A stretch of DNA of 64,000 bases from Alcanivorax sp. (GTDB taxonomy: Bacteria > Pseudomonadota > Gammaproteobacteria > Pseudomonadales > Alcanivoracaceae), in contig JAIUME010000002.1 in NCBI GenBank assembly GCA_022565695.1, positions 124,001-188,000 on the forward strand. The letters run 5' to 3'. Positions 1-64,000 of the stretch are shown in pieces. Each line of letters opens with the position of its first letter. Position 1 is the first letter of the stretch. The notes under the pieces were generated by a model. The model saw only the letters and a list, made by a program, of their open reading frames with translations, made no database searches and was not told the origin of the DNA. A program made the translations under genes and the position numbers.

Positions 1-1
1 T

Positions 2-493
2 GCCATCGGTTCCCTGCGTGGCCCGCTGCACGGCGGCGCCAACGAGGCGGCGATGGACATGATCGAGAAGTTCCGCGACGCCGACCATGCCGAGCAGGAA
101 ATGATGGGCATGCTGGAGCGCAAGGAAAAGATCATGGGCTTCGGCCACGCGATCTACAGCACCTCCGATCCGCGTAACGGCATCATCAAGCAGTGGTCCG
201 AGAAGCTGGCTGCGGACGTGGGCGATACCGTGCTGTATCCGGTGTCTGTGCGTTGCGAAGAAGTCATGTGGCGCGAGAAGAAACTGTTCTGCAACGCGGA
301 TTTCTTCCATGCCTCGGCGTATCACTTCATGGGTATTCCGACCAAGCTGTTCACACCGATTTTCGTGATCAGCCGTCTGACCGGTTGGGCCGCGCATATC
401 TTCGAGCAGCGCGCCGACAACCGCATCATTCGACCGAGTGCCGAATATGTGGGTGAAGAGCCACGTAAAGTTGCGCCGATTGCCCAGCGTTGA
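2..493 (+). CDS. prpC: 2-methylcitrate synthase, C-terminal part
   Basis: PrpC condenses propionyl-CoA with oxaloacetate to 2-methylcitrate, the first step of the methylcitrate cycle. The gene starts before the window; the open frame begins at base 2 and gives the last 163 residues. All three catalytic residues of the citrate synthase fold are visible: the His in GPLHGGANE, the His in GFGHAIYST and the Asp in NADFFHAS. The acnD, prpF and prpD genes follow on the same strand, which favours a methylcitrate synthase over the TCA-cycle GltA. The protein ends with a normal C-terminus before a hairpin. Confidence 0.95.
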   Translation, partial: AIGSLRGPLHGGANEAAMDMIEKFRDADHAEQEMMGMLERKEKIMGFGHAIYSTSDPRNGIIKQWSEKLAADVGDTVLYPVSVRCEEVMWREKKLFCNADFFHASAYHFMGIPTKLFTPIFVISRLTGWAAHIFEQRADNRIIRPSAEYVGEEPRKVAPIAQR

Positions 494-500
494 TGGCGCA

Positions 501-522
501 GGGGGAGCCTTCCGGCTCCCCC
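501..522 (+). terminator. hairpin between prpC and acnD
   Basis: A perfect 9-bp stem, GGGGGAGCC / GGCTCCCCC, with a TTCC loop, followed by TTGTT. The T-run is poor, so it may act as a partial terminator or as an mRNA-stabilising hairpin that sets prpC expression apart from acnD. Confidence 0.55.
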
Positions 523-580
523 TTGTTCGTCCCTGTAAGCGACTAGTTTAGCGACTATCACCTGATTGAGTCCCGATACC

Positions 581-3175
581 ATGAACACTGAATACCGCAA
601 GCCTTTGCCGGGCACCCAGCTGGAATACTTCGACACCCGAGCGGCAGTCGATGCTATCCAGCCGGGCGCTTATGACAGACTGCCTTACACCTCCCGTGTA
701 CTGGCGGAGAACCTGGTCCGTCGCTGTGATCCAGCGATGCTGACCGATTCACTCAAGCAGCTTATCGAGCGCAAGCGTGATCTGGACTTTCCCTGGTATC
801 CGGCCCGTGTTGTCTGTCATGACATTCTCGGGCAGACGGCGCTGGTGGATCTGGCAGGCTTGCGGGATGCGATTGCAGAGCAGGGCGGTGACCCGGCCAA
901 GGTCAATCCGGTGGTGCCCACGCAGTTGATCGTGGATCACTCTCTGGCGGTGGAGCATCCGGGCTTTGAAGAAGGCGCGTTCGAGAAGAACCGCGCTGTG
1001 GAAGATCGCCGTAACGAAGACCGCTTCCACTTTATCAACTGGACCAAAAAAGCCTTCAAGAATGTGGACGTGATTCCACCGGGCAACGGCATCATGCACC
1101 AGATCAATCTGGAGAAGATGTCACCGGTTGTTCAGGTCCGCGACGGCGTAGCGTTTGTCGACACCTGCGTCGGCACAGACAGTCATACTCCGATGGTCGA
1201 TGCGCTGGGCGTGATTTCCGTCGGCGTGGGTGGCCTGGAAGCCGAGAGCGTCATGCTCGGTCGTGCCTCCTGGATGCGTCTGCCGGATATCACTGGCGTG
1301 GAACTGACTGGCAAGCTGCGCCCGGGTATTACCGGCACCGACCTGGTGCTGGCGCTGACCGAGTTCCTGCGCAAGCAACGTGTTGTCGGGGCCTATCTTG
1401 AGTTTTACGGCGAAGGCGCCGCCAACCTCAGCCTGGGCGACCGTGCCACCATTGCCAACATGACACCGGAATACGGTGCCACAGCAGGCATGTTCTATAT
1501 TGATGAACAGACCATCGATTATCTGAAACTCACCGGCCGTGACGATGATCAGGTCGCGCTGGTGGAATTGTTTGCGAAACACACCGGGCTGTGGGCCGAC
1601 ACGCTCAAGGATGCCGAGTACGAGCGCGTGCTGACGTTCGATCTGACCTCTGTGGGCCGTAACCTCGCCGGGCCATCCAATCCCCATGCGTTGCTGCCAG
1701 TGTCCGAACTGGCGTTGCGCGGGATCAGCGGCAAGGTGGAAAACGAACCGGGCCTGATGCCGGACGGTGCGGTGATCATCGCTGCCATCACCAGCTGTAC
1801 CAACACCAGTAACCCGCGCAACATGATTGCTGCCGGTCTTATTGCCCGTAACGCCAACCGCCTGGGCCTGACCCGCAAGCCCTGGGTGAAGTCATCCCTG
1901 GCACCGGGCTCCAAGACGGTGAAAATCTACCTGGAAGAAGCCGAGCTGTTGCCAGAGCTGCAACAGCTGGGCTTTGATGTGGTGGCGTTTGCCTGCACCA
2001 CCTGTAACGGTATGAGTGGCGCATTGGACCCGGTCATCCAGAAGGAAGTGATCGACCGTGACCTGTATGCCACGGCCGTACTGTCCGGTAACCGCAACTT
2101 CGATGGCCGTATTCATCCTTACGCCAAGCAGGCGTTTCTGGCGTCACCGCCGTTGGTCGTGGCGTATGCCATCGCCGGCACGATCCGCTTCGATATCGAG
2201 AAAGACATTCTGGGTACCGACAAGGACGGGAATCCGATTACGCTGAAGGACATCTGGCCCAGCGATGAAGAAATCGATGCGCTGGTGAAGAAAAGCGTCA
2301 AGCCGGAGCAGTTCCGTCAGGTCTATATCCCCATGTTCGAAGCCAAGGCAGACACTGGGCCGCAGGTCAGCCCGTTGTACGACTGGCGCCCGATGAGCAC
2401 GTATATTCGCCGTCCGCCGTACTGGGAAGGCGCCATGGCCGGCGAGCGGTTGCTCAAGGGCATGCGCCCGCTGGCAGTGCTGCCTGACAACATCACGACC
2501 GACCATCTGTCGCCCTCCAACGCGATCATGCTGGACAGCGCCGCTGGCGAATACCTGGCGAAAATGGGCCTGCCGGAGGAAGACTTCAACTCCTACGCGA
2601 CTCACCGTGGTGATCACCTCACCGCGCAGCGCGCCACCTTTGCCAACCCCAAGCTGATCAACGAGATGGCTGTGGTGGACGGTGAAGTGAAGCAGGGCTC
2701 CCTGACTCGCATCGAGCCGGAAGGCAAGGTGACACGCATGTGGGAGGCCATCGAGACTTATATGGCACGCAAGCAGCCGCTGATCATTATTGCGGGTGCC
2801 GATTACGGTCAGGGCTCGTCCCGCGACTGGGCCGCCAAGGGTGTCAGCCTGGCCGGTGTCGAGGCCATCGCGGCCGAGGGCTTCGAGCGCATTCACCGCA
2901 CCAACCTGCTGGGCATGGGGGTGTTGCCGCTGGAGTTCGCCGCCGGTACCACCCGCAAGACGCTGGGCATTGATGGCACCGAGACGTTTGATGTGCTCGG
3001 CGAGCGCAAGCCGCGCGCCACACTGACGCTGGTGATTCATCGCAAGGACGGCGAGCGTCTCGAAGTACCTGTTACCTGTCGCCTGGATACGGCGGAAGAG
3101 GTGTCCATCTATGAAGCGGGTGGCGTGTTGCAACGTTTCGCGAAGGACTTCCTGGAATCGGAGACAGCGGCCTGA
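581..3175 (+). CDS. acnD: Fe/S-dependent 2-methylcitrate dehydratase AcnD
   Basis: An aconitase-family enzyme that dehydrates 2-methylcitrate to 2-methylaconitate, working with PrpF in place of PrpD. It has 864 residues from the ATG at 581; the TTG at 566 is a possible but less likely start, because family members begin with a sequence like MNTEYRKPLPGT. The three cysteines that ligate the 4Fe-4S cluster are visible: Cys406 in ITSCTNTSNP, and Cys472 and Cys475 in ACTTCNG. The C-terminal swivel domain contains the GADYGQGSSRDWAAKG motif. It lies between prpC and prpF, the classic prpC-acnD-prpF order. Cytosolic. Confidence 0.96.
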   Translation: MNTEYRKPLPGTQLEYFDTRAAVDAIQPGAYDRLPYTSRVLAENLVRRCDPAMLTDSLKQLIERKRDLDFPWYPARVVCHDILGQTALVDLAGLRDAIAEQGGDPAKVNPVVPTQLIVDHSLAVEHPGFEEGAFEKNRAVEDRRNEDRFHFINWTKKAFKNVDVIPPGNGIMHQINLEKMSPVVQVRDGVAFVDTCVGTDSHTPMVDALGVISVGVGGLEAESVMLGRASWMRLPDITGVELTGKLRPGITGTDLVLALTEFLRKQRVVGAYLEFYGEGAANLSLGDRATIANMTPEYGATAGMFYIDEQTIDYLKLTGRDDDQVALVELFAKHTGLWADTLKDAEYERVLTFDLTSVGRNLAGPSNPHALLPVSELALRGISGKVENEPGLMPDGAVIIAAITSCTNTSNPRNMIAAGLIARNANRLGLTRKPWVKSSLAPGSKTVKIYLEEAELLPELQQLGFDVVAFACTTCNGMSGALDPVIQKEVIDRDLYATAVLSGNRNFDGRIHPYAKQAFLASPPLVVAYAIAGTIRFDIEKDILGTDKDGNPITLKDIWPSDEEIDALVKKSVKPEQFRQVYIPMFEAKADTGPQVSPLYDWRPMSTYIRRPPYWEGAMAGERLLKGMRPLAVLPDNITTDHLSPSNAIMLDSAAGEYLAKMGLPEEDFNSYATHRGDHLTAQRATFANPKLINEMAVVDGEVKQGSLTRIEPEGKVTRMWEAIETYMARKQPLIIIAGADYGQGSSRDWAAKGVSLAGVEAIAAEGFERIHRTNLLGMGVLPLEFAAGTTRKTLGIDGTETFDVLGERKPRATLTLVIHRKDGERLEVPVTCRLDTAEEVSIYEAGGVLQRFAKDFLESETAA

Positions 3176-3236
3176 GGGCCGCCTTCTCTAACCCGGCTTT
3201 TACAGGCCCGACTTTTACCGTTCAGGAAAACGACAC

Positions 3237-4427
3237 ATGGCCCATGTACCCCAGATCAGGATTCCTGCCACCTATATGCGTGGTGGCACCAGTAAAGGCG
3301 TATTTTTCAGCCTGACGGATCTGCCTGACGCCGCACAGGTGGCGGGCGCGGCCCGTGACGCCCTGTTGCTGCGCGTGATCGGCAGCCCTGACCCTTACGG
3401 CAAGCAGATCGACGGCATGGGTGGCGCGACCTCGAGCACCAGCAAGACGGTGATCCTGTCTCGCAGTACCCGCCCGGAACATGATGTGGATTACCTGTTC
3501 GGGCAGGTGTCCATCGACAAGGCGTTTGTGGACTGGAGCGGCAATTGCGGCAACCTGTCTGCGGCGGTGGGCGCCTTCGCCATCAGCGCCGGACTGGTAG
3601 ATGCCAGCCGTATTCCGCAGGACGGTGTCGCAACCGTGCGCATCTGGCAGGCGAATATCGGCAAGACCATCATTGCCCAGGTGCCAATGACCGACGGCGC
3701 TGTCCAGGAAACCGGTGACTTCGAGTTGGACGGGGTGACTTTCCCGGCGGCAGAAGTGGAAGTCGCCTTCATGGACCCGGCCGCCGAGGAAGAGGGCGGT
3801 GGTGGCAGCATGTTTCCCACCGGCAACCTTGTTGATGATCTTGAAGTGCCGGGTGTCGGCATGCTCAAGGCCACGCTGATCAACGTTGGCATTCCCACCG
3901 TGTTCGTGAATGCCGCGGCGATTGGCTACACCGGCACGGAACTGCAGGACGCGATCAACAGCGACGCGAAAGCCCTGGCCATGTTCGAGACCATTCGCGC
4001 CCACGGCGCATTGCGCATGGGCCTGATCAAGGATCTGGCGGAGGCGGGTAATCGGCAGCATACGCCGAAAGTGGCGTTTGTCGCGCCGCCGGCCAGCTAT
4101 GTCTCTTCCAGTGGCAAGCAGGTTTCAGTCGATGACGTGGATCTGCTGGTGCGAGCCCTGTCCATGGGCAAGCTGCATCACGCCATGATGGGTACTGCGG
4201 CGGTGGCCATTGGCGCAGCCGCTGCGATCCCCGGCACGCTGGTGAATCTGGCGGCCGGTGGCGGTGACCGCACTGCGGTGCGCTTCGGGCATCCTTCCGG
4301 CACCTTGCGCGTCGGCGCGGAAGCCACTGAAGTGGACGGCGACTGGACGGTGAGCAAGGCCATCATGAGCCGCAGCGCGCGGGTCCTGATGGAAGGCTGG
4401 GTGCGAGTACCGGGAGATGCTTTCTGA
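3237..4427 (+). CDS. prpF: 2-methylaconitate cis-trans isomerase PrpF
   Basis: PrpF isomerises the trans-2-methylaconitate made by AcnD to the cis form used by aconitase AcnB. It has 396 residues and starts at an ATG behind an AGGA-type ribosome site. The N-terminus ([16 protein letters not shown]) is typical of the family, and Cys104 lies in the DWSGNCGN motif. The fold is like that of diaminopimelate epimerase. It follows acnD by 61 bp and precedes prpD by 49 bp, so the three are probably one transcript. Confidence 0.96.
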
Positions 4428-4476
4428 TACGGTGGGGCTGTTCCCTTTCTCACCGGGCCTCACCGGGAGGCGCAGC

Positions 4477-6000
4477 ATGCACAGCAGCAGCACAAATACC
4501 AGAGACAATACCGACAGCAATGAACGCCCTGAGTACGATACCGTCATCCAGGACATCGCCGAGTATGTCCTGGGTGGCGTCTCTGATCGCTCTGATTCCT
4601 CGAACGCCTCCGAAGCGCTGGAGACTGCCCGCTACTGCCTGATGGACACCCTCGGTTGTGGCCTGCTGGCGTTACGCTTTCCCGAATGTACCAAACACCT
4701 GGGCCCGATCGTCGAGGGCACCATGGTGCCTCACGGCGCGCGTGTGCCGGGTACCGCTTTTCGCCTGGACCCGGTGAAAGCGGCCTGGGATATCGGCTGC
4801 ACCATTCGCTGGCTGGATTACAACGACACCTGGCTCGCTGCGGAGTGGGGCCACCCCTCGGATAATCTCGGTGCCATTCTGGCCGTTGCCGATCATCTGT
4901 CCCAGCGCAACCTGGCGCGCGGCGAGCCGCCGCTGATCATGCGCCAGGTACTGGACGCCATGATCATGGCGCATGAGATACAGGGTGTGATCGCGCTGGA
5001 GAACAGCTTCAATCGCGTTGGCCTGTGCCATGTGCTGTTGGTGCGGGTGGCGTCCACCGCGGTGGCCACAAAGCTGATGGGCGGCAACCGTGAACAGATC
5101 ATGGCGGCCGTATCCCAGGCCTGGGTGGATGGCTCCTCATTACGCACCTATCGCCACGCGCCCAATGCAGGTTCGCGCAAATCCTGGGCAGCGGGGGATG
5201 CGACCAGCCGTGCGGTCCGTCTGGCGGATATGGCCATGCGCGGGGAGATGGGCATCCCTGGTGCGCTGACCGCGCCGCAATGGGGTTTTTATGATGTCAG
5301 CTTCAGCCACACCTGCAAGGATCTGGCGTTAAAGCCCGAGGCGGAGCGTCGCTTTCGCTTCCAGCGGGATTACGGCACCTATGTGATGGAGAACATTCTC
5401 TTCAAGATTGCCTTTCCTGCCGAATTTCACAGCCAAACCGCCTGCGAGGCGGCCGTCATATTGCATCCGCTGGTGAAAGACCGTCTGGCGGAGATCGACA
5501 GGATTGTGCTGACGACGCACGAATCTGCCATTCGCATCATTTCGAAAAAAGGTCCCCTGGCCAATCCGGCGGATCGCGATCATTGCCTGCAGTATATGGT
5601 GGCAGTGCCGCTGCTGTTTGGCGAACTGGCGGCGGAGCACTATGAGGATGCGTTTCACCAGGCGCATCCCGCCATCGATATGCTGCGTGACAAGATGGAA
5701 GTCGTAGAGGATCAGGGTTATAGCCGCGATTACCACGATGCGGACAAGCGCTCGATTGCAAACGCGGTTCAGGTCTTCTTTGTCGACGGCACCTGTACGG
5801 ACAAGGTGGCTGTTGAGTATCCCCTTGGCCATCGCCGCCGCCGCGCGGAAGGTATTCCGTTGTTGAAAGAGAAGTTTCGTCGCAATCTGGCGGCGAGTTT
5901 CCCTGCTGCACGGTGCCAGACAATATATGAGCTGTGTGATGATTCGGCGGTGCTACATGCGATGCCGGTGAACATATTCATGGATCTGTTTGTCATTTGA
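4477..6000 (+). CDS. prpD: MmgE/PrpD family 2-methylcitrate dehydratase
   Basis: PrpD dehydrates 2-methylcitrate without an Fe/S cluster. I chose the ATG at 4477, which follows a good ribosome site (GGGAGG, 4465-4470), over the 20-residue longer frame that overlaps prpF. This gives 507 residues, slightly longer than usual because of a polar Ser/Asn/Thr-rich N-terminal tail before the conserved [17 protein letters not shown] start. The conserved [24 protein letters not shown] region is intact. Because AcnD and PrpF already provide this step, PrpD here is either a backup or also provides part of the isomerisation route, as in other genomes that keep both systems. Confidence 0.94.
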
Positions 6001-6164
6001 ATGCTGCTGCCTGATTATTGAAAATCAGCTTTAACTTTTCTGTGTAGGATTTTGCTTTCAGCATTTGTCTGGAATGACTGACAGCATAAAGTGATATCGC
6101 TCACATCACTGCCCCTCCTGGTGCGCCATGATGCTCGCTCCCAAGCATGGAAGCGAGAGAGCCA

Positions 6165-6488
6165 ATGGCTGAATCTGCGCCAAACTACTACGTCTATATT
6201 GTCACCAACCGCTATCACTCAGTGCTGTACACCAGTGTGGCGTGAGATCTGCGTCGTCGCGTGGCCGACCACCGAAAGATTGCCGAAGAGACATTCACCG
6301 GCCGACATGGCTGCAAAAAACTGGTGTATTACCAGGGCACCGAGTATGTGCACGAGGCGCTCTACCTCGAGCGCCATATCAAGACGGCATCACGCCTCAA
6401 GAAGATCCAGATGATCAACGAGCTGAACCCGCACTGGCGGGATCTTTCCACAGAGGTCCCTTCCAGAGACCAATCCAGAGGGAGATAA
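6165..6488 (+). pseudogene. GIY-YIG nuclease-like gene with an in-frame stop
   Basis: Read through, the frame encodes a 107-codon small GIY-YIG protein of the YhbQ type: YYVYIVTNRYHSVLYTS, then LRRRVADHR, a Lys/Tyr-rich middle and a C-terminal LNPHWRDL. Codon 27 is TGA (6243-6245), at the point where relatives read about T-N-D-L. The Gly expected after LYT is a Ser. The remaining frame is intact to 6488. The gene is therefore probably dead; recoding is possible but unsupported. It stands alone between prpD and the secreted-protein operon and may mark an old insertion site. Confidence 0.75.
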
Positions 6489-6494
6489 CGATTA

Positions 6495-6514
6495 CATTGT
6501 CTAATGTGACAATG
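6495..6514. promoter_or_regulatory. inverted repeat upstream of the A-B-C-D operon
   Basis: The sequence CATTGTCTAATGTGACAATG contains a 7-bp inverted repeat (CATTGTC / GACAATG) with a 6-bp spacer. It lies about 130 bp before the first secreted-protein gene in AT-rich DNA, and could be an operator. No regulator is next to it. A clear -35/-10 pair was not recognised. Confidence 0.35.
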
Positions 6515-6640
6515 GTGAGATGAGTACTTTCTTATTATCAGTTGTTCATGCATGCCATGCAGTGTGGCTTTTATTCGCATGGCGATGTGCCTGTTGTGTC
6601 GATACGCTCCAATCACAAAAATAATAAACAGGTGCATTGC

Positions 6641-8077
6641 ATGATCATGGATTTGATCACGTTGTCTGTTCGGTGGATGGGGCGGTTTCCGAAAAAGATT
6701 GGCGGCACTTTCGTGCTATGTTCGGTCGTGCCGTTTCTGAGCATGGGCCTCAGCCTGGCCACGCCAGTATCTGCTTCAGCGAGTATGGTGCCGCTGGGTG
6801 ATTCAGCCCTTGCCGAGGTATCGGGAACCGGTCTTGCGCTCGGCTTCGAAGATCTTCGTATTGAGATGTCTCCTACTGGCTATATTGAAGCCACCGGCGC
6901 AACCGTTGCTGGCGGTTTGCCATATCGGCGTGCTGATGCACGTTGGTATGGGCTGTCCTTCACCGCTGCCTCAAGTGCCGGTGGTACCGGATACCACTTT
7001 GATGGCAGGCCCTGCGCCACCAATGACATCAGTTGCCCGATATCGGCGGGTGGCTTTCTGGTGCCCAACGACAATCCGTTAATTGTCAGGGTATGGGATT
7101 ATCAGGGTGTCAGCAGCAGTGGGCGGCAATACCTTCTGCGTGATGGAACCGGCGGTACAGACGTGCCAACAGTCCTGGAGCTGTTGATGCCCGACTGGCA
7201 TCAACCCCTGAAAGCCGCCTTCTGGGGCGAGATAGCGGTGGGGCTGGTTGACGGTATAGCGCCCGAGGGCGGCCGCACATACCCCGGCAGCGGCGGTACG
7301 CCCGCAAGCAGCCATTTTCTCCAGAGCCAGACGATACTGGATGAGGTGTCGCTTGCTGGCACCAATGTGCGGTTGATGCAGTTTGATCAACAGACTAATC
7401 CGGGCGGCAATGCCGATACGACCTTTGGTCTCAGTGCCAATCTGCGTATCACCGGCGATATGCGTTTCTCGGTAAATCAGACGGAAGACAGCCTGAATGC
7501 ACTGGGTATCGTACCGGGCTTTACCGATCGCGAAGGGTTGTATTTCAGTGGTGTGGATACGCACCTGCCGCTGGGGTCGCTGCATTATCAGGCGCTTATT
7601 GCCGATCAGGTACCTGGTGGTGGCGATTTCATTCTTGAGCTGACACAGATTCCCAATATCCAGGCAATTTACGAAGACTTCTACGCGTTTGCTCCGGGCG
7701 ACACTCAGGGCTACCAGCGCACCAATCGCCCTCAGCGCTATGAGGAGACCCACGGTCATTGGCGCATTGGCGATATGAATCCGGCCACGAACACCTGCAC
7801 CGGGCCTGGCACCTGCTCGGGCACGAGCGGTATCGTATTTCGTTCCGCGGACACATCATCAATGTTCACCGTTTACGCTGACCGCCCGAGTGAGGATGTG
7901 GATGCCTGGGAGGACAATTGCACCGGCGCCGACAGCTGCAACCCACCGCCGAGAGTGATGAACCCGCGTAATGCAGATACCTATCATCAGGTAAATATTG
8001 GTGATGTGAATGTCAGCGGTCTCCTGATACAGCACCTGCGTATCACGACCTGCTCAACGATCAATGGAGCCTGCTGA
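6641..8077 (+). CDS. secreted protein A of set 1, unknown function
   Basis: Not a recognised enzyme. From the ATG at 6641 the product has 478 residues. A long signal peptide (charged RFPKK, then a hydrophobic stretch ending ATPVSASA) is followed by the family motif MVPLGDSALAEVSGTGLAL. The body is rich in Gly, Thr, Asp and aromatic residues, as in beta-rich surface proteins, and has several Cys pairs. It is a paralogue of the protein at 12308: both carry FWGEI-VG, LQSQTI, GD-RFSV, a -HYQ- segment and GDFI-LT in the same order. It overlaps gene B (TGATG at 8075-8079), so translation is probably coupled. The family resembles proteins with the DUF6160-type N-terminus (assignment from memory). 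Export to the periplasm or surface is inferred from the signal peptide. Confidence 0.85.
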   Translation: MIMDLITLSVRWMGRFPKKIGGTFVLCSVVPFLSMGLSLATPVSASASMVPLGDSALAEVSGTGLALGFEDLRIEMSPTGYIEATGATVAGGLPYRRADARWYGLSFTAASSAGGTGYHFDGRPCATNDISCPISAGGFLVPNDNPLIVRVWDYQGVSSSGRQYLLRDGTGGTDVPTVLELLMPDWHQPLKAAFWGEIAVGLVDGIAPEGGRTYPGSGGTPASSHFLQSQTILDEVSLAGTNVRLMQFDQQTNPGGNADTTFGLSANLRITGDMRFSVNQTEDSLNALGIVPGFTDREGLYFSGVDTHLPLGSLHYQALIADQVPGGGDFILELTQIPNIQAIYEDFYAFAPGDTQGYQRTNRPQRYEETHGHWRIGDMNPATNTCTGPGTCSGTSGIVFRSADTSSMFTVYADRPSEDVDAWEDNCTGADSCNPPPRVMNPRNADTYHQVNIGDVNVSGLLIQHLRITTCSTINGAC

Positions 8078-8739
8078 TGCGTATTCCTGCCTTGCAATAC
8101 CACGTCCTGTTTGCGTGTCTGGCCGGCTCTTTCGGGCTTGCCGCCACCGCCGCATCGCTTCAGCCCCTGGAGGATGCGGAACTGGCTATGGTCACCGGCC
8201 AGGAAGGCGCGGTGCTGGAAATCAGTGTGCACTGGAATACCACAGCAGACGGCGCGCCACGCACGGATATCCCGGCAGTACTGAGGCGCTTCGCGCTGCA
8301 GTATGACGGCCGCCCCGGCGACTGGCTGGTGGCGACTGACTTCTATCTGCATCTGGATATTCCGGCGTTGGCGATCGACTCCGGCGACGGGTTGACCGAA
8401 GCAGAGTACGCCGCACTGCCTGAATACGGCGCGCCGGGTAAATCATCGCTGCTCGGCAGTTTCGACCCCTATGGTACGCCGCTGATGGAACTGCGTTTTC
8501 CCGAAGGCCTGATGATCGGTATGAACAACAGTCTCGCGATTACCCGTGATGTGATGGACGGTGGCGAGGTTCAGCAGTATGGCTGGGAACGAACGGATCT
8601 TCAGCCCTTTGTCGGTATTCGCATAGGCGATGCCAGCAACATGCCGGGGCAGCCGCCGGTGAATGGTACCGGAACCGGGCCAACACACATCAACCTTGAT
8701 GGTGTAGTGAACTTCTTTGGCTTTGGGGGGGAGCTGTAA
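8077..8739 (+). CDS. secreted protein B of set 1, unknown function
   Basis: Product of 220 residues with a clear signal peptide (MRIPALQYHVLFACLAGSF, cleavage near ATAAS) followed at once by the shared motif LQPLEDAELAMVTGQEGAV. The rest is predicted beta-rich, with no cysteines in the mature part and no known catalytic motif. The C-terminal part (GIRIGDASNMPG to VNFFGFGGEL) matches that of B' at 13597 (GAQIGDIQAGNN to DVYVFGY). The start overlaps the stop of gene A and the stop is 2 bp before gene C, so A-B-C-D is a tight operon. Function unknown. Confidence 0.85.
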   Translation: MRIPALQYHVLFACLAGSFGLAATAASLQPLEDAELAMVTGQEGAVLEISVHWNTTADGAPRTDIPAVLRRFALQYDGRPGDWLVATDFYLHLDIPALAIDSGDGLTEAEYAALPEYGAPGKSSLLGSFDPYGTPLMELRFPEGLMIGMNNSLAITRDVMDGGEVQQYGWERTDLQPFVGIRIGDASNMPGQPPVNGTGTGPTHINLDGVVNFFGFGGEL

Positions 8740-8741
8740 TC

Positions 8742-9842
8742 ATGAAATACCCATGGATTTTCCTGATCAGCGTTTTCCATTTCAGCTGTTTACCTGCGTT
8801 TGCCAGCATGCAAGCGCTTGAAGATGATGAGTTGGGTGCGGTATACGGGCAGGCAATGTTCGTGTCTGACTACCGACGCGGTACGCAAGGCGATGGTATC
8901 AGCGACAACGACTTCGGTTTCTACAGACTGATGCTCAATGCGAATGTTGAATTCAATCTCAATATCGACAAGTTGCAGTTGGGCTGCGGCGGCGTGAATG
9001 ACGGCTTGAGTCTGGGGTGCGATATCGACATCGACTATCTCAGGTTGATGGGTAGCTACGACGGCCCGGGCAGCAACCCCCTTCAGCCTGCAGGTGCCGG
9101 CCAGGCGGGCAACCCAGTGGAGAGCCTTTTCAGTTTGCTGCGGCCCTATGTGGAGTTTGCGGTGCTGAACCCGGAACAACCCGAATTCCGGGAAATTGCC
9201 GGCATCAAGGTCGGCAGCCAGCAGGGCGATGGCTTCCTCTCCATTGGCCGATACGACCCGGACTTGCCCGGGTGTACCAACGCCCCCAACAATCCGAACT
9301 GTCACATGGGCATAAACCAGTTCAGCGGCTATATGGATGTTGCGCTGTCAGGCGATGTATCCGGATGTGTTCAGGGCATCTTCGGGGGTTGCAATAATCT
9401 CGATCTGAGCTTCAGCGAGCAACAGGCTGTCACGGGTACGCGCATGCAAGCACCTGTTTTTTCTGTACCTGCGTCAGGCACTTTATGCCTGAATACACTC
9501 TTCGGTTGTGCAAATATCAATGTCACCATTTTTTCCCTGTTTCAGGATGATCTGCGCTTTATTCATGGGATCAAACTGGATGAGACGAGCGATTTCTTCA
9601 TGTCATTCCAGCGTGAGCGGATCACCTACCCTGCGTTCGAGCCTGGCGACTGGGCCGCGGCGCCCGCCAATACCGGATGGTGGATGAATCTTCCCGGTAT
9701 CGAGTTGTCGGGGCTGGATGTGGAGTACAACACTACGTTGTTTTCCGCAGTCGGTTCATTGTTCGGCACCACGCAATTGGTTAATTACGATGTGGGCCAG
9801 CGCCCGGCACACAACTGCTGGGGAGGGGCTCAGTTTTGTTGA
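8742..9842 (+). CDS. secreted protein C of set 1, unknown function
   Basis: Product of 366 residues. The ribosome site is the G-run/GGGGAG before the ATG. Signal peptide MKYPWIFLISVFHFSCLPAFA is followed by the motif MQALEDDELGAVYGQAMFV. The mature protein has many cysteines (about ten) and ends in HNCWGGAQFC, a terminal Cys pair that is also present in C' (DNCWGAATFC). Shared blocks with C': LNIDKLQLG / LNIDLLELG and I-G-K-V/L-R-L-G-FLSIG/PLSIG. The cysteines suggest disulphides formed in the periplasm. No known domain beyond the family N-terminus was recognised. Confidence 0.85.
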   Translation: MKYPWIFLISVFHFSCLPAFASMQALEDDELGAVYGQAMFVSDYRRGTQGDGISDNDFGFYRLMLNANVEFNLNIDKLQLGCGGVNDGLSLGCDIDIDYLRLMGSYDGPGSNPLQPAGAGQAGNPVESLFSLLRPYVEFAVLNPEQPEFREIAGIKVGSQQGDGFLSIGRYDPDLPGCTNAPNNPNCHMGINQFSGYMDVALSGDVSGCVQGIFGGCNNLDLSFSEQQAVTGTRMQAPVFSVPASGTLCLNTLFGCANINVTIFSLFQDDLRFIHGIKLDETSDFFMSFQRERITYPAFEPGDWAAAPANTGWWMNLPGIELSGLDVEYNTTLFSAVGSLFGTTQLVNYDVGQRPAHNCWGGAQFC

Positions 9843-9850
9843 GGCTGATA

Positions 9851-12043
9851 ATGCGCCCTCATAACAACGTGCTGCCCCGACGGGCCAAACGGCAGATGCC
9901 GGGTGCAGCGTCTCCTTTTGTGGCGGTCATGGTTGCTGCGACAAGCACCCTGGCCATCATGGGGCAGGCCCATGGGATGGAGCCGCTGGATGATGCCGCA
10001 CTGCAGGCTGTAGCGGGCCAGGATGGGTTGGTTGTTGCCATCAACGCAGAGCAGGGCATTAGTGCAGAGCAGGTGCGTTGGGAGACGGATGCCGGCATGA
10101 CGCTCGGTGATTATGGCGTGGGCGGTGCCAATGCGTCGGATTCCCTGGAAGCTTCCCTGATTCTTGATGGCGTGCACTGGGGCGGTATAGACAGCCAGGG
10201 CACCAGCGCGGCGCCACCAGCCCTGGCGGTCCGTGCGGAGCTGGATGTGGGGGTGATGCCCGGCGGCCCCGCATTGGGCGTGCGCGTGGATATAGATCGC
10301 GCCCGTCTGCTTATTGACGACGTGCGGCATGACGGCCTGGCCAGCGCCAGTTTTGGCAGTGTCGCCCTCGATAGCAGCCTCGATTTCGAGTTTGCCGGCA
10401 TGATAGACCATACACGTCAGGATGCCCGGCTACGCGTTGCTATCGAGGACGGGACCCTGTTCTATCGTCAGGGCGGTGCCGGCGCATCGGAACTGCTGCT
10501 GGACGATCTGGTTTTCCGGATGGACTTCGATCAGGGCACTGTCGGTATCGACGAAGAGGGCCTGATAGTCTCTGCCCCGCAATCCGAATTTGCGGTGTTT
10601 TTCGACCTCAAGCACCGTGCTGACCCCGGCGCTGACCCTCTTGATGCCTTCCGGCGGGACGATGCCCGCGGCATCCTCGGCTTCGGCTGGGAGGGCACGG
10701 TGGAAGACTTGCTGGTGCGCATCGGCACAGGGGGCGCCTGGTACAACGGCCATTACGATGACCCTGGCCAGCGCAGCGATGGCCTGCAAATACTCATGCA
10801 GCATGACCATGGCAGCGATTACGCCTGGGTCATTGGTGAAGCGGGCAGCCCCGGTATTGACGATGGCCAGGGTAACGTCTTTGCGGCACCGCGCACCCTG
10901 GTGCGGTTTGATAACTGGCAGCGGCTGGACGGCGCGCCACTGGGCAGCACTGGCACGCCATCATTCCGTTTGCCACTGACCATCGATGTACTCAACGCAG
11001 GGCAGGGCACAGGCGGCCTCTGCTTCGGCGCGGATGTATCGCCAGTGGGCGGGAGTTGCAGCGCAGGGGAACTGATCGAAGTGCCTGTGCGGGATGGTGC
11101 CCTGGCGGTGATGGTGCGTGATGCGTTCCTGCATGCCTACCCGACGCGGGTCTACGTGGACGTGGGGGGCGACTACACGCCTGGGGGACCGGTGGGGCCG
11201 GACGACGATATCTTCAACTGGGGGTTGATCACCACCCTCGGAGACATGGACGCCGATATCGTGCTGTATCCCGGCGCCGCAGATGGTGGCCGAGGGCTGC
11301 ATATGGATGCGGTGGTCACGGTGCAGTCCCATGGCAGCACGGCGCCCGGCTCAGGCGGCTGGCAGCAGAACACTCACCTCATGATCGCGGACACAGATCC
11401 GGCCGTGATGCGTGGCATCGGGCTGGTCAACGCCAATCTGTTGCTCAGTGTGGAGGCACTCTATCTGGATGTGACCACAGCAGGGATATCCCTGACGACG
11501 GATCAGGGCATGCGCCTGATGATCGATGGCCTGTTCGCCGGCGGGGATCTGGATAGCCTGGAACGCCCTGATTTGGTGGAGGCCTGGCGGCAGGTCATCA
11601 ACCTGGAGGCGCAAAGCTTCCGTCTGGATATCGCGCCCGGCGAGGAAGTGATGACAGTGGCTGACGGCACCCGCATCGGCAATACCTACCTTGCCTTTTC
11701 CGGGCACATACGCCTGGACGAAGGGGGCGGTACCTATATCTCCCTGGCGGAGCCGAACTATCCGGATGTGGATCTGCGACTGGCCAATATGCGCGGCGAT
11801 ATCGCCATCGATAGCGGTCGTCTGGATCTGCTCGCCAGGACGCAGGACCCATTTGATGAGGACGACCCGGTTGCCCGCCTGGTGATCAGCGCAGACCTGC
11901 TGCTCGGCCGCAGTGCGGGTTTGCCGAACATCGATGGCCGGGAAGCCGCGCTGAGTTCATCCCTTCAATTCGGTGGCACCCAGTTGATGGATATGGTCAT
12001 CCCCGGGGGCGGGCTCAACGTCAGCATCGGGCTGAGGAAGTAA
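9851..12043 (+). CDS. secreted protein D of set 1, large, unknown function
   Basis: Product of 730 residues from the ATG at 9851, 8 bp after gene C; a TTG at 9836 is an alternative. The signal region is arginine-rich (RRAKRQ) and hydrophobic, followed by MEPLDDAALQAVAGQDGLVV. The body alternates short beta-strand-like segments (I-D-R-A-R-L-L-I-D type) and reads like a long beta-solenoid or barrel-like surface protein; this is inference. D' at 22013 (minus strand) shares the 'RWE-D' start, FRLPLTID/LD, GG-CFG, and HAY-T- blocks. It is the last gene of the operon, before a small hairpin. Confidence 0.85.
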   Translation: MRPHNNVLPRRAKRQMPGAASPFVAVMVAATSTLAIMGQAHGMEPLDDAALQAVAGQDGLVVAINAEQGISAEQVRWETDAGMTLGDYGVGGANASDSLEASLILDGVHWGGIDSQGTSAAPPALAVRAELDVGVMPGGPALGVRVDIDRARLLIDDVRHDGLASASFGSVALDSSLDFEFAGMIDHTRQDARLRVAIEDGTLFYRQGGAGASELLLDDLVFRMDFDQGTVGIDEEGLIVSAPQSEFAVFFDLKHRADPGADPLDAFRRDDARGILGFGWEGTVEDLLVRIGTGGAWYNGHYDDPGQRSDGLQILMQHDHGSDYAWVIGEAGSPGIDDGQGNVFAAPRTLVRFDNWQRLDGAPLGSTGTPSFRLPLTIDVLNAGQGTGGLCFGADVSPVGGSCSAGELIEVPVRDGALAVMVRDAFLHAYPTRVYVDVGGDYTPGGPVGPDDDIFNWGLITTLGDMDADIVLYPGAADGGRGLHMDAVVTVQSHGSTAPGSGGWQQNTHLMIADTDPAVMRGIGLVNANLLLSVEALYLDVTTAGISLTTDQGMRLMIDGLFAGGDLDSLERPDLVEAWRQVINLEAQSFRLDIAPGEEVMTVADGTRIGNTYLAFSGHIRLDEGGGTYISLAEPNYPDVDLRLANMRGDIAIDSGRLDLLARTQDPFDEDDPVARLVISADLLLGRSAGLPNIDGREAALSSSLQFGGTQLMDMVIPGGGLNVSIGLRK

Positions 12044-12045
12044 AG

Positions 12046-12066
12046 TGTTACGTTGAGTAACATTTT
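12046..12066 (+). terminator. weak terminator after gene D
   Basis: Stem TGTTAC / GTAACA with a 5-base loop, followed by TTTTG. The stem is only 6 bp, so termination would be partial. The rest of the 264-bp gap to A' holds a consensus TTGACA at 12161-12166 but no convincing -10 box at the right distance. Confidence 0.5.
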
Positions 12067-12307
12067 GTAGCGGTCGATTCTGAGTGCAGGCCTTGAAAGG
12101 CCCGACCCAACGGTCAGATAAGGAGAAAAAAGGCCCACGGAATGCTCGTAACATATTGATTTGACATAGCCAAGTACATGCCTGTTGCCCCATTCGGTGC
12201 GCGCCTGTAGCCTGATCTCATAAAGAAGGTCGGGCAGTTTTTCGTGTTTGAGTCGCCCGGCCCAGAGAAATATGCCGTAGAACGACTACAAAAAACGAGG
12301 CATAACA

Positions 12308-13600
12308 GTGCGTATTCTTGGGTTTCCGGGGGCATCTCGCCGCTTTTTCATGACAGTTCTTTTCGGTGCTGCGCTGACGCCTGCGGCCGGTTTTGCCGTG
12401 CCTGGCGGCATGGTGGCGCTGGAAGACGAGGAAATGGCCGGGGTGTCTGGTGCTGGACTGGCTATTGCAGCACACAACTTCCATTTTCAGGCTGCCCCGA
12501 CCAGCTATATCTGGATCACCGGGCGCCAGCCGGATCCGGCTGCGATAGCGGCTGGCTGGAATCGAGGCGATTTATTTTACTATGGTACTGCATGGACTGG
12601 GGGGCAAACCGGTCCAGGCACGGGTACGACTTTTCATGAGCCCGGTGTGGCTGGCGGTTGCAATCAGAATGAGGCATTGCGCTGTCCGATAGGTGTATCG
12701 GGTGTGCCGAGCTTTGCATCTGTGCTGAATCCCTACGTGTTCAGAGTGTATGAATATCCAGGGGTGGATTATCAGGGCATGTACCGGCAGGGTAGCAATA
12801 TGCCCTCGGTTATGGAATTGATTGGCCCCAGCAAAACAGATCGGTGGCGCTGGAGCTTCTGGGGTGAAATCGAAGTTGGCCGTAGTGGTACATCGCTGGG
12901 AAATCCGGCAGATAATGGCAGTGGCCTCCTGCAGAGCCAGACCATCATTCATGGTAGCCCCACAACAACGGATGGCCGCCCTGCAGTAATCCGGTATCTC
13001 CGAACACAGCAAGGGAATGGAGGAAACCCTTCGGCAGATGGGTCATTCGGCATAATTTACGAAAGTGCCTTGTCAGGCGATTTTCGATTTTCTGTTGGTC
13101 AGAACTTCGGGAGCCCTGATGAGAAAGGGTGGGTCCCGCATTTCAATGATGCAGAAGGCTTTTACTTCCATAACGTTGATGCATTTATTCCAATTGGCCG
13201 CATGCATTATCAAACACTACAGCTGGAGCCGTCGGGCACAACTGGAGATTTCATCATAAGGTTGACGCCAATAGCGCCAACAGCCAGTCAGAATCAGAGC
13301 TCGCTGGCCTTTCAAATGATTTACAACGAGTTCTACTGTGGAAATATTGATGGCGCGGCATGCGCTACAACAACTGTAACCACGCCAGACGGAAACAATG
13401 TCGTTAAGATTCAGAACCCGAATGTCGAGACACAAGGTTATATTCGCTGGGGAGACTTTTCATCGAATTTCACTGCGCCTGATAATGGAATTTCCTTCAG
13501 AGACAGGGATAACAATGTAACCCGACATCTAGGCGTTTCACGCATCGAGGGGCTGAGGATTCAGTCGCTGACCTTGACAACGCAAGGGGCAGGATCATGA
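12308..13600 (+). CDS. secreted protein A' of set 2, unknown function
   Basis: Product of 430 residues starting at a GTG preceded by GAGG at 12296-12300. The signal peptide (RRFFMTVLFGAALTPAAGFA) is followed by the family motif MVALEDEEMAGVSGAGLAI. It aligns with protein A over most of its length (see that entry), including the PTSYIWITG / PTGYIEATG segment just after the motif. It contains paired cysteines. Its stop overlaps the B' start by ATGA. Codon use is more AT-rich in the second half than in set 1, which fits separate acquisition or divergence. Function unknown. Confidence 0.85.
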   Translation: MRILGFPGASRRFFMTVLFGAALTPAAGFAVPGGMVALEDEEMAGVSGAGLAIAAHNFHFQAAPTSYIWITGRQPDPAAIAAGWNRGDLFYYGTAWTGGQTGPGTGTTFHEPGVAGGCNQNEALRCPIGVSGVPSFASVLNPYVFRVYEYPGVDYQGMYRQGSNMPSVMELIGPSKTDRWRWSFWGEIEVGRSGTSLGNPADNGSGLLQSQTIIHGSPTTTDGRPAVIRYLRTQQGNGGNPSADGSFGIIYESALSGDFRFSVGQNFGSPDEKGWVPHFNDAEGFYFHNVDAFIPIGRMHYQTLQLEPSGTTGDFIIRLTPIAPTASQNQSSLAFQMIYNEFYCGNIDGAACATTTVTTPDGNNVVKIQNPNVETQGYIRWGDFSSNFTAPDNGISFRDRDNNVTRHLGVSRIEGLRIQSLTLTTQGAGS

Positions 13601-14325
13601 TCAGAGCAGTTATCCTGTTACTTGCTTTCTGGGTGGCTCAGGCATCTTTCCCTGCTTACTCTATGCAGCCTCTTGATGATACTGATATGGCTGGCATTAC
13701 GGGCTATGAAGGTGTGGCGTTGGCTCTGGAGCTGCGCGTGAATATGAGCGAGAGCGGTGTCCCGCTTGGCATGGCTGGCGCGGCCTCAGAGTATGGAACA
13801 AGTTGCATTGGTATTAATAACCCTTGCCGTTGGGCACTCTCTTTCGCAAATCGTGACAACGTTTGGCTGGTTTTCAATGGGTGGTCTCTAGCTTTGCGTG
13901 TGAATGATATATTTCTTGATGTGGTCCCAGAGCTCACACCATTGAGCGTTCCTGGCTTTAATCTGGCAATGGCGGATGATCGAGTTCCATCAGATAACAG
14001 GTTTTTCAACGTGAACGGGGAGTGCATGTTGGCCAACTGCAGTGTTGTGTCAGATATTCCGACCTCAATACAGGGAATGCCTGCAATGAAGTTGTCAACG
14101 CCAGCAACAACATTGGCTTATGACTCGAGTACTAATACGAGTTCGGGATTCACCAATACTCAGGTTTCACTCTATCTGGATGGCGTGGCTGCAATAACCG
14201 CGCCAGATGGTTACTCAGCTCCTGTTCCCGGTACATTTATGGGAGCGCAGATCGGCGACATTCAGGCGGGCAACAATTTTGCTGGATGGGCATTTCAGGG
14301 AGATGTCTATGTTTTCGGCTATTAA
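13597..14325 (+). CDS. secreted protein B' of set 2, unknown function
   Basis: Product of 242 residues. A short signal peptide (MIRAVILLLAFWVAQASFPAYS) is followed by MQPLDDTDMAGITGYEGVAL. Four cysteines in two close pairs (TSCIG-NNPCRW and GECMLANCS) distinguish it from B. The C-terminal IGDIQAGNN to VFGY segment matches B. It overlaps A' upstream (ATGA) and C' downstream by 17 bp, so the order A'-B'-C' is translationally coupled like A-B-C. Function unknown. Confidence 0.83.
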   Translation: MIRAVILLLAFWVAQASFPAYSMQPLDDTDMAGITGYEGVALALELRVNMSESGVPLGMAGAASEYGTSCIGINNPCRWALSFANRDNVWLVFNGWSLALRVNDIFLDVVPELTPLSVPGFNLAMADDRVPSDNRFFNVNGECMLANCSVVSDIPTSIQGMPAMKLSTPATTLAYDSSTNTSSGFTNTQVSLYLDGVAAITAPDGYSAPVPGTFMGAQIGDIQAGNNFAGWAFQGDVYVFGY

Positions 14326-15667
14326 GAAAATGTCGGTACGGCTGAGGCTGCCCTGCTTTTGTTTTGCGTTGCTTTCTCCGGTCTTTGGTTATGCATTTGT
14401 ATCAGATATTAGCCCTTCACCAGGGCTAAAACCCCTGAATGATGAGGAGATGTCAAGTGTAGTAGGGCAGGCGCTTATTGTCTCTAACAAGATCCAGGGC
14501 AATGGCGGTTCGAATGGCACAGCAGGGTTGACATTCTATAGTGCGGGTATTGATGCCGAGCTACGGATGAACCTCAATATTGATTTGCTGGAGCTTGGTC
14601 GTACTGGCGGTACGCCGGGAATGGCAGACGGTCATGTTGATATCCTTGCTGAGCATGTGATGTTCGGGTGTACGGCAGACGCTAGCAATAACTGCGTTGA
14701 CTCAAGTATAGCGACTCAGCTGCGTGATTTTATTTTTGATCGACCTTTCTTTCAGTTTGCTATTGAAAATGATGATCAACCTGCGTTCCGCCGGGTTGTC
14801 GGGCTTCGTTTAGGGGCTGAGCATGCGGAAGGGCCACTGAGTATCGGTGAATTCAAGGTATTTAGTGGCTATCTGAATGCCACGGCGAACTTCACTATGG
14901 AAGAGCAGGGGCGAGGATCCAACCCGCAGGATGTGGCGGTGACGTGCGGCCTGTCAACTGCGCCTTGTGTAGGTAATCATAACCACAATACCGGCGTGAA
15001 TGCCTTTGGTCTCGATGGCGTCCGCTCATTGGGCCTCAATAACGATCAGGCATGCTTTCTTGGTATCTGCGCAGCGTTCAGGACCCTCACCGTCAGCTTT
15101 GGAACCGTTCAGCGGCAGAATCGCCCTGTTGTGGCGGCCGGCTCCAGGCTAACTCAGGCCAGTGTATTCAACGCAAATCTGAATAGTGCTGTAGACCAGA
15201 TGGTCGGCTCGCTTCGCGTAGAGAGGTCTGACGGGATTCTGTCTTCTGGCCTCATAAATGCGCTCTTGCCGATAATTAGTGGTCAGGCAAGCAACAGTAT
15301 CAAAGGTCAGCTCTACAATGCATTCGGGTTGAATGCAACGCATGGAAACTGGAACAATACCGCAGCGCAAAGAAATGCTCTCGAGAATCACGTAATACCC
15401 TACAATATCAATAACCTGCACAGGGTAGAGGTTGACTCGCCGTTGTTCGGGCTCTCGTTCCAGGAGAGAGAGGTGCGATATCCCGGATACGTACAGGCTG
15501 TTCCCGCCGGTTGGGGGATGTATCTGCCGGATGCCTTTACGCTAGACGTCTCTCACCCCGCAGCGATCTTCGTGCAGAATATCGTGTCAGGTCAGGCTGC
15601 GGCCGGTAATATCATTGCCCTTGATCCAGTATTTGATAACTGTTGGGGCGCTGCTACGTTCTGTTAA
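14309..15667 (+). CDS. secreted protein C' of set 2, unknown function
   Basis: Product of 452 residues. I chose the ATG at 14309 because AGGGAG (14296-14302) lies at good spacing; ATGs at 14303 and 14330 and a longer frame from 14207 are alternatives. Signal peptide (KKMSVRLRLPCFCFALLSPVFG) then the motif LKPLNDEEMSSVVGQALIV. It is a longer homologue of C, with the same LNIDLLELG, PLSIGEF and terminal NCWGAATFC. An inserted segment of about 80 residues (rich in Asn and Ala) accounts for the extra length. Only 2 bp separate its stop from the next gene. Confidence 0.83.
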   Translation: MFSAIKKMSVRLRLPCFCFALLSPVFGYAFVSDISPSPGLKPLNDEEMSSVVGQALIVSNKIQGNGGSNGTAGLTFYSAGIDAELRMNLNIDLLELGRTGGTPGMADGHVDILAEHVMFGCTADASNNCVDSSIATQLRDFIFDRPFFQFAIENDDQPAFRRVVGLRLGAEHAEGPLSIGEFKVFSGYLNATANFTMEEQGRGSNPQDVAVTCGLSTAPCVGNHNHNTGVNAFGLDGVRSLGLNNDQACFLGICAAFRTLTVSFGTVQRQNRPVVAAGSRLTQASVFNANLNSAVDQMVGSLRVERSDGILSSGLINALLPIISGQASNSIKGQLYNAFGLNATHGNWNNTAAQRNALENHVIPYNINNLHRVEVDSPLFGLSFQEREVRYPGYVQAVPAGWGMYLPDAFTLDVSHPAAIFVQNIVSGQAAAGNIIALDPVFDNCWGAATFC

Positions 15668-15669
15668 CC

Positions 15670-17262
15670 ATGAGAATTCTGCAAGGTATTGGTACTTCAA
15701 GAGGAGGGCTGGCAGTAGCCCTTTTCCTGGTATTGCTACCGCTTTATGTGGGGCTGGCCTACCTCTCTCGTGGCGGCGATGTCTGGTGGCATATAGATTT
15801 TGTCTCCGGCGGCAATGTGTTGTGGGGGGATGATGCCTATCGATACTACCTGGCAAGTCTGGCATTCTCTTCGTCTGACATATACTTCTTCAGTTTCGCA
15901 CTCCCGTTGGCGGTTTTCATGGACGGTGTCCTGGTCGCGCTATTTCATGACCAGTACCCGATAAGGGTTGTAAAAGCGGCTCTTCTGGCCGGCTCAGCGG
16001 TGCTTAGCTACCTTTCATGTTGCAGAGTGACAAGCCGAAAATATGCTCTGGTGTGCTGTCTGGCAGTTTATACGTTTCCACTTTATATCTTTGTTGGTAT
16101 CAGTTTTTACGGTGAGGCATGGTTCATTATCCTTTTCTCTCTGGCTCTGTTTCTTTACTTTAAAGAGCGAATTCTATGGGCGGCTCTGGTTATTTCCATT
16201 CTGCCGCTATTCAGGATAGAGGGGCTCTTCGTGCTGATCGCCTTTTCAGTGGTGGTTATTCTCAGGCATGATGTCAAAAGTTTTCTGCTTCTCTATACAC
16301 CAGGCGGAATATATTTTGTTTTTATCATGTTGATGGGGCCGGGTCTTGTCGAGTTTATAAGCTGGCGTTCGCCGATGAACGACGTTTACGATGCTGCGGA
16401 TGTCTGGTACCAGTTCAGTGGCGCCCGATTTCTTGGAACAATGAATCTTTTTCTATTTGTTCCTTTCGTTATCGGCTTTATGATTCTAGCCCGTCATCGA
16501 TGGGTTATGCTGTCTGTCTTGGCTATTGTTTCTTTCTTTTCGATCCTTCCTTATTTGGGGAAAGCAAGCTTTGAGCCTCGTTATCTTGTTATGGCAATGC
16601 CTGCGTTGCCGATAGGTCTTGCGGCGTTTATCCAGTACATAAAGGGGGAGGGGGCTCACTGGCTTGTAAAGCCAGTATCTAGCTACGTCACATTTTTCGT
16701 TTTCCTTTCGATATTCATCTTTAATGCTAAAAGTGTCCATGTAGTAGATGATTTTGTATCTCACGTATTAAGCCACGGTAGCATTCCGGAAGAGGTGAAA
16801 AAGCAGCCTTTGGCCATGAGCACTTACTTTGTAGGCATGCCTCGCGAGGAGATTGAAAGCTATCAGGAATTGTCCGGCGCCATTCAAGCGGCAATTAAAG
16901 AGCATAAAGAAATAAAGACCCTTATTGTAAGCAATTTCCTTGTTTACTATTTTCTTGACCTGTCAAGTGTGCCTGATGATGTGATGCCGGTATTCGCAAT
17001 TTTCGGTCGAGGGCGGCTTGATCCTATATTGGGCCCTTCATTGTCAGCGGGCTACTTCCATAGACCGCCATACTTCTCGTACTTTTCGCTGTCGTATCCT
17101 TATCATGGAGACGACCTTATCCTGTATGTGGATCACTTACCGATAGAGGGATACCCTCTACGCTGGAGCGTGGCCGGGCATCACATAGCCATTGTGGCCG
17201 GGGAGAAGCTAACAGCTGATCAGGTTGAAAATTGGCGCATGCGCCCTTTCGTTGGCATGTGA
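15670..17262 (+). CDS. polytopic membrane protein, GT-C-like glycosyltransferase
   Basis: Product of 530 residues with about ten hydrophobic segments spread over the first 400 residues and a soluble C-terminal tail. The first external loop carries acidic pairs (GGDVWWHIDF and GDDAYRYY). The latter resembles the DDAY motif in the first periplasmic loop of GT-C transferases, which use polyprenyl-phosphate sugars. This is a fold-level guess; a specific substrate cannot be named. It follows C' by 2 bp and is notably AT-rich (25 G/C in the 60 bases 16141-16200). It may glycosylate a lipid or a secreted protein encoded nearby. Confidence 0.6.
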   Translation: MRILQGIGTSRGGLAVALFLVLLPLYVGLAYLSRGGDVWWHIDFVSGGNVLWGDDAYRYYLASLAFSSSDIYFFSFALPLAVFMDGVLVALFHDQYPIRVVKAALLAGSAVLSYLSCCRVTSRKYALVCCLAVYTFPLYIFVGISFYGEAWFIILFSLALFLYFKERILWAALVISILPLFRIEGLFVLIAFSVVVILRHDVKSFLLLYTPGGIYFVFIMLMGPGLVEFISWRSPMNDVYDAADVWYQFSGARFLGTMNLFLFVPFVIGFMILARHRWVMLSVLAIVSFFSILPYLGKASFEPRYLVMAMPALPIGLAAFIQYIKGEGAHWLVKPVSSYVTFFVFLSIFIFNAKSVHVVDDFVSHVLSHGSIPEEVKKQPLAMSTYFVGMPREEIESYQELSGAIQAAIKEHKEIKTLIVSNFLVYYFLDLSSVPDDVMPVFAIFGRGRLDPILGPSLSAGYFHRPPYFSYFSLSYPYHGDDLILYVDHLPIEGYPLRWSVAGHHIAIVAGEKLTADQVENWRMRPFVGM

Positions 17263-17338
17263 TGTTGTTCGCCGGTGCCATTATGGTATGTTGTGGTGTA
17301 AGCGCGTTGTCTGTTGTTCCGGCTGGAGTAAGCCGCCG

Positions 17339-17968
17339 ATGTATACCGTTCCGAAAAGTACCGTTCCGAAAAGCTATATTCAGCTGATGCGCTTTCTTTT
17401 CTCTGGAAGTGGAGTTTGGGCCATCATGGCTGTGGCAGTACTTGCCATAGCAGGTAAAACGCTCTGGGGGGCATGGAGCGCGCTGGATGCTATTGTACTC
17501 TTGTTTTTTTTCATATTCAGGGGGGTGATCGAGTGGGTTATTCACTCATGGCTTTATCATGCCAATCGTATCCCTGTGATCAGTATCAGTCTCAAGACGG
17601 AGACTCATCGCCAGCATATATACCATCACGAAAATCCCTCTGATCTTTCACATCTCCTTATTACGTTCAAAGGAGTTCTTGTTCTTGGTGCCGTTTTCTT
17701 TTTGGGGCCTCTAATTTTGACACGGAGCCTGGACTTCTCCGCAACCGTGGTGCTTTCCTTCATGCTGGTGGGTTTGACCATAGAGAGCCTCCATCTGGTA
17801 TGCCATTCAGATATTGCTCACACCACCCGAGTAATGAAACGCCTAGTGTGGCTGCATCGGTATCACCATGAAGTTGATGGCAAGAATTTCTATGGCGTTA
17901 GCTCGTCGTTCGGAGATCGTATTTTTGGCACATATCCATCCGTAAATGAAGGGAAAAATGCGCGCTGA
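17339..17968 (+). CDS. fatty acid hydroxylase / sterol desaturase superfamily membrane protein
   Basis: Product of 209 residues from the ATG at 17339 (GGAG 10 bp upstream); a frame from a TTG at 17225 would overlap the previous gene. The histidine clusters of this diiron membrane family are present: His69 and His74 in EWVIHSWLYH, His90/93/96/97 in THRQHIYHH, then a CHSDIAH segment and WLHRYHHEV. Four hydrophobic segments surround them. Members hydroxylate or desaturate fatty acyl chains, sterols or carotenoids. The next gene overlaps its end. The N-terminus contains a tandem duplication (TVPKS twice). Confidence 0.8.
   Translation: MYTVPKSTVPKSYIQLMRFLFSGSGVWAIMAVAVLAIAGKTLWGAWSALDAIVLLFFFIFRGVIEWVIHSWLYHANRIPVISISLKTETHRQHIYHHENPSDLSHLLITFKGVLVLGAVFFLGPLILTRSLDFSATVVLSFMLVGLTIESLHLVCHSDIAHTTRVMKRLVWLHRYHHEVDGKNFYGVSSSFGDRIFGTYPSVNEGKNAR
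17344..17373 (+). repeat. in-frame 15-bp tandem duplication
   Basis: TACCGTTCCGAAAAG occurs twice in direct succession (17344-17358 and 17359-17373) and encodes the repeated pentapeptide TVPKS at the start of the hydroxylase-like protein. It is probably a recent replication slippage. Confidence 0.9.
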
Positions 17969-18920
17969 ACGTATCGAATCAAATGATCTACTGGCTATGG
18001 ATCTCAGCGCACTGCTGATGGATCATCCTCTGTATGGATTTCCGGAACTGCATGTTGAAGACATTGCCTCGATATGTCGTGCGGATCTGATCCGACTTGT
18101 CGCAGCGGGTGCTCATTGCTTTGCTGTAAGAGACGGCGGTGGGGCTGTTCAGGGCGTCGCATGTATCTTTAGTATGGAATGGGACACCCAGCACTTTTCC
18201 ATGCCGATGTACAGAGTGCAGATCGTCACGGACCGCGATATCTCGAGTTCGGCAGTTGCCGCAATGCTCCGAGCGATTCTTGAGGCATCATGCCTGCGAT
18301 GCGGCGGGCATGTCTCGGCGGAGGTGAATGTCGATAACTACACAGTTCTTAATGTACTCTTGGAGGCAGGGTTCGAGATCCTGGATTTCCGGAGAACCTA
18401 CGTAACGAACAGAATGAGAGCTGATGTTGACTTCGTTCGAATGAGGAGCCGCGTTCGACCTTACCAAGTCAGCGATTACGAAGCAGTGATGTCTATCGTG
18501 AGGAATACTGATTTCCCTAGCCGCTTTGGGCGTGATTCAGCACTTGATCAGGGGCTGGTCAAAACAATGTATACGAGCTGGTTTGATGGCTTGTTGTCCG
18601 GCACGGGGAAGACCTCGAGCGTCATGGTCTATGAAAGGGCGGGCGAAATCATCGCCTGTGGCGGGATTGGTGAAAAGGATTTTTCCTACGCGGGAGTTGC
18701 CCGGAAAATGAGAACCAATAGCCTCTATACGAGCAAAAAGGGCGCTGTAGGGGCGTATGCGCCCGTACTTTACCAGCTCATTATCGAAGCGTTGCAGACG
18801 CATGATATGGTTGAAACCACTGCCTCACTGAACAATAGGACGGTCTGTCGTATTATCGAAGGATTCAGATCATATAAAAGTGCATCAAGCTCATGCTCCC
18901 TGAGGCTTCTCGTACGATGA
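17958..18920 (+). CDS. GNAT acetyltransferase, WecD-like
   Basis: Product of 320 residues from the ATG at 17958 (AAGGGA just before it); the ATG at 17946 is an alternative. The N-terminal half has the 'WDTQHFSMPMYRV' type segment seen in WecD/RffC-like acetyltransferases (D-S-x-F-F-G-x-x) and a 'LLEAGFEILDFRRTYV' strand-helix typical of GNAT domains. The C-terminal half looks like a second, divergent GNAT-like domain ending ASLNNRTVCRIIEGFRSYKS. It may N-acetylate an amino sugar. It overlaps the hydroxylase gene at its start and the desaturase gene by ATGA at its end. Confidence 0.65.
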   Translation: MRAERIESNDLLAMDLSALLMDHPLYGFPELHVEDIASICRADLIRLVAAGAHCFAVRDGGGAVQGVACIFSMEWDTQHFSMPMYRVQIVTDRDISSSAVAAMLRAILEASCLRCGGHVSAEVNVDNYTVLNVLLEAGFEILDFRRTYVTNRMRADVDFVRMRSRVRPYQVSDYEAVMSIVRNTDFPSRFGRDSALDQGLVKTMYTSWFDGLLSGTGKTSSVMVYERAGEIIACGGIGEKDFSYAGVARKMRTNSLYTSKKGAVGAYAPVLYQLIIEALQTHDMVETTASLNNRTVCRIIEGFRSYKSASSSCSLRLLVR

Positions 18921-19969
18921 GTGCCGGCTTGGAAAGTGTTAGTCCTGCCCGGTTGCTCTCTCTGGAAGAGGGGCTTCAAGAGATTCAGTCACGCATCAGT
19001 GCTTCTGTGGGTGATGCGGATCTGGATTATATATATACGGTTCAACGATGGGTCTTTATCCTGGAGGTGGCAGGGCGCCTCCTTATTTTTATGTTTTTTT
19101 TCCCTCCGGCATATATTCTGGGTGTTCTGTTTCTTTCCGTATCAAAGATAATCGAGAATACCGAGCTGGGTCATAATCTGATGCATGGTCAATATGACTG
19201 GGCTGATGACCCGTTACTAGCTGGCAGCAGCTATGAGTTTGATGTGGTGGCGACCTCAGACAACTGGCGCTCGGGGCACAATGATCATCACCATACGAAT
19301 ACTGGTATTGAGGAGCTGGATAATGATATTGGTGTCCTGCGCTTTTCGGAGAACCAGGCTTGGCGCTGGTATCATCTACTCCAGTTGCCAGTAGCTTTCG
19401 TATTTGCCATGCTTTCGCAGTGGGGGGTGGCCATTCAGGATATGCGCATAGGCGACCTGTCGGAGGGAAGGATATCGGTTTCTTCCTTCTGGAAGTATCG
19501 ATTTTCGCCGTTCCTTAAAAAGAGCTTCCGAAAGCTGGCAAAGGACTATGTCATTTTCCCCGCTCTCTCCGGTCCCTTCTTTCTTCAGGTTCTTGTTTGT
19601 AATCTGGTTGCTAATTGCCTAAGGAATGTTTGGGTCTGGCTGATTATCGCATGTGGCCATTGCGTAGGCGGGATCACCTTGTACAAAAAGGCGGATGTTG
19701 TCGGATTGCCTGAGCAACACTGGTTTGTTCGTCAAATCACGAGTTCGGCTAATTTCGCCACCGGGAAACTAATGACAATCATGACGGGGCACCTGGGCTA
19801 CCACATAGAGCATCATCTTTTTCCGACCGTTCCCGCTAGGCATTACCCGGCTATTTCTGAAGAAGTCAGGGCAATCTGTCGGGAGTATGCGCTACCATAT
19901 AATGACAGGCCGCTTGGGGCTCGGATCGGTGAAGTTCTGGTCAGGCTTGCCCGTTTTTCTTTTCCATGA
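18917..19969 (+). CDS. membrane fatty acid desaturase
   Basis: Product of 350 residues; I chose the ATG at 18917, which overlaps the previous stop (ATGA), over the ATG at 18893. The three histidine boxes of acyl-lipid or acyl-CoA desaturases are present: HNLMH (His86, His90), HNDHHH (from His121) and HIEHH near the C-terminus followed by LFPTVPARHYP. Hydrophobic segments lie between boxes 1 and 3. It resembles linoleoyl-CoA-type desaturases of actinobacteria and marine gammaproteobacteria. It acts in the cytoplasmic membrane and probably modifies acyl chains used in the neighbouring pathway. It converges on, and overlaps by 29 bp, the next gene. Confidence 0.9.
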   Translation: MSAGLESVSPARLLSLEEGLQEIQSRISASVGDADLDYIYTVQRWVFILEVAGRLLIFMFFFPPAYILGVLFLSVSKIIENTELGHNLMHGQYDWADDPLLAGSSYEFDVVATSDNWRSGHNDHHHTNTGIEELDNDIGVLRFSENQAWRWYHLLQLPVAFVFAMLSQWGVAIQDMRIGDLSEGRISVSSFWKYRFSPFLKKSFRKLAKDYVIFPALSGPFFLQVLVCNLVANCLRNVWVWLIIACGHCVGGITLYKKADVVGLPEQHWFVRQITSSANFATGKLMTIMTGHLGYHIEHHLFPTVPARHYPAISEEVRAICREYALPYNDRPLGARIGEVLVRLARFSFP

Positions 19970-20957
19970 GTAGAGAAAAGAATAGCAATCCTCCCGTAAT
20001 GAGATACAGATAAAGTGTGAAAGCTCTCCAGATCAGAATCGATGACCCGGCAAGAAGAGCGCCCAGCTTTGAAGTAAGCATGAGTCCCGCACTGATCTCT
20101 GTTCCGCCAAGCCCTCCTGGAAGCAAGGTCATGTGTCCAATCCCCATGGCTGCGAGCTGGATGGCCCCCGACTCAGACCAAGGTATTTCGCCACCTAATA
20201 TGTAAATGACTACATGCATTGTGGAAAGGAAGAGCAGCCAGTAAGCAATGGATGCTCCCCACACAAGGATCGTTTCTTTCAGAGAAAGCTGGGACAGTGT
20301 TGTTAGCGCCTTTTGAAGCTTGAGTGTTGCTCTGAGCATTTTCCTTCTTTGCCGGTGTGAGAGATGGAGCAATCTCATCAGGGGATCAAGCAGCACCCCA
20401 ATACACCTTAAATTCGTTATGGTGAGTCTGACAATGGTAATTATGCTTATCATGGCGACCAGGAGAACACTGAGTGCCAGTGCGGTGCCCTGAGTACTGG
20501 TAAAAATGGCACCTGCCATAATGAATATGCCGAGGACCAGCAGCAAAGAGATCACATCCATGATAGCTGTGATTGCAAATATGGCGAGACTGGTCTGTAC
20601 TGCGACATGATGACGTGCAAGGAAGATCGTTGCGGCAACCGGAGCGCCTGATCCTGCAGGTGTGGTTTTTGATACGAACTCGGTGGCCATGTATATACGC
20701 AGTATTGACCAGTAACCGAGATGATGTCCCGAGCTGCGCAGCAGCGCAGCGACTCTCAAAATGTTCAGATGCCATACCACGACCATGATGGCAAGCAGCG
20801 CAGCGACATGTATTGCATTGAGCTGTCTGGCTGCGATCAAGGCCTCCTTACCGCCGATAAGTGCGGGAATGGCGGCGCCGGCAAGGAACATCAGAACAAG
20901 GGTTACAACAATACGGCGCCGGGGTGGAAGGGACCCGATGACTAGCGCGGCCCTCAA
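19941..20957 (-). CDS. flippase-like membrane protein (LPG synthase TM / YbhN-type)
   Basis: Product of 338 residues with about eight hydrophobic segments. The motifs LPGGLGGTEISAG near the C-terminus and SKTTPAGSGAPVAA in the middle mark the lysylphosphatidylglycerol synthase transmembrane family (UPF0104/YbhN type). Members are proposed lipid or glycolipid flippases or permeases. There is no C-terminal synthase domain. Start: TTG at 20957, overlapping the stop of the epimerase gene (TTGA); no ATG lies nearer than the end of the first membrane segment, so the start is uncertain. The 3' end overlaps the desaturase gene. Confidence 0.8.
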   Translation of the reverse strand: MRAALVIGSLPPRRRIVVTLVLMFLAGAAIPALIGGKEALIAARQLNAIHVAALLAIMVVVWHLNILRVAALLRSSGHHLGYWSILRIYMATEFVSKTTPAGSGAPVAATIFLARHHVAVQTSLAIFAITAIMDVISLLLVLGIFIMAGAIFTSTQGTALALSVLLVAMISIITIVRLTITNLRCIGVLLDPLMRLLHLSHRQRRKMLRATLKLQKALTTLSQLSLKETILVWGASIAYWLLFLSTMHVVIYILGGEIPWSESGAIQLAAMGIGHMTLLPGGLGGTEISAGLMLTSKLGALLAGSSILIWRAFTLYLYLITGGLLFFSLLMEKKNGQA

Positions 20958-21985
20958 GAAGCGTAATCCAGGGGCGCGTGTTCTGATGTATCGGAAACTG
21001 CAACGTCTGAATCAAGCACTCGGATGTACCAGTCAAGCGTGTAGCAGTGCATTCCGGTGCGTACTTCCCGGGCGTTGAGGCGTGAGATCAGCTCGTCTGT
21101 GGCGCCGGCGATGGTATGTGCCGGTTGCCAACCAAGGAGTGCTCTCACCTTGCTGAAGTTGACTGCATAACTTCGTGCATCGTTGGTGCCTTCATAAGTC
21201 ACCCGCGGGAGGCAACCGCTGATGTGCTCATACGCCTGCTGCACTTGAGAGGCGATATCCTTGACGCGCAGGTTGAGGGCCTCTGAACCAATGTTGAATA
21301 CATGACCATTAATGGATTCTGCCGGCGCATGGAGTACGCATGCCAGGGCGTCAGACACATCTCTGACATGAATGAGTGGTCTGTTTTGCAGGCCATTTCC
21401 GTGGATAGTAATCTCTGAATGCTGCCATGCACTGTAAATCATCGCATTGACCACAAGGTCCAGCCGCATTCTCGGAGAGTAACCGAAGACGGTGGGTAGC
21501 CTCAGCGCCACGACACTGAATCTGTCATCTTGCAGCGCAAGTATGCCTTGCTCTGCCGACAGGTTTGCCCGGGCGTATGTGGTCAGGGGGCTGGTCTGGC
21601 TGGCTTCATCCATAAGGCCATGCTGATTGCCATACACGCTGCAGCTGGATGGCAGGATGTAGCGTTTTACTGCGGCCTGTCGGGCCAGGCGTGCGGTTCT
21701 TATTCGCGCTTGTACATTAACGGCTTCGGTGAGAGCCTGGAATCGCTCCCCGGCCGGATCGTTGGAGATCGCCGCCAGGTCAATGACGGCGTCTACGCCG
21801 ACGAGTTGAGCGAGGCTGATAGAGCGCGTGTCTTGGCAGAGCCTGACCAGCCCAGGATGATGGGGTAGGGTGAGCTCACCAAAATAGAAACGGTCGACGA
21901 CGGTGATCTTGTAGTTCAGCGCCAGCAGGTGACGGACAAGAATGCTGCCAATGTACCCGCCGCCACCGGTAACTAGTATATGCAT
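20954..21985 (-). CDS. NAD-dependent epimerase/dehydratase, extended SDR
   Basis: Product of 343 residues. The Rossmann motif TGGGGYIGS is at residues 6-14, and the SSCSVYG strand and RLPTVFGYSPRMR sugar-binding region are present, as in UDP-glucose 4-epimerase relatives that make nucleotide sugars. Odd point: the catalytic Y-x-x-x-K reads YARAN, with AAC for the Lys, so the usual proton-relay lysine is missing. The enzyme may be altered in activity or specialised. It lies 27 bp after D' and overlaps the flippase-like gene, forming a D'-epimerase-flippase operon on the minus strand. Confidence 0.85.
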   Translation of the reverse strand: MHILVTGGGGYIGSILVRHLLALNYKITVVDRFYFGELTLPHHPGLVRLCQDTRSISLAQLVGVDAVIDLAAISNDPAGERFQALTEAVNVQARIRTARLARQAAVKRYILPSSCSVYGNQHGLMDEASQTSPLTTYARANLSAEQGILALQDDRFSVVALRLPTVFGYSPRMRLDLVVNAMIYSAWQHSEITIHGNGLQNRPLIHVRDVSDALACVLHAPAESINGHVFNIGSEALNLRVKDIASQVQQAYEHISGCLPRVTYEGTNDARSYAVNFSKVRALLGWQPAHTIAGATDELISRLNAREVRTGMHCYTLDWYIRVLDSDVAVSDTSEHAPLDYAS

Positions 21986-22012
21986 TGTCCATGGACTCGA
22001 TATGGTCAGGTA

Positions 22013-24169
22013 CTAGTTCTGCGGCCTGATTGATACGGAGCTATATACTACCCCAGACGGGATCGCAATGCTGCCGAAGTTGTCATTGGCTCCGAGGGAG
22101 ATATCACCCCTCAGTACACTGTTTTCGATGGCTGTGTCGCCCAGCAGTATGTAGTTGGAAATGCTCAGTTCCGGGCGGCCGTGTGATGTTTCCTGGCTGG
22201 TCTTCAGCTCAATGCGACCATCTTTCCAAAGCAGTGCCCCTTCAACGTTATGGATGCGCCACGCAGCGGTCGGAACAGAGGGCTCAGCGATGGAGAGATA
22301 GGCGTTGCCATTGAAATCGAACAACCCCTCGAATGGCACGTAGTTCTGGCCGCCATTGGCGCCGAGGACAAAGACAAAGCGGTCTGTTTCGAGGTTGACG
22401 TCAAGCAGAAGGCCTACCACCGGCGCCTCAAGATTTGCAAGATCGCCGCCGCCGAAGACACCGCGGAAGTTGTACTGTGCTGCTACCCCCTGTCCTTTAC
22501 GGTCAGTCTCCAGCCAGACGCCGGGCGCCAGCGTGTGCCGCAGGGCATTGCCATCGAGCAGGTAAGTGGAGGCGGTGGAGGGATCAACCAGTCGCACGGA
22601 CAGGTCTTCAACGCGCCATAGGACGTCGGCGTTGATGAGGCCTATGCCAAAGCCAGAATCACCGGCATCGGTGTCTGCAATCATGAAGTGGGTATTGGTA
22701 GCCCAGCGAGCTCGGGGGTCGCTGGCCGGATCGCCGGGTGTTACATCGGCGAAATTGTTCTGCGCGGCGTGCCAGTAGCCAGGCGACTGGAAGCCCAGCA
22801 CGACATCAGCGCGGAAGCCGACGTCGGAGCCGGGCTCCTCGGGGCGCATGAAGATGTTGCCGTCAAACTGACCGAAGGTATACAGCAGGCTCCAGTTAAA
22901 CTCGTCAGTCTTGGAATGCGGCCCCCAGGCGCCGTTCACATACTCGCGCTCCCAAACCTCGACACTTGTGTTGTAGGCATGCAGGCCGGCGTCGCGGATT
23001 AGCATGGCGAGCGTGTTGTCGTCAGGCGCGAGAAACACATAGTCGCCACCAGCATTGCCGCAACCGCCTGCCGTCAGCGCGCCACCTGACGTGGCACCCC
23101 CAAAGCATATGCCGCCAGGGTTGTCCCCCAAGCGGAGCGCATCAAGCGTCAGAGGAAGGCGGAAATCATGATCGGCCATCGCTACACCGGGGCGGGCAGT
23201 GCGTTGTCCGGAGCCATTGAAGCCGGTCTCGGCGCCCAGGCGTTGCCAACCCGAAAACTCGGCGCGGGCACGTGCCTGGTGTGGCTGCCCGATAATCCAG
23301 ACAAAATCCTCACCAAAATCAAGCTTCAGATCAGTATTCAGCCCCTGTGTTCGGTCATTCAGGTTGTAGAAATCTCCGGTACTGCTCTGCCAGGCGCCGC
23401 CGCTGGCGATGTTTAGCGACGCATTGCGCAAATTCCCACGCCAGCCTGTATGCACCAGACCATCATGGTTGCCCTTGTCGTAAGGATTGGTAGTGGTCGG
23501 AGCAAAGCTCAGGTCAAATGTCAGATCAAAATCGGCTTCAGCCGCAGAAATGAAAATACCTTCATCATTGAGGCCCACGGTGCCTCGCGGGATGTCCACG
23601 CCAATGACGAAGTCGAGCAAACCCAGTTCCGGCGCACCGCCGACATCTCGCTGGCGCCAGAAGATATCGCCCTCACTGGTGTAATTCAGGATGGCCTGGT
23701 CGTAGTCACTGTTGAATGGGCCTCCCTGATTGACCAGGAGAAAGGAGCCGCTCGTGTTGATGGCAAGAGATCCCATGGTGCTATTCGGCGCGCCGCTGTG
23801 TGACATGCCGCCGATACGGGCCTGCAGGTCCGACCAGCTACCGGTCAGCATCACATAGGGGTTGCCGCTTGCATCGGAGGCGACATCCAGAGTGAAGTCT
23901 GCTTTACCCGCCCAGTCAACCGACAGGTCCTTGAGGATCAGAGACGCTGCCTGGGCCGCATTTTGTGCGTCCATTTCCCAGCGAAGCTCGTCGGCGGTGA
24001 TGGGGCCATCGGTTTCGAGGGAAACGGCAAGGCCATCACGTCCCACCGTTTCAGACAGCTCTGTGTCCGTCAGGGGCTGCATCGAGGTAGCATAAGAGGC
24101 GCAGGGAAGAATCAATGCGCAGAAACAGATGTAGCAGAGCGGGTTCTGGAGCGTCTTGGGAGATGTCAT
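22013..24169 (-). CDS. secreted protein D' of set 2, large, unknown function
   Basis: Product of 718 residues from the ATG at 24169; a GTG at 24181 would add four residues. A signal peptide (LCYICFCALILPCASYA) precedes MQPLTDTELSETVGRDGLAV. It is a full-length paralogue of D at 9851: both continue with 'I-A-ELRWE-DA', then share DFRLPLTLDAL / FRLPLTIDVL, GGICFG / GGLCFG, RDAGLHAYNT / RDAFLHAYPT and THFMIADTD / THLMIADTD. It sits on the opposite strand, separated from A'-B'-C' by six genes, whereas D directly follows C. The two genes after it encode sugar and lipid functions. Confidence 0.85.
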   Translation of the reverse strand: MTSPKTLQNPLCYICFCALILPCASYATSMQPLTDTELSETVGRDGLAVSLETDGPITADELRWEMDAQNAAQAASLILKDLSVDWAGKADFTLDVASDASGNPYVMLTGSWSDLQARIGGMSHSGAPNSTMGSLAINTSGSFLLVNQGGPFNSDYDQAILNYTSEGDIFWRQRDVGGAPELGLLDFVIGVDIPRGTVGLNDEGIFISAAEADFDLTFDLSFAPTTTNPYDKGNHDGLVHTGWRGNLRNASLNIASGGAWQSSTGDFYNLNDRTQGLNTDLKLDFGEDFVWIIGQPHQARARAEFSGWQRLGAETGFNGSGQRTARPGVAMADHDFRLPLTLDALRLGDNPGGICFGGATSGGALTAGGCGNAGGDYVFLAPDDNTLAMLIRDAGLHAYNTSVEVWEREYVNGAWGPHSKTDEFNWSLLYTFGQFDGNIFMRPEEPGSDVGFRADVVLGFQSPGYWHAAQNNFADVTPGDPASDPRARWATNTHFMIADTDAGDSGFGIGLINADVLWRVEDLSVRLVDPSTASTYLLDGNALRHTLAPGVWLETDRKGQGVAAQYNFRGVFGGGDLANLEAPVVGLLLDVNLETDRFVFVLGANGGQNYVPFEGLFDFNGNAYLSIAEPSVPTAAWRIHNVEGALLWKDGRIELKTSQETSHGRPELSISNYILLGDTAIENSVLRGDISLGANDNFGSIAIPSGVVYSSVSIRPQN

Positions 24170-24250
24170 GACCAAGCCCACATATGGTTTATTGTTATAA
24201 TGTGTGAAGGCTGGGCACCTTCGTTTTTTCCGCCTCCAGTCTGGATCTAC

Positions 24251-24262
24251 CCGGCATGCCGG
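24251..24262. promoter_or_regulatory. 12-bp palindrome between D' and the glycosyltransferase
   Basis: CCGGCATGCCGG is a perfect palindrome in the 219-bp divergent region between D' and the GT2 gene. It could be an operator or a cruciform; GC-rich palindromes of this size can also arise by chance. Confidence 0.2.
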
Positions 24263-24388
24263 CAGGCATTTCCGAGTGGGTAGACATGGCCCGACGTTAG
24301 GTTAACAATAGCACAGGAGACAGGGGATTCGAAGCCCAATTGCCCTGATTGACGGTATTTACGGACCCTCCCGGATCCCCTTCCTCAT

Positions 24389-25114
24389 ATGCCATTTGTC
24401 GTATCTGAAGCCGCTTCGGCCGCGCTGAGCATCATCACCACAACGGACTGCCGGGCCGACTATCTCGACAGGCTTGTGGAGGGTGTCGACCGTATCGCCG
24501 CCGACATCCCGGGGCCTGTGGAGCTCCTGGTCGTGGATGACCGAAAATTGTGGGCGTCGGCCTCGTCCGCGCGCCTTCCCAAAGTACATCATATCGCGTT
24601 GGTGCCGCTATGGTACCCGCAGTTCAGGGGGCAGGCCGCAGCCCTGGCTTACGGCGCCAGGCGTAGCAAGGGGGCGGCGATACTCACTATTGACCCGGAT
24701 ATGTATCCCTGTTGCCCGGATATCCTGCGGTTCTGGGAGCAGTTCAGTGCCGGACATTCCCTGATTCACGGGGTTCGCCCCGTACGCCCCGAGGCCGACC
24801 GCACGAGACGCTGGGGTAGTCGCGTGGCCAACAGTCTCTTCCGCGTGTTGGCGGGGGTGCATATCCGAGACATCGGCAGCCCGATGTCGCTCTGCAGCAG
24901 GGGACTCTTTCAGCGCACTCAGTCACTGCAAAAGGGGGTGCATCCCCGACTGTATCTTTATATTCGCTATCGGAGTGTGCTGCTTCAGCTTCCACTATCC
25001 GGGGCGCCGGATGACTCCCGGGCTTCGACGTATACGCTGACGGGGCTTTGCAGGCAGATGCTCCTGCTAGTGCTGGGGACCCTGCGTGTCCGCCTGTCGT
25101 TGTTGTTCGGATAG
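24389..25114 (+). CDS. GT2 family glycosyltransferase, polyprenyl-phosphate type
   Basis: Product of 241 residues. The N-terminal domain has VELLVVDD (nucleotide-binding), GQAAALAYGARRSKGAAILTIDPDMY (the DPD is a variant of the DxD) and RRWGSRVANSLFRVLAGVHIRDIGSPMSL, all in the order of dolichyl/undecaprenyl-phosphate mannosyl- or glucosyltransferases (ArnC/DPM1 type). The two C-terminal membrane segments common in such enzymes are reduced to one short hydrophobic stretch. It probably charges a lipid carrier with a sugar that the GT-C-like protein could use. It is divergent from D'. Confidence 0.8.
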   Translation: MPFVVSEAASAALSIITTTDCRADYLDRLVEGVDRIAADIPGPVELLVVDDRKLWASASSARLPKVHHIALVPLWYPQFRGQAAALAYGARRSKGAAILTIDPDMYPCCPDILRFWEQFSAGHSLIHGVRPVRPEADRTRRWGSRVANSLFRVLAGVHIRDIGSPMSLCSRGLFQRTQSLQKGVHPRLYLYIRYRSVLLQLPLSGAPDDSRASTYTLTGLCRQMLLLVLGTLRVRLSLLFG

Positions 25115-25675
25115 GTGTGTTACGAATTTACCTGGCCGCTCAATCACCGCCCTTCCACAGGCGCCTCCATGCCGGATATGATAATAAGTCATTGATAATA
25201 AAAGGCTTTAGTCGATTCAGGGGGGCGGTGTTTCTAGAGCGTAAGCGTTTATTTAAAGACGTCCTGCCACAGCCTGACCCTTCCCAACACGAGGTTGCCA
25301 CCGTAAAAGGCGTCGCACTCCAAAGCAGTAATAAGTTCTGATTGACCAGCAGCCTGATGGTGGCTTTTTCGCTCCGCAGTTTTGTAAGCAGAAAAATATT
25401 GGCTGCGCGAGCCTTGCAACTGGCGTAAGCGCATTTCCGGGCACTTATCCAGTCCGGGCTGGAACTTTCGTTCGGGCCGAAGACAGTAGGAAGCAATACA
25501 TGGTCTTGCCGGAATTACTTGAGCCTCTCCGTGATATGAAGTACTGAGCGCTTGCTTTTGATGTCTAATTGCCACTACGCAGATGTACCGATTGATCCCG
25601 GCTGACGAGATTGCCAGACTCCCATGATCTCCAATTTGCAGATCAGTAATTTCGATAACTTACCGGGGTATTACC
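25115..25675. other. 561-bp region without a recognised gene
   Basis: No convincing coding frame. Two antisense frames of about 110 residues exist but have no signal peptide or recognised motif. The composition is mixed. It may be the remnant of a gene at the edge of the accessory region. Confidence 0.5.
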
Positions 25676-27001
25676 TTGAAAAAAATAAAAATAATGTCCA
25701 TCACTGCTATGTGGCTGATGGCAGCTTCTGCCTGGGCATCTCTCGACGACTACACGTTAAGCCGACTGCCCATTTCACTCGCTCAACAATTCGAAGATGC
25801 AAATGGTAACCTGAGGGTTATCATGCCATCTTATATCAACGACAACGGGATCATGGGTGGCATTCGTCTTACCTGGGAGCGCCCGCTTGACGCGCAAGGC
25901 AACCCGGGTAGTGGCGTCACCCATCTGGTTAACCAGAGTGGCTATCTGTACGATCTGAATACGCGCACCTTCATTGCTCAACAGATTGCCGGTCAGATTG
26001 TGACGTACGTTACCAGCGACAGCTATATCAGCAAACGCCTTCACCCAAACACTCGTCGCTGGCAAACGTATCGCTGCCCGATTAGCGGGCTAGTTCAGCG
26101 TCCGGATTCAACGATTTACGATAACCCGGGCTGCGTGCTGATAGATAATGATTTCCTTAACCAGAGCCCGCCAGTAGGCCCCCTCGAGGCTTACTGGGCT
26201 TCCCAATACATAACCATCAACATGTTGGCGGCGAGCGGATTTGGCTATAGTGCAACCAATGCTGCAGGCAGCTCTGTGGTGTGGGATCTGGCCGACAATT
26301 ACCCGGTCTACGAAGAAGATCGATACAACCTGTATCGAGCCAATGGCCAAACTATTCCCCTGGACGAGGCATTCTACGCTGGCACTGGCGTAGACCTTGA
26401 TCAGCCATACGGCGTAGTTACCTCGTTTGGTTTGAGCAATGCCAAAGACACATTTTGGCTTGGGGTGCATACTGACGGCAGCATTCCAGCTTCCGTGTAC
26501 AAGGCTCAGATACAGGAAGACGGCAGCGTCCAGACCACATCGATTCAGCTGAACCAGATAGTGGGCGACGGTATATACGCCGACGTGTACGGCATTAGCA
26601 AGAGTGGCCTGATCGTGACAGGCGCGGGTATTTGTACATTCGACTCGGGTTGCACGGATACGACCCTCTTCACCACACCAGTCGAGTTCACCGGGACCTC
26701 GCCACTGCTACTGAATAACCGGATATGGGTGGCCGCAAACTTGCCAGAAATGCCGAGTGGGCTTGCCGTCGTTGACTTGAGAGGCACTCAGCCCGAGCCC
26801 ATCGATGTGGCCGCGCTGATTTATGACAAATTCAATGAAACGCCGGTAACAACTGGTGGGTCATTCATATTTCCTCCAACACCCCAGAGCAATGGCGCGA
26901 TGACCACCAGTATCTCCGTTAGTGAGGCGGGCAATCATCTGGTATTTGCCGCGAAAACACAGGAAAGTGGCTATCGGGTGTATTATTTCCGCAAAGATTG
27001 A
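25676..27001 (+). CDS. secreted protein of unknown function
   Basis: Product of 441 residues starting at a TTG. The start is chosen because only it supplies the lysine-rich n-region (KKIKI) of a perfect signal peptide ending in AASAWA; an ATG at 25694 would drop it. A near-SD GGGG lies 10 bp before. The mature protein is Asn/Asp/Tyr-rich with repeated short strands (GVHTDGSIPASVYKAQ, YGISKSGLIVTGAG). This suggests a beta-propeller-like extracellular protein, which is inference only. It has four Cys, in two near pairs. It stands alone and is followed by a strong terminator. Confidence 0.8.
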   Translation: MKKIKIMSITAMWLMAASAWASLDDYTLSRLPISLAQQFEDANGNLRVIMPSYINDNGIMGGIRLTWERPLDAQGNPGSGVTHLVNQSGYLYDLNTRTFIAQQIAGQIVTYVTSDSYISKRLHPNTRRWQTYRCPISGLVQRPDSTIYDNPGCVLIDNDFLNQSPPVGPLEAYWASQYITINMLAASGFGYSATNAAGSSVVWDLADNYPVYEEDRYNLYRANGQTIPLDEAFYAGTGVDLDQPYGVVTSFGLSNAKDTFWLGVHTDGSIPASVYKAQIQEDGSVQTTSIQLNQIVGDGIYADVYGISKSGLIVTGAGICTFDSGCTDTTLFTTPVEFTGTSPLLLNNRIWVAANLPEMPSGLAVVDLRGTQPEPIDVAALIYDKFNETPVTTGGSFIFPPTPQSNGAMTTSISVSEAGNHLVFAAKTQESGYRVYYFRKD

Positions 27002-27016
27002 TATCTGAAAAGTTTG

Positions 27017-27043
27017 AAAACGCCGCAATACTGCGGCGTTTTT
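27017..27043 (+). terminator. strong intrinsic terminator
   Basis: An 11-bp stem (AAAACGCCGCA / TGCGGCGTTTT) with a 4-base loop and a T-run, 15 bp after the secreted-protein gene. The A-run on the 5' side lets it work in both directions. Confidence 0.9.
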
Positions 27044-27419
27044 CTAGCTTGCCGCCAGAGACCGCGCCGAATTGCCGGGTCATGCGGTCATGATTCGGAT
27101 CAGGTGTTACAAATCTTCCCGGTTTGCTGTGCTTGCGCATCCGGCTGCGGGGGCGGCGATATTAAAAGATAATTAAATCAATGGCTTAGTCTTGCGTCTG
27201 CGCGATTGCGGTCTCGTCTCATTCCGCTACACTGAATTGGCACAACATAACCAGTTTGCGTCACAAGCAGTCTGGCTGAGGACAGTCGGGCACCGGGGGG
27301 TGACCGGCGCGGCCGTAGGGAGCATGCCAACAACAACAATTACAGGCCGATAACTTGAGCCCTGGTCACTCTGTCTGTCTGGGAGGGCGCTTTTTCGCAC
27401 CTCAGGGGGAGAAAGACCC
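27044..27419. other. 375-bp intergenic region before degV
   Basis: No gene recognised. A possible sigma70 promoter, TTGCGG (27206-27211), 16 bp, TACACT (27228-27233), would give degV a 5' leader of about 180 bases. The leader has G/C-runs but no riboswitch that I recognise. Confidence 0.35.
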
Positions 27420-28376
27420 ATGCGTATCGGCATCGTGGTGGATTCCACGTGTGACTTACCGGCCAGTTTCTATTCAGAGCACGACATTCGCATCATGCCC
27501 ATATCCATCCGGCTCGGCGACGAGTTACTGGTGGATGAGCGGGATGAGAAGGCAACGCAGCATTTCTATGCCAGCCAGCTGGATGCCAAGGGCATTGATT
27601 CCGAATCCATTCCCTACGACAGCAAGGAGATCCAGGCGGTGTTTCTCGAACGCCTGGTGATCGATTTCGATCTGATGTTCTGCATCACGGTCTCCAGCAA
27701 GCGCAGCCTGATCTTCGACAATGCGACCAGCGCGTCCTTTGGCATTCTCAAGCAGTACCGGGAAGCCCGGGCTGCCGCAGATGTCAGTGGGCCCTTCTCC
27801 ATGCGGGTGATCGACAGCAAGACGATCTTTGCGGGCACGGCGGTGCTGGTGGCCGAGGCGGCGGCGATGATCAAATCAGGGATTCACCCCAACGAGATTC
27901 GCCTGAAAATTGACCAGATGATACCCGACATCTGCGGTTTCATGGTGCCGGCGGATCTGGCCTATGTACGCAATCGGGGTTTCAAGAAGGGCACCCGCAA
28001 GAGCCTGTCCGACACCATGCGCGGGGTCGCCTTGACGGTGGGCTCGGCGCTCTCTTTGCACCCGATCATCAAGGTCTACCGCGGGCAGGAAGACCCGGCC
28101 ACAGTGAATCGCAGCTACGCCAAGTCGGTACGCAAGATGCTGGAGCATGTTGCCGAGCGGATCACTGCGGGGGACGTGCGTTCAGGCAGCATCTGCCTGA
28201 GCTATGCCGGGGATATCTCGGCGGTGCCGGATATGGAGGGCTTCCAGACGCTGGATGCCGCGGCGCGCAAGGCGGGGCTGACCTTGCATCTGGCCACCAT
28301 GAGCGCCACCGGCGCGGTCAATGTCGGGGGCGGTTGTCTGTTCGTGGCCTACGCGGGAGAGCCCGGCGAGTTGTAA
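27420..28376 (+). CDS. DegV family fatty acid-binding protein
   Basis: DegV-family proteins bind a fatty acid between two domains; in some bacteria they present it to a fatty acid kinase (FakB role). The 318-residue product starts MRIGIVVDSTCDLP, the family's opening motif, and has the TVSSKRSLIFDNA and ...LHPIIKVYRGQ... ligand-loop segments. Ribosome site GGGGGAGA before the ATG. No FakA-like kinase gene is in the window. It converges on ppsR. Confidence 0.9.
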   Translation: MRIGIVVDSTCDLPASFYSEHDIRIMPISIRLGDELLVDERDEKATQHFYASQLDAKGIDSESIPYDSKEIQAVFLERLVIDFDLMFCITVSSKRSLIFDNATSASFGILKQYREARAAADVSGPFSMRVIDSKTIFAGTAVLVAEAAAMIKSGIHPNEIRLKIDQMIPDICGFMVPADLAYVRNRGFKKGTRKSLSDTMRGVALTVGSALSLHPIIKVYRGQEDPATVNRSYAKSVRKMLEHVAERITAGDVRSGSICLSYAGDISAVPDMEGFQTLDAAARKAGLTLHLATMSATGAVNVGGGCLFVAYAGEPGEL

Positions 28377-28401
28377 TCAGGGCCGGGGCTTTTGCGGCGC
28401 C

Positions 28402-29220
28402 TTATTGCAGGCGCCGCTGGAGGCCGGCCTTGGCCAGGATGCGGGTGGAAATCTCCTCGATGGAGAGCTCCGTCGCATTGATGCTGGGGATGTTGAACTT
28501 GTTGAACAGCGCCTCCAGGGCCCGCACTTCCATGTCGCACTGACGCGGTGATGCGTACTTGCTGCCGGACTTGCGCTCGCTGCGGATGGCCGCCAGGCGA
28601 TCCGGGTCGATGGTCAGGCCGAACAGCTTGTCTTTATGGGGGAGCAGGGCCTCCGGCAGGCGCAGGTCATCAAAATCGTCCTCGGTCAGCGGGTAGTTGC
28701 CCGCGTAGAGCCCGAACTGCAGTGCCAGATAAAGGCACGTAGGCGTCTTGCCGCTGCGGGATACACCCACCAGGATGATGTCCGCCTTGTCATAATGGCG
28801 CGTGCGGGCGCCATCGTCGTTGTCCAGGGCGTAATGCACCGCGTCGATGCGGATGCGGTAGGCCTCATGGTCCCGGATCGCATGGCTCTCGCCCACGATC
28901 AGGCTTGATCGTACTCCCAGCTCATCCTCCAGCGGGCCGACAAACGCAGCAAACATGTCGAGCACCAGCCCGTTACAGGTGCCGATGATCTCGCGATGGG
29001 CTTCGTTGACGACGGTGGAGAAGACGATGGGCTTGGTGCCGTCGGTGTCTGCGGTCTGGTTGATCCGGGTAACGGCCTGCCGGGTGGTCTCTTCAGACTG
29101 TACATAGGGCAGGGTGACCTGGGCGAATTCGACCCCCCGGAACTGGCTGAGCATGGAGTGGCCGAGGGTTTCCGCGGTGATGCCGGTGCCGTCGGAGACG
29201 AAAAAAGCAGTACGTTTCAT
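28402..29220 (-). CDS. ppsR: PEP synthase regulatory protein (kinase/pyrophosphorylase)
   Basis: PpsR reversibly phosphorylates a Thr next to the catalytic His of PEP synthase, with ADP as donor, and so turns gluconeogenesis on or off. The product has 272 residues, with KRTAFFVSDGTGITAETLGHSML at the N-terminus and the P-loop-like GVSRSGKTPTCLYLA in the middle. It is divergent from ppsA across a 218-bp shared promoter region, the standard arrangement. Confidence 0.96.
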   Translation of the reverse strand: MKRTAFFVSDGTGITAETLGHSMLSQFRGVEFAQVTLPYVQSEETTRQAVTRINQTADTDGTKPIVFSTVVNEAHREIIGTCNGLVLDMFAAFVGPLEDELGVRSSLIVGESHAIRDHEAYRIRIDAVHYALDNDDGARTRHYDKADIILVGVSRSGKTPTCLYLALQFGLYAGNYPLTEDDFDDLRLPEALLPHKDKLFGLTIDPDRLAAIRSERKSGSKYASPRQCDMEVRALEALFNKFNIPSINATELSIEEISTRILAKAGLQRRLQ

Positions 29221-29438
29221 GGGCAGGTCATACTCGCGGTAGAGGCTCGAAGGGCAAGGCTAACGGCGGCGTTGCGGGCTTGCAAGCGTATCCGGGGCGC
29301 GCCTGACAGGCGCGCTCGCCGGGGTAATTGACCCTATCCCCGAAAGTCGAATCATTTCAGGCGAGAAACGGGACGGCTTTTTGAGTAGAATACCCCGCGA
29401 CACACCCATCCATTCCGGAAAATGTAGGGAGCAGGACC

Positions 29439-31814
29439 TTGGCGGAGTACGTAGTCTGGTTTGAACGCCTTGGCAAGGGCGACGTGGAGACGGTCGGGGG
29501 CAAGAATGCTTCCCTGGGCGAAATGATCAGCAATCTGGCGGCAGCGGGCGTTTCCGTTCCCGGCGGTTTTGCGACCACGGCGCAGGCCTATCGCGATTTC
29601 CTTGAACACAACGACCTGACCCGCAAAATCAATGATGCGCTGGACAGTCTGGACGTGAACGACGTGGTGGCGCTGGCCAAGACCGGCGAAGAAATCCGCC
29701 GCTGGGTGGTGGAAGCCCCCTTCCAGCCCGAGCTGGAACAGCAGATTCGTGACGCATTCGTGCAGATCAGCGACGGCAATGCCGACCTGTCTGTGGCTGT
29801 GCGTTCTTCGGCCACGGCCGAAGACCTGCCGGATGCCTCCTTTGCGGGCCAGCAGGAAACCTTCCTCAACATCCGTGGCGTGGACAACGTTCTGGTGGCG
29901 GTCAAGGAGGTGTTTGCCTCCCTGTTCAACGACCGCGCCATCAGCTACCGGGTGCATCAGGGCTTTGAGCACGCCGGTGTGGCGCTGTCTGCGGGCATCC
30001 AGCGCATGGTGCGCTCCGAAACCGGCGCCGCTGGCGTGATGTTCTCCCTGGATACCGAATCCGGCTTCCGTGACGTGGTATTCATCACCTCGTCCTACGG
30101 CCTGGGTGAAATGGTGGTGCAGGGCGCGGTCAACCCCGACGAGTTCTACGTCCACAAGAAAACATTGCTGAACAAGCGCCCTGCGGTGCTGCGCCGGAAT
30201 CTCGGCTCCAAGCTGCAGAAGATGATCTACGGCAGCGATGCCTCTGCGGGCAAGTCCGTGCAGGTGGTGGACGTCAGCCGCGAAGACCGCATGCGGTTCT
30301 CGCTGACCGATGCCCAGGTGGCCGATCTGTCGCGCCAGGCGATCGAGATCGAAAAGCACTACGGTACCCCGATGGACATCGAGTGGGCGCTGGATGGCGA
30401 CGACGGCAAGCTGTACATCGTGCAGGCCCGCCCGGAGACGGTGAAGAGCCGTTCGGATGTGTCCGTCATGGAGCGCTACCTGCTGAAAGAGAAGGGCGCC
30501 AGGGTGCTCGTGGAAGGGCGCTCCATCGGCCAGCGTATCGGCGCCGGCCCGGTACGCATCATCACCAACATCAAGGAAATGGAGCGGGTCCAGGACGGCG
30601 ACGTGCTGGTCACCGACATGACAGATCCGGACTGGGAGCCGGTGATGAAGCGGGCTGCGGCCATCATCACCAACCGGGGCGGTCGTACCTGCCACGCGGC
30701 GATTATCGCCCGTGAACTGGGCGTGCCGGCCATCGTTGGTTGCGGCGACGCCACCGACCTGCTGACCGATGGCCAACTGGTGACGGCCTCCTGTGCCGAG
30801 GGTGATACCGGCAAGATCTACGAGGGTCGCCTGGATTTCGACATCCAGCGCAACTCCATCGAGTCCATGCCGAAACTGCCGTTCAAGATCATGATGAACG
30901 TCGGTAACCCGGACCGCGCCTTTGACTTCGCCACACTGCCCAATCAGGGTGTGGGTCTGGCGCGCCTGGAATTCATCATCAACCGCATGATTGGCGTGCA
31001 CCCCAAGGCCCTGCTGAACTACAGCAGCCTGCCGAAGGACATCCAGCAGACGGTGGACAAGCGCATTGCCGGCTACGACGGCCCGGTGGAGTTCTACATC
31101 GAGAAGCTGGTCGAGGGCATCAGTACCCTGGCGGCGGCATTCCATCCCGAGAAGGTCATCGTGCGGCTGTCGGACTTCAAGTCCAACGAATACGCCAACC
31201 TGATCGGCGGCAAGCTCTATGAGCCGGAAGAAGAGAACCCGATGCTGGGCTTCCGCGGTGCTTCACGCTACGTCAGCGAGAACTTCCGTGACTGCTTCGA
31301 GCTGGAGTGCAAGGCACTCAAGAAAGTACGCGAAGAGATGGGCTTCACCAATGTCGAAGTGATGGTGCCGTTCGTGCGCACCGTTGGCGAGGCGGAGCAT
31401 GTCATCGAGCTGCTGGCCAAGAACGGCCTCAAGCGGGGCGAGGAAGGTCTGCGCGTCATCATGATGTGCGAGCTGCCCACCAACGCGCTGCTGGCTGACG
31501 AGTTCATCAAGCACTTTGACGGCTTCTCCATCGGTTCCAATGACCTGACCCAGCTGACCCTGGGCCTGGATCGGGACTCCGGTATTGTCAGCCACCTGTT
31601 CGATGAACGTGACCCGGCGGTGAAAAAACTGCTGAGCATGGCCATCGAAGCGTGCAACAAGGCCGGCAAGTACATTGGTATCTGTGGTCAGGGTCCCTCT
31701 GATCACCCGGATCTGGCCAAGTGGCTGATGGAGCAGGGCATCTCGAGTGTGTCCCTGAACCCGGATTCGGTGCTCGATACCTGGTTCTATCTGGCGGAAA
31801 AGCACGGAAAGTAA
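29439..31814 (+). CDS. ppsA: phosphoenolpyruvate synthase
   Basis: PpsA converts pyruvate and ATP to PEP, AMP and phosphate and is needed for growth on fatty acids and alkanes. It has 791 residues. The start is a TTG at 29439 that fits the family N-terminus ([16 protein letters not shown]) and follows GGGAGCAGGA. The catalytic phospho-His is His419 in [14 protein letters not shown], next to the Thr that PpsR phosphorylates. Domains: N-terminal ATP-grasp, central His-swivel, C-terminal TIM barrel ([25 protein letters not shown]). An unusual start codon may limit translation. It is followed by a strong terminator. Confidence 0.97.
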
Positions 31815-31843
31815 GCCACGGGAAGTAAGCAGTACGACCTGCA

Positions 31844-31892
31844 AGCCCCCGTCCCCTGTGCCAGAACTCCGGTGCAGGGGGCGGGGGCTTTT
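31844..31892 (+). terminator. intrinsic terminator after ppsA
   Basis: Long GC-rich stem: AGCCCCCG and CCCCTG on the left pair with CAGGGG and CGGGGGCT on the right with one small internal bulge, followed by TTTTGTTGTTTT. Confidence 0.9.
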
Positions 31893-31953
31893 GTTGTTTT
31901 GGCGCTGTTTCGACGTGGCGGCTGGTGGGCTGGGTCGAATGAGTGGCTGAGAA

Positions 31954-32574
31954 TCAGCGGACGGCGAGACCGGCGTCGGGGCTGCCGAAATGCTGCTGAT
32001 AGACAGGCAGCAGTTCCTGGACTTTCTTGACGTAACCCCGGGTTTCCGCGAACGGCGGGATGCCGCCATGACGCCGCACATTGCCTTCGCCGGCGTTATA
32101 GGCTGCCAGGACATGATCAAGACGGTCGAAGCGTTCCATCAGGTAGCTGAGGAAGCGGGCGCCGCCAACGATGTTGTCACGGGGATCAAACGCGTTCTGG
32201 ACCTCGAGAAACGCAGCGGTGCGCGGCATCAGCTGCATCAGGCCCTGGGCGCCCACACGGGATACGGCGTGGCGATCAAAATGGGATTCGGCATGAATGA
32301 CGGCCTTGATCAGGCCCGGGTCGACGTCGTAAAGGCGTGCCGCAAGGCGAATTTCCGGATCGTACAGGTCGCGCATGTCATCGGTGAGTACACGCGGGCG
32401 GTAATCCCAGCCACGGCGTATATTCAATAGCTCGTAAGACGCGGGCAGGGCATCGCGATCCGTGAACAGGGTGACCCCGTCCGGGCTGCGGTAGGTATAG
32501 ATGGTGTCTGCGGTGACGGCGAGAGGCCCCAGGAGGCCTGCCAGCAGCCCCAGTGCGCTGACGAGTGTCTTCAT
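31954..32574 (-). CDS. lytic transglycosylase, SLT domain
   Basis: A periplasmic muramidase-type enzyme that cuts peptidoglycan glycan strands. From the ATG at 32574 it has 206 residues: a signal peptide (MKTLVSALGLLAGLLGPLAVTA), a short DUF4124-like segment (TIYTYRSPDGVTLFTDRD), then the SLT domain with the catalytic Glu in HAESHFD and the motifs GAQGLMQLMP and AYNAGEGNV. The longer frame from 32661 would add 29 residues and lacks a signal. Monocistronic; convergent with ppsA. Confidence 0.93.
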   Translation of the reverse strand: MKTLVSALGLLAGLLGPLAVTADTIYTYRSPDGVTLFTDRDALPASYELLNIRRGWDYRPRVLTDDMRDLYDPEIRLAARLYDVDPGLIKAVIHAESHFDRHAVSRVGAQGLMQLMPRTAAFLEVQNAFDPRDNIVGGARFLSYLMERFDRLDHVLAAYNAGEGNVRRHGGIPPFAETRGYVKKVQELLPVYQQHFGSPDAGLAVR

Positions 32575-32789
32575 CCCCATTTCCTGCCTGTCATGCTTTA
32601 TTCTGATTGGCGGTCTGACAGTATGCCTGAGTTTGCGCGCCCGAATCCATACCCGCAACACGCCAGCGCCGGGCCTGAATCACAAATCCGTGCCATGGCC
32701 CTGTTTGCCGAAAGGATGACGCAAGGGATTGCCACCCGAGACCAGGACCGTCAGCATTGCGGCTGGCCAATCCACCAGGGGAGCAGACA

Positions 32790-34187
32790 GTGCCAGACAC
32801 ATTCGACCTTATCGTTATCGGGGCTGGTTCAGGCGGCGTGCGTGCCGCGCGGATGGCAGCGGCAGAAGGCGCCCGGGTGGCGATCATCGAATCCCGTTTT
32901 TTCGGTGGCACCTGCGTCAATGTGGGCTGTGTGCCGAAAAAGCTGTTTGCCTATGCCAGCGAATTTCCGGACCTGTTCCGGTTGGCTGAGGATTACGGTT
33001 TTAGCGCCCCGGCAGCCGGGCGCCCGGACTGGCAGCGTTTACGCGATAACAAGACCCGCGAGATCGAGCGTCTTAACGGCATCTATCGGCGCATGCTGGA
33101 GCAGGCCGGTGTGACCATCTTCGAAGCCCATGGCCGGGTACTCGGCGGCGGGCGTGTCAGTGCCGGGGAGCAGGTGCTGACCGCTGAGAACATTCTGGTG
33201 GCAACAGGCGGGCAGCCGTTTGTGCCGGATATTCCGGGCAAGGAGCTGGCGCTGATCTCGGACGATCTGTTCTATCTGCCGACCCTGCCGGAATCGGTGG
33301 CGGTCGTGGGTGGCGGCTATATCGCCACCGAGTTTGCCTCGATCCTTCATGGCCTGGGGGTGGCCGTGCAGCAGATCTACCGTGGCGGCCTGTTCCTGCG
33401 CGGGTTTGATGAAGATATCCGCACCTTTGTGGCAGCCCAGATGGCCGAGAACGGTGTCACGCTGCGCTTTAACTGCAATGTCGTGTCGATCAGCGAAGTG
33501 GATGGCCAGAAACAATTGATGCTGGATGACGGCGAGACGGTGCGGGTCGATGAGGTGTTTTACGCGACCGGACGGGTGCCAAACGTGACCGATCTGTTTG
33601 CGGAGGAACTGCTCACAGGGAAGGATGGCCTGGCGCTGGCTGAGAATGGCGCGGTACAGATCGATGCAGGGTATGCCACGTCGGTGCCTGGGCTGTATGC
33701 ATTGGGCGATGTCACCGATCGTATTCAACTGACCCCGGTGGCGCTGGCAGAGGGCACCTGGTTGGCGAAGACGCTGTTTGCTGCCGACAAGCCCACCGGC
33801 CCCCTGAATTACGAGAATATTGCCACGGCGGTATTCTGCCATCCGAATATCGGCACGGTTGGTCTCACCGAAACTCAGGCGCTGGAGTGTTATGACAAGG
33901 TGCGCATTTATACCAGCGAATTCCGCCCGTTACGTTACTCACTGAGCCCGGCAGCGCCGGGCAGCACGCGGCATCGCACGCTGATGAAACTGGTGGTGGA
34001 CGATGCCAGCGACCGGGTGGTGGGTCTGCATATGGCCGGTGAGGAAGCCGGGGAAATCGTTCAGGGATTTGCCGTGGCCATCAACATGGGCGCGACCAAA
34101 GCAGATTTCGACCGCACCCTGGGCATACACCCGACATCGGCGGAAGAGTTCGTCACCCTGCGCACGCTGACCCGCACCTGTCCTTGA
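32790..34187 (+). CDS. gor: glutathione-disulfide reductase
   Basis: An NADPH-dependent flavoenzyme that reduces oxidised glutathione in the cytosol. It has 465 residues from a GTG at 32790, placed 6 bp after AGGGGAG; an upstream TTG frame start is unlikely. The FAD motif GAGSGGVRAA, redox-active Cys42 and Cys47 in GGTCVNVGC, NADPH motif VGGGYIATEFA and catalytic HPTSAEE at the C-terminus are all visible. It is convergent with the P450 gene. Confidence 0.94.
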   Translation: MPDTFDLIVIGAGSGGVRAARMAAAEGARVAIIESRFFGGTCVNVGCVPKKLFAYASEFPDLFRLAEDYGFSAPAAGRPDWQRLRDNKTREIERLNGIYRRMLEQAGVTIFEAHGRVLGGGRVSAGEQVLTAENILVATGGQPFVPDIPGKELALISDDLFYLPTLPESVAVVGGGYIATEFASILHGLGVAVQQIYRGGLFLRGFDEDIRTFVAAQMAENGVTLRFNCNVVSISEVDGQKQLMLDDGETVRVDEVFYATGRVPNVTDLFAEELLTGKDGLALAENGAVQIDAGYATSVPGLYALGDVTDRIQLTPVALAEGTWLAKTLFAADKPTGPLNYENIATAVFCHPNIGTVGLTETQALECYDKVRIYTSEFRPLRYSLSPAAPGSTRHRTLMKLVVDDASDRVVGLHMAGEEAGEIVQGFAVAINMGATKADFDRTLGIHPTSAEEFVTLRTLTRTCP

Positions 34188-34205
34188 TTCGGCGCTGATC
34201 TGCGA

Positions 34206-34228
34206 AAGGCACTCCTGGTGAGTGCCTT
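34206..34228. terminator. hairpin between gor and the P450 gene
   Basis: Perfect 9-bp stem AAGGCACTC / GAGTGCCTT with a 5-base loop between convergent genes. No T-run follows on the plus strand and only TTTCG on the minus strand, so it is a likely 3'-end structure more than a textbook terminator. Confidence 0.55.
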
Positions 34229-34239
34229 ATATCGTTCGC

Positions 34240-35592
34240 TCAGCTGCGGCGCCGCAGACGCACCGGCAGGTCGTCCTTGGGTACTGGCAGGCTGGTCATG
34301 TCCAGTGGCATGCGGTATGCCGGATCCACCTCCCACTCGAAGCCCAGCACCAGCTGGTGCAGCACCGCTTTGACCTGCAACTCCGCGAAGTGCAGGCCAA
34401 TGCACTTGTGTGCGCCGCCGCCGAAGGGCACCCAGGCGTAAGGGTGCACCTTGTCTTCGCGACGGGCTTCAGAGAACCGCTCGGGGTCGAATTTCTCCGG
34501 CTCTGGCCAGTATTCCGGCATCGCATGGGTGAAGAAGGGGCTGATGGACACCAGGGTCCCGGCGGGCACATGGTACCCTTGGAATTCGCAGTCACGGACG
34601 GTGCGGCGGGGGACGGACGGCACCGGTGCGCACAGGCGCAGTGCCTCCTTCATGGCAAGGCCTGCGCTGTGCAGCTTGCCGAGATCATCGTAGTCCAGTT
34701 GTGTCTTGCCCAGTGCCAGGCTCTCCTCGCGAATCCGGGCTTGCCATTCCGGGTGGCGGGCGAGCCAATAGATCATGTTGCTCAGGGTAATGGTGGTGGT
34801 GTCGTGGGCGGCCATCATCAGGAAGATCATGTGGTTGACGACATCATCATCGGTGAAGGATTCGCCGTCTTCGGTTTCTGCCCGGCACAGCACGCTGAAC
34901 AGATCGCCCTCGCTGCTGAGACGTTTGGCGGGCACCTCACGGCGGAAGAAGTCTTCCAGCACGCGGCGACCGTGCAACCCTTTGGCCCAGCGCCCGCCGG
35001 GCATATTGAAGCGCAGCAGGGCAGTGCCGGCACGTACGGTATCAATGAAAGCCTTGTTGATGCTGTCGGCTTCGCGGCCCAGTTTCTGCCCCATGAAGAC
35101 GTCCGTTGCCAGATCCAGCGTCAGTTGTTTGATGGCAGGAAAAATCATGAAGCGTTCGGCAGGCTGCCAGTCCGCCAGACCCGCCTGGATGCCCGGTCCC
35201 ATGCGGGCGATGTAGTCGCGTAGCACGTCTGTCTTGAACGCCTGTTGCATGATCTTGCGGTGCCAGCGGTGCTCCTCGAAGTCCAGCAGCATGATGCCCC
35301 GGTGGAAGAACTTGCCGATAAACACGTCCCAGCCCTGGTGATTGGAAAACACGTCGTCCTTGTTACGCAGCACGAACTCATTGGCGTCCGGCCCGATCAT
35401 GCTCACCATCTTCATGCCGAAGGCATTGGCCCACGAGATGGGGCCGTAGCGCTCGTAACGCTCACGTCCTGTTCCCAACGGGTCACGAATCAGCTTCAGG
35501 GTGTAGCCCACCAGCGGCAGCCCCGGGTCCCCGGGGATGGGCTTTAGGTCACTGCCGGCGGGTACCGGGGCAAAGGGTATGGCGCTGGGCAT
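34240..35592 (-). CDS. cytochrome P450
   Basis: Product of 450 residues, a typical length for a soluble bacterial P450. The heme motif FGGGAHKCIG holds Cys397. The I-helix reads MMAAHDTTTITLS, the K-helix ExxR is EALR, and the PERF motif (DPERFSEA) is present. The heme-loop sequence is not that of the alkane hydroxylase CYP153 (which has FGFGIHRC-type loops); it looks more like the CYP51/CYP120-type sterol, terpenoid or fatty acid clade. No ferredoxin or reductase gene adjoins it, so redox partners come from elsewhere. Monocistronic. Confidence 0.94.
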   Translation of the reverse strand: MPSAIPFAPVPAGSDLKPIPGDPGLPLVGYTLKLIRDPLGTGRERYERYGPISWANAFGMKMVSMIGPDANEFVLRNKDDVFSNHQGWDVFIGKFFHRGIMLLDFEEHRWHRKIMQQAFKTDVLRDYIARMGPGIQAGLADWQPAERFMIFPAIKQLTLDLATDVFMGQKLGREADSINKAFIDTVRAGTALLRFNMPGGRWAKGLHGRRVLEDFFRREVPAKRLSSEGDLFSVLCRAETEDGESFTDDDVVNHMIFLMMAAHDTTTITLSNMIYWLARHPEWQARIREESLALGKTQLDYDDLGKLHSAGLAMKEALRLCAPVPSVPRRTVRDCEFQGYHVPAGTLVSISPFFTHAMPEYWPEPEKFDPERFSEARREDKVHPYAWVPFGGGAHKCIGLHFAELQVKAVLHQLVLGFEWEVDPAYRMPLDMTSLPVPKDDLPVRLRRRS

Positions 35593-35943
35593 GATCGGGC
35601 TCCTGTGACAGCCGCCGCAGGCGGCAAGGGTATATACAGTGTATGCCTATGCCTCAATCATAGGCCAAGAGCACAGGACAGCAAGCGATGTCGCGGCCAG
35701 GTAAACAGCTTTCTCACGTCTGTAGCCAGTAGCGGCGAAAGGCGGCGGGCAGCGAGTATGGACAGCATGTCTGAACAGCATCTCTGGACAGAGAGTAACC
35801 AGCAGGGCGCGGGCGGACGCCGCCCGGGCCCATCCGCGATTTGCGCAGCGGTTATCCACAGCCTGTTCCACAGATTCTGTGCATAAAGCGGGGGCACCTG
35901 TATCATTCCGCAGGGCCAGGCACCAGTTAAAGGAGAGAAACGG
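35593..35943. other. 351-bp divergent region between the P450 gene and parA
   Basis: No gene. It holds an 11-bp palindrome ATACAGTGTAT (35634-35644) in the P450 promoter region and a DnaA-box cluster (35852-35886) in front of the ParA gene. A GC stem GCCGCCGCAGGCGGC (35611-35625) lies close to the P450 start. Confidence 0.6.
35852..35886. promoter_or_regulatory. cluster of DnaA boxes upstream of parA
   Basis: TTATCCACA on the plus strand (35852-35860) and TTATGCACA on the minus strand (35878-35886) both match the TTATNCACA DnaA box exactly. TGTTCCACA (35864-35872) is a degenerate third copy. The box starts are 12 and 14 bp apart. The ParA gene starts 57 bp further on. DnaA could control this gene or the site could bind DnaA for another purpose. 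Confidence 0.65.
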
Positions 35944-36723
35944 ATGCGGCGAGTGGTGTTCAACCAGAAGGGTGGGGTAGGAAAATCCAGTATTGCGGTC
36001 AATCTGGCCGCCATCAGTGCCAGCCAGGGCCAGCGCACGCTGGTGCTGGATCTTGATCCCCAATGCAATGCCAGCCAGTACCTGCTTGGCATGGATGCCT
36101 ATCACGGAGGCGATGGCCCGACACCCAATGTCGGTACTTTCTTTGCCCAGACGCTGTCGTTCCGCCTCAAGGAGAAGGATCCCCTGGAGTATGTGCACGC
36201 CACCGGTTTCGAGAACCTGAGCGTGCTGCCCTCCAATCCGGAGCTGGGCGAGATCGAGCATATGCTGGAAAGCAAGCACAAGATCTACAAGCTGCGGGCG
36301 CTGGTGAAGGCACTGGAGAAGGAGTTTGATGTGATCTACATCGATACGCCGCCTGCCTACAACTTCTATACGCTCTCGGCCCTGATTGCCGGTGACAAGG
36401 TGCTGATTCCCTTCGACTGTGATGCCTTCTCCCGCAAGGCGCTGTACACCTTGCTGGAGAACATCCGTGAAGCCCGGGACGATCACAATGATGCGCTGGA
36501 GGTCGAGGGCATTGTAGTGAACCAGTTCCAGCCACGGGCACGCCTGCCACAGCAGCTGGTGGAGGGGCTGAGTGAAGAGGGGCTGCCGATTCTGGCCAGC
36601 TATCTGTCCGCCAGTGTGATCATGCGTGAATCCCATGATCAGGCCAAACCCCTGATTCACCTTGCGCCCCGGCACAAGCTGACCCAGGAGTTCGTTGCGC
36701 TACACGCCGAGCTGAATGGCTGA
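35944..36723 (+). CDS. orphan ParA/MinD-like ATPase
   Basis: Product of 259 residues with the deviant Walker A motif KGGVGKSS at residues 9-16, Walker B-type VLDLDPQCN and VIYIDTPPA, typical of ParA ATPases that position DNA or large complexes. Start behind AAAGGAGAG. No parB or centromere-like repeats adjoin it, so it is an orphan. It is preceded by DnaA boxes, which suggests a link to replication or the cell cycle. Function not determined. Confidence 0.88.
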   Translation: MRRVVFNQKGGVGKSSIAVNLAAISASQGQRTLVLDLDPQCNASQYLLGMDAYHGGDGPTPNVGTFFAQTLSFRLKEKDPLEYVHATGFENLSVLPSNPELGEIEHMLESKHKIYKLRALVKALEKEFDVIYIDTPPAYNFYTLSALIAGDKVLIPFDCDAFSRKALYTLLENIREARDDHNDALEVEGIVVNQFQPRARLPQQLVEGLSEEGLPILASYLSASVIMRESHDQAKPLIHLAPRHKLTQEFVALHAELNG

Positions 36724-36906
36724 GGGCGCCTCTGGACATGCTGTTTATACTGCTTCTGCGGATTAATCTGCTACTATCGGCGTAGAACTGTGGCAGGCGC
36801 CGGGGAGCGCCGGGATGCCCGATAAGGGTGGATGACACAGCAGTGCGTCAAGGTTTAACCTGCCTTTGAGAAAAGGCAGAACAATAATTATTCGGGAGAC
36901 ACAACA

Positions 36907-37668
36907 ATGTCCGGACTGTCTGGATACCTGCGGGGTCTTTGCGCTGCCCTGCTGCTGATGCCGGTGCTTGCCACCGCCGCCATAGATCAGGCTCAGATCG
37001 AGCGCATGCAACTCGAGTTATGGCGCGTGCGTGCCGACTTCCATATGTTCACCGTGATGGATGGTGACCGGCAATATGAACGTCAGTTGAATCAGAGCAT
37101 TACCTCCGCAGAATCACAGTTTCGCAGCCTGCAGAGTGCAGCGTCCAGTGAATCGGATGTTGCACTGGTGGACGTGATGATGACCAACTGGGCGGACTTT
37201 CTTGCCGCCGCACGGGCCAACACCATTGCAGAGCTCGGCTATACAGAGAGTTATGCGGCCCAGGATGTGAACCGTCTCGCGGCGGTCATGAACAATCAGC
37301 TGGCCAGTTATTCTGCGGAAGGCAGTGGCAACTACGATGATCTGTGGGCGCTGGCTGCTGCCATGCAGCGGATGTCTTCCGAGTATCTTGCCCTGTCTGC
37401 GGATCCGTCTGGCGGCATGGCGGTAGATACCGGTGAAGGGCGTATCGAGTTCCGCGACACTGTGCCGGCGTTTGATCGCCGCCTTGCTGAAATGCGGGCC
37501 AAGTACCGTGATGACGATACCGCTACGCGTGCGCTGGACCAGATTGCCAGCAAATGGGGCTTTATCCGGGAATCACTGGTGAAGTTCTACGAGAACTCGG
37601 TCCCGTTCCTGGTGCATCGCTATACCCAGCAGATCGTCGCATCGGTCAACCAGGTGGCCGGTAGCTGA
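36907..37668 (+). CDS. exported helical protein, unknown function
   Basis: Product of 253 residues. A signal peptide (YLRGLCAALLLMPVLATAA) is followed by an all-helical, Gln/Ala/Arg-rich region without Cys, Trp-poor, with heptad-like stretches (QAQIERMQLELWRVRADF). It resembles the ligand-binding helical bundles of PilJ/NarX-type sensors in general character, but no membrane anchor follows. Function unknown. It is followed by a terminator. Confidence 0.8.
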   Translation: MSGLSGYLRGLCAALLLMPVLATAAIDQAQIERMQLELWRVRADFHMFTVMDGDRQYERQLNQSITSAESQFRSLQSAASSESDVALVDVMMTNWADFLAAARANTIAELGYTESYAAQDVNRLAAVMNNQLASYSAEGSGNYDDLWALAAAMQRMSSEYLALSADPSGGMAVDTGEGRIEFRDTVPAFDRRLAEMRAKYRDDDTATRALDQIASKWGFIRESLVKFYENSVPFLVHRYTQQIVASVNQVAGS

Positions 37669-37703
37669 TAGCTGCTGTATCCGGCTCTCCGGGATCGGAT
37701 AAG

Positions 37704-37739
37704 AAGAGCGTTCGTGGTAAGCTGCGAGCGCTCTTTTTT
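37704..37739 (+). terminator. intrinsic terminator
   Basis: Stem AAGAGCG / CGCTCTT with an 18-base loop and a run of six T's, after the exported helical protein gene. Confidence 0.7.
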
Positions 37740-37773
37740 CTTGTCAGGCCATTTATTGCCCGGAGATCTTCTG

Positions 37774-38247
37774 GTGACAGACAAACCTTCCTCTGAATTA
37801 ACGCGCCTGGACATTTGCCGCCGATTTGTTGCGTCGGTACGGCACTCCACGGAACTCGGCATCGAGGTGCTTGAGGCCCACAAGGATCGCGTGCGCACGC
37901 GCATGGCGGCCAATCCGTCACTGGTCGGGAACCCGGATTCCGGGGTCATGCACGGCGGCGCCATCTTTGCACTGATGGACCAGGCCGGTGGTCTGGCCAA
38001 TGCGTGTCTGATTTTCCCGTCCTTCGAAATTACACCGACCATCGACATGCGTGTCGACCACCTTCGTGCGCCTGCGCCTGGCAAGGCTGTGATCTGTGAT
38101 GCTGAATGTTATCGGCTCAGCCAGCATGTGGCGTTTGTGCGCATGGCGGTCTATGACGAAGGGGACGAGGAGGGTGAGATGCTGGCGACGGGCCTGGCGA
38201 CCTATATGCGGATGAAACTTCCCGGTGCAAGCAAGGTGGTGGCATGA
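37774..38247 (+). CDS. PaaI-type hotdog thioesterase 1
   Basis: Product of 157 residues from a GTG at 37774 with GGAG 8 bp before it; the longer frame from 37714 lies in the terminator. The hotdog-fold signature GVMHGGAIFALMDQAGG has the conserved His60-Gly-Gly and the catalytic acidic/helix region. Members hydrolyse acyl-CoA thioesters, for example aromatic or medium-chain CoA esters. It overlaps thioesterase 2 by ATGA, so the two could form a heteromer. Confidence 0.9.
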   Translation: MTDKPSSELTRLDICRRFVASVRHSTELGIEVLEAHKDRVRTRMAANPSLVGNPDSGVMHGGAIFALMDQAGGLANACLIFPSFEITPTIDMRVDHLRAPAPGKAVICDAECYRLSQHVAFVRMAVYDEGDEEGEMLATGLATYMRMKLPGASKVVA

Positions 38248-38711
38248 CAGACGGACTGCGTGATCTGGTGGCAGCATGCCGACAGGGCAGTGAGCCCTAT
38301 CAGGCCCTCATCGACCGTGTGCCTTATGCGGCTTTCCTGGGTATAGAGATTACGGCCCGCGGCGAAGAGCTGACCTTCGTGCTGCCAAAACGGGACACCA
38401 ACCTGGGCAACCCGACCCTGCCGGCGTTGCATGGCGGTGCGGTGGCGGGCTTCATGGAGCAGGCAGCAATCATTTTCCTGCTCTTGGAGATGGGCGAGCC
38501 CCGGGTGCCCAAGACCATTGATTTCACTATGGATTACCTGCGCGCCGGGCATTTCCGTGACACCTTTGCGGAGTGTCGGGTCACCCGCCTCGGACGCCGG
38601 GTCGCCAATGTGCACATCAGTGCCTGGCAGGTCCGCCGGCCCGAGCCGATTGCCATTGCCCGGGCGCATTTCCTGCTGTCAGAAGAATCGGCGACGGAAA
38701 TCCCCCAGTAG
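38244..38711 (+). CDS. PaaI-type hotdog thioesterase 2
   Basis: Product of 155 residues, coupled to thioesterase 1 (ATGA overlap at 38244). The signature reads PALHGGAVAGFMEQAA, with the conserved His-Gly-Gly and an acidic residue five further on. It aligns over its length with thioesterase 1 but is clearly diverged, so it is an old duplication. The two may have different acyl-CoA substrates or assemble together. Confidence 0.9.
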   Translation: MTDGLRDLVAACRQGSEPYQALIDRVPYAAFLGIEITARGEELTFVLPKRDTNLGNPTLPALHGGAVAGFMEQAAIIFLLLEMGEPRVPKTIDFTMDYLRAGHFRDTFAECRVTRLGRRVANVHISAWQVRRPEPIAIARAHFLLSEESATEIPQ

Positions 38712-38881
38712 CCTGCCGCACGCTACCTGGTTGTCCGGTTGGCAGCATTCCGTAGCAATTTGTAAGGGGTGCTGCCCGCGCGATGTCTTTGCTGAAATAA
38801 TCCTTCGCTGAATAGTTGCACTTTCGTCCCATTAGACGAATCCCACGCAACGATAAAAATCACAGCAAAAGGAAATGCACG

Positions 38882-41407
38882 ATGACACGCCGCATTGCTC
38901 TCCGGGCGTCCGGCCTGGTCCCGGTGACCACATTGCTCGCCGTGGTTCTTCTGAGTCTGTCTCTGTTGACCGCCTGCGGTGGCGACAGCTCGCTGGGGGG
39001 CGGCCGGGAAACGCCCGGCGGCACGCTGCCGCCGGGCGGTGGCCCCGCGTTACCAGTCTCCCTGTTCAAGGAACCAAAGCTGGCCGACTGCGTGCTGCGC
39101 AGCCCGATGCTGGATGTGGGCGAGGGGCTGGATGCACCGGGGTTGCGGCTGGACGTCAGCGGCCCTGATCCTGGCAGGGCGCCCGGGGCATGTCGTGATA
39201 ACAGCGTCTTCCGATTTGGTAGCGGTATTGCCGATGTCACCGGCCCGGTCGCACTAAAGAGTGGCGCCGGCTGGGAGGACACGACCCAGGTCATGCGCGG
39301 TATCCACACCCGCCAGTTCGCGCGGGCCTATGCCATCGAGTCGCCCTGTAATGGCAAGCGTGTCATGTTCCTGTCGGCAGATATCGGGCTGATGTGGGGC
39401 TCACTGCGCTTGGGTGTGCTCGACGCGATAGCGGCGGATGAGGAGCTGTCTGCTTTTTATGGCGGCGACAACGTGATGCTATCTGCCACCCATACTCACT
39501 CTGGTCCGGCCGGCTACTCCCATCATGAGGCCGGCAATGCCCTGCATCTGGGTTACGACGAGCTGGTATATCGCACACTGGTGGATGGCATGGTGGCAGC
39601 GATCCGGCTGGCCCATGCCAATTTGCAGGCCAATCCGGAACCCGGCAATGTCGCCCTGGCCAGCGGCGAATTGCTGAACACCAATATCAATCGCTCGCGA
39701 CCGGCGTTCGCCATGAACCCTGTCAGTGAGCGCGCTGCATTTCGCGATACCCGAGGCGAGGAAGTGGACGTCAACAAGCGGGTCGTGCAGCTGAATCTGC
39801 GTCGCAACAACGGCAACCCGGTGGGCATCATTAACTGGTTCGGCGTGCATCCCACGGTCATCGGCCCCGAAGCGGATCTGGTCAGCAGTGATTGCAAGGG
39901 GTTCGCGGCCCAGGGTTTCGAACGCATCATGCGCACGCGCTATAACGTCAGCCCGGGGCAGGACACCTTTGTCGCGGCGTTTGCGCAAGCGGATGAGGGC
40001 GACTCCTCACCCAACATCTTCATCAATGAATTTCCGCACCCTGATCCGCGCCGCGGCGGGGGCAGTACGGTGTTCGAGTCGAATGCCATTTCCGGCAATA
40101 AACAACTGGCCAAGGCGCTCAGACTCTGGGGGCAGGGCGAGGCGCTTAACGGCCCCGTCGACTACCGGCTGATGCATGTACGCATGAATCAGGTGACGGT
40201 GACGGACCCTGCGATCCTGTCCCGCCTGCAACACCCTCCGGGGCTGGATGCATCGGTCAAGCGGACCTGTAACGCCGCGTTGGGCGTGTCGTTCCCGGCT
40301 GGCGCAGAGGACGGGCCCGGGCCGATCAGCTATGAAGGTATCACCTGTGCCGCAGACGGCGGCATCATGCGGGCCATTGCCCGCGACTTCTCTGAACTGA
40401 CCGGGCCAGGACTACCCCTGGAAATTGTCTCCAGTCTGTTGCTCTGCAACACCCAGACTCTGCCGCTGCTCGGGCTCGGTTGCCATGCAGAAAAGCCGGT
40501 GCTGTTGCCCACCAATCTTGGGGAGTCAGCAGGTGGTGTGCTGGACCTGGTACTCAATCCGCTCGGGTTGACCACCAATTTCGAGTCCCCGGTGCAGCCC
40601 TTCCAGATCTTCCGTATCGGCAACCTGGCGGTGGTCGGGCTTCCCTGGGAAGTGACTACCATGTCGGCACGGCGCTTGCGCGCGCTGGTGCTGGAGGAGC
40701 TGGCGCCGGTGGGCATCGACACGGTGATCATCGCCGGGCTGACGAATGATTTCATACACTATCTGACCACGCGGGAGGAGTATGCCAGCCAGCAGTATGA
40801 GGGTGCTTCGACGGTGTATGGCCCCTGGAGCCTGGCTGCGGTGAAGCAGGAAACCCGGCGCCTGGCCCTGAGCTTGCGCGACGATACGCCGATTGCGTCG
40901 GGACCTGCTTATCCGCGGGTTACGCCAGTATTACGCCGCCCTCCATACATTCCTTCGGATCTCCCTGGCAGTGCCGCGTTCGGCACCCTGCTGGAGGATG
41001 TGCCGCCCTCGGCGGAGCCGGGTGACACAGTGCGGGCGATCTTCCAGGCCGGTCATCCACGCAATAATCTGATGACTGACGACAGCTATGTGTTTGTCGA
41101 GCGGCAGGGAACGGATGGCAACTGGCATGTGGTGGCCCGCGACCGGGACCCGGAGCTGTGGTTTGTCTGGCACCCGGCGGTGTTGCCGCCATTGCCGCTG
41201 GACCCCGTACCCACCGGCCCATCCACTGCTGAGGCCAGGTGGCATCTGCCGGCCAACACGCCAGCCGGCATCTACCGCCTGCGGCATCAGGGCGTGGCGG
41301 CGCCAGGTGGCCCGTACAGCGGCGTGTCAGGCCCCTTCACCGTTGCCGGGCCGCTGGCAGAGTGCCCGGACGGCGGCGATCTGTCGCCGATGTCCGCCGG
41401 GCGATGA
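38882..41407 (+). CDS. neutral/alkaline ceramidase-like lipoprotein
   Basis: Product of 841 residues from the ATG at 38882 (AAAGGAAA upstream). The lipobox LLTAC at the end of the signal peptide shows a lipoprotein, followed by a Gly/Pro-rich linker. The neutral ceramidase core is present: FRFGSGIADVTGP at the start, SADIGL, LSATHTHSGPAGY, NWFGVHPTVIG and AFAQADEGDSSPN, which carry the zinc and substrate residues; the C-terminal Ig-like domain follows. The enzyme splits N-acyl amides of sphingolipids to fatty acid and base. In this organism the true substrate could be another N-acyl lipid. Monocistronic. Confidence 0.9.
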   Translation: MTRRIALRASGLVPVTTLLAVVLLSLSLLTACGGDSSLGGGRETPGGTLPPGGGPALPVSLFKEPKLADCVLRSPMLDVGEGLDAPGLRLDVSGPDPGRAPGACRDNSVFRFGSGIADVTGPVALKSGAGWEDTTQVMRGIHTRQFARAYAIESPCNGKRVMFLSADIGLMWGSLRLGVLDAIAADEELSAFYGGDNVMLSATHTHSGPAGYSHHEAGNALHLGYDELVYRTLVDGMVAAIRLAHANLQANPEPGNVALASGELLNTNINRSRPAFAMNPVSERAAFRDTRGEEVDVNKRVVQLNLRRNNGNPVGIINWFGVHPTVIGPEADLVSSDCKGFAAQGFERIMRTRYNVSPGQDTFVAAFAQADEGDSSPNIFINEFPHPDPRRGGGSTVFESNAISGNKQLAKALRLWGQGEALNGPVDYRLMHVRMNQVTVTDPAILSRLQHPPGLDASVKRTCNAALGVSFPAGAEDGPGPISYEGITCAADGGIMRAIARDFSELTGPGLPLEIVSSLLLCNTQTLPLLGLGCHAEKPVLLPTNLGESAGGVLDLVLNPLGLTTNFESPVQPFQIFRIGNLAVVGLPWEVTTMSARRLRALVLEELAPVGIDTVIIAGLTNDFIHYLTTREEYASQQYEGASTVYGPWSLAAVKQETRRLALSLRDDTPIASGPAYPRVTPVLRRPPYIPSDLPGSAAFGTLLEDVPPSAEPGDTVRAIFQAGHPRNNLMTDDSYVFVERQGTDGNWHVVARDRDPELWFVWHPAVLPPLPLDPVPTGPSTAEARWHLPANTPAGIYRLRHQGVAAPGGPYSGVSGPFTVAGPLAECPDGGDLSPMSAGR

Positions 41408-41546
41408 CATTGTGAATCGGCGCCACCCGATGCATTGATTGTCATTTCGCGACATTGCTGCGCCCCTGGGCCCGATATAGCGTTGGGTATGACCTGATTG
41501 ACAGACCTGACGGAAAGACCCGATCAAACAAAAAAGGTGCGCTACC

Positions 41547-42659
41547 ATGCAGATCAAGCGACTCGACAAGGCTCCACAAGACATTACCTATTATGAAACC
41601 TGGGATGGGCCCGGCAGCGATGATCTTGAACATCGCATGACCACCCAGCACGTCGAGGACGTGGTGCAGATATTCCAGACGCCGCTCACCGGGCACTATA
41701 ACTGGGATTACAGTTCTGCTGATGGCCGTATCCGCAAGCTGTACCGGCTGGGTAAAGAGCTCAACTGGAACGCTGATTTCGACGTGGACTGGAGCCAGAA
41801 TTTCCCCAAATCCGAACAGCCCATGGATCAGAACTTCAACCCCTTCCAGGGCTGGGAACCGTTCGAAAAGCTGTCTGACGAAGAAAAACTGCGTTTCGGC
41901 TGGCACAACCTGGCCTGGATGCTGGCGCAGTTCATGCACGGCGAACAGGGTGCCTTGCTGGTGGCATCGCAACTGGCGTCTTGTGCGCCGACCTATGACG
42001 CGAAGTTGTACGCGGCGTCACAGACCTTTGATGAAGCCCGGCACGTGGAGGTGTTCACCCGCTACCTGCAGGAAAAGGTCGGCATGATGTACCCGGTCAA
42101 CCCGAACCTGAAAGTCCTGCTGGACAAGATCCTTTCTGATCCGCGCTGGGATCTGAAATTCATCGGCATGCAGATCATCATCGAAGGGCTTGCCCTGGCC
42201 GCGTTCAACACGCTGAAGCTCACTGCCAAGGATCCGTTGCTGAAGGACATCATCACGCTGGTCATTCGTGACGAAGCGCGCCACGTTACTTTCGGCGTCA
42301 ATTACCTCGAGGACTTCGTCAGCACGCTAACGCAGGAAGAGAAAGAGGAGCGTGCTCACTTTGCCTTCGAGGCCTGTGTGGTGATGCGCGAACGCCTGAT
42401 CGCCACAGAAGTTTTCACAGAGTTTGGCTGGGAGCCGGAGCAGGCCCGGGAACAGGTTCTGGCGTCACAGATCATGGCGCAGTTCCGCAATCTGCTGTTC
42501 ACCCGTATCGTGCCGAACCTCAAGCGCATCGGCTTGCTCACAGACTCGGTGCGGCCACGTTTCGAGGAGCTGGGTATCCTGCAGTTCGAGAATCTGGTGG
42601 ACGACGGCGAGATCGACTGGGCAGAGCTGTCCCGGCCGCTGTATAACGAAGCCTCCTGA
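41547..42659 (+). CDS. ferritin-like diiron protein
   Basis: Product of 370 residues, helix-rich. A full set of carboxylate-bridged diiron ligands is visible: Glu133 (HGEQGA), Glu163 and His166 (DEARHVE), Glu213 (IIEGLA) and Glu243 and His246 (RDEARHV). The layout matches ribonucleotide reductase R2-like and ferritin-like oxidases. No tyrosyl-radical partner or reductase gene lies next to it, so the substrate is not known; it could be an oxygenase acting on lipids. A strong terminator follows. Confidence 0.85.
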   Translation: MQIKRLDKAPQDITYYETWDGPGSDDLEHRMTTQHVEDVVQIFQTPLTGHYNWDYSSADGRIRKLYRLGKELNWNADFDVDWSQNFPKSEQPMDQNFNPFQGWEPFEKLSDEEKLRFGWHNLAWMLAQFMHGEQGALLVASQLASCAPTYDAKLYAASQTFDEARHVEVFTRYLQEKVGMMYPVNPNLKVLLDKILSDPRWDLKFIGMQIIIEGLALAAFNTLKLTAKDPLLKDIITLVIRDEARHVTFGVNYLEDFVSTLTQEEKEERAHFAFEACVVMRERLIATEVFTEFGWEPEQAREQVLASQIMAQFRNLLFTRIVPNLKRIGLLTDSVRPRFEELGILQFENLVDDGEIDWAELSRPLYNEAS

Positions 42660-42712
42660 CGCGCTGACCGTTCCTGCCATTGTTGGCAGGGGCGGCAGTG
42701 CTCATAATCACG

Positions 42713-42740
42713 AAGCGGGCCGCACCGGCCCGCTTTTTTT
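42713..42740 (+). terminator. intrinsic terminator after the diiron gene
   Basis: A perfect 9-bp stem AAGCGGGCC / GGCCCGCTT with a 5-base loop and a run of seven T's. Confidence 0.92.
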
Positions 42741-42768
42741 CGTCCATCCATTACTGCCTGGCTGAACC

Positions 42769-43995
42769 GTGTCCCGACTTGCTGACCGCCGTACCCAGAT
42801 CATGCTGCTCGCTGCCGTGGCCGCCACCGGCATGGGCCAGACGCTGGTGTTTGCCATTCTGCCGTCCCTTGGCCGGGCCGCCGGCATTGCCGATGTCAAA
42901 GTGGGTCTGATCATCAGCTGTTCTTCGCTGATGTTTGCGTTGGCCAGCCCGGTCTGGGGGCGTGCCAGCGAGTACCTGGGCCGCAAACCCGTGCTGGTGA
43001 TCGGCCTGACCGGCTACGCCATTGGCACGGCGCTGTTTGCCACGGCCTTCTGGTTCGGGATTCGCGGCGTGCTGACCGGCGCATTGCTGGTCACGGCGCT
43101 GATTGCCAGTCGGGTATTGCAGGCCTCCATCATGGCGGCGACCCCGCCTGCCGCAGCGGCCTATATGGCCGACACCTCGGAAGCCTCATCCCGCACCAAA
43201 GCGATGGGGCGCATCGGTGCTGCCCATAATCTCGGCACTGTGATTGGCCCCGCCGTAGGCGGACTGATTGCCGGCGTCAGCCTGGTGGCGCCGCTGTATC
43301 TGGTGGCGATTGTCACGGCCATGATGGCCCTGTGGGTCATGCGGGCCTTGCCGGAGTCGCCTTACATTATTGCCCGTGGACCCAACAGCACGCCGTTTTC
43401 TCTGGGCGACACATTGCGCACCAGTTTCACGGCGTATACGGATCGCCGCCTGACGGACATCCTGCTGGTGGGGCTGATGATGTTTCTGGCGTTTGCCATC
43501 GTGCAGCAGACTCTGGGCTTCATGTTCCAGGATCGGTTGGGTATGAGCCCGCAGCAGGCTGCCGGCGGTGTCGGTATTGCCATGATGTGTGCTGCGCTGG
43601 CCTCGTTGCTGGCGCAGGCGGTGATCGTGCAACGCCTGGGCTGGGCGCCGGAGGCCATCCTGCGTCTCGCGGTGCCTTTGATGGGCGCCGGTGTGCTGGT
43701 ACTGATCTGGGCACCGGGGCAATTGATGGTGACCGTGTCTGTCATCCTGCTGGGGCTGGGGTTGGGGCTGGGTATGCCTGGCGTCAGCAGTGCTGCCAGT
43801 CTGCGGGTGGGGCCGGACGAGCAGGGCGCTGTTGCCGGCCTGATGAGTGCCTGTCCCGCGCTGGGATTTATCTTCGGGCCAGTCATCGGCACCGGGCTGT
43901 ACCAGATACAGCCACTGTGGCCTTACTGGCTGGTTGTGGTGCTGTTCTTGCCGCTGAGTATTGCCGTATGGCGTCTGGGGCGTGCCCGCGCCTGA
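42769..43995 (+). CDS. MFS transporter
   Basis: Product of 408 residues with 12 hydrophobic segments. The MFS loop motif between segments 2 and 3 is GRASEYLGRKPV. The start is a GTG at 42769 without a clear ribosome site; translation from the later ATG (MLLAAVAAT) would remove part of the first segment. It resembles tetracycline/multidrug antiporter-type MFS proteins (TetA clade). Substrate not predictable. Convergent with the OmpA-like gene through a shared terminator. Confidence 0.85.
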   Translation: MSRLADRRTQIMLLAAVAATGMGQTLVFAILPSLGRAAGIADVKVGLIISCSSLMFALASPVWGRASEYLGRKPVLVIGLTGYAIGTALFATAFWFGIRGVLTGALLVTALIASRVLQASIMAATPPAAAAYMADTSEASSRTKAMGRIGAAHNLGTVIGPAVGGLIAGVSLVAPLYLVAIVTAMMALWVMRALPESPYIIARGPNSTPFSLGDTLRTSFTAYTDRRLTDILLVGLMMFLAFAIVQQTLGFMFQDRLGMSPQQAAGGVGIAMMCAALASLLAQAVIVQRLGWAPEAILRLAVPLMGAGVLVLIWAPGQLMVTVSVILLGLGLGLGMPGVSSAASLRVGPDEQGAVAGLMSACPALGFIFGPVIGTGLYQIQPLWPYWLVVVLFLPLSIAVWRLGRARA

Positions 43996-44013
43996 ACTGA
44001 GGCAAAGAGAAAC

Positions 44014-44050
44014 AAAAAGGCCGCGAGAACAGTGCTCTCGCGGCCTTTTT
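44014..44050. terminator. bidirectional intrinsic terminator
   Basis: A 15-bp perfect stem (AAAAAGGCCGCGAGA / TCTCGCGGCCTTTTT) with a 7-base loop between convergent genes. The A- and T-runs on the two arms make it a terminator on both strands. Confidence 0.95.
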
Positions 44051-44082
44051 GCTTACTGCCTGATGTTGTCGGTGAGACGTAA

Positions 44083-44748
44083 TCAGTTGGTATAGGGCAG
44101 CAGTGTCAATTCCACCCGACGGTTCTGGGCACGGCCTGCGGCAGTGTCGTTGGTCGCGGCCGGCTGGTGTGGACCGAAACCGACGATGTCCATGCGGACC
44201 TGCTCAACGCCAAAGCCTGCGAGGGCATTGCTCACGGATTGTGCGCGCTGCTGCGACAGCAGCATGTTGTACTGGACGCTGCCGGTGCTATCGGTGTGTC
44301 CGCCCACCTGGATCATGGTTGAACGGTATTCCTTCAGCACTTCGGCCACGGAATCCAGTACGGGCATGAATTGGGATTTGACCTGATAGGCATCCGTATC
44401 GAAGGTCACGTTGCCGGGCATGTTGAGGATGATGTTGTCGCCATCCCGTGTCACCGACACGCCTGTGCCCTGGAGCTTTTCACGCAGTTCACGTTCCTGA
44501 ACGTCCATGTAGTAGCCAACGCCGCCGCCCGCTACCGCACCAATACCGGCACCCGCCAGAGCACGACGTTTGCGCTCCTTGGCACTGTCGGAGGTGGCAA
44601 TCCCCACCAGAGCACCTACGGCTGCGCCAATACCTGCGCCAGCAGCGGTGCGGGATGTTCTTGGCTCTCCCGTGTAGGGATCGGTGGTTTGACAGCCCTG
44701 AAGGGCCAGTGCGCCAGCCAGAAGGGCACTTGCGGCAATAATTTTCAT
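44083..44748 (-). CDS. OmpA-like lipoprotein with glycine zipper
   Basis: Product of 221 residues from the ATG at 44748 (TCAGGAG before it); the longer upstream frame overlaps the next gene and repeats and is rejected. Signal and lipobox LALQGC, then a glycine-zipper region (AAGAGIGAAVGALVG ... GAGIGAVAGGGVGYY), then an OmpA peptidoglycan-binding domain (VGGHTDSTGSVQYNMLLSQQRAQSV, ...AQNRRVELTL). It is like YiaD. It likely links the outer membrane to the cell wall. Confidence 0.93.
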   Translation of the reverse strand: MKIIAASALLAGALALQGCQTTDPYTGEPRTSRTAAGAGIGAAVGALVGIATSDSAKERKRRALAGAGIGAVAGGGVGYYMDVQERELREKLQGTGVSVTRDGDNIILNMPGNVTFDTDAYQVKSQFMPVLDSVAEVLKEYRSTMIQVGGHTDSTGSVQYNMLLSQQRAQSVSNALAGFGVEQVRMDIVGFGPHQPAATNDTAAGRAQNRRVELTLLPYTN

Positions 44749-44922
44749 GTTTGCTCCTGAGACTTTTGTTTTAACCGGAGAGGCAGCGTCTTGCTGCATC
44801 CGTCTGCCAACCCTGAACATTACGGCAAACGCCGAAAAGACGAAAGATGAATCCACGCCATCTGACGGACAGACATCAACAAGCGCTGGGCATTTGCGAT
44901 CCCGGCGGGGATACTGTGGCCG

Positions 44923-44970
44923 ATTGAAACTCTGGAACATTGAAACTCTGGAACGTTGAAACACTGGCTG
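44923..44970. repeat. three 16-bp tandem repeats
   Basis: ATTGAAACTCTGGAAC occurs twice in a row (44923-44938, 44939-44954), followed by a degenerate third copy GTTGAAACACTGGCTG (44955-44970). It lies just before the acyltransferase start, in the divergent region with the OmpA-like gene. Confidence 0.85.
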
Positions 44971-44982
44971 GAACCGGATGTT

Positions 44983-45822
44983 ATGCCTGATTTTCCCCTG
45001 GAGAGCTTCACACCGCCGTCAGAGCGCCTGCTCCGGCGGCTGATGGCGCCATCGCGTTGGTACTTTTCGCCACAGATCAGTGGCACAGAACACGTGAATC
45101 CCGCCCGGCCAGCACTGTTTGTCGGGAATCATGCGCTGTTCGGCATTATCGATTCGCCGCTATTCGTCAGCGCCCTGTACCGGGAGACCGGCGTCTACCC
45201 CCGGAGTCTGGGGGATCATTTTCACTTCCGTACACCAGGGTGGGGGCGTCTGCTGACGCGCTTTGGTGCGGTGCCGGGAACACGGGACAACTGCCACGCC
45301 CTGATGGCGGCCCGACAGCATGTGCTGGTATTTCCGGGCGGTGCCCGGGAGGTGGCAAAGCGCCGTAACGAGATCAATCGCCTGGTCTGGAAGGAACGGA
45401 CCGGGTTCGCTTATATGGCTATCGCACACGGCTATGACATCATCCCGTTCGCGTCGGTGGGCTGTGACGAGGCGTTTGATATCGTCTATGACGGTGATGA
45501 CTTCAGTGCCTCGTGGCTTGGCAAGGGGCTGCTCAGACTGCCTCAGGCAAGACGTGCACTGCGTAATGGCGATCTGTTCATGCCGGTCGCGAAAGGTCTC
45601 GGGCCAACGCCCCTGCCGCGCCCGGAGCCTTTCCATTTTCGCATTGGCGCGCCGATCAGTACGGATGTTGCACCCTGGGCGGGGCGTCAGGACGAGCCCC
45701 AGGTGCTCTGGGATCTGCGCGAGCAGGTGGCAGGCGCCATCGAGGCGATGATCAGTGATCTGGCGCAGGACCGGGAAGCGGCGCGCCCTGGACTGTCTCG
45801 CTGGCGTCGCTGGCTGACGTAG
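44983..45822 (+). CDS. 1-acyl-glycerol-type acyltransferase
   Basis: Product of 279 residues from the ATG at 44983; a TTG at 44956 would lie in the tandem repeat. The acyltransferase motifs are FVGNHALFGIIDSP (NH and a later Asp) and LVFPGGAREV, the latter typical of the MGAT/DGAT-like LPLAT clade. It may acylate lysophospholipids, monoacylglycerol or alcohols (storage lipid). No membrane segment was obvious. Its 3' end overlaps the convergent GNAT gene by 71 bp. Confidence 0.85.
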   Translation: MPDFPLESFTPPSERLLRRLMAPSRWYFSPQISGTEHVNPARPALFVGNHALFGIIDSPLFVSALYRETGVYPRSLGDHFHFRTPGWGRLLTRFGAVPGTRDNCHALMAARQHVLVFPGGAREVAKRRNEINRLVWKERTGFAYMAIAHGYDIIPFASVGCDEAFDIVYDGDDFSASWLGKGLLRLPQARRALRNGDLFMPVAKGLGPTPLPRPEPFHFRIGAPISTDVAPWAGRQDEPQVLWDLREQVAGAIEAMISDLAQDREAARPGLSRWRRWLT

Positions 45823-46408
45823 GGCGCCACATGCACCAGGCGGTCGGGCCATGGTCAGGTAGCGTCAATTCGTGCAGCACGTCGAAACCGAAATGCCGGT
45901 ACAGGACGACATTGTCCGGGTTGCAGGTTTCCAGATAGACGGGCAATACGCTGCGGTCACATTGAGTCAGTACATTGTCCAGCAGCAGGCGCCCCAGGCC
46001 ACGGCCCTGCGCGCGGGGATCGACGCCGATGAGTTGCAGATAGAAGTGCGGCGTGACCGGATGTAATGCCTGGACCCGGCGGATACCGTGTAGCCGGGCA
46101 GGCAACCGTACAAGCCCGCACAGCCTGACCAGGTCCGGCAGGAAGCGAAAGTGCGCAAAAGGGCTGCTGCCCCAGGTGCCAGGCGGCGACCAGAGTGCGG
46201 CGGCCTGGCGGGATGCGACGGTGTGTATCAGGCCTGAAGGTTCGGCAAGATGGCGCAACTGGGCGAGGAACGCGGCTTCGAGGCGCTGATCGTAGCGTTG
46301 ATCGGGAAGCGCCATCCAGCGCCAGAAGGGATCATCCCGGAAGGCACGGGCCAGGGTGCGGGCAAGCAGTGGCAGATCGGTCGCCCCGGCGCGTCGAATA
46401 TCGGGCAT
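45752..46408 (-). CDS. GNAT family N-acetyltransferase
   Basis: Product of 218 residues from the ATG at 46408 with GAGGA 7 bp upstream. The acetyl-CoA loop is LQLIGVDPRAQGRGLGRLLL (R-x-x-G-x-G/A), followed by VYLETCNPDNVVLYRHFGF, a classic GNAT end. Substrate unknown. The gene runs through the end of the acyltransferase gene on the opposite strand (71-bp overlap). Confidence 0.88.
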   Translation of the reverse strand: MPDIRRAGATDLPLLARTLARAFRDDPFWRWMALPDQRYDQRLEAAFLAQLRHLAEPSGLIHTVASRQAAALWSPPGTWGSSPFAHFRFLPDLVRLCGLVRLPARLHGIRRVQALHPVTPHFYLQLIGVDPRAQGRGLGRLLLDNVLTQCDRSVLPVYLETCNPDNVVLYRHFGFDVLHELTLPDHGPTAWCMWRPTSASDASETVQGAPLPGPAPDH

Positions 46409-46527
46409 GCGGTGATCCTCTATAGCCTGCGCTGCGGCGGTGACCTGAACAGAACAGTCTTTCAGTGAACACATTGTGCGCCCGGGGGCGCGGTCAGGAC
46501 AGTAAAGTTTGCGACAAGGAGTAACAC

Positions 46528-48045
46528 ATGCTGGGCAACAGGCCGGATCTCGCGAAGCTCGCGGACACGCGCTGGGATCTGATAGTGATTGGCGGTGGCA
46601 TCACTGGTGCGGGCATTCTGCACCAGGCAGCGCAGCTTGGAATAAAAGTTCTTCTTGTTGAAAAACATGATTTTAGCTATGGAACTTCCAGTAAATCTTC
46701 AAAGATGGTGCACGGTGGTTTGCGCTATCTGAAGCAGGGGGATATTCGTCTGACGCGGGAGTCACTGCAGGAGCGGGAGCATCTGTTGCGGCATTTGCCC
46801 GGCCTGGTGGTGCGGCAGAGCTACCTGTTTCCGCTACGACACGGGCAGTTTCCCGGACGCTGGGCCATGACGGTGGCACTGTGGTTCTACGATATGCTCG
46901 CGGGTGTGCGCGACCACCGTTGGGTCAACGCTGCCGAGCTGACACAACGCATCCCGGCGCTCGACACCCGCTCGCTCAAGGGTGCAATGCGATATACCGA
47001 TGCCCTGACCGATGACACCCGATTGGTGATGCGGGTGCTGCATGACGCTGTGGAAGAGGGCGGTCGGGCAATCAATTATTGCGGCGTTGATGAGGTGACA
47101 CAGCGACCGGGCGGCGATCTGGCGCTCAGCGTGACAGATCATGCCGGAGATGGCCTGACCACAACACTGGTCGCGCGGCGTGTGATCAATGCCACCGGTG
47201 CCTGGGCCGATCAGCTATCGGGCGCGGCTGCGCGAGTCAGGCCGCAGCGCGGCAGCCATCTGTTTGTGCCGGCAGCGCGTTTGCAGGTCACTGAATGCCT
47301 GACGCTGGTCAACCCGCGGGATGGTCGCCCGGTGTTTGTCTTTCCCTGGGAAGGCGAAACCTGTATCGGCACAACCGACCTGGATCATCGGGGTGACCTG
47401 GATCGTGAGCCGCGGGCGACTCGCGAAGAAATCGATTACCTGCTGGACCTGGTCAATGGCTTCTTTCCCGACACGCAACTGACGGAAGCCGATATCCTCT
47501 CCACCATGGCGGGCGTTCGCCCGATCATTGCGTCAGGGAAGGGTGGGGACCCGTCCAGCGAGCGTCGCGATCATGCCGTCTGGTCGCAGGACGGCGTCAT
47601 CACTGTCAGTGGCGGCAAGTTGACCACCTTCCGTGTCATCGCGCTGGATGCCCTGGCTATGGCGGGATTTATCGACCGGCATCGCTACCGGTCACTGCGA
47701 CGCGGTGGCCCCCGGTTTTCCCGCAATAGCGCGATCCCTGCCGGCCTCGGGCATCCACTGCGTCGCTGGCCGGAGGGCGACGCGTTGCTGGCCGAGGTTG
47801 ACTGGATACTGCGCAACGAAATGGTGGAGCATCTGGATGATCTGATGCTGCGACGTACCCGGCTGGGGAACATGCTGCCCCGGGGCGGTGAGGCGCGCTT
47901 GCCGGTTTTCGAGCCGCTTGTCCGTGAGCGACTGGGCTGGACGGCATCGCGCTGGGAGACGGAAGTGCAGCGCTACCTCGGCATCATCGGGGAGAGCTAC
48001 AGCGTCCAGCCCGGGAATATGGGTATCGTCGATGCATCCTGCTAG
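46528..48045 (+). CDS. glpD: aerobic glycerol-3-phosphate dehydrogenase
   Basis: GlpD oxidises glycerol 3-phosphate to dihydroxyacetone phosphate at the membrane and passes electrons to ubiquinone. The product has 505 residues, with the FAD motif VIGGGITGAGI near the N-terminus and the conserved GTSSKSSKMVHGGLRYLKQG segment. It starts at an ATG behind AAGGAGTAA. No glpK or glpF gene is in the window. It supports use of glycerol from lipids. Confidence 0.95.
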   Translation: MLGNRPDLAKLADTRWDLIVIGGGITGAGILHQAAQLGIKVLLVEKHDFSYGTSSKSSKMVHGGLRYLKQGDIRLTRESLQEREHLLRHLPGLVVRQSYLFPLRHGQFPGRWAMTVALWFYDMLAGVRDHRWVNAAELTQRIPALDTRSLKGAMRYTDALTDDTRLVMRVLHDAVEEGGRAINYCGVDEVTQRPGGDLALSVTDHAGDGLTTTLVARRVINATGAWADQLSGAAARVRPQRGSHLFVPAARLQVTECLTLVNPRDGRPVFVFPWEGETCIGTTDLDHRGDLDREPRATREEIDYLLDLVNGFFPDTQLTEADILSTMAGVRPIIASGKGGDPSSERRDHAVWSQDGVITVSGGKLTTFRVIALDALAMAGFIDRHRYRSLRRGGPRFSRNSAIPAGLGHPLRRWPEGDALLAEVDWILRNEMVEHLDDLMLRRTRLGNMLPRGGEARLPVFEPLVRERLGWTASRWETEVQRYLGIIGESYSVQPGNMGIVDASC

Positions 48046-48122
48046 ACTGCGCCTTTCTGCAAAGGGATCGGCAATAGATATTGCCGGTCGTGTCAGCGCA
48101 CATCACAGCGGTCTTCCACGCC

Positions 48123-48977
48123 ATGCTCAGCTACCAACACGGCTACCACGCCGGTAATTTCGCAGACGTCCACAAGCACGTCGTGCTGACCCTCATTCTG
48201 GCGTACCTGCGGCGCAAGCCAGGGCCGCTTTCGGTGCTGGATTTCTATGCCGGTCGTGGTCGCTATGATCTGCACAGCGCCCAGGCGGCGAAAACCGGCG
48301 AGGCCGCCACCGGCATCATGCGCGTCCTCGATCAGCCCTGGCCTGCGTTGCTGGATGACTATCGCGACGCGCTGATGAGCGTCAACAAGGGCGTTGCCAA
48401 AGGCACGCTGGCGCGCTATCCGGGGTCGCCACTCATCGCCCGTCATGCGGGCGGCGATGAGGTGAGGCTGACCTGTTGCGAGCTACACCCCATGGAATTC
48501 AGTGTGCTGGCCGAGCTGTTCCGGCCGATTACCAGCAAGCCACGGCCACGCGTGCAGCTGCATCGCCGGGACGCCTTTGATGCAATGATAGCCATGCTGC
48601 CACCCACACCCCGTCGCGGGCTGGCGATCCTGGATCCGAGCTACGAATTACGGGACGACTACAGCGCCATGGCGAAGGCGCTGACTCAGGCGCTCAAGCG
48701 CTGGAGCACCGGGGTCTACCTGCTCTGGTATCCGCTGCTGCCGGACGCCCGCCATGAGCGCATGTTGCGCTCAATACGTGCCGTTGCGCCGGGGGATACC
48801 CTGCAGAGCGAACTGGTGGTGCGCAAATCCGGTGCCGGGATGCATGGCTCGGGCCTGCTGGTCATCAATCCGCCTTATGTGCTGGCGGAGCAGTTGGCCT
48901 CGCTGGAAAGCTGGTTTGCCACGCTGTCCGACCTGCCGACGGGGCAGGGTGCGGCAGGCGGCCTGTTTGCCAGGTAG
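48123..48977 (+). CDS. rlmJ: 23S rRNA adenine-2030 N6-methyltransferase RlmJ
   Basis: Product of 284 residues from the ATG at 48123; the N-terminus MLSYQHGYHAGNFADVHKHVV is the family signature, so the longer frame from 48081 is rejected. The SAM motif is SVLDFYAGRGRYDL. The catalytic N/DPPY motif reads DPSY (LAILDPSYE), a change from Pro to Ser that I believe also occurs in other members of this family. RlmJ methylates a single adenine in 23S rRNA. Monocistronic or downstream of glpD by 77 bp. Confidence 0.93.
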   Translation: MLSYQHGYHAGNFADVHKHVVLTLILAYLRRKPGPLSVLDFYAGRGRYDLHSAQAAKTGEAATGIMRVLDQPWPALLDDYRDALMSVNKGVAKGTLARYPGSPLIARHAGGDEVRLTCCELHPMEFSVLAELFRPITSKPRPRVQLHRRDAFDAMIAMLPPTPRRGLAILDPSYELRDDYSAMAKALTQALKRWSTGVYLLWYPLLPDARHERMLRSIRAVAPGDTLQSELVVRKSGAGMHGSGLLVINPPYVLAEQLASLESWFATLSDLPTGQGAAGGLFAR

Positions 48978-49247
48978 TGCATGCACAGGTGCCGAAATTT
49001 GGTAAGTATATTTTTCTGAAAGCGGTTCATTTCTGTAAAAATACATATTTATCAGTTTCTTAACATATATATTTAATGTTGATTGTAGGAAATTGGGACG
49101 TTTGCCTGTTTGACCTTGGGCTCGAACCGGCGTATTCAGTGAACACTGCGGCGCAGCGTATGCCGCAATTACAATAATAAGTAGCCGCATGGATGCCTGG
49201 CGCCAATTGGTTCCGGCCCTGCAGGCTGCTCTCGGGAGGCAAGCCCC
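48978..49247. other. 270-bp AT-rich gap before the TetR gene
   Basis: The first half is strongly AT-rich (for example TTTTCTGAAAGCGG and TACATATTTATCAG). No gene and no clear -35/-10 pair were recognised, but it is the likely promoter region of the regulator gene. Confidence 0.5.
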
Positions 49248-49883
49248 ATGGGCGTCAGAGCAGAACAGAAACAACGAACCCGTGCAGCGCTGGTCAGCGC
49301 TGCGCTCGAGATGGTGGCCAATGGCCGCGCCTTCAGCAGCCTCAGTCTGCGTGAGGTCACCCGCACCGCCGGTGTGGTCCCCACCGCGTTCTACCGGCAC
49401 TTCCAGACGATGGACAACCTCGGTCTGGCGATTGTTGAGGAGGCGCTACCCGCGCTTCGCTCGCAGATGCGGGCGCTGCGCCACGATACCGTGACCATGG
49501 AGGGGTTGCTGATCTCCTCGGTGGACGTCTTTTTCGACTTCGTGCTTGAGCATGCCCAGGAATTTCTCTTCTTCGGCCGCGAGATTACGGGCGGCAGCGC
49601 CACGCTGCGCAAAGCCTTGCGCATGCATACGGTCCGCTTCGGGTACGACCTGGCGGATGATCTTGCCCGGATCGGTTTTGCCAACCATCTTTCCGACGCC
49701 GAGCGCTTTATGGTGGCGGATCTGCTGGTACGCGCGGTACTCACCACATCCCAGGACATGCTGGGGCTGCGTCATAATGACGAAGCCATGAAAGCGCTGC
49801 GGGCACGCACGGCACAACAGATGCGGGTGGTTGTCCTCGGCATGCTCAATTGGTCATCCAGCGAGTACGCGGCCGCGTCCTGA
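49248..49883 (+). CDS. TetR family regulator, FabR-like
   Basis: Product of 211 residues. The N-terminal helix-turn-helix is FSSLSLREVTRTAGVVPTAFYRHFQTMDNLGLAI, almost the FabR/DesT pattern ([20 protein letters not shown]) with the same start MGVRAEQKQRTR. In that family the regulator senses acyl-CoA or acyl-ACP and represses unsaturated fatty acid or other lipid genes. Here it is followed in the same direction by the GMC/ALDH operon, which has a palindrome at its start, so it may control that operon. Start ATG 9 bp after GGGAGG. Confidence 0.88.
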   Translation: MGVRAEQKQRTRAALVSAALEMVANGRAFSSLSLREVTRTAGVVPTAFYRHFQTMDNLGLAIVEEALPALRSQMRALRHDTVTMEGLLISSVDVFFDFVLEHAQEFLFFGREITGGSATLRKALRMHTVRFGYDLADDLARIGFANHLSDAERFMVADLLVRAVLTTSQDMLGLRHNDEAMKALRARTAQQMRVVVLGMLNWSSSEYAAAS

Positions 49884-49989
49884 CGTGTTTCATTCCCTGA
49901 GGTAGCCTCCTGCTTCGCGCCCCGCGCGTCGAAGGGGGTGCCCGTGGGCGTAAAACCGTGACAGTGTAGACTGGTTAAATGGATTTATG

Positions 49990-50003
49990 TGTACTATAGT
50001 ACA
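49990..50003. promoter_or_regulatory. perfect 14-bp palindrome, likely operator
   Basis: TGTACTATAGTACA is a perfect palindrome, and it includes TACTAT (49992-49997), a plausible -10 box. It ends 28 bp before the GTG of the GMC gene. A protein bound here would block the promoter. The nearest regulator is the FabR-like TetR protein just upstream. No good -35 was seen. Confidence 0.6.
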
Positions 50004-50031
50004 AATTACACAGGGATGATCAGGTGCTGTT

Positions 50032-51483
50032 GTGAAACTCTCCCGATACGACTACATCATTGTCGGCTCCGGTGCCGGCGGGGGCGTGCTGGCGTTTCAT
50101 CTGGCCCGCGCCGGCAAGCGAGTACTGATGCTGGAAGCCGGTCAGCGCTGGCAACCCCGGGACTACCCGGACAATGAACTGGATGCCAGCGCCCGGTTGA
50201 TGTGGAGCGGCGGTGTCGAGCCCAGCCAGGATGCATCCCTGATGCTGATGCGTGGCAGGACGCTGGGGGGCGGCACGGTAATCAACCAGTGCCTGCTGGA
50301 TCGTTTTGATGATATTGCACTGGATGACTGGGCGGCGCGCAGCGGCCTGGACAGCTTCAGTGAAACGGCCATGGGGCGACATTACGACGCCGTTGAGGCC
50401 GATCTGTCCCTGCAATCGATCCCCGAAAGCGACTGGAACGGGAATGCCCGTATTTATGCGGACGGCTTTGATCGGCTGGGCTATCGGCGCGCGCCATTAC
50501 GCCGTGGGCAGTCGCGCTGTGATGTTGCGGGTGGCAACGACTGCATGCGATGCCTCGGCGGATGCCCCAGGGCGTCCAAGCAGAGCACGGCAGCCACCTT
50601 CCTGCCCCGGGCGGAAGAACTCGGCCTGGAAATCATTACCGGCTGCCACATCCACGGTGTGGTCCACGGCAGCGCGGGCGTAACCGTCTACGGACAGGTG
50701 GGACGGGAGCAGGTGCAGTTCTTCGCCGCCCGGTGCGTGCTCGCCGCAGGCACCCTGGGCAGCAGCCGCATTTTGATGAACTCGGGGCTTGGCGATGCCT
50801 TGCCAGCGCTGGGTAAAGGCTTTTTCTGTCACCCCCAGTTCGTCACCTTTGCGCGTTACGCGGAGCCCGTCGATGCCCATCGGGGCAGTTTCCAGGCCTT
50901 GAAATCCGACGATCCGCGTTTTCGCGCAGCGGGGTTCAAGCTCGAGAATGTCTTCATGGGGCCCGTGGCAGCGGCCTATCTGCTGCCTGGCGGCGCCCGG
51001 GCTCACCAGCGTCTGATGCGCGACTATCGGCACCTGGCCTGTATTGAAGTGGCCGTGCGGGATGTGACGCCCGGACGTCTGTCTCTCAGTCGCGGCGGAC
51101 AGCTGCGCATTCACAAGTCCTTGGGGGCGCCCGAGCGCAAGCGTGCCCGCGAGGGATTAAAGATCATACGTGACATCTACCGGGTAACCGGTGCGACCGA
51201 GGTGGCGCAGGCGCCCACCGGCATCGGGCTGCATCTTATGGGGGGATGTGCCCAGGGCCTGCATCGCGACAGTTCCGTGGTGAATCCGGAGTTTGCGGTG
51301 CACGGCATGCCACGTCTGCATGTTGTGGACGGCAGCCTGTTTCCCAGCGCGCCGGGTATTAACCCGTCACTGACCATCATGGCGCTGGCGCACCGGGCAG
51401 CAGAGGCATTACTCGGTGGTGCGCAGGCACCGGCGGGCATATCCCGGAGCGTCCCGGCTGATGCAGCGGAGGTCTCCGCATGA
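50032..51483 (+). CDS. GMC family alcohol oxidoreductase
   Basis: Product of 483 residues starting at GTG (AGGTG 7 bp before). The FAD motif is VGSGAGGGVLAFHLARAGKRVLMLEAG (residues 11-37), with the GMC segment GRTLGGGTVINQC. Four cysteines at CDVAGGNDCMRCLGGCP are unusual for GMC proteins and could ligate a metal or Fe/S cluster. The C-terminal HLMGGCAQG and NPSLTIMALAHRAAEAL region is typical. It probably oxidises a long-chain alcohol to the aldehyde used by the ALDH in the same operon. It overlaps the next gene by ATGA. Confidence 0.88.
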   Translation: MKLSRYDYIIVGSGAGGGVLAFHLARAGKRVLMLEAGQRWQPRDYPDNELDASARLMWSGGVEPSQDASLMLMRGRTLGGGTVINQCLLDRFDDIALDDWAARSGLDSFSETAMGRHYDAVEADLSLQSIPESDWNGNARIYADGFDRLGYRRAPLRRGQSRCDVAGGNDCMRCLGGCPRASKQSTAATFLPRAEELGLEIITGCHIHGVVHGSAGVTVYGQVGREQVQFFAARCVLAAGTLGSSRILMNSGLGDALPALGKGFFCHPQFVTFARYAEPVDAHRGSFQALKSDDPRFRAAGFKLENVFMGPVAAAYLLPGGARAHQRLMRDYRHLACIEVAVRDVTPGRLSLSRGGQLRIHKSLGAPERKRAREGLKIIRDIYRVTGATEVAQAPTGIGLHLMGGCAQGLHRDSSVVNPEFAVHGMPRLHVVDGSLFPSAPGINPSLTIMALAHRAAEALLGGAQAPAGISRSVPADAAEVSA

Positions 51484-51917
51484 CCACACCCGCTTCACAG
51501 CCCATCGCGGCGTTTTCCCAAAGGCATGAACAGGCCCTCGCCCGTATCGGCGATGTGCTGATTCCCGGCAACGGGTCGCTGCCGTCCTACAGTGAGAGCG
51601 GCGCCGCGGCGCTGGCGCCGCGCGCGCTGGCCGGCGCAAGACCTGTGGATCAGGTGATGATGCTGCGCCTGATCAGTGTGGTGGGCGCATTACCACGTCC
51701 GCTCATAGCGCTGTTGTTGCTGTGCATTCGTGGCGGCATGCGCTTGCCCGGGATCGCCGGTGCACCGGCCCGGTTGCTGGATCTCGCGCTCAAGGGCGTG
51801 GTGATGAACACCTATTACTGCGGGCTGGACCGCACCGCGCCGGACGGCGATTCGGCGGTATTCCACGCACTGGATTTCCGTCTGCAGATGCAGGTCGATG
51901 ATGAGGACACGAAATGA
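51480..51917 (+). CDS. small partner of the GMC oxidoreductase
   Basis: Product of 145 residues, overlapping the GMC gene at its start and the ALDH gene at its end (ATGA both times). The N-terminus ALARIGDVLIPGNGSLPSYSES resembles gluconate 2-dehydrogenase subunit 3, a small chain that pairs with GMC flavoproteins, but without a Tat signal. A hydrophobic stretch (LPRPLIALLLLCI) may anchor the complex to the membrane. Function inferred from context. Confidence 0.7.
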   Translation: MTTPASQPIAAFSQRHEQALARIGDVLIPGNGSLPSYSESGAAALAPRALAGARPVDQVMMLRLISVVGALPRPLIALLLLCIRGGMRLPGIAGAPARLLDLALKGVVMNTYYCGLDRTAPDGDSAVFHALDFRLQMQVDDEDTK

Positions 51918-53392
51918 CGGCAACACACTATCTGGATCAGGCCCGTACCGCTGCCGAAGGCTTGCGCGAGAGCAGCCTGAAAGAACGGTTGGCAGAGCTG
52001 GCGCTACTGCGGCAGCGCATTGATCAGCGCCGCGAGGACATCGCGGAGCAGGTGATGGCCGAAACCGGCAAATGCCGCACTGATGCGCTGGTCTCCGAGA
52101 TCATGGGCTCGCTGGATTATCTGCACTGGCTGAACAAGGCGGCCCCGGCCGTACTGGCGGACGAAAAAGTCTCCACACCGATTGCGCTGATGGGCAAGGC
52201 CTCGCGTATCTGGCATGAGGCACTGGGCACCGTGCTGATCATTACGCCCTGGAACTATCCGCTCCATATTGCCCTGACGGCTATTGCGCCGGCGTTTGCG
52301 GCAGGCAATGCCGTGATTCTGAAGCCCTCAGAGCACACACCGTTGAAAGGCCTCCTTGAATCCCTGGTGGCGGACCTGCCGTTGCTGTCGTCGGCGTTGC
52401 AGATCGCCTACGGCGACGGCGATACGGCGCGAGCATTGATCGATGCCCGGCCGGACAAGATCTGTTTTACCGGCAGTGCGGCCACCGGCAAGGCGATTCT
52501 TGCCCAGGCGGCCCCATTGCTGATACCGGTGGATCTGGAACTGGGCGGCAAGGATGCGATGCTGGTGTTCGATGATGTGGATCTGCATCGCACCAGCGCC
52601 GGCGCCTTGTGGGGGGCGTTCACCAATGCGGGCCAGTCCTGTACCTCGGTGGAAGCGCTGTACGTGCAACGTCCGCTGTATCGGGACATGGTTGCGACGC
52701 TGGCACAGCAGCTGGACGCGCTGATTGTGAACGAGGGCGACGCGGGTGATGCGGATATCGGCGCCATGACCACGGATTTCCAGTGCGATATCGTCGAAGC
52801 GCAACTGGAAGACGCACGCAAGAAGGGCGCGCAGATCCACGGCGGTGGCCGTATTGCCGGAACCCGCTTGCTACGGCCAGCACTGGTCACCGAGGTAACG
52901 CCGGATATGCTGCTGATGCAGCAGGAGACGTTTGGTCCTGTACTGCCGGTGCTGGCGTTCGACAATGAGGCGGAGGCCATCCGTCAGGTCAACAACAGCG
53001 GCTTCGGTCTCAGCGCCAGTGTCTGGAGCAAGGATCTCGATCGGGCCGCCCGTGTTGCGCGGGCGCTGCGAGTCGGCGCCGTGTCGATCAATAATGTGAT
53101 GCTCACCGAAGGCAATCCGGCGCTGCCGTTTGGCGGCGTGGGCGCCTCGGGCTCCGGGCGCGTCAAGGGCGCCGAGGGGCTGCGCGGCATGACCCGCTCC
53201 AAGGCGGTGCTGATCGATAAACAGCACGGCAAGCTTGAGGCCAACTGGTACCCCTATACGCGTGAAAAGTATCGGCTGTTCGGACAGCTGATCAGTGGTT
53301 TGTCCGGCAAGGGCCTCGCCGCATTGCTGCGCTTTGCCCGGGCCGGTTTGCAACTGGAAAGTCATGCCCAGAAGCCGCGGAGGAACCCGTAG
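51914..53392 (+). CDS. NAD(P)-dependent aldehyde dehydrogenase
   Basis: Product of 492 residues. The catalytic Cys is in NAGQSCTSVE and the general-base Glu in LELGGKDA; PWNYPLHIAL is the Rossmann-adjacent motif. It resembles fatty aldehyde/coniferyl-aldehyde-type ALDHs with a longer C-terminus that could contact a membrane. It should oxidise the aldehyde from the GMC oxidase to the acid. It overlaps both neighbours, so it is the third gene of the operon. Confidence 0.94.
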   Translation: MTATHYLDQARTAAEGLRESSLKERLAELALLRQRIDQRREDIAEQVMAETGKCRTDALVSEIMGSLDYLHWLNKAAPAVLADEKVSTPIALMGKASRIWHEALGTVLIITPWNYPLHIALTAIAPAFAAGNAVILKPSEHTPLKGLLESLVADLPLLSSALQIAYGDGDTARALIDARPDKICFTGSAATGKAILAQAAPLLIPVDLELGGKDAMLVFDDVDLHRTSAGALWGAFTNAGQSCTSVEALYVQRPLYRDMVATLAQQLDALIVNEGDAGDADIGAMTTDFQCDIVEAQLEDARKKGAQIHGGGRIAGTRLLRPALVTEVTPDMLLMQQETFGPVLPVLAFDNEAEAIRQVNNSGFGLSASVWSKDLDRAARVARALRVGAVSINNVMLTEGNPALPFGGVGASGSGRVKGAEGLRGMTRSKAVLIDKQHGKLEANWYPYTREKYRLFGQLISGLSGKGLAALLRFARAGLQLESHAQKPRRNP

Positions 53393-54615
53393 TGAGTCCG
53401 GCTCATGTGGCAAGCCATGTGGAACGCTATGCAGACTACCGCGACGCATTGGCGGGCCAGTCATTGCCGGCAGCGTTGGTGGATATGGCGCTGTTCGAGC
53501 AGAACCTGCGTGAGATTCTGACGCGGGCGGGCAATTTGCCCTTGCGTATCGCCGCCAAATCCGTGCGTTGCCCGGCGCTGCTGCGTCACGCGCTGGCGTT
53601 TGACGAGCGCTGTCGCGGATTGATGTGTTTTCACATGCGCGAGGCCTGCGCCCTGGCGGCGATGGGCTTTGACGATCTGCTGGTGGCTTATCCCTCATGC
53701 CAGCCAGCCGATGTGGCGGCCGTGTGCGATGCCGTGGCAGGCGGCGCCGTGATTACCCTGATGGTGGATTGTGCCGAGCAGGTGGAGCACATTGCGGCGA
53801 TCGCGGCCGAGCGCGGGGTCGTGCTGCCATTATGTCTGGATGTCGATATGTCCTGGCATCTGCCGGGGCTGAATTTCGGCGTGTACCGCTCGCCGGTACG
53901 CCATGTTGATGATGCCCTGGCGGTGTACAGGGTGATCCAGAGCAGGGATTCCGTGCGCCTCGAAGGGGTGATGGGGTATGAGGCCCAGATCGCCGGTGTG
54001 GGGGATCTGGTGCCCGGACAGACGTTGAAGAATCAGGTGGTGCGCTGGCTCAAGCGCCGATCCGTGCCACGCCTGCAGGCGCTGCGTGGCGCGGTTGTCG
54101 CAGCGCTGCGGGAGGCCGGGGCACCGCTGCGCTTCGTCAACGGCGGCGGCACCGGCAGCCTGGACACTACGCGCCATGATCCGGCGGTGACCGAAGTGAC
54201 AGCGGGCAGCGGCCTGTATGCGCCGACGCTGTTCGATCACTATCGTGACCTGAATTATGCGCCAGCGGCCCTGTTTGCACTGGAAGTCGTGCGGCAACCC
54301 GGGGTGGGTCGTATCACTTGCCTTGGCGGCGGCTATATCGCCTCCGGCGGAACCTCGCCGGGCAAAGCCCCGGTGCCGGTATTCCCCGAGGGGTTGATGC
54401 TGGAGCCGAATGAAGGGGCAGGGGAGGTACAGACGCCCTTACGGCGAGTTGATAAGCGTGCAGCGCCCTTGCCGGGTATTGGCGATCCTGTGTTCTTCCG
54501 GCATGCCAAGGCGGGTGAGCTGTGCGAACGCTTCAACCACCTGCTGCTGATACGCGATGGCCAGGTGATCGAGTCGGTGGAGACCTACCGGGGCCTGGGT
54601 TGGCAGTTCGTCTGA
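53392..54615 (+). CDS. PLP-dependent D-threonine aldolase / alanine racemase-N-like protein
   Basis: Product of 407 residues starting at a GTG that shares one base with the ALDH stop, with GGAGG 7 bp upstream. The PLP lysine is Lys56 in RIAAKSVRC, as in the N-terminal domain of alanine racemase; the C-terminal DSD1-like domain has FRHAKAGELCERFNHLLL with the zinc-binding His and Cys. It belongs to the amino acid deaminase/D-threonine aldolase family. Why it is in an alcohol-oxidation operon is not clear; it could supply or remove a hydroxy-amino-acid or amino-alcohol substrate. A terminator-like hairpin follows. Confidence 0.88.
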   Translation: MSPAHVASHVERYADYRDALAGQSLPAALVDMALFEQNLREILTRAGNLPLRIAAKSVRCPALLRHALAFDERCRGLMCFHMREACALAAMGFDDLLVAYPSCQPADVAAVCDAVAGGAVITLMVDCAEQVEHIAAIAAERGVVLPLCLDVDMSWHLPGLNFGVYRSPVRHVDDALAVYRVIQSRDSVRLEGVMGYEAQIAGVGDLVPGQTLKNQVVRWLKRRSVPRLQALRGAVVAALREAGAPLRFVNGGGTGSLDTTRHDPAVTEVTAGSGLYAPTLFDHYRDLNYAPAALFALEVVRQPGVGRITCLGGGYIASGGTSPGKAPVPVFPEGLMLEPNEGAGEVQTPLRRVDKRAAPLPGIGDPVFFRHAKAGELCERFNHLLLIRDGQVIESVETYRGLGWQFV

Positions 54616-54618
54616 CCT

Positions 54619-54643
54619 GAGCCGGTTCCGGAGCCCGGCTTTT
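54619..54643 (+). terminator. terminator-like hairpin after the GMC operon
   Basis: Stem AGCCGG / CCGGCT with a 9-base loop followed by TTTACA, 4 bp after the stop of the last gene. The T-run is short. Confidence 0.55.
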
Positions 54644-54707
54644 ACACCTTCGCGGGGCTGTTGCGGCTATCATGTCCGGATTTATGCTGTCCGGAGCACT
54701 GTTTTTC

Positions 54708-55904
54708 ATGTCCTTGCCTTCGTCGTCCCCACCATCCCCCCTTGCACCGTCAATGGCCCGCCTGGCCGTGGTGCTGGGCATGCTGGTGGCGATCGGCCCG
54801 CTGGCCATCGATATGTACCTGCCAGCATTGCCCGCCATGGCGGACAGCCTGGCCGTCAGTGTCGAGCGCGTCGAGGCCTCGGTCAGCATCTATCTGTTTG
54901 GCACGGCGCTGGGCCAGTTGCTCGGTGGGCCGCTGTCGGATCGCTATGGCCGCAAGGCGATTGCTTCTGCTGGATTGCTGTTGTTTGCCGTCGCCTGCGT
55001 CGGGGTGGCCCTGAGCAGTTCGCTGGCCAGCCTGCTGGGCTGGCGTCTGTTGCAGGCGCTGGGTGGTGGTGCCACGGTGGTGATCGCTGCGGCATCGGTA
55101 CGCGATTTTCATACCGGGCGTGAGGCGGCCAGGCTGTTGACGACGATTGGCCTGGTCATGCTGATTGCGCCCCTGGCGGCGCCGGCCCTCGGCGCGACCA
55201 TACTGCACCTGCTGCACTGGCAAGGCATCTTCATCGCGCTGGCCTGTTACGCGTTGATGATGGTGGTGGTGCTCAACACTGCGCTACCCACCGCCACCAG
55301 CCCCATGGGCCGCCCGGTGGGCGGTATTGTGGCGGCCTACGGCCGGGTGCTGCGCAATCGGCAGGCCATGGGCTTCATTCTGGCCAACGCATTGTCTTTT
55401 GCAGCGATGTTCGTGTTCATCACCGATTCGGCATTCTTCTACATGACCCATTTCGAGGTCTCCAGTGCGGTATTTCCTGTGCTGTTCGGGGCCAACGTGG
55501 TGGTGATGATTACGCTCAACAGGCTCAATATCCTGCTGCTGCGACGCTATGACAGCCCGGCCATGATGCGCGCCGGGTTGATCATGCAATGGTTGGCGGC
55601 GAGCGGATTGCTGTTGCTGGTATTACTGGGGGCACTGACGCTTGAGCGAGCGGTACCGCTGGTGATGATCGCGGTGGGCTCTGTGGCATTGATCATTCCC
55701 AATGCGCTGGCCAGTTTTCTGTCGTTGTTCGAACGTGATGCCGGCGCGGCCACGGGGCTCAACGGCGCGCTGCAGTTCCTGCTTGCCGGGCTGGCCGGTG
55801 GGCTGGTGACGCTGCTGCACACCAGCTCGGCACTGCCAATGGCCATGACGATGGTGGTGTGCAGCAGTCTTGCGGGCGTCGCCTTCGTGGTGCTCAGAAA
55901 GTAA
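54708..55904 (+). CDS. Bcr/CflA family drug efflux MFS transporter
   Basis: Product of 398 residues from the ATG at 54708 with GGAG 11 bp before it; the ATG at 54672 would add 12 residues and cannot be excluded. It has 12 hydrophobic segments. The family motifs are IDMYLPALPAM near the N-terminus and GGPLSDRYGRKA (loop 2-3), with RLLQALGGGATVVIAAASVRD in segment 5. Substrate unknown. Its 3' end overlaps the convergent OmpW-like gene by 11 bp. Confidence 0.9.
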   Translation: MSLPSSSPPSPLAPSMARLAVVLGMLVAIGPLAIDMYLPALPAMADSLAVSVERVEASVSIYLFGTALGQLLGGPLSDRYGRKAIASAGLLLFAVACVGVALSSSLASLLGWRLLQALGGGATVVIAAASVRDFHTGREAARLLTTIGLVMLIAPLAAPALGATILHLLHWQGIFIALACYALMMVVVLNTALPTATSPMGRPVGGIVAAYGRVLRNRQAMGFILANALSFAAMFVFITDSAFFYMTHFEVSSAVFPVLFGANVVVMITLNRLNILLLRRYDSPAMMRAGLIMQWLAASGLLLLVLLGALTLERAVPLVMIAVGSVALIIPNALASFLSLFERDAGAATGLNGALQFLLAGLAGGLVTLLHTSSALPMAMTMVVCSSLAGVAFVVLRK

Positions 55905-56811
55905 AACCAATTCCCAGGTGTACGGCGAAGGCCTCCATGTCGGCGACGAACTCTGCGTCGCCCACTTCGACAAATTCATACTGCGGCAGGCCAGGTGCGC
56001 GGATGAAAGTACGGCTCATGGTGCCTTTCACTTTCGGCACGTTGATGTATTTCACATCCAGATTGGCCCACCAGTAACCGGTGAGTCGGTAATCGATACC
56101 GACCTGCGCCACCCAGCCAAAACGGTTCTCGATATTCACGTCCGGATGGCCGACTTCGGTCAGCAGCTTGTTGGTCACACGGGTGTCGTAGCTGTAGAGG
56201 TAGGTCATCCCCAGCCCGGCATAGGGGCGCACGTCGCGCTCGGGCCGGAAGCGTTTGACCAGCGTGACAATAGGCGGGATGACCTTGGTTTCCACGGCGT
56301 CAGAGCCGAGGGGTTCGACACCGGTGGGAATGCCCTGCGCCTCTTCGACGAGGGGTTCGTCGGCAACCGGGCCCTTGAGTTTGACTTCCAGTGTAGGCGG
56401 CAAGCCGACGATGGTTTCCACGGACCAGCCCCGTCCCCAGGGCAGGTTGTAGCCGATGATGGCGCCGGGCAGCAGGATGCCTTCGGCATAGGCTTCGCCT
56501 TCCTGAGGGCCTGGCTCCACCGCAACTTCTGCAATATTGGAAAGATTTTTCAGCTCAATGGAGCGCGTTTTCAGGTTCGGATCAATATAGCTGGCGCCGA
56601 GGCGAAAATAGAGTTTGTCTTCGCCAAAAATACGCCGCACGAAATTGGCACCGATCATCTGTGGTCGCTGAGGATTCGGTGCCACGCGCTCTCGCTGCAT
56701 AGCCTCGTCCACGGGGCGAAGCGGCGGGCGGTTATCTGCGCTGCTGACCGTCGCCGTCAGCAGGCAGAGCAGGGCAGGTATTGCTCTCGTGATGGTAGCT
56801 ATCACTATCAT
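55894..56811 (-). CDS. OmpW-like outer membrane protein, copy 2
   Basis: Product of 305 residues from the ATG at 56811; a signal peptide (TITRAIPALLCLLTATVSSA) fits this start. The body is a small beta-barrel of the OmpW/AlkL type: RPYAGLGMTYLYSY, GWVAQVGIDY, WWANLDVKYINVP and a C-terminal phenylalanine (GIGFTF), the outer membrane sorting signal. It is a close paralogue of the protein at 60370, with long identical blocks (SIELKNLSNIAEVAVEPGPQ, EEAQGIPTGV, PPIVTLVKRF). It follows an Ig-like lipoprotein gene by 31 bp. OmpW-type barrels let hydrophobic molecules pass; AlkL is the alkane example. Confidence 0.92.
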   Translation of the reverse strand: MIVIATITRAIPALLCLLTATVSSADNRPPLRPVDEAMQRERVAPNPQRPQMIGANFVRRIFGEDKLYFRLGASYIDPNLKTRSIELKNLSNIAEVAVEPGPQEGEAYAEGILLPGAIIGYNLPWGRGWSVETIVGLPPTLEVKLKGPVADEPLVEEAQGIPTGVEPLGSDAVETKVIPPIVTLVKRFRPERDVRPYAGLGMTYLYSYDTRVTNKLLTEVGHPDVNIENRFGWVAQVGIDYRLTGYWWANLDVKYINVPKVKGTMSRTFIRAPGLPQYEFVEVGDAEFVADMEAFAVHLGIGFTF

Positions 56812-56842
56812 GATAAATTGTCCCGTCTTGTTGTTGTACTGA

Positions 56843-59800
56843 TCAGGGTGCGACGAGTCGCAGGCCTCGTGTGGGATGATTGGCAACGGTAATGTTGAAA
56901 TCCCCGGGTTCGATTCTCAGATCCGCATAGCCTGTGGTGACGCCGCAGAGAATCGGGCCAAGAATCGGGATGCCGCAGATCTGCCCGATGAAGTTCGCAT
57001 TACTCAGATCGAGATTCAGCCGCGCATCGATGGCGGTGAGATTTTCTGCCTGCAGTGCAAGACGACCATCCTCAAGAAAGACCACCGGCCCCATGACATA
57101 GGCCGCGATGGGCAGGCTATAGAGGTTGGATGGATTACCGAGCCCGAGCAGATTCAGATCCGGCGCATCCAGATAGGCTTCGAGACGAATCAGAAACTGC
57201 GCCTGGGACTCACCGGCAACGTTGATGACATAGCCGAGTTTCGGGCCTTCGTCACGGGGCCTGACGCGCAGGGTCAGGGGGCCGGTCTGTATTTGGAGGG
57301 GGATCAGCCCGGCGACAATAGCGTCCAGCGACAGCGCGGTGCCCAGCACCAGGGGCGTGCCGACTTCCACCGGGGCCATGAAGCTACCCCCGGTCTCGAT
57401 GCAGACCGGATTGCCATGGCCGTCATCAAAGCCCTCCGGCGTACACCAGCGACCCGGACCATCGGGCTCAAGCCCCAGATTGTCGACAGACAGATCAAGC
57501 GACTCAACAGGAAAGAAACTGGCGGGCAGACCACCGGAGGTAAAGGCAAAATCATCACCGGGGTTTGACGGGCTGGCACCGGTAATCAGGCCCCCTGTCC
57601 CGACGACCTGCAGGCGGCCGCTATTGAGCAGCTGCTCGACTTCGCCGTTATCCAGTACGCCGTTTCCGTTGGTATCGCTGTAGGGCATTGTCCGCACATT
57701 GGCAAAGATGGTGCTCACCTGTTCGATGGCATCGAAATCCACAATGATATTGGCGCCGCCCTGGTTCGAGCCCGCCGTGATGCCGGACATGGGCGTCGTA
57801 TTAAGGCGCCGATTGCCGAAGCGTGCATGGTTGCGGAATGCCGGCGTGCTGTTGCCATTGACCACCAGACGGTAGCTTTGGTCTGGCTGCATGGCCCCGG
57901 GGCTGGGGTACAGCTGCATCGAACGGTCTTCCCGATGGGTGCCCGTTGGAATACTGTGCCAGCTCCCGCCGGACTCCTCGCCGAGACAGATCGGACCGTC
58001 CACACAGCTGTTGCCGTCGGGACTGATCGTCCCCACGTTCAGCGTGCTCACATCCATGGGCTGGCTGAAAGTGATTTCCATCATGGTGCCGATTTCATAG
58101 TGGAAGCGCTCGTAGTGCACATCGCTCGGCAGGCCACCTGAGCAACGCCCGGCCTTGCCGTCCTGCGTGCCGACATCAGTAAGGGCACAGCCCACGCCGG
58201 GGTGCAGGATCAGGATGATCGGCGGGGGTGCCGTGCCGCTGTAATCGGCGGTTGAGAAGGTGAGCAGGCCATCGCCACCCAATGCATCATCGACATCCGG
58301 CAGCACGGGCATCGGGTTGAACTGGTGTGCATCGGTGAGTCCTGCGGGAAGCAGCAGTTGATGCTGGGAGGCACTGGCAAGTTCTTCCAGTGGGGTGACA
58401 GTGATCGTGGTGCCGTCACGATTGGTGCGTATTGGTACGGGAACCCCGCCTGCGCCCATATTCAGAAGCTGGATTTCATCCAGGGCGCTGTGACTCAATG
58501 GCCGGCTGAAGGTCAGCATGATGTTTTCCCGGGTCGGGAAGTTCACCTCACCATCGGCCGGGTAGGTGCCGGTGATCCGGGTGGTGTGCGGGTTGCTCTC
58601 ATCCACGACAAAGTCCTGTGAGGAGCGAATGCCAAGTGAAAAATCGGCATTGATGCGGGCCGCACCGCCGAGTGCTTCCAGTTGCAAGGTGGTAAATACT
58701 TCGAAGTTCAGCGTGCCGTCATAGACGGAGACAATGCCTGGCGCCTGGACGTGCATGAGGTTCTGGTTGAAGGTGGCATTGCCGGCGTCATCCTCGCCCA
58801 CCATGGCGACGTCAAAATGCATGACGGCGGTCAGCGGCGCCAATGCATCGTCCGGGTTGGTGTTGTGCGGCCGGTGCGGGTTACGCAGCAGATACGCCGT
58901 CACATTGGTGAAGAAAAGCCCGCCAATGTCCCCGGTCATCAGATTGGTATCGATCTCTCCGCCGATCTTCGCCGGGTTGATACCGGTCAGGCGCAGTGAT
59001 TGTCCGTGGCGACTGAGAATCGGTGTGTAGTTCGGGTAGGCAACCGGGTCAGCAAGGAAGGCTTCCAGGCTGTCTGGGTAGGTGCTCGCCGCGACGGCAC
59101 CGAGCACGTCGGTGACCAGTTCGAAGTTGTTAAGGAGAGAATCACTCAGGTCGGACTGGCGTGGGAATCCTGCATCGCCAGGAGAGGGGAAGGTGCGCAG
59201 TACCTGGCGAATGGGTGGATTTTCGTCGCCGGCTTCGGCTTTTGAGGACAGGGGAGTGAGAACGTAGGTGGCGGCAGCCAGCGCTGTGCCGTCGAGATCC
59301 TGTATGTCACTGCTCATGCGCAGTTCATAGCGCTCCCCCGGTGTCAGATCCTGCTCTGGCTGCACGGAAATGTAGTGCCTTTCTGCATAGATACTTGCGG
59401 GAACCAGGTCGCCATTGCCATGGCCATCCATACGCAGCAGCTCAAAGGTGTCGCCATAGCGCACGGTTTGCTGTGCGAGAGGTTCGGAAAAGGTAATCCG
59501 TACCGGTGAGAAGTCCATGAACGGGAAGCGAGGCTCGGAGGTCGGTGTTTCTGCATAGGCGCCGGGTGCATCGTGGTTGATAGCCAGAATGGTCGGCGGC
59601 GTGCCCGGCACCGGGTCTGTCTGACGCATGCGGAAGTGCATCAGCGGCGCGTCGTCAGGGAGATTCACGGCGCCCGGCGCGGCAGGCTCTCGCAACCAGA
59701 CGGCATAACGCGCGCCGGGAGTCAGGTTATCCAGGGAAACCTGCAATGTGCGCCCTTCATTGACCACTGATGTGAGATCGCTGATATCCAGAGGCCCTTC

Positions 59801-60082
59801 AGGACCAATGAGGCAGAAGTGGCCTTCCGGTATACCGTCACCGTCGAGTGCGCCGCAGCCTGCCATAGCCTGATCCGCGTCTATCTCATTGGAGAAGGCA
59901 AACAACGCCTTGCTGCCCCGGGGAATGTCCACCGCTTCATCGTGGGGGTAGGTGTAGATCAGTCCGTGGCCGATTTTCGGCGGCTGGAAGGGTGTCGGGC
60001 TGTTATCGCAGCCGCTGTGCAATGCAAGGGACGCCAGCAGGAAACAGGCCGGCAGAATACGGCGGAGCGTATTGTTTTTCAT
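56843..60082 (-). CDS. giant lipoprotein with bacterial Ig-like domains, copy 2
   Basis: Product of 1079 residues. Start at the ATG with GAGGT 5 bp upstream, giving MKNNTLRRILPACFLLASLALHSGC, a lipoprotein signal with lipobox LHSGC. The mature part carries Big_5/SbsA-like Ig domains recognisable by 'IPRGSKALFAFSNEID', 'DGEVNFPTRENIMLTFSRPLS' and 'VRITFSEPLAQQTV'. It also has calcium-like D-N-G-N-G segments (DTNGNGVLDNGEVE). It is a full-length paralogue of the next such gene, with shared GDENPPIRQVLRTFPS, GVGCALTDVGTQ, GRWCTPEGFDD and RGLRLVAP. It precedes an OmpW-like barrel gene by 31 bp. It is probably a surface-exposed lipoprotein that works with the barrel. Confidence 0.88.
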   Translation of the reverse strand: MKNNTLRRILPACFLLASLALHSGCDNSPTPFQPPKIGHGLIYTYPHDEAVDIPRGSKALFAFSNEIDADQAMAGCGALDGDGIPEGHFCLIGPEGPLDISDLTSVVNEGRTLQVSLDNLTPGARYAVWLREPAAPGAVNLPDDAPLMHFRMRQTDPVPGTPPTILAINHDAPGAYAETPTSEPRFPFMDFSPVRITFSEPLAQQTVRYGDTFELLRMDGHGNGDLVPASIYAERHYISVQPEQDLTPGERYELRMSSDIQDLDGTALAAATYVLTPLSSKAEAGDENPPIRQVLRTFPSPGDAGFPRQSDLSDSLLNNFELVTDVLGAVAASTYPDSLEAFLADPVAYPNYTPILSRHGQSLRLTGINPAKIGGEIDTNLMTGDIGGLFFTNVTAYLLRNPHRPHNTNPDDALAPLTAVMHFDVAMVGEDDAGNATFNQNLMHVQAPGIVSVYDGTLNFEVFTTLQLEALGGAARINADFSLGIRSSQDFVVDESNPHTTRITGTYPADGEVNFPTRENIMLTFSRPLSHSALDEIQLLNMGAGGVPVPIRTNRDGTTITVTPLEELASASQHQLLLPAGLTDAHQFNPMPVLPDVDDALGGDGLLTFSTADYSGTAPPPIILILHPGVGCALTDVGTQDGKAGRCSGGLPSDVHYERFHYEIGTMMEITFSQPMDVSTLNVGTISPDGNSCVDGPICLGEESGGSWHSIPTGTHREDRSMQLYPSPGAMQPDQSYRLVVNGNSTPAFRNHARFGNRRLNTTPMSGITAGSNQGGANIIVDFDAIEQVSTIFANVRTMPYSDTNGNGVLDNGEVEQLLNSGRLQVVGTGGLITGASPSNPGDDFAFTSGGLPASFFPVESLDLSVDNLGLEPDGPGRWCTPEGFDDGHGNPVCIETGGSFMAPVEVGTPLVLGTALSLDAIVAGLIPLQIQTGPLTLRVRPRDEGPKLGYVINVAGESQAQFLIRLEAYLDAPDLNLLGLGNPSNLYSLPIAAYVMGPVVFLEDGRLALQAENLTAIDARLNLDLSNANFIGQICGIPILGPILCGVTTGYADLRIEPGDFNITVANHPTRGLRLVAP

Positions 60083-60300
60083 GGTTACCTCAGAGCGCAT
60101 TTATTATTTTCTGTTTGTTATCTGAGGCCGATACTATTTGTCGTGACTGGTCAGTTCTACGTAATGAATGCGTGAAGATGTAAAATATCGTTATAACGAG
60201 GAGCATATTGGTAAGTTGTTGATTGTAATTATAAAAAATGGAATACAGAATCCGCGATTCTGTTTTTTGCGGGATATAAGGCAGCACTTTCTGTATAAAA

Positions 60301-60332
60301 TAATAATAACAAAACGGGCCATAAAGGCCCGT
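60301..60332 (-). terminator. intrinsic terminator after OmpW-like copy 1
   Basis: Stem ACGGGCC / GGCCCGT with a 5-base loop. In the minus-strand direction it is followed by TTTTGTTATTATTTTA, so it terminates the first Ig-like/OmpW transcript. The gap 60101-60369 is otherwise AT-rich and probably holds the promoter of copy 2. Confidence 0.85.
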
Positions 60333-60369
60333 CCTGACAATATTAAATAATGATATCTTTTTAAAAAAA

Positions 60370-61266
60370 TCAGAATGTGAAACCAAGGCCGACATGTACC
60401 GCTATATTGTTCAGGTCAGCCACGAACTCGGCATCACCGACTTCCACAAACTGGAACTGGGGGAGGCCGGGTGCACTGATGAAGGTGTTCTCCATGGTGG
60501 CGCGTACCTTGGGCACACTGACGTACTTCACATCCAGATTTGCCCACCAGTAGCGATAGATCTTGTAGTCAAAACCGACCTGCGCGACCCAGCCGAACTT
60601 GTTCTCGATATCGAGATCAGGGCGCCCGAACTCGGTCAGGACAGGGTTGGTGACCTTGCTGTCATAGGTATAGAGGTAGGTGAGGCCCAGCCCGGCATAG
60701 GGCCGGAAATCACTGTGCATGCGGAATCGCTTGACCAGTGTAACGATGGGTGGGAGCACCTTGGTCTCAGCCACGCGCGATCCCAGTGGCGGCACGCCGG
60801 TGGGAATCCCCTGGGCTTCCTCGGCAAGCGGCACATCCGCGATTTCCCCTTTTATCTTGAGAGAGAGGGTAGGGGGCAGGGCGGCCAGCGTTTCCACCGA
60901 CCAGCCACCGTCGCCCCAGGGCAGGATGTAGCCGATGATGGCTGACGGAAACAGCAACGATGGATCGCTGAATGCTTCACCATTTTGTGGCCCCGGCTCG
61001 ACGGCGACTTCCGCAATATTGGACAGGTTCTTCAGTTCGATGGAGCGGGTATTGAGGTCAGGGTAGAGGTAGGTCGCCCCGGCTCTGAAATAGAGCCGGT
61101 TCTCGCCGAAGATACGCCGTACCAGGTTGGTGCCCGGATACTCGGGGCGGTCGTTGCGATAATCACGCACTTCCCGTGCCATCACGGACGGCGCCGCGAC
61201 GCTCAGCAACAGGGTCGCAGCCACGAGCCGCACCAGTGAGGTAACGCAAAAGGTCTTGTCAGACAT
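60370..61266 (-). CDS. OmpW-like outer membrane protein, copy 1
   Basis: Product of 298 residues. A signal peptide (LVRLVAATLLLSVAAPSVMA) is followed by barrel strands of the OmpW type: LYFRAGATYLYPDLN, RPYAGLGLTYLYTY, FGWVAQVGFDYKIYRYWWANLDVKYVSVP, ending in GLGFTF. It is a close paralogue of the copy at 55894 and follows an Ig-like lipoprotein gene by 18 bp. The ribosome site is AAGGGACAATACA before the ATG. The leader of copy 2 carries the same GGGACAAT sequence, which supports both starts. Confidence 0.92.
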   Translation of the reverse strand: MSDKTFCVTSLVRLVAATLLLSVAAPSVMAREVRDYRNDRPEYPGTNLVRRIFGENRLYFRAGATYLYPDLNTRSIELKNLSNIAEVAVEPGPQNGEAFSDPSLLFPSAIIGYILPWGDGGWSVETLAALPPTLSLKIKGEIADVPLAEEAQGIPTGVPPLGSRVAETKVLPPIVTLVKRFRMHSDFRPYAGLGLTYLYTYDSKVTNPVLTEFGRPDLDIENKFGWVAQVGFDYKIYRYWWANLDVKYVSVPKVRATMENTFISAPGLPQFQFVEVGDAEFVADLNNIAVHVGLGFTF

Positions 61267-61284
61267 TGTATTGTCCCTTCGCTA

Positions 61285-64000
61285 TTATTCTGATTCCGGC
61301 GCGGCGAGACGCAGCGCGCGGGAGGGGTGGTTGACCACCTTGATATTGAAATTGCCGGGCTCGATCAGCAGATCAATATTGCCGAGCTCGAACGTCAGGA
61401 CCGGCTCCAGAATGCCGCAGACAATCGGCCCGAGAATCGGCAAGCCGCAGACAGGGTCCAAGGGCCCCGCTGTGCCGGGTTCGGCAATAGATAGCTCGAT
61501 GCTCTGGGAAATCGTGGTGATATTGGTGGAATCCAGCGTGATACGGCCATCGTTCAGGAAAGAGATCGGGCCTTTGATGTAGGCACCGATTTCCGTGCTG
61601 CGCAGATTGCTGGCCGCCAGGCCGCCCAGAATTTCAAGATCCGGTGCGTCAAGGTAAGCATCCAGCTTGAGCAGGAACTGGGGTGCTTCCTCACCGACCT
61701 CGTTGATGATGAAGCCCTTCACCGGGCCTTCCTCTCGCGGTTTGATGCGGAGAATCACGCCGCCAGTGGCCAGGCCATTGATCGGCACCACCAACGCGGT
61801 AGCATCCAGCGACAGGCTGGTGCCAAGCACGATCTGCGTGCCGACATCCACCGGGGTCATGAAGTCTCCGACGGTGTCGATACAGACAGACTCGCCATTG
61901 GCATCCACTTCTGGCGGTGTACACCAGCGGCCGGGGCCGTCGGGAATCATGCCAAGGTCATTGTTGCCCAGATCAATCGGTACGATCGGTTTGAAGCCCA
62001 CAGGCAGCGCGCCGGAAATAAACAGCTTGTCCTTGTCCGGATCGCTGAAGTCAGCATCGGTGATAACACCGCCGGTCCCATCAATGATCAGTGTCGCGCC
62101 ATTGCCCAGCGCTTCGAATTCACCTGCATCAAAGAAACCATTGCCATTGGTGTCAGTGAAAGGGCGCGTGCGTATGGTGGCAAATATGGTGCTGGTGGCC
62201 GCCACCGCCTCGAAGTCGGCAATGATATTGGGCCCGCCGGGCGCGTTGATGCTGCCCAGAGGATCCGTGTTGACGGCAAGATTGCCGAAGTCAGGGTGAT
62301 TGCGGAACGTATCCCCGCTGCCGTTGACGACGAGACGGTACATACCACCCTCGACAATCCGGCCTTCCTCGGGGAACAGTTGCGCAGCCATATTTTCGGC
62401 ATGCAGTGTCAGGGGGATGTTTTGCCAGGTGCCGTCGATATTCTCGCCAATACAGATGGCGCCGCCGTTGCAGGCATTACCGGCTCCATTGATGGTACCG
62501 GGCCGCATGCTCGCCGTGTCCATGGGCTGACTGAAATTGACATCCATGATGGTATCGATTTCGTACAGGAAGTTTTCGTACTGCACATCGGTGGGCAAGC
62601 TGCTGACACAACGTCCCGCTTTACCGGGTTGGCTGCCCACAGCAGTCAGCGCGCAGCCCACACCCGGATAGACGTTCACCAGCATGGGCGGGACAAGCAC
62701 GCCGTTATCACGGCTGTAGTCGGCGGTGGTGAAACTCAGCACGCCATCGCCACCCAGCGCGTCATCGGCACGAAATTCCAGGGGCAGGGGATTGAACAGG
62801 TCTGCATCGGTAATCGAGGGCGGCAGGATCAGCTCATGCCGACTTGCGGGCTGCAGCTCATTCAGCGGCGTAACAACCAGCGTAGTGCCATCCCGATTGA
62901 CCTTGATCGGCACCATTGCGCCGCCCTGATCCATATTCAGCAACATCACCTCATTCAGACCACGATGACTCAGCGTGTCGGATACCGTCAGCAGGATATT
63001 CTCCCGGGTTTCCACGCCGACATCGCCATCTTCGGGAAAACTGCCGGTTACGATCGGGCCTTCTGGATTCTGGGGGTCGACCACAAAAGCCAGGTCGCTG
63101 CGTACGCCTAGTGCGAAATCAGCGTTGATGGTTGAGGCACCACCGAGCACTTCGAACTGCAGTGTGGTGAACAGCTCGATGTTCAGCGTGCCTTCCGTAA
63201 TGGTGACAACACCCGGCGCCTGAACGTGCATGATATTCTGGTTGAAGGTGGCATTGCCGGCCGGGTCTTCGCCCTGCATGGACAGATCGAAGTTCATGAT
63301 CGCAATCAACGGCGCGACGTCATCGTCCGGGTTGGTGCCAACAGGTCTGTACGGATTCGGCAGCAGGTAGGCGGTGACATTATTGAAGAAGACGCCGGTG
63401 ATATTGCCGGTATTCAGATTCAGGTCCACTTCGCCGCCCAGTTTCGCGGGATTGATGCCGGTGAGGCGCAGTTTCTGGCCAGCCCGCGCAACAATGGGCG
63501 TTTCCACCGGGAACTTCACCGGATCAGCCAGCCACGCTTCCAGTGCGTCGGGAAAAGCATCGACCTCGTTCACACCCAGCACGTCGTTGACCAATCTGAA
63601 CTGGTTCAGCGTCAGGTCGCTCAAGCGTGAGTTCAGGGGAAAACCGGGATCACCCATGGAAGGGAAGGTCTGCAGTACTTGACGAATTGGTGGATTCTCG
63701 TCGCCCGGGTTTTCCTTTGAGTTCTCCGGCAGAAAACGATAGGTGATCGCGGCAAGCGGCTCGCTGCCCAGGTCCGTGATGGCATCTGTCAGACGCAGTT
63801 CGTACCGGGCGCCCGGCTCCATGTCTTCCAGCGGCTGCAGTGAAATATAATGGCGCTCAGTGTGCAGGCTCACATCGACCGGCTCTTCGTCGATGACGCT
63901 GCCGTCTTCCGCCAGGTTGACCTTGACGAAACTGAAGGTCTCGCCCAGTCGCACGGATTTCTGAGCCAGTGGTTCTGAGAAGGTCACCCTGATGGGCGCA
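61285..64000 (-). CDS. giant lipoprotein with bacterial Ig-like domains, copy 1, partial
   Basis: The 5' end lies beyond the window; about 905 residues are visible. It matches the second copy throughout: IRVTFSEPLAQKSV, GDENPPIRQVLQTFPSMGDPGFP, LTGINPAKLGGEVDLN, ETRENILLTVSDTLS, GVGCALTAVGSQPGKAGRCVS and FSQPMD. It has the acidic DTNGNGFFDAGEFE segment and ends VNHPSRALRLAAPESE. It is followed after 18 bp by an OmpW-like barrel gene. The signal peptide cannot be seen. Confidence 0.9.
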   Translation of the reverse strand, partial: APIRVTFSEPLAQKSVRLGETFSFVKVNLAEDGSVIDEEPVDVSLHTERHYISLQPLEDMEPGARYELRLTDAITDLGSEPLAAITYRFLPENSKENPGDENPPIRQVLQTFPSMGDPGFPLNSRLSDLTLNQFRLVNDVLGVNEVDAFPDALEAWLADPVKFPVETPIVARAGQKLRLTGINPAKLGGEVDLNLNTGNITGVFFNNVTAYLLPNPYRPVGTNPDDDVAPLIAIMNFDLSMQGEDPAGNATFNQNIMHVQAPGVVTITEGTLNIELFTTLQFEVLGGASTINADFALGVRSDLAFVVDPQNPEGPIVTGSFPEDGDVGVETRENILLTVSDTLSHRGLNEVMLLNMDQGGAMVPIKVNRDGTTLVVTPLNELQPASRHELILPPSITDADLFNPLPLEFRADDALGGDGVLSFTTADYSRDNGVLVPPMLVNVYPGVGCALTAVGSQPGKAGRCVSSLPTDVQYENFLYEIDTIMDVNFSQPMDTASMRPGTINGAGNACNGGAICIGENIDGTWQNIPLTLHAENMAAQLFPEEGRIVEGGMYRLVVNGSGDTFRNHPDFGNLAVNTDPLGSINAPGGPNIIADFEAVAATSTIFATIRTRPFTDTNGNGFFDAGEFEALGNGATLIIDGTGGVITDADFSDPDKDKLFISGALPVGFKPIVPIDLGNNDLGMIPDGPGRWCTPPEVDANGESVCIDTVGDFMTPVDVGTQIVLGTSLSLDATALVVPINGLATGGVILRIKPREEGPVKGFIINEVGEEAPQFLLKLDAYLDAPDLEILGGLAASNLRSTEIGAYIKGPISFLNDGRITLDSTNITTISQSIELSIAEPGTAGPLDPVCGLPILGPIVCGILEPVLTFELGNIDLLIEPGNFNIKVVNHPSRALRLAAPESE

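Follow-up and report, generated by a model that had tools for sequence, protein, structure and literature searches.

The window analysed here (the whole stretch of 64,000 nucleotides from Alcanivorax sp.) contains two sets of four genes, A, B, C, D and A', B', C', D', and each of the eight products begins with a signal-peptide-like N-terminus followed by one short motif. The question raised by this locus is what a motif in such a position does, and where the proteins that carry it go. The reading favoured here, to which we give a probability of roughly 0.7, is that A-D and A'-D' are clients of the Fap-like Fil secretion pathway, trimmed by the peptidase FilB, and are components or decorations of a surface fibre.

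The two gene sets and their relatives

The first set is on the forward strand and consists of A (6677..8077; 466 aa from an ATG, with an upstream start possible), B (8077..8739; 220 aa), C (8742..9842; 366 aa) and D (9851..12043; 730 aa, with a FilA-like N-terminal part). The second continues on this strand with A' (12308..13600; 430 aa, GTG start), B' (13597..14325; 242 aa) and C' (14303..15667; 454 aa), and ends with D' on the reverse strand (22013..24169; 718 aa, ATG at 24169). Between C' and D' is a lipid/sugar block (15643..21985), a conserved neighbour that contains no client. It encodes a fatty acid hydroxylase, a fatty acid desaturase, an LPG-synthase-like membrane protein and an epimerase, together with a 539-aa membrane protein and a 324-aa protein that have no Pfam match. 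ATGA-type overlaps had been described in the A-B-C run, but are found only between A' and B': A and B overlap by a single base (TGATG), B and C are separated by 2 bases, and B' and C' overlap by 23.

Pairing of the sets by blastp is clear for A/A' (E 2e-39 to 1e-42), C/C' (1e-21) and D/D' (3e-70), and the bodies past residue 62 score 60, 33 and 97 SDs, respectively, over 60 shuffles. B and B' match at full length (E 3e-7) and firmly by profiles, but the body alone gives 2.3 SD; the pair is considered secure because B' matches B'' at 3e-10 and because of the profile comparison with other genera. A third set, A''-B''-C''-D'', is located elsewhere in the genome (G000:C1, locus L019), and A matches A'' as well as A'. 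A tree of the B proteins did not resolve the sets.

The Pfam family DUF6160 (PF19657; curated cut-off 27 bits, whole-protein score) is matched above the cut-off by D (36.1 bits) and B' (29.6 bits), and below it by A, B (24.9 bits), C and D' (22.8 bits). The Pfam search gave no DUF6160 match for A' or C', and A'' and C'' likewise escaped it. Against the NCBIfam FilA model D scores 34 bits, far under the cut-off of 220. At E ≤ 0.1 Pfam finds nothing besides DUF6160 in the eight proteins, and chaperone-usher or type IV pilins were rejected as candidates in the absence of any Pfam pilin domain. Fap fibre subunits (FapB, FapC, FapE) were rejected too, as none of the eight has an NCBIfam match to them.

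The duplication of a four-gene unit is upheld, as are the export of its products, their DUF6160-type N-terminus and the position of D' beyond the lipid/sugar block. The original prediction also made A, B, C and D paralogues of one another, and this did not survive: their bodies show no detectable relation, so that they do not form a single paralogue family, and only the N-terminus is common to them. Unlike families reached no more than 9% in profile comparison, even with the leader left in some of the bodies, which happened because the trimming pattern matched within the signal peptide (for example in A', B'', A. nosocomialis C and A. venetianus C). When Acinetobacter profiles were compared with those of Pseudomonas, the B (15%) and D (6%) matches were weak.

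The unit also occurs in other genomes, of Alcanivorax, Pseudomonas, Marinobacter and Acinetobacter, as had been anticipated. Of 20 regions chosen for a large DUF6160 protein, 16 contain a cluster of four such genes; at locus L196 a 494-aa ORF separates two of the four. The family HMMs recognise every member of the cluster in 5 of the 16 regions, and the other clusters lean partly on synteny and the leader. A three-row D profile, searched class-wide, gave matches in G000 and G007 only and was judged too narrow, and synteny and profile-profile comparison were therefore used. What remains of the earlier interpretation is a duplicated, exported and co-occurring unit, now of unrelated bodies behind a tag in the register of a C39 leader.

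The shared N-terminal motif

On its sequence, the best reading of the motif is a leader for cleavage by a bacteriocin-type protease of the C39 class, placed behind a Sec signal peptide. Its register (L-12, E-8, L-7, V-4, G-2) equals the spacing published for C39 double-glycine peptidases, whose leaders are described in PMC6363468 with Leu-12, Glu-8, Leu-7 and Val-4. The clearest form is [LM]xx[LM]xDxE[LM]xxVxGQ, roughly 16 residues. The leaders on the forward strand are LGDSALAEVSGT in A (6794..6829, positions -12 to -1), LEDAELAMVTGQ in B (8167..8202), LEDDELGAVYGQ in C (8817..8852), LDDAALQAVAGQ in D (9986..10021), LEDEEMAGVSGA in A' (12419..12454), LDDTDMAGITGY in B' (13672..13707) and LNDEEMSSVVGQ in C' (14435..14470); that of D', LTDTELSETVGR, is on the reverse strand (24038..24073). 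All eight have L-12, L or M at -7 and G-2, seven have V or I at -4 (D' has T), and five have E-8. C'' has A instead of G at -2. The residues at -1 are T, Q, Q, Q, A, Y, Q and R, so that Gly, Ala or Ser is found there in one of the eight (A'). By inspection, 8/8 window proteins and 13/13 known genome-wide have a FilA-type leader behind a Sec signal peptide. Among the papers listed by the literature searches, none was seen that names A, B, C or the leader.

The same motif was recovered with no preset pattern from 27 dispersed clients, taken from the 30 DUF6160 matches listed for G138 and G251 (three listed G138 matches, in L065, L079 and L082, were left out); 15 DUF6160 clients were scored per genome in two genomes. 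Positions L/M-15, M/L-12, D-10, E-8, L-7, V-4, G-2 and Q-1 carry 2.5-4.8 bits, and beyond the predicted cut conservation drops to 1.5, 1.3, 1.0, 0.8, 0.7 and about 0.5 bits.

A drop at this point argues against the motif being left uncut as a permanent targeting or docking element, such as an N-terminal helix binding FilC, FilD or a chaperone-like FilB, or a fibre-docking segment. We consider this unlikely. It would fit the mostly non-small P1 residues, and inactive C39-like domains that bind without cutting are described in type I systems (PMC6363468). It would also fit FilA, and partly A-D, in which conservation runs on past Q-1 to G+2, I+3 and +5; these are column counts in which -12, -10, -7, -4 and -2 were preset by the pattern, several A-D rows were misplaced within the signal peptide, and about 1-2 of 31 FilA hits are false 'TGQ' matches. 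Against it, the secretion of FapC is reported to require the catalytic Cys of FapD (PMC5557850).

Returning to the cleavage leader, it is present in 11 of 46 signal-peptide ORFs beside FapD-like C39 genes and in 0 of 708 controls; a looser pattern gives 14/46 and 23/708. The pattern is the published consensus, but was drawn up after earlier leader results, and 5 of the 24 loci were dropped because their C39 ORF was not recognised, while the 46 ORFs include chance frames. In a spacing test the exact spacing was found in 11 of these 46, compared with 6 for the runner-up (a hydrophobic residue at -15) and at most 4 for the rest; in 86 A-D proteins the exact spacing and -15 were each found in 32. 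The first leader pattern overlooked the Acinetobacter FilAs and was widened. The wide pattern yields false hits (a protein with a repeated 'WGALIGALTGQ', and L118), and the count of FilA is therefore given as 49 of 80 loci with L118 removed, to which L089 is added by eye.

The Fil machinery and a solved filament

The partner of the leader is probably encoded outside the window, as a stand-alone C39 peptidase. About 9 kb upstream the genome encodes such a protein, probably exported, FilB-like and related to FapD (270 aa), and a FapF-like pore. NCBIfam matches at the locus (L018) are FilA with 133 bits (cut-off 220), FilB with 300 (cut-off 475; 116 to the FapD model), FilC with 357 (cut-off 630; 73 to the FapF model) and FilD with 782 (cut-off 970), none of which reaches the curated cut-off. 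The FilB profile hits C39 structures, including 6mpz (E 8e-8), and Q61, C67, H152 and D168 are invariant across six FilBs; this intact set of Cys, His, Asp and Gln is a further point against an uncut motif.

FilB- and FilC-like proteins are thus encoded in the genome that carries A-D. DUF6160 is found in 6 of 321 class genomes, and it is precisely these six that rank best for FilB. Among 244 order genomes, 31 have DUF6160 and FilB, 1 has FilB alone, 2 have DUF6160 alone and 210 have neither (Fisher 1e-35, uncorrected for kinship), with the FilB threshold set at a gap in the E-values. G505 (65% complete) has a FilB-like fragment (E 8.5e-30) that was not scored as FilB, and has no DUF6160. Of the genomes behind the 80 FilB loci, 40 were searched, and all of these carry DUF6160; FilC is present at 80/80 FilB loci, immediately downstream at 78.

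It is very unlikely, in our estimation, that FilB serves FilA only, with A-D being ordinary exported proteins whose N-terminus came from FilA through gene fusion and is now functionless. In favour of it, the D protein of Acinetobacter nosocomialis has FilA similarity over about 170 residues, and in Pseudomonas and Marinobacter the A-D sets are located apart from filB. However, the unrelated A, B and C bodies hold the same leader spacing across genera, and the Marinobacter loci examined have FilB without an adjacent FilA, in genomes with several dispersed DUF6160 proteins.

FilA is reported to be a subunit of Fil fimbriae in Acinetobacter strain Tol 5 (PMC3498257, PMC11784438), where Edman degradation served to identify its band (PMC3498257). 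That system and the present one share the operon order FilA-B-C-D with related families, and the leader of FilA is shared with A-D; they differ in that scores in this genome are under the NCBI cut-offs, and in that none of the A, B and C bodies is FilA, and their genes form separate sets. A profile of 14 Pseudomonas-type FilAs matches chain A of 9xfv (E 4e-13), a 'bacteria pilus (like)' in the PDB from a karst cave, with homology at both chain ends. Residue 1 of the chain is the residue following TGQ, at the predicted cut and mature N-terminus, which again argues against an uncut motif. In the predicted structure of FilA the leader ends at Q44 and a folded β domain begins at residue 47. The start of the 9xfv chain at residue D may also reflect density or a deposited sequence cut there.

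With Foldseek the FilA model gave nothing in the PDB at E ≤ 0.001, and 9xfv came fourth with a probability of 0.38, so that the link between FilA and 9xfv stands on sequence. A broader profile of 27 FilA rows failed to recover 9xfv, and neither the D profile nor an Acinetobacter D matched a solved filament. An AlphaFold model of D from two rows was useless (pLDDT 29.5) and was excluded from all searches. The suggestion of a surface-assembled structure gains support from the homology of FilA, which bears the leader, with a pilus-like filament of solved structure; 9xfv is a homologue of FilA and not of A-D, for which we infer assembly.

The proposed route and what it means

Two known systems are instructive. 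Pseudomonas Fap (FapA-F) likewise has a periplasmic C39 peptidase and a FapF-type pore, and FapE has a leader in the same register (in 4/4 fap operons), with a variant in FapA. It differs in that the proteins scanned have no NCBIfam FapB or FapC match, and that Fil clients are numerous, scattered and in many cases large, with mostly Q at -1 rather than R or K. Among Fap proteins, complete N-terminal processing is reported by mass spectrometry for FapE only (PMC5557850), though FapA also bears a leader-like motif. The substrate of the Fap-type peptidase was called unclear in 2017 (PMC5557850) and yet to be determined in 2018 (PMC6173800), and in 2025 FapE and FapF were 'thought' to be substrates (PMC12822426). 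C39 peptidase-ABC exporters (LahT, ComA, PCAT1) share the leader spacing and a homologous peptidase, but FilB has no ABC part, its putative substrates carry a signal peptide and measure about 100-870 aa, and -1 in Fil-type leaders is mostly not Gly, Ala or Ser.

The resemblance of FilB to FapD and of FilC to FapF, and the Gly-rich, Lys-poor composition of A-D, could suggest that A-D are functional amyloid subunits like FapB and FapC. We think this improbable. The NCBIfam Fap subunit models match none of A-D, FapB and FapC have no leader in their first 110 residues in the four fap operons, and A-D have 0 to 12 cysteines behind the leader, an even number in 12/12, which suggests folded, disulfide-bonded proteins.

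In the favoured Fil pathway, A-D and A'-D' would be exported by Sec and lose the signal peptide. The new N-terminus would be a leader of about 16 residues such as C39 peptidases bind, and FilB would cut after G-Q (or G-x). The mature proteins would leave through the outer-membrane pore FilC, which is FapF-like, with FilD, and would assemble at the surface, where they most likely build or decorate a fibre of the FilA type.

Further, we lean slightly towards a two-signal export code in Gammaproteobacteria: a Sec signal peptide, then a C39-type leader cut by an exported peptidase of the FapD/FilB class before a FapF/FilC-type pore. With the code on many unrelated, genome-dispersed proteins, Fil/Fap would serve to sort proteins in general and not to build one fibre, with A-B-C-D as its main large cargo. 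The reading of the tag on these two sets, eight proteins in all, may reveal the substrates that are cut, in the building of surface fibres, by a poorly understood class of periplasmic protease. The defined leader and predicted scissile bond can be tested by one peptide assay, and the leader gives a rule for recognising clients of the Fil route. One scheme would then cover both the 'putative pilus' genes of the Fil system and DUF6160, and tie 9xfv, a solved but unnamed filament, to an operon that is already known.

Four proteins with one N-terminal tag

The window contains open reading frames for two sets of putatively secreted proteins, A-B-C-D (6677-12043) and A'-B'-C' (12308-15667) on the forward strand, and D' (22013-24169) on the reverse strand. 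All eight have a signal-peptide-like start followed by a common motif. A third set, A''-B''-C''-D'', lies outside the window (L019 5349-11316, G000:C1). The original prediction had paired the proteins set by set, and over the bodies this holds for A/A', C/C' and D/D', which match far above chance; B/B' is weak alone, and is backed by B'/B''. Third-set comparisons of the remaining pairs also back the four families. A 441-aa protein with a signal-peptide-like start adjoins the region (25676-27001); neither Pfam nor NCBIfam matches it at E≤1, and a C39 leader was not seen in it.

The A, B, C and D families were compared profile to profile after trimming the N-terminus, in three genome groups: 'own' (Alcanivoracaceae-type plus genome G007), 'far' (Pseudomonas/Marinobacter-type) and Acinetobacter-type plus SAT93. 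Like families match across genera, with probabilities for A, B, C and D of 98%, 97%, 98% and 84% (own vs far), 99%, 97%, 100% and 98% (own vs Acinetobacter-type) and 86%, 15%, 98% and 6% (Acinetobacter-type vs far). Unlike families gave ≤9% in 36/36 comparisons, with the leader still present in some trimmed bodies. Because like families matched while unlike ones did not, A-B-C-D is, as judged from these profiles, a conserved unit of four distinct proteins sharing one N-terminal tag, and the earlier view of all eight as one paralogue family is abandoned. D is the member with FilA similarity. Past the leader, twelve A-D proteins are poor in Lys, rich in Gly and have an even number of cysteines, which would fit folded exported proteins.

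Twenty regions were fetched from other genomes, chosen for holding a large protein of DUF6160, the Pfam family that catches the tag. Four leader genes lie together in 16 of these, three in L194, L208 and L212 (the last cut by a contig end) and one in L210, in keeping with the predicted co-occurrence of A-D as a unit. In 5 of those 16 the family HMMs recognise every member of the unit; in the others A or D, and sometimes B, was assigned by synteny and leader. Complete Pseudomonas and Marinobacter regions have the order C-A-B-D. In Acinetobacter venetianus a 494-aa ORF (L196 12669-14153), whose start looks by eye like a dinucleotide-binding oxidoreductase, sits between C and A.

In trees, A', C' and D' group at 100% support with their counterparts from Alcanivorax sp. 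1008 and L204, and D' also with that from L203; the B tree does not resolve. Because of this clustering, we infer that the set was probably duplicated before the Alcanivorax sp. 1008 and L204 lineages split. A lipid/sugar block lies by set 2 (15643-21985 and 24389-25114; FA hydroxylase, desaturase, LPG-synthase-like protein, epimerase and GT2). It is largely kept in Alcanivorax sp. 1008 (L232), where the desaturase was not found; there it adjoins an A-B-D-C set and is followed by one more, A-C-B-D.

The leader and its predicted cut position

In Pfam and NCBIfam the tag has just two entries: DUF6160 and the N-terminal part of 'putative pilus system protein FilA'. In the literature searched, DUF6160 turns up in one paper. 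In the pattern of the tag, L-x-D-x-x-L/M-x-x-V-x-G-Q, position -12 is L, -7 is L/M, -4 is V and -2 is G, counted back from the predicted cut. Published leaders of C39 peptidases have Leu-12, Glu-8, Leu-7 and Val-4 (PMC6363468). C'' has Ala in place of Gly at -2. Genomes G138 and G251 carry many short DUF6160 proteins dispersed across contigs. Fifteen leader proteins were scored in each (from 17 and 22 candidates), in open frames of 101-254 aa with mostly unrelated bodies.

A motif search without a preset pattern, made on 27 of the 30 DUF6160 proteins listed for these two genomes, recovered AxA|E, L/M-15, M/L-12, D-10, E-8, L-7, V-4, G-2 and Q-1, with the leader beginning immediately after the apparent Sec cleavage site. 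Information is 2.5-4.8 bits for motif residues from -15 on, and past -1 drops to 1.5, 1.3, 1.0, 0.8, 0.7 and then about 0.5 bits. Conservation that drops after -1 looks like what would be expected of a removable leader.

A FilA model (Alcanivoracaceae relative, 27-row alignment) has pLDDT 76. The leader is predicted as a low-confidence helix (residues 36-42), and the beta domain is predicted to begin at 47, two residues past the predicted start of the mature protein (-1 being Q44). Foldseek of this model against the PDB gave no significant fold, and models and searches of D found nothing. By sequence, Pseudomonas-type FilAs match chain A of the 25-chain PDB entry 9xfv, 'bacteria pilus (like)', with E 4e-13; the entry was not found with a broader FilA profile, and no publication was found for it. 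The deposited chain begins DGVSIAGD, its first residue aligned directly behind TGQ of FilA, and its end coincides with the FilA C-terminus. With this alignment, 9xfv comes closest to experimental support for FilA forming a filament and for the leader being missing from it. It does not specify which protease removes the leader.

FilB, FapD and the co-occurrence of peptidase and tag

An operon resembling FilA-B-C-D (L018 6934-15038) lies upstream of the window, from 10.6 to ~2.5 kb before its start. FilB (8.6-9.4 kb upstream) is a stand-alone C39 protein with a hydrophobic N-terminal segment and a relative of FapD, the C39 peptidase of the Fap amyloid system of Pseudomonas; FilC is a relative of the amyloid exporter FapF, and FilD resembles FadL and, weakly, PorV. 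All four score under NCBI cut-offs and are therefore treated as Fil-like. FilD (L018 10085-11785) scores 38.8 bits (cut-off 90) against PorV/PorQ, an outer-membrane family of type IX secretion. Two more C39-domain proteins in the genome (L020 4338-5324 and L021 3854-4990) look, by eye, like lipoproteins at the start and repeat-like in the C-terminal part.

DUF6160 occurs in 6/321 genomes of the class, and the same six hold the best FilB matches (E≤2.1e-60; next 7.5e-38), a coincidence with a chance of 7e-13. For 244 genomes of the order, the FilB threshold was placed in the E-value gap between 3e-58 and 7e-43: 31 have both, one FilB only (G418, 89% complete), two DUF6160 only (G365, 75% complete, and G417, one weak match) and 210 neither (Fisher 1e-35, uncorrected for kinship). 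DUF6160 is absent from the 12 order genomes with a best C39 match between 7e-43 and 6e-19; in one of these, G505, a FilB fragment may be present. Within the family to which the window belongs, six genomes have both and four, all of one genus, have neither.

The best 80 of 558 FilB-related loci come from Alcanivoracaceae, Moraxellaceae, Marinobacter, Hahella, Pseudomonas and others. Among these 80, FilC is present in 80, FilD in 79, FilE in 38 and FilF in 2, and FilB has a FilA-type protein close by in 49 by pattern and in one more by eye. DUF6160 was found in 40/40 genomes searched from these 80, and in 0/14 control genomes. The Marinobacter FilB loci examined have no FilA-type protein nearby, and DUF6160 proteins are encoded elsewhere in the same genomes; FilB would therefore work in trans there, if DUF6160 proteins are its targets.

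FapD is described in PMC5557850 as a periplasmic C39 peptidase whose catalytic cysteine is required for FapC secretion. Its target is called unclear, and the Fap proteins are said to be without canonical C39 sequences, in PMC5557850 and PMC6173800; a 2025 review states that FapE and FapF are thought to be processed by FapD (PMC12822426). In other genomes of the class, genes for FapD-like C39 proteins adjoin genes for signal-peptide proteins with LSDPELAQMRGRFL, VSNQELDQLRGGFY and similar sequences, and 3 of 10 such neighbours tested match FapE, under its cut-off. The published leader pattern follows the signal peptide in 11/46 ORFs beside FapD-like genes (11/19 loci) and in 0/708 control ORFs, and is most frequent at the exact spacing. 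Each of four Pseudomonas fap operons encodes a FapE with the leader and a FapA with a variant whose G stands at -1 instead of -2; no leader was seen within the first 110 residues of FapB or FapC. The FapA motif (L227-L230) is of L[STA]DxD[FI]Ax[VI] type, behind a longer N-terminal stretch. FapA processing was not seen in published mass spectrometry, despite this leader-like motif. In G210 a 238-aa signal-peptide protein with LSDEELSQHDG (L024 637-1353) lies between a DUF6160 protein and FilB.

A proposed route to the surface

In Acinetobacter Tol 5, FilA is reported in PMC3498257 and PMC11784438 to be the subunit of Fil fimbriae. A literature search, with subscription papers and preprints mostly outside its reach, found no publication that describes a Sec-plus-C39 leader in Fil clients, the proteins bearing it. 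The sequences suggest that clients would be exported by Sec and cleaved by signal peptidase. FilB would then recognise the leader, as register, homology and co-occurrence suggest, and the cut would fall behind G-Q, a position supported by 9xfv. By analogy with Fap, the clients would pass through FilC with FilD, and may finally assemble at, or attach to, the surface.
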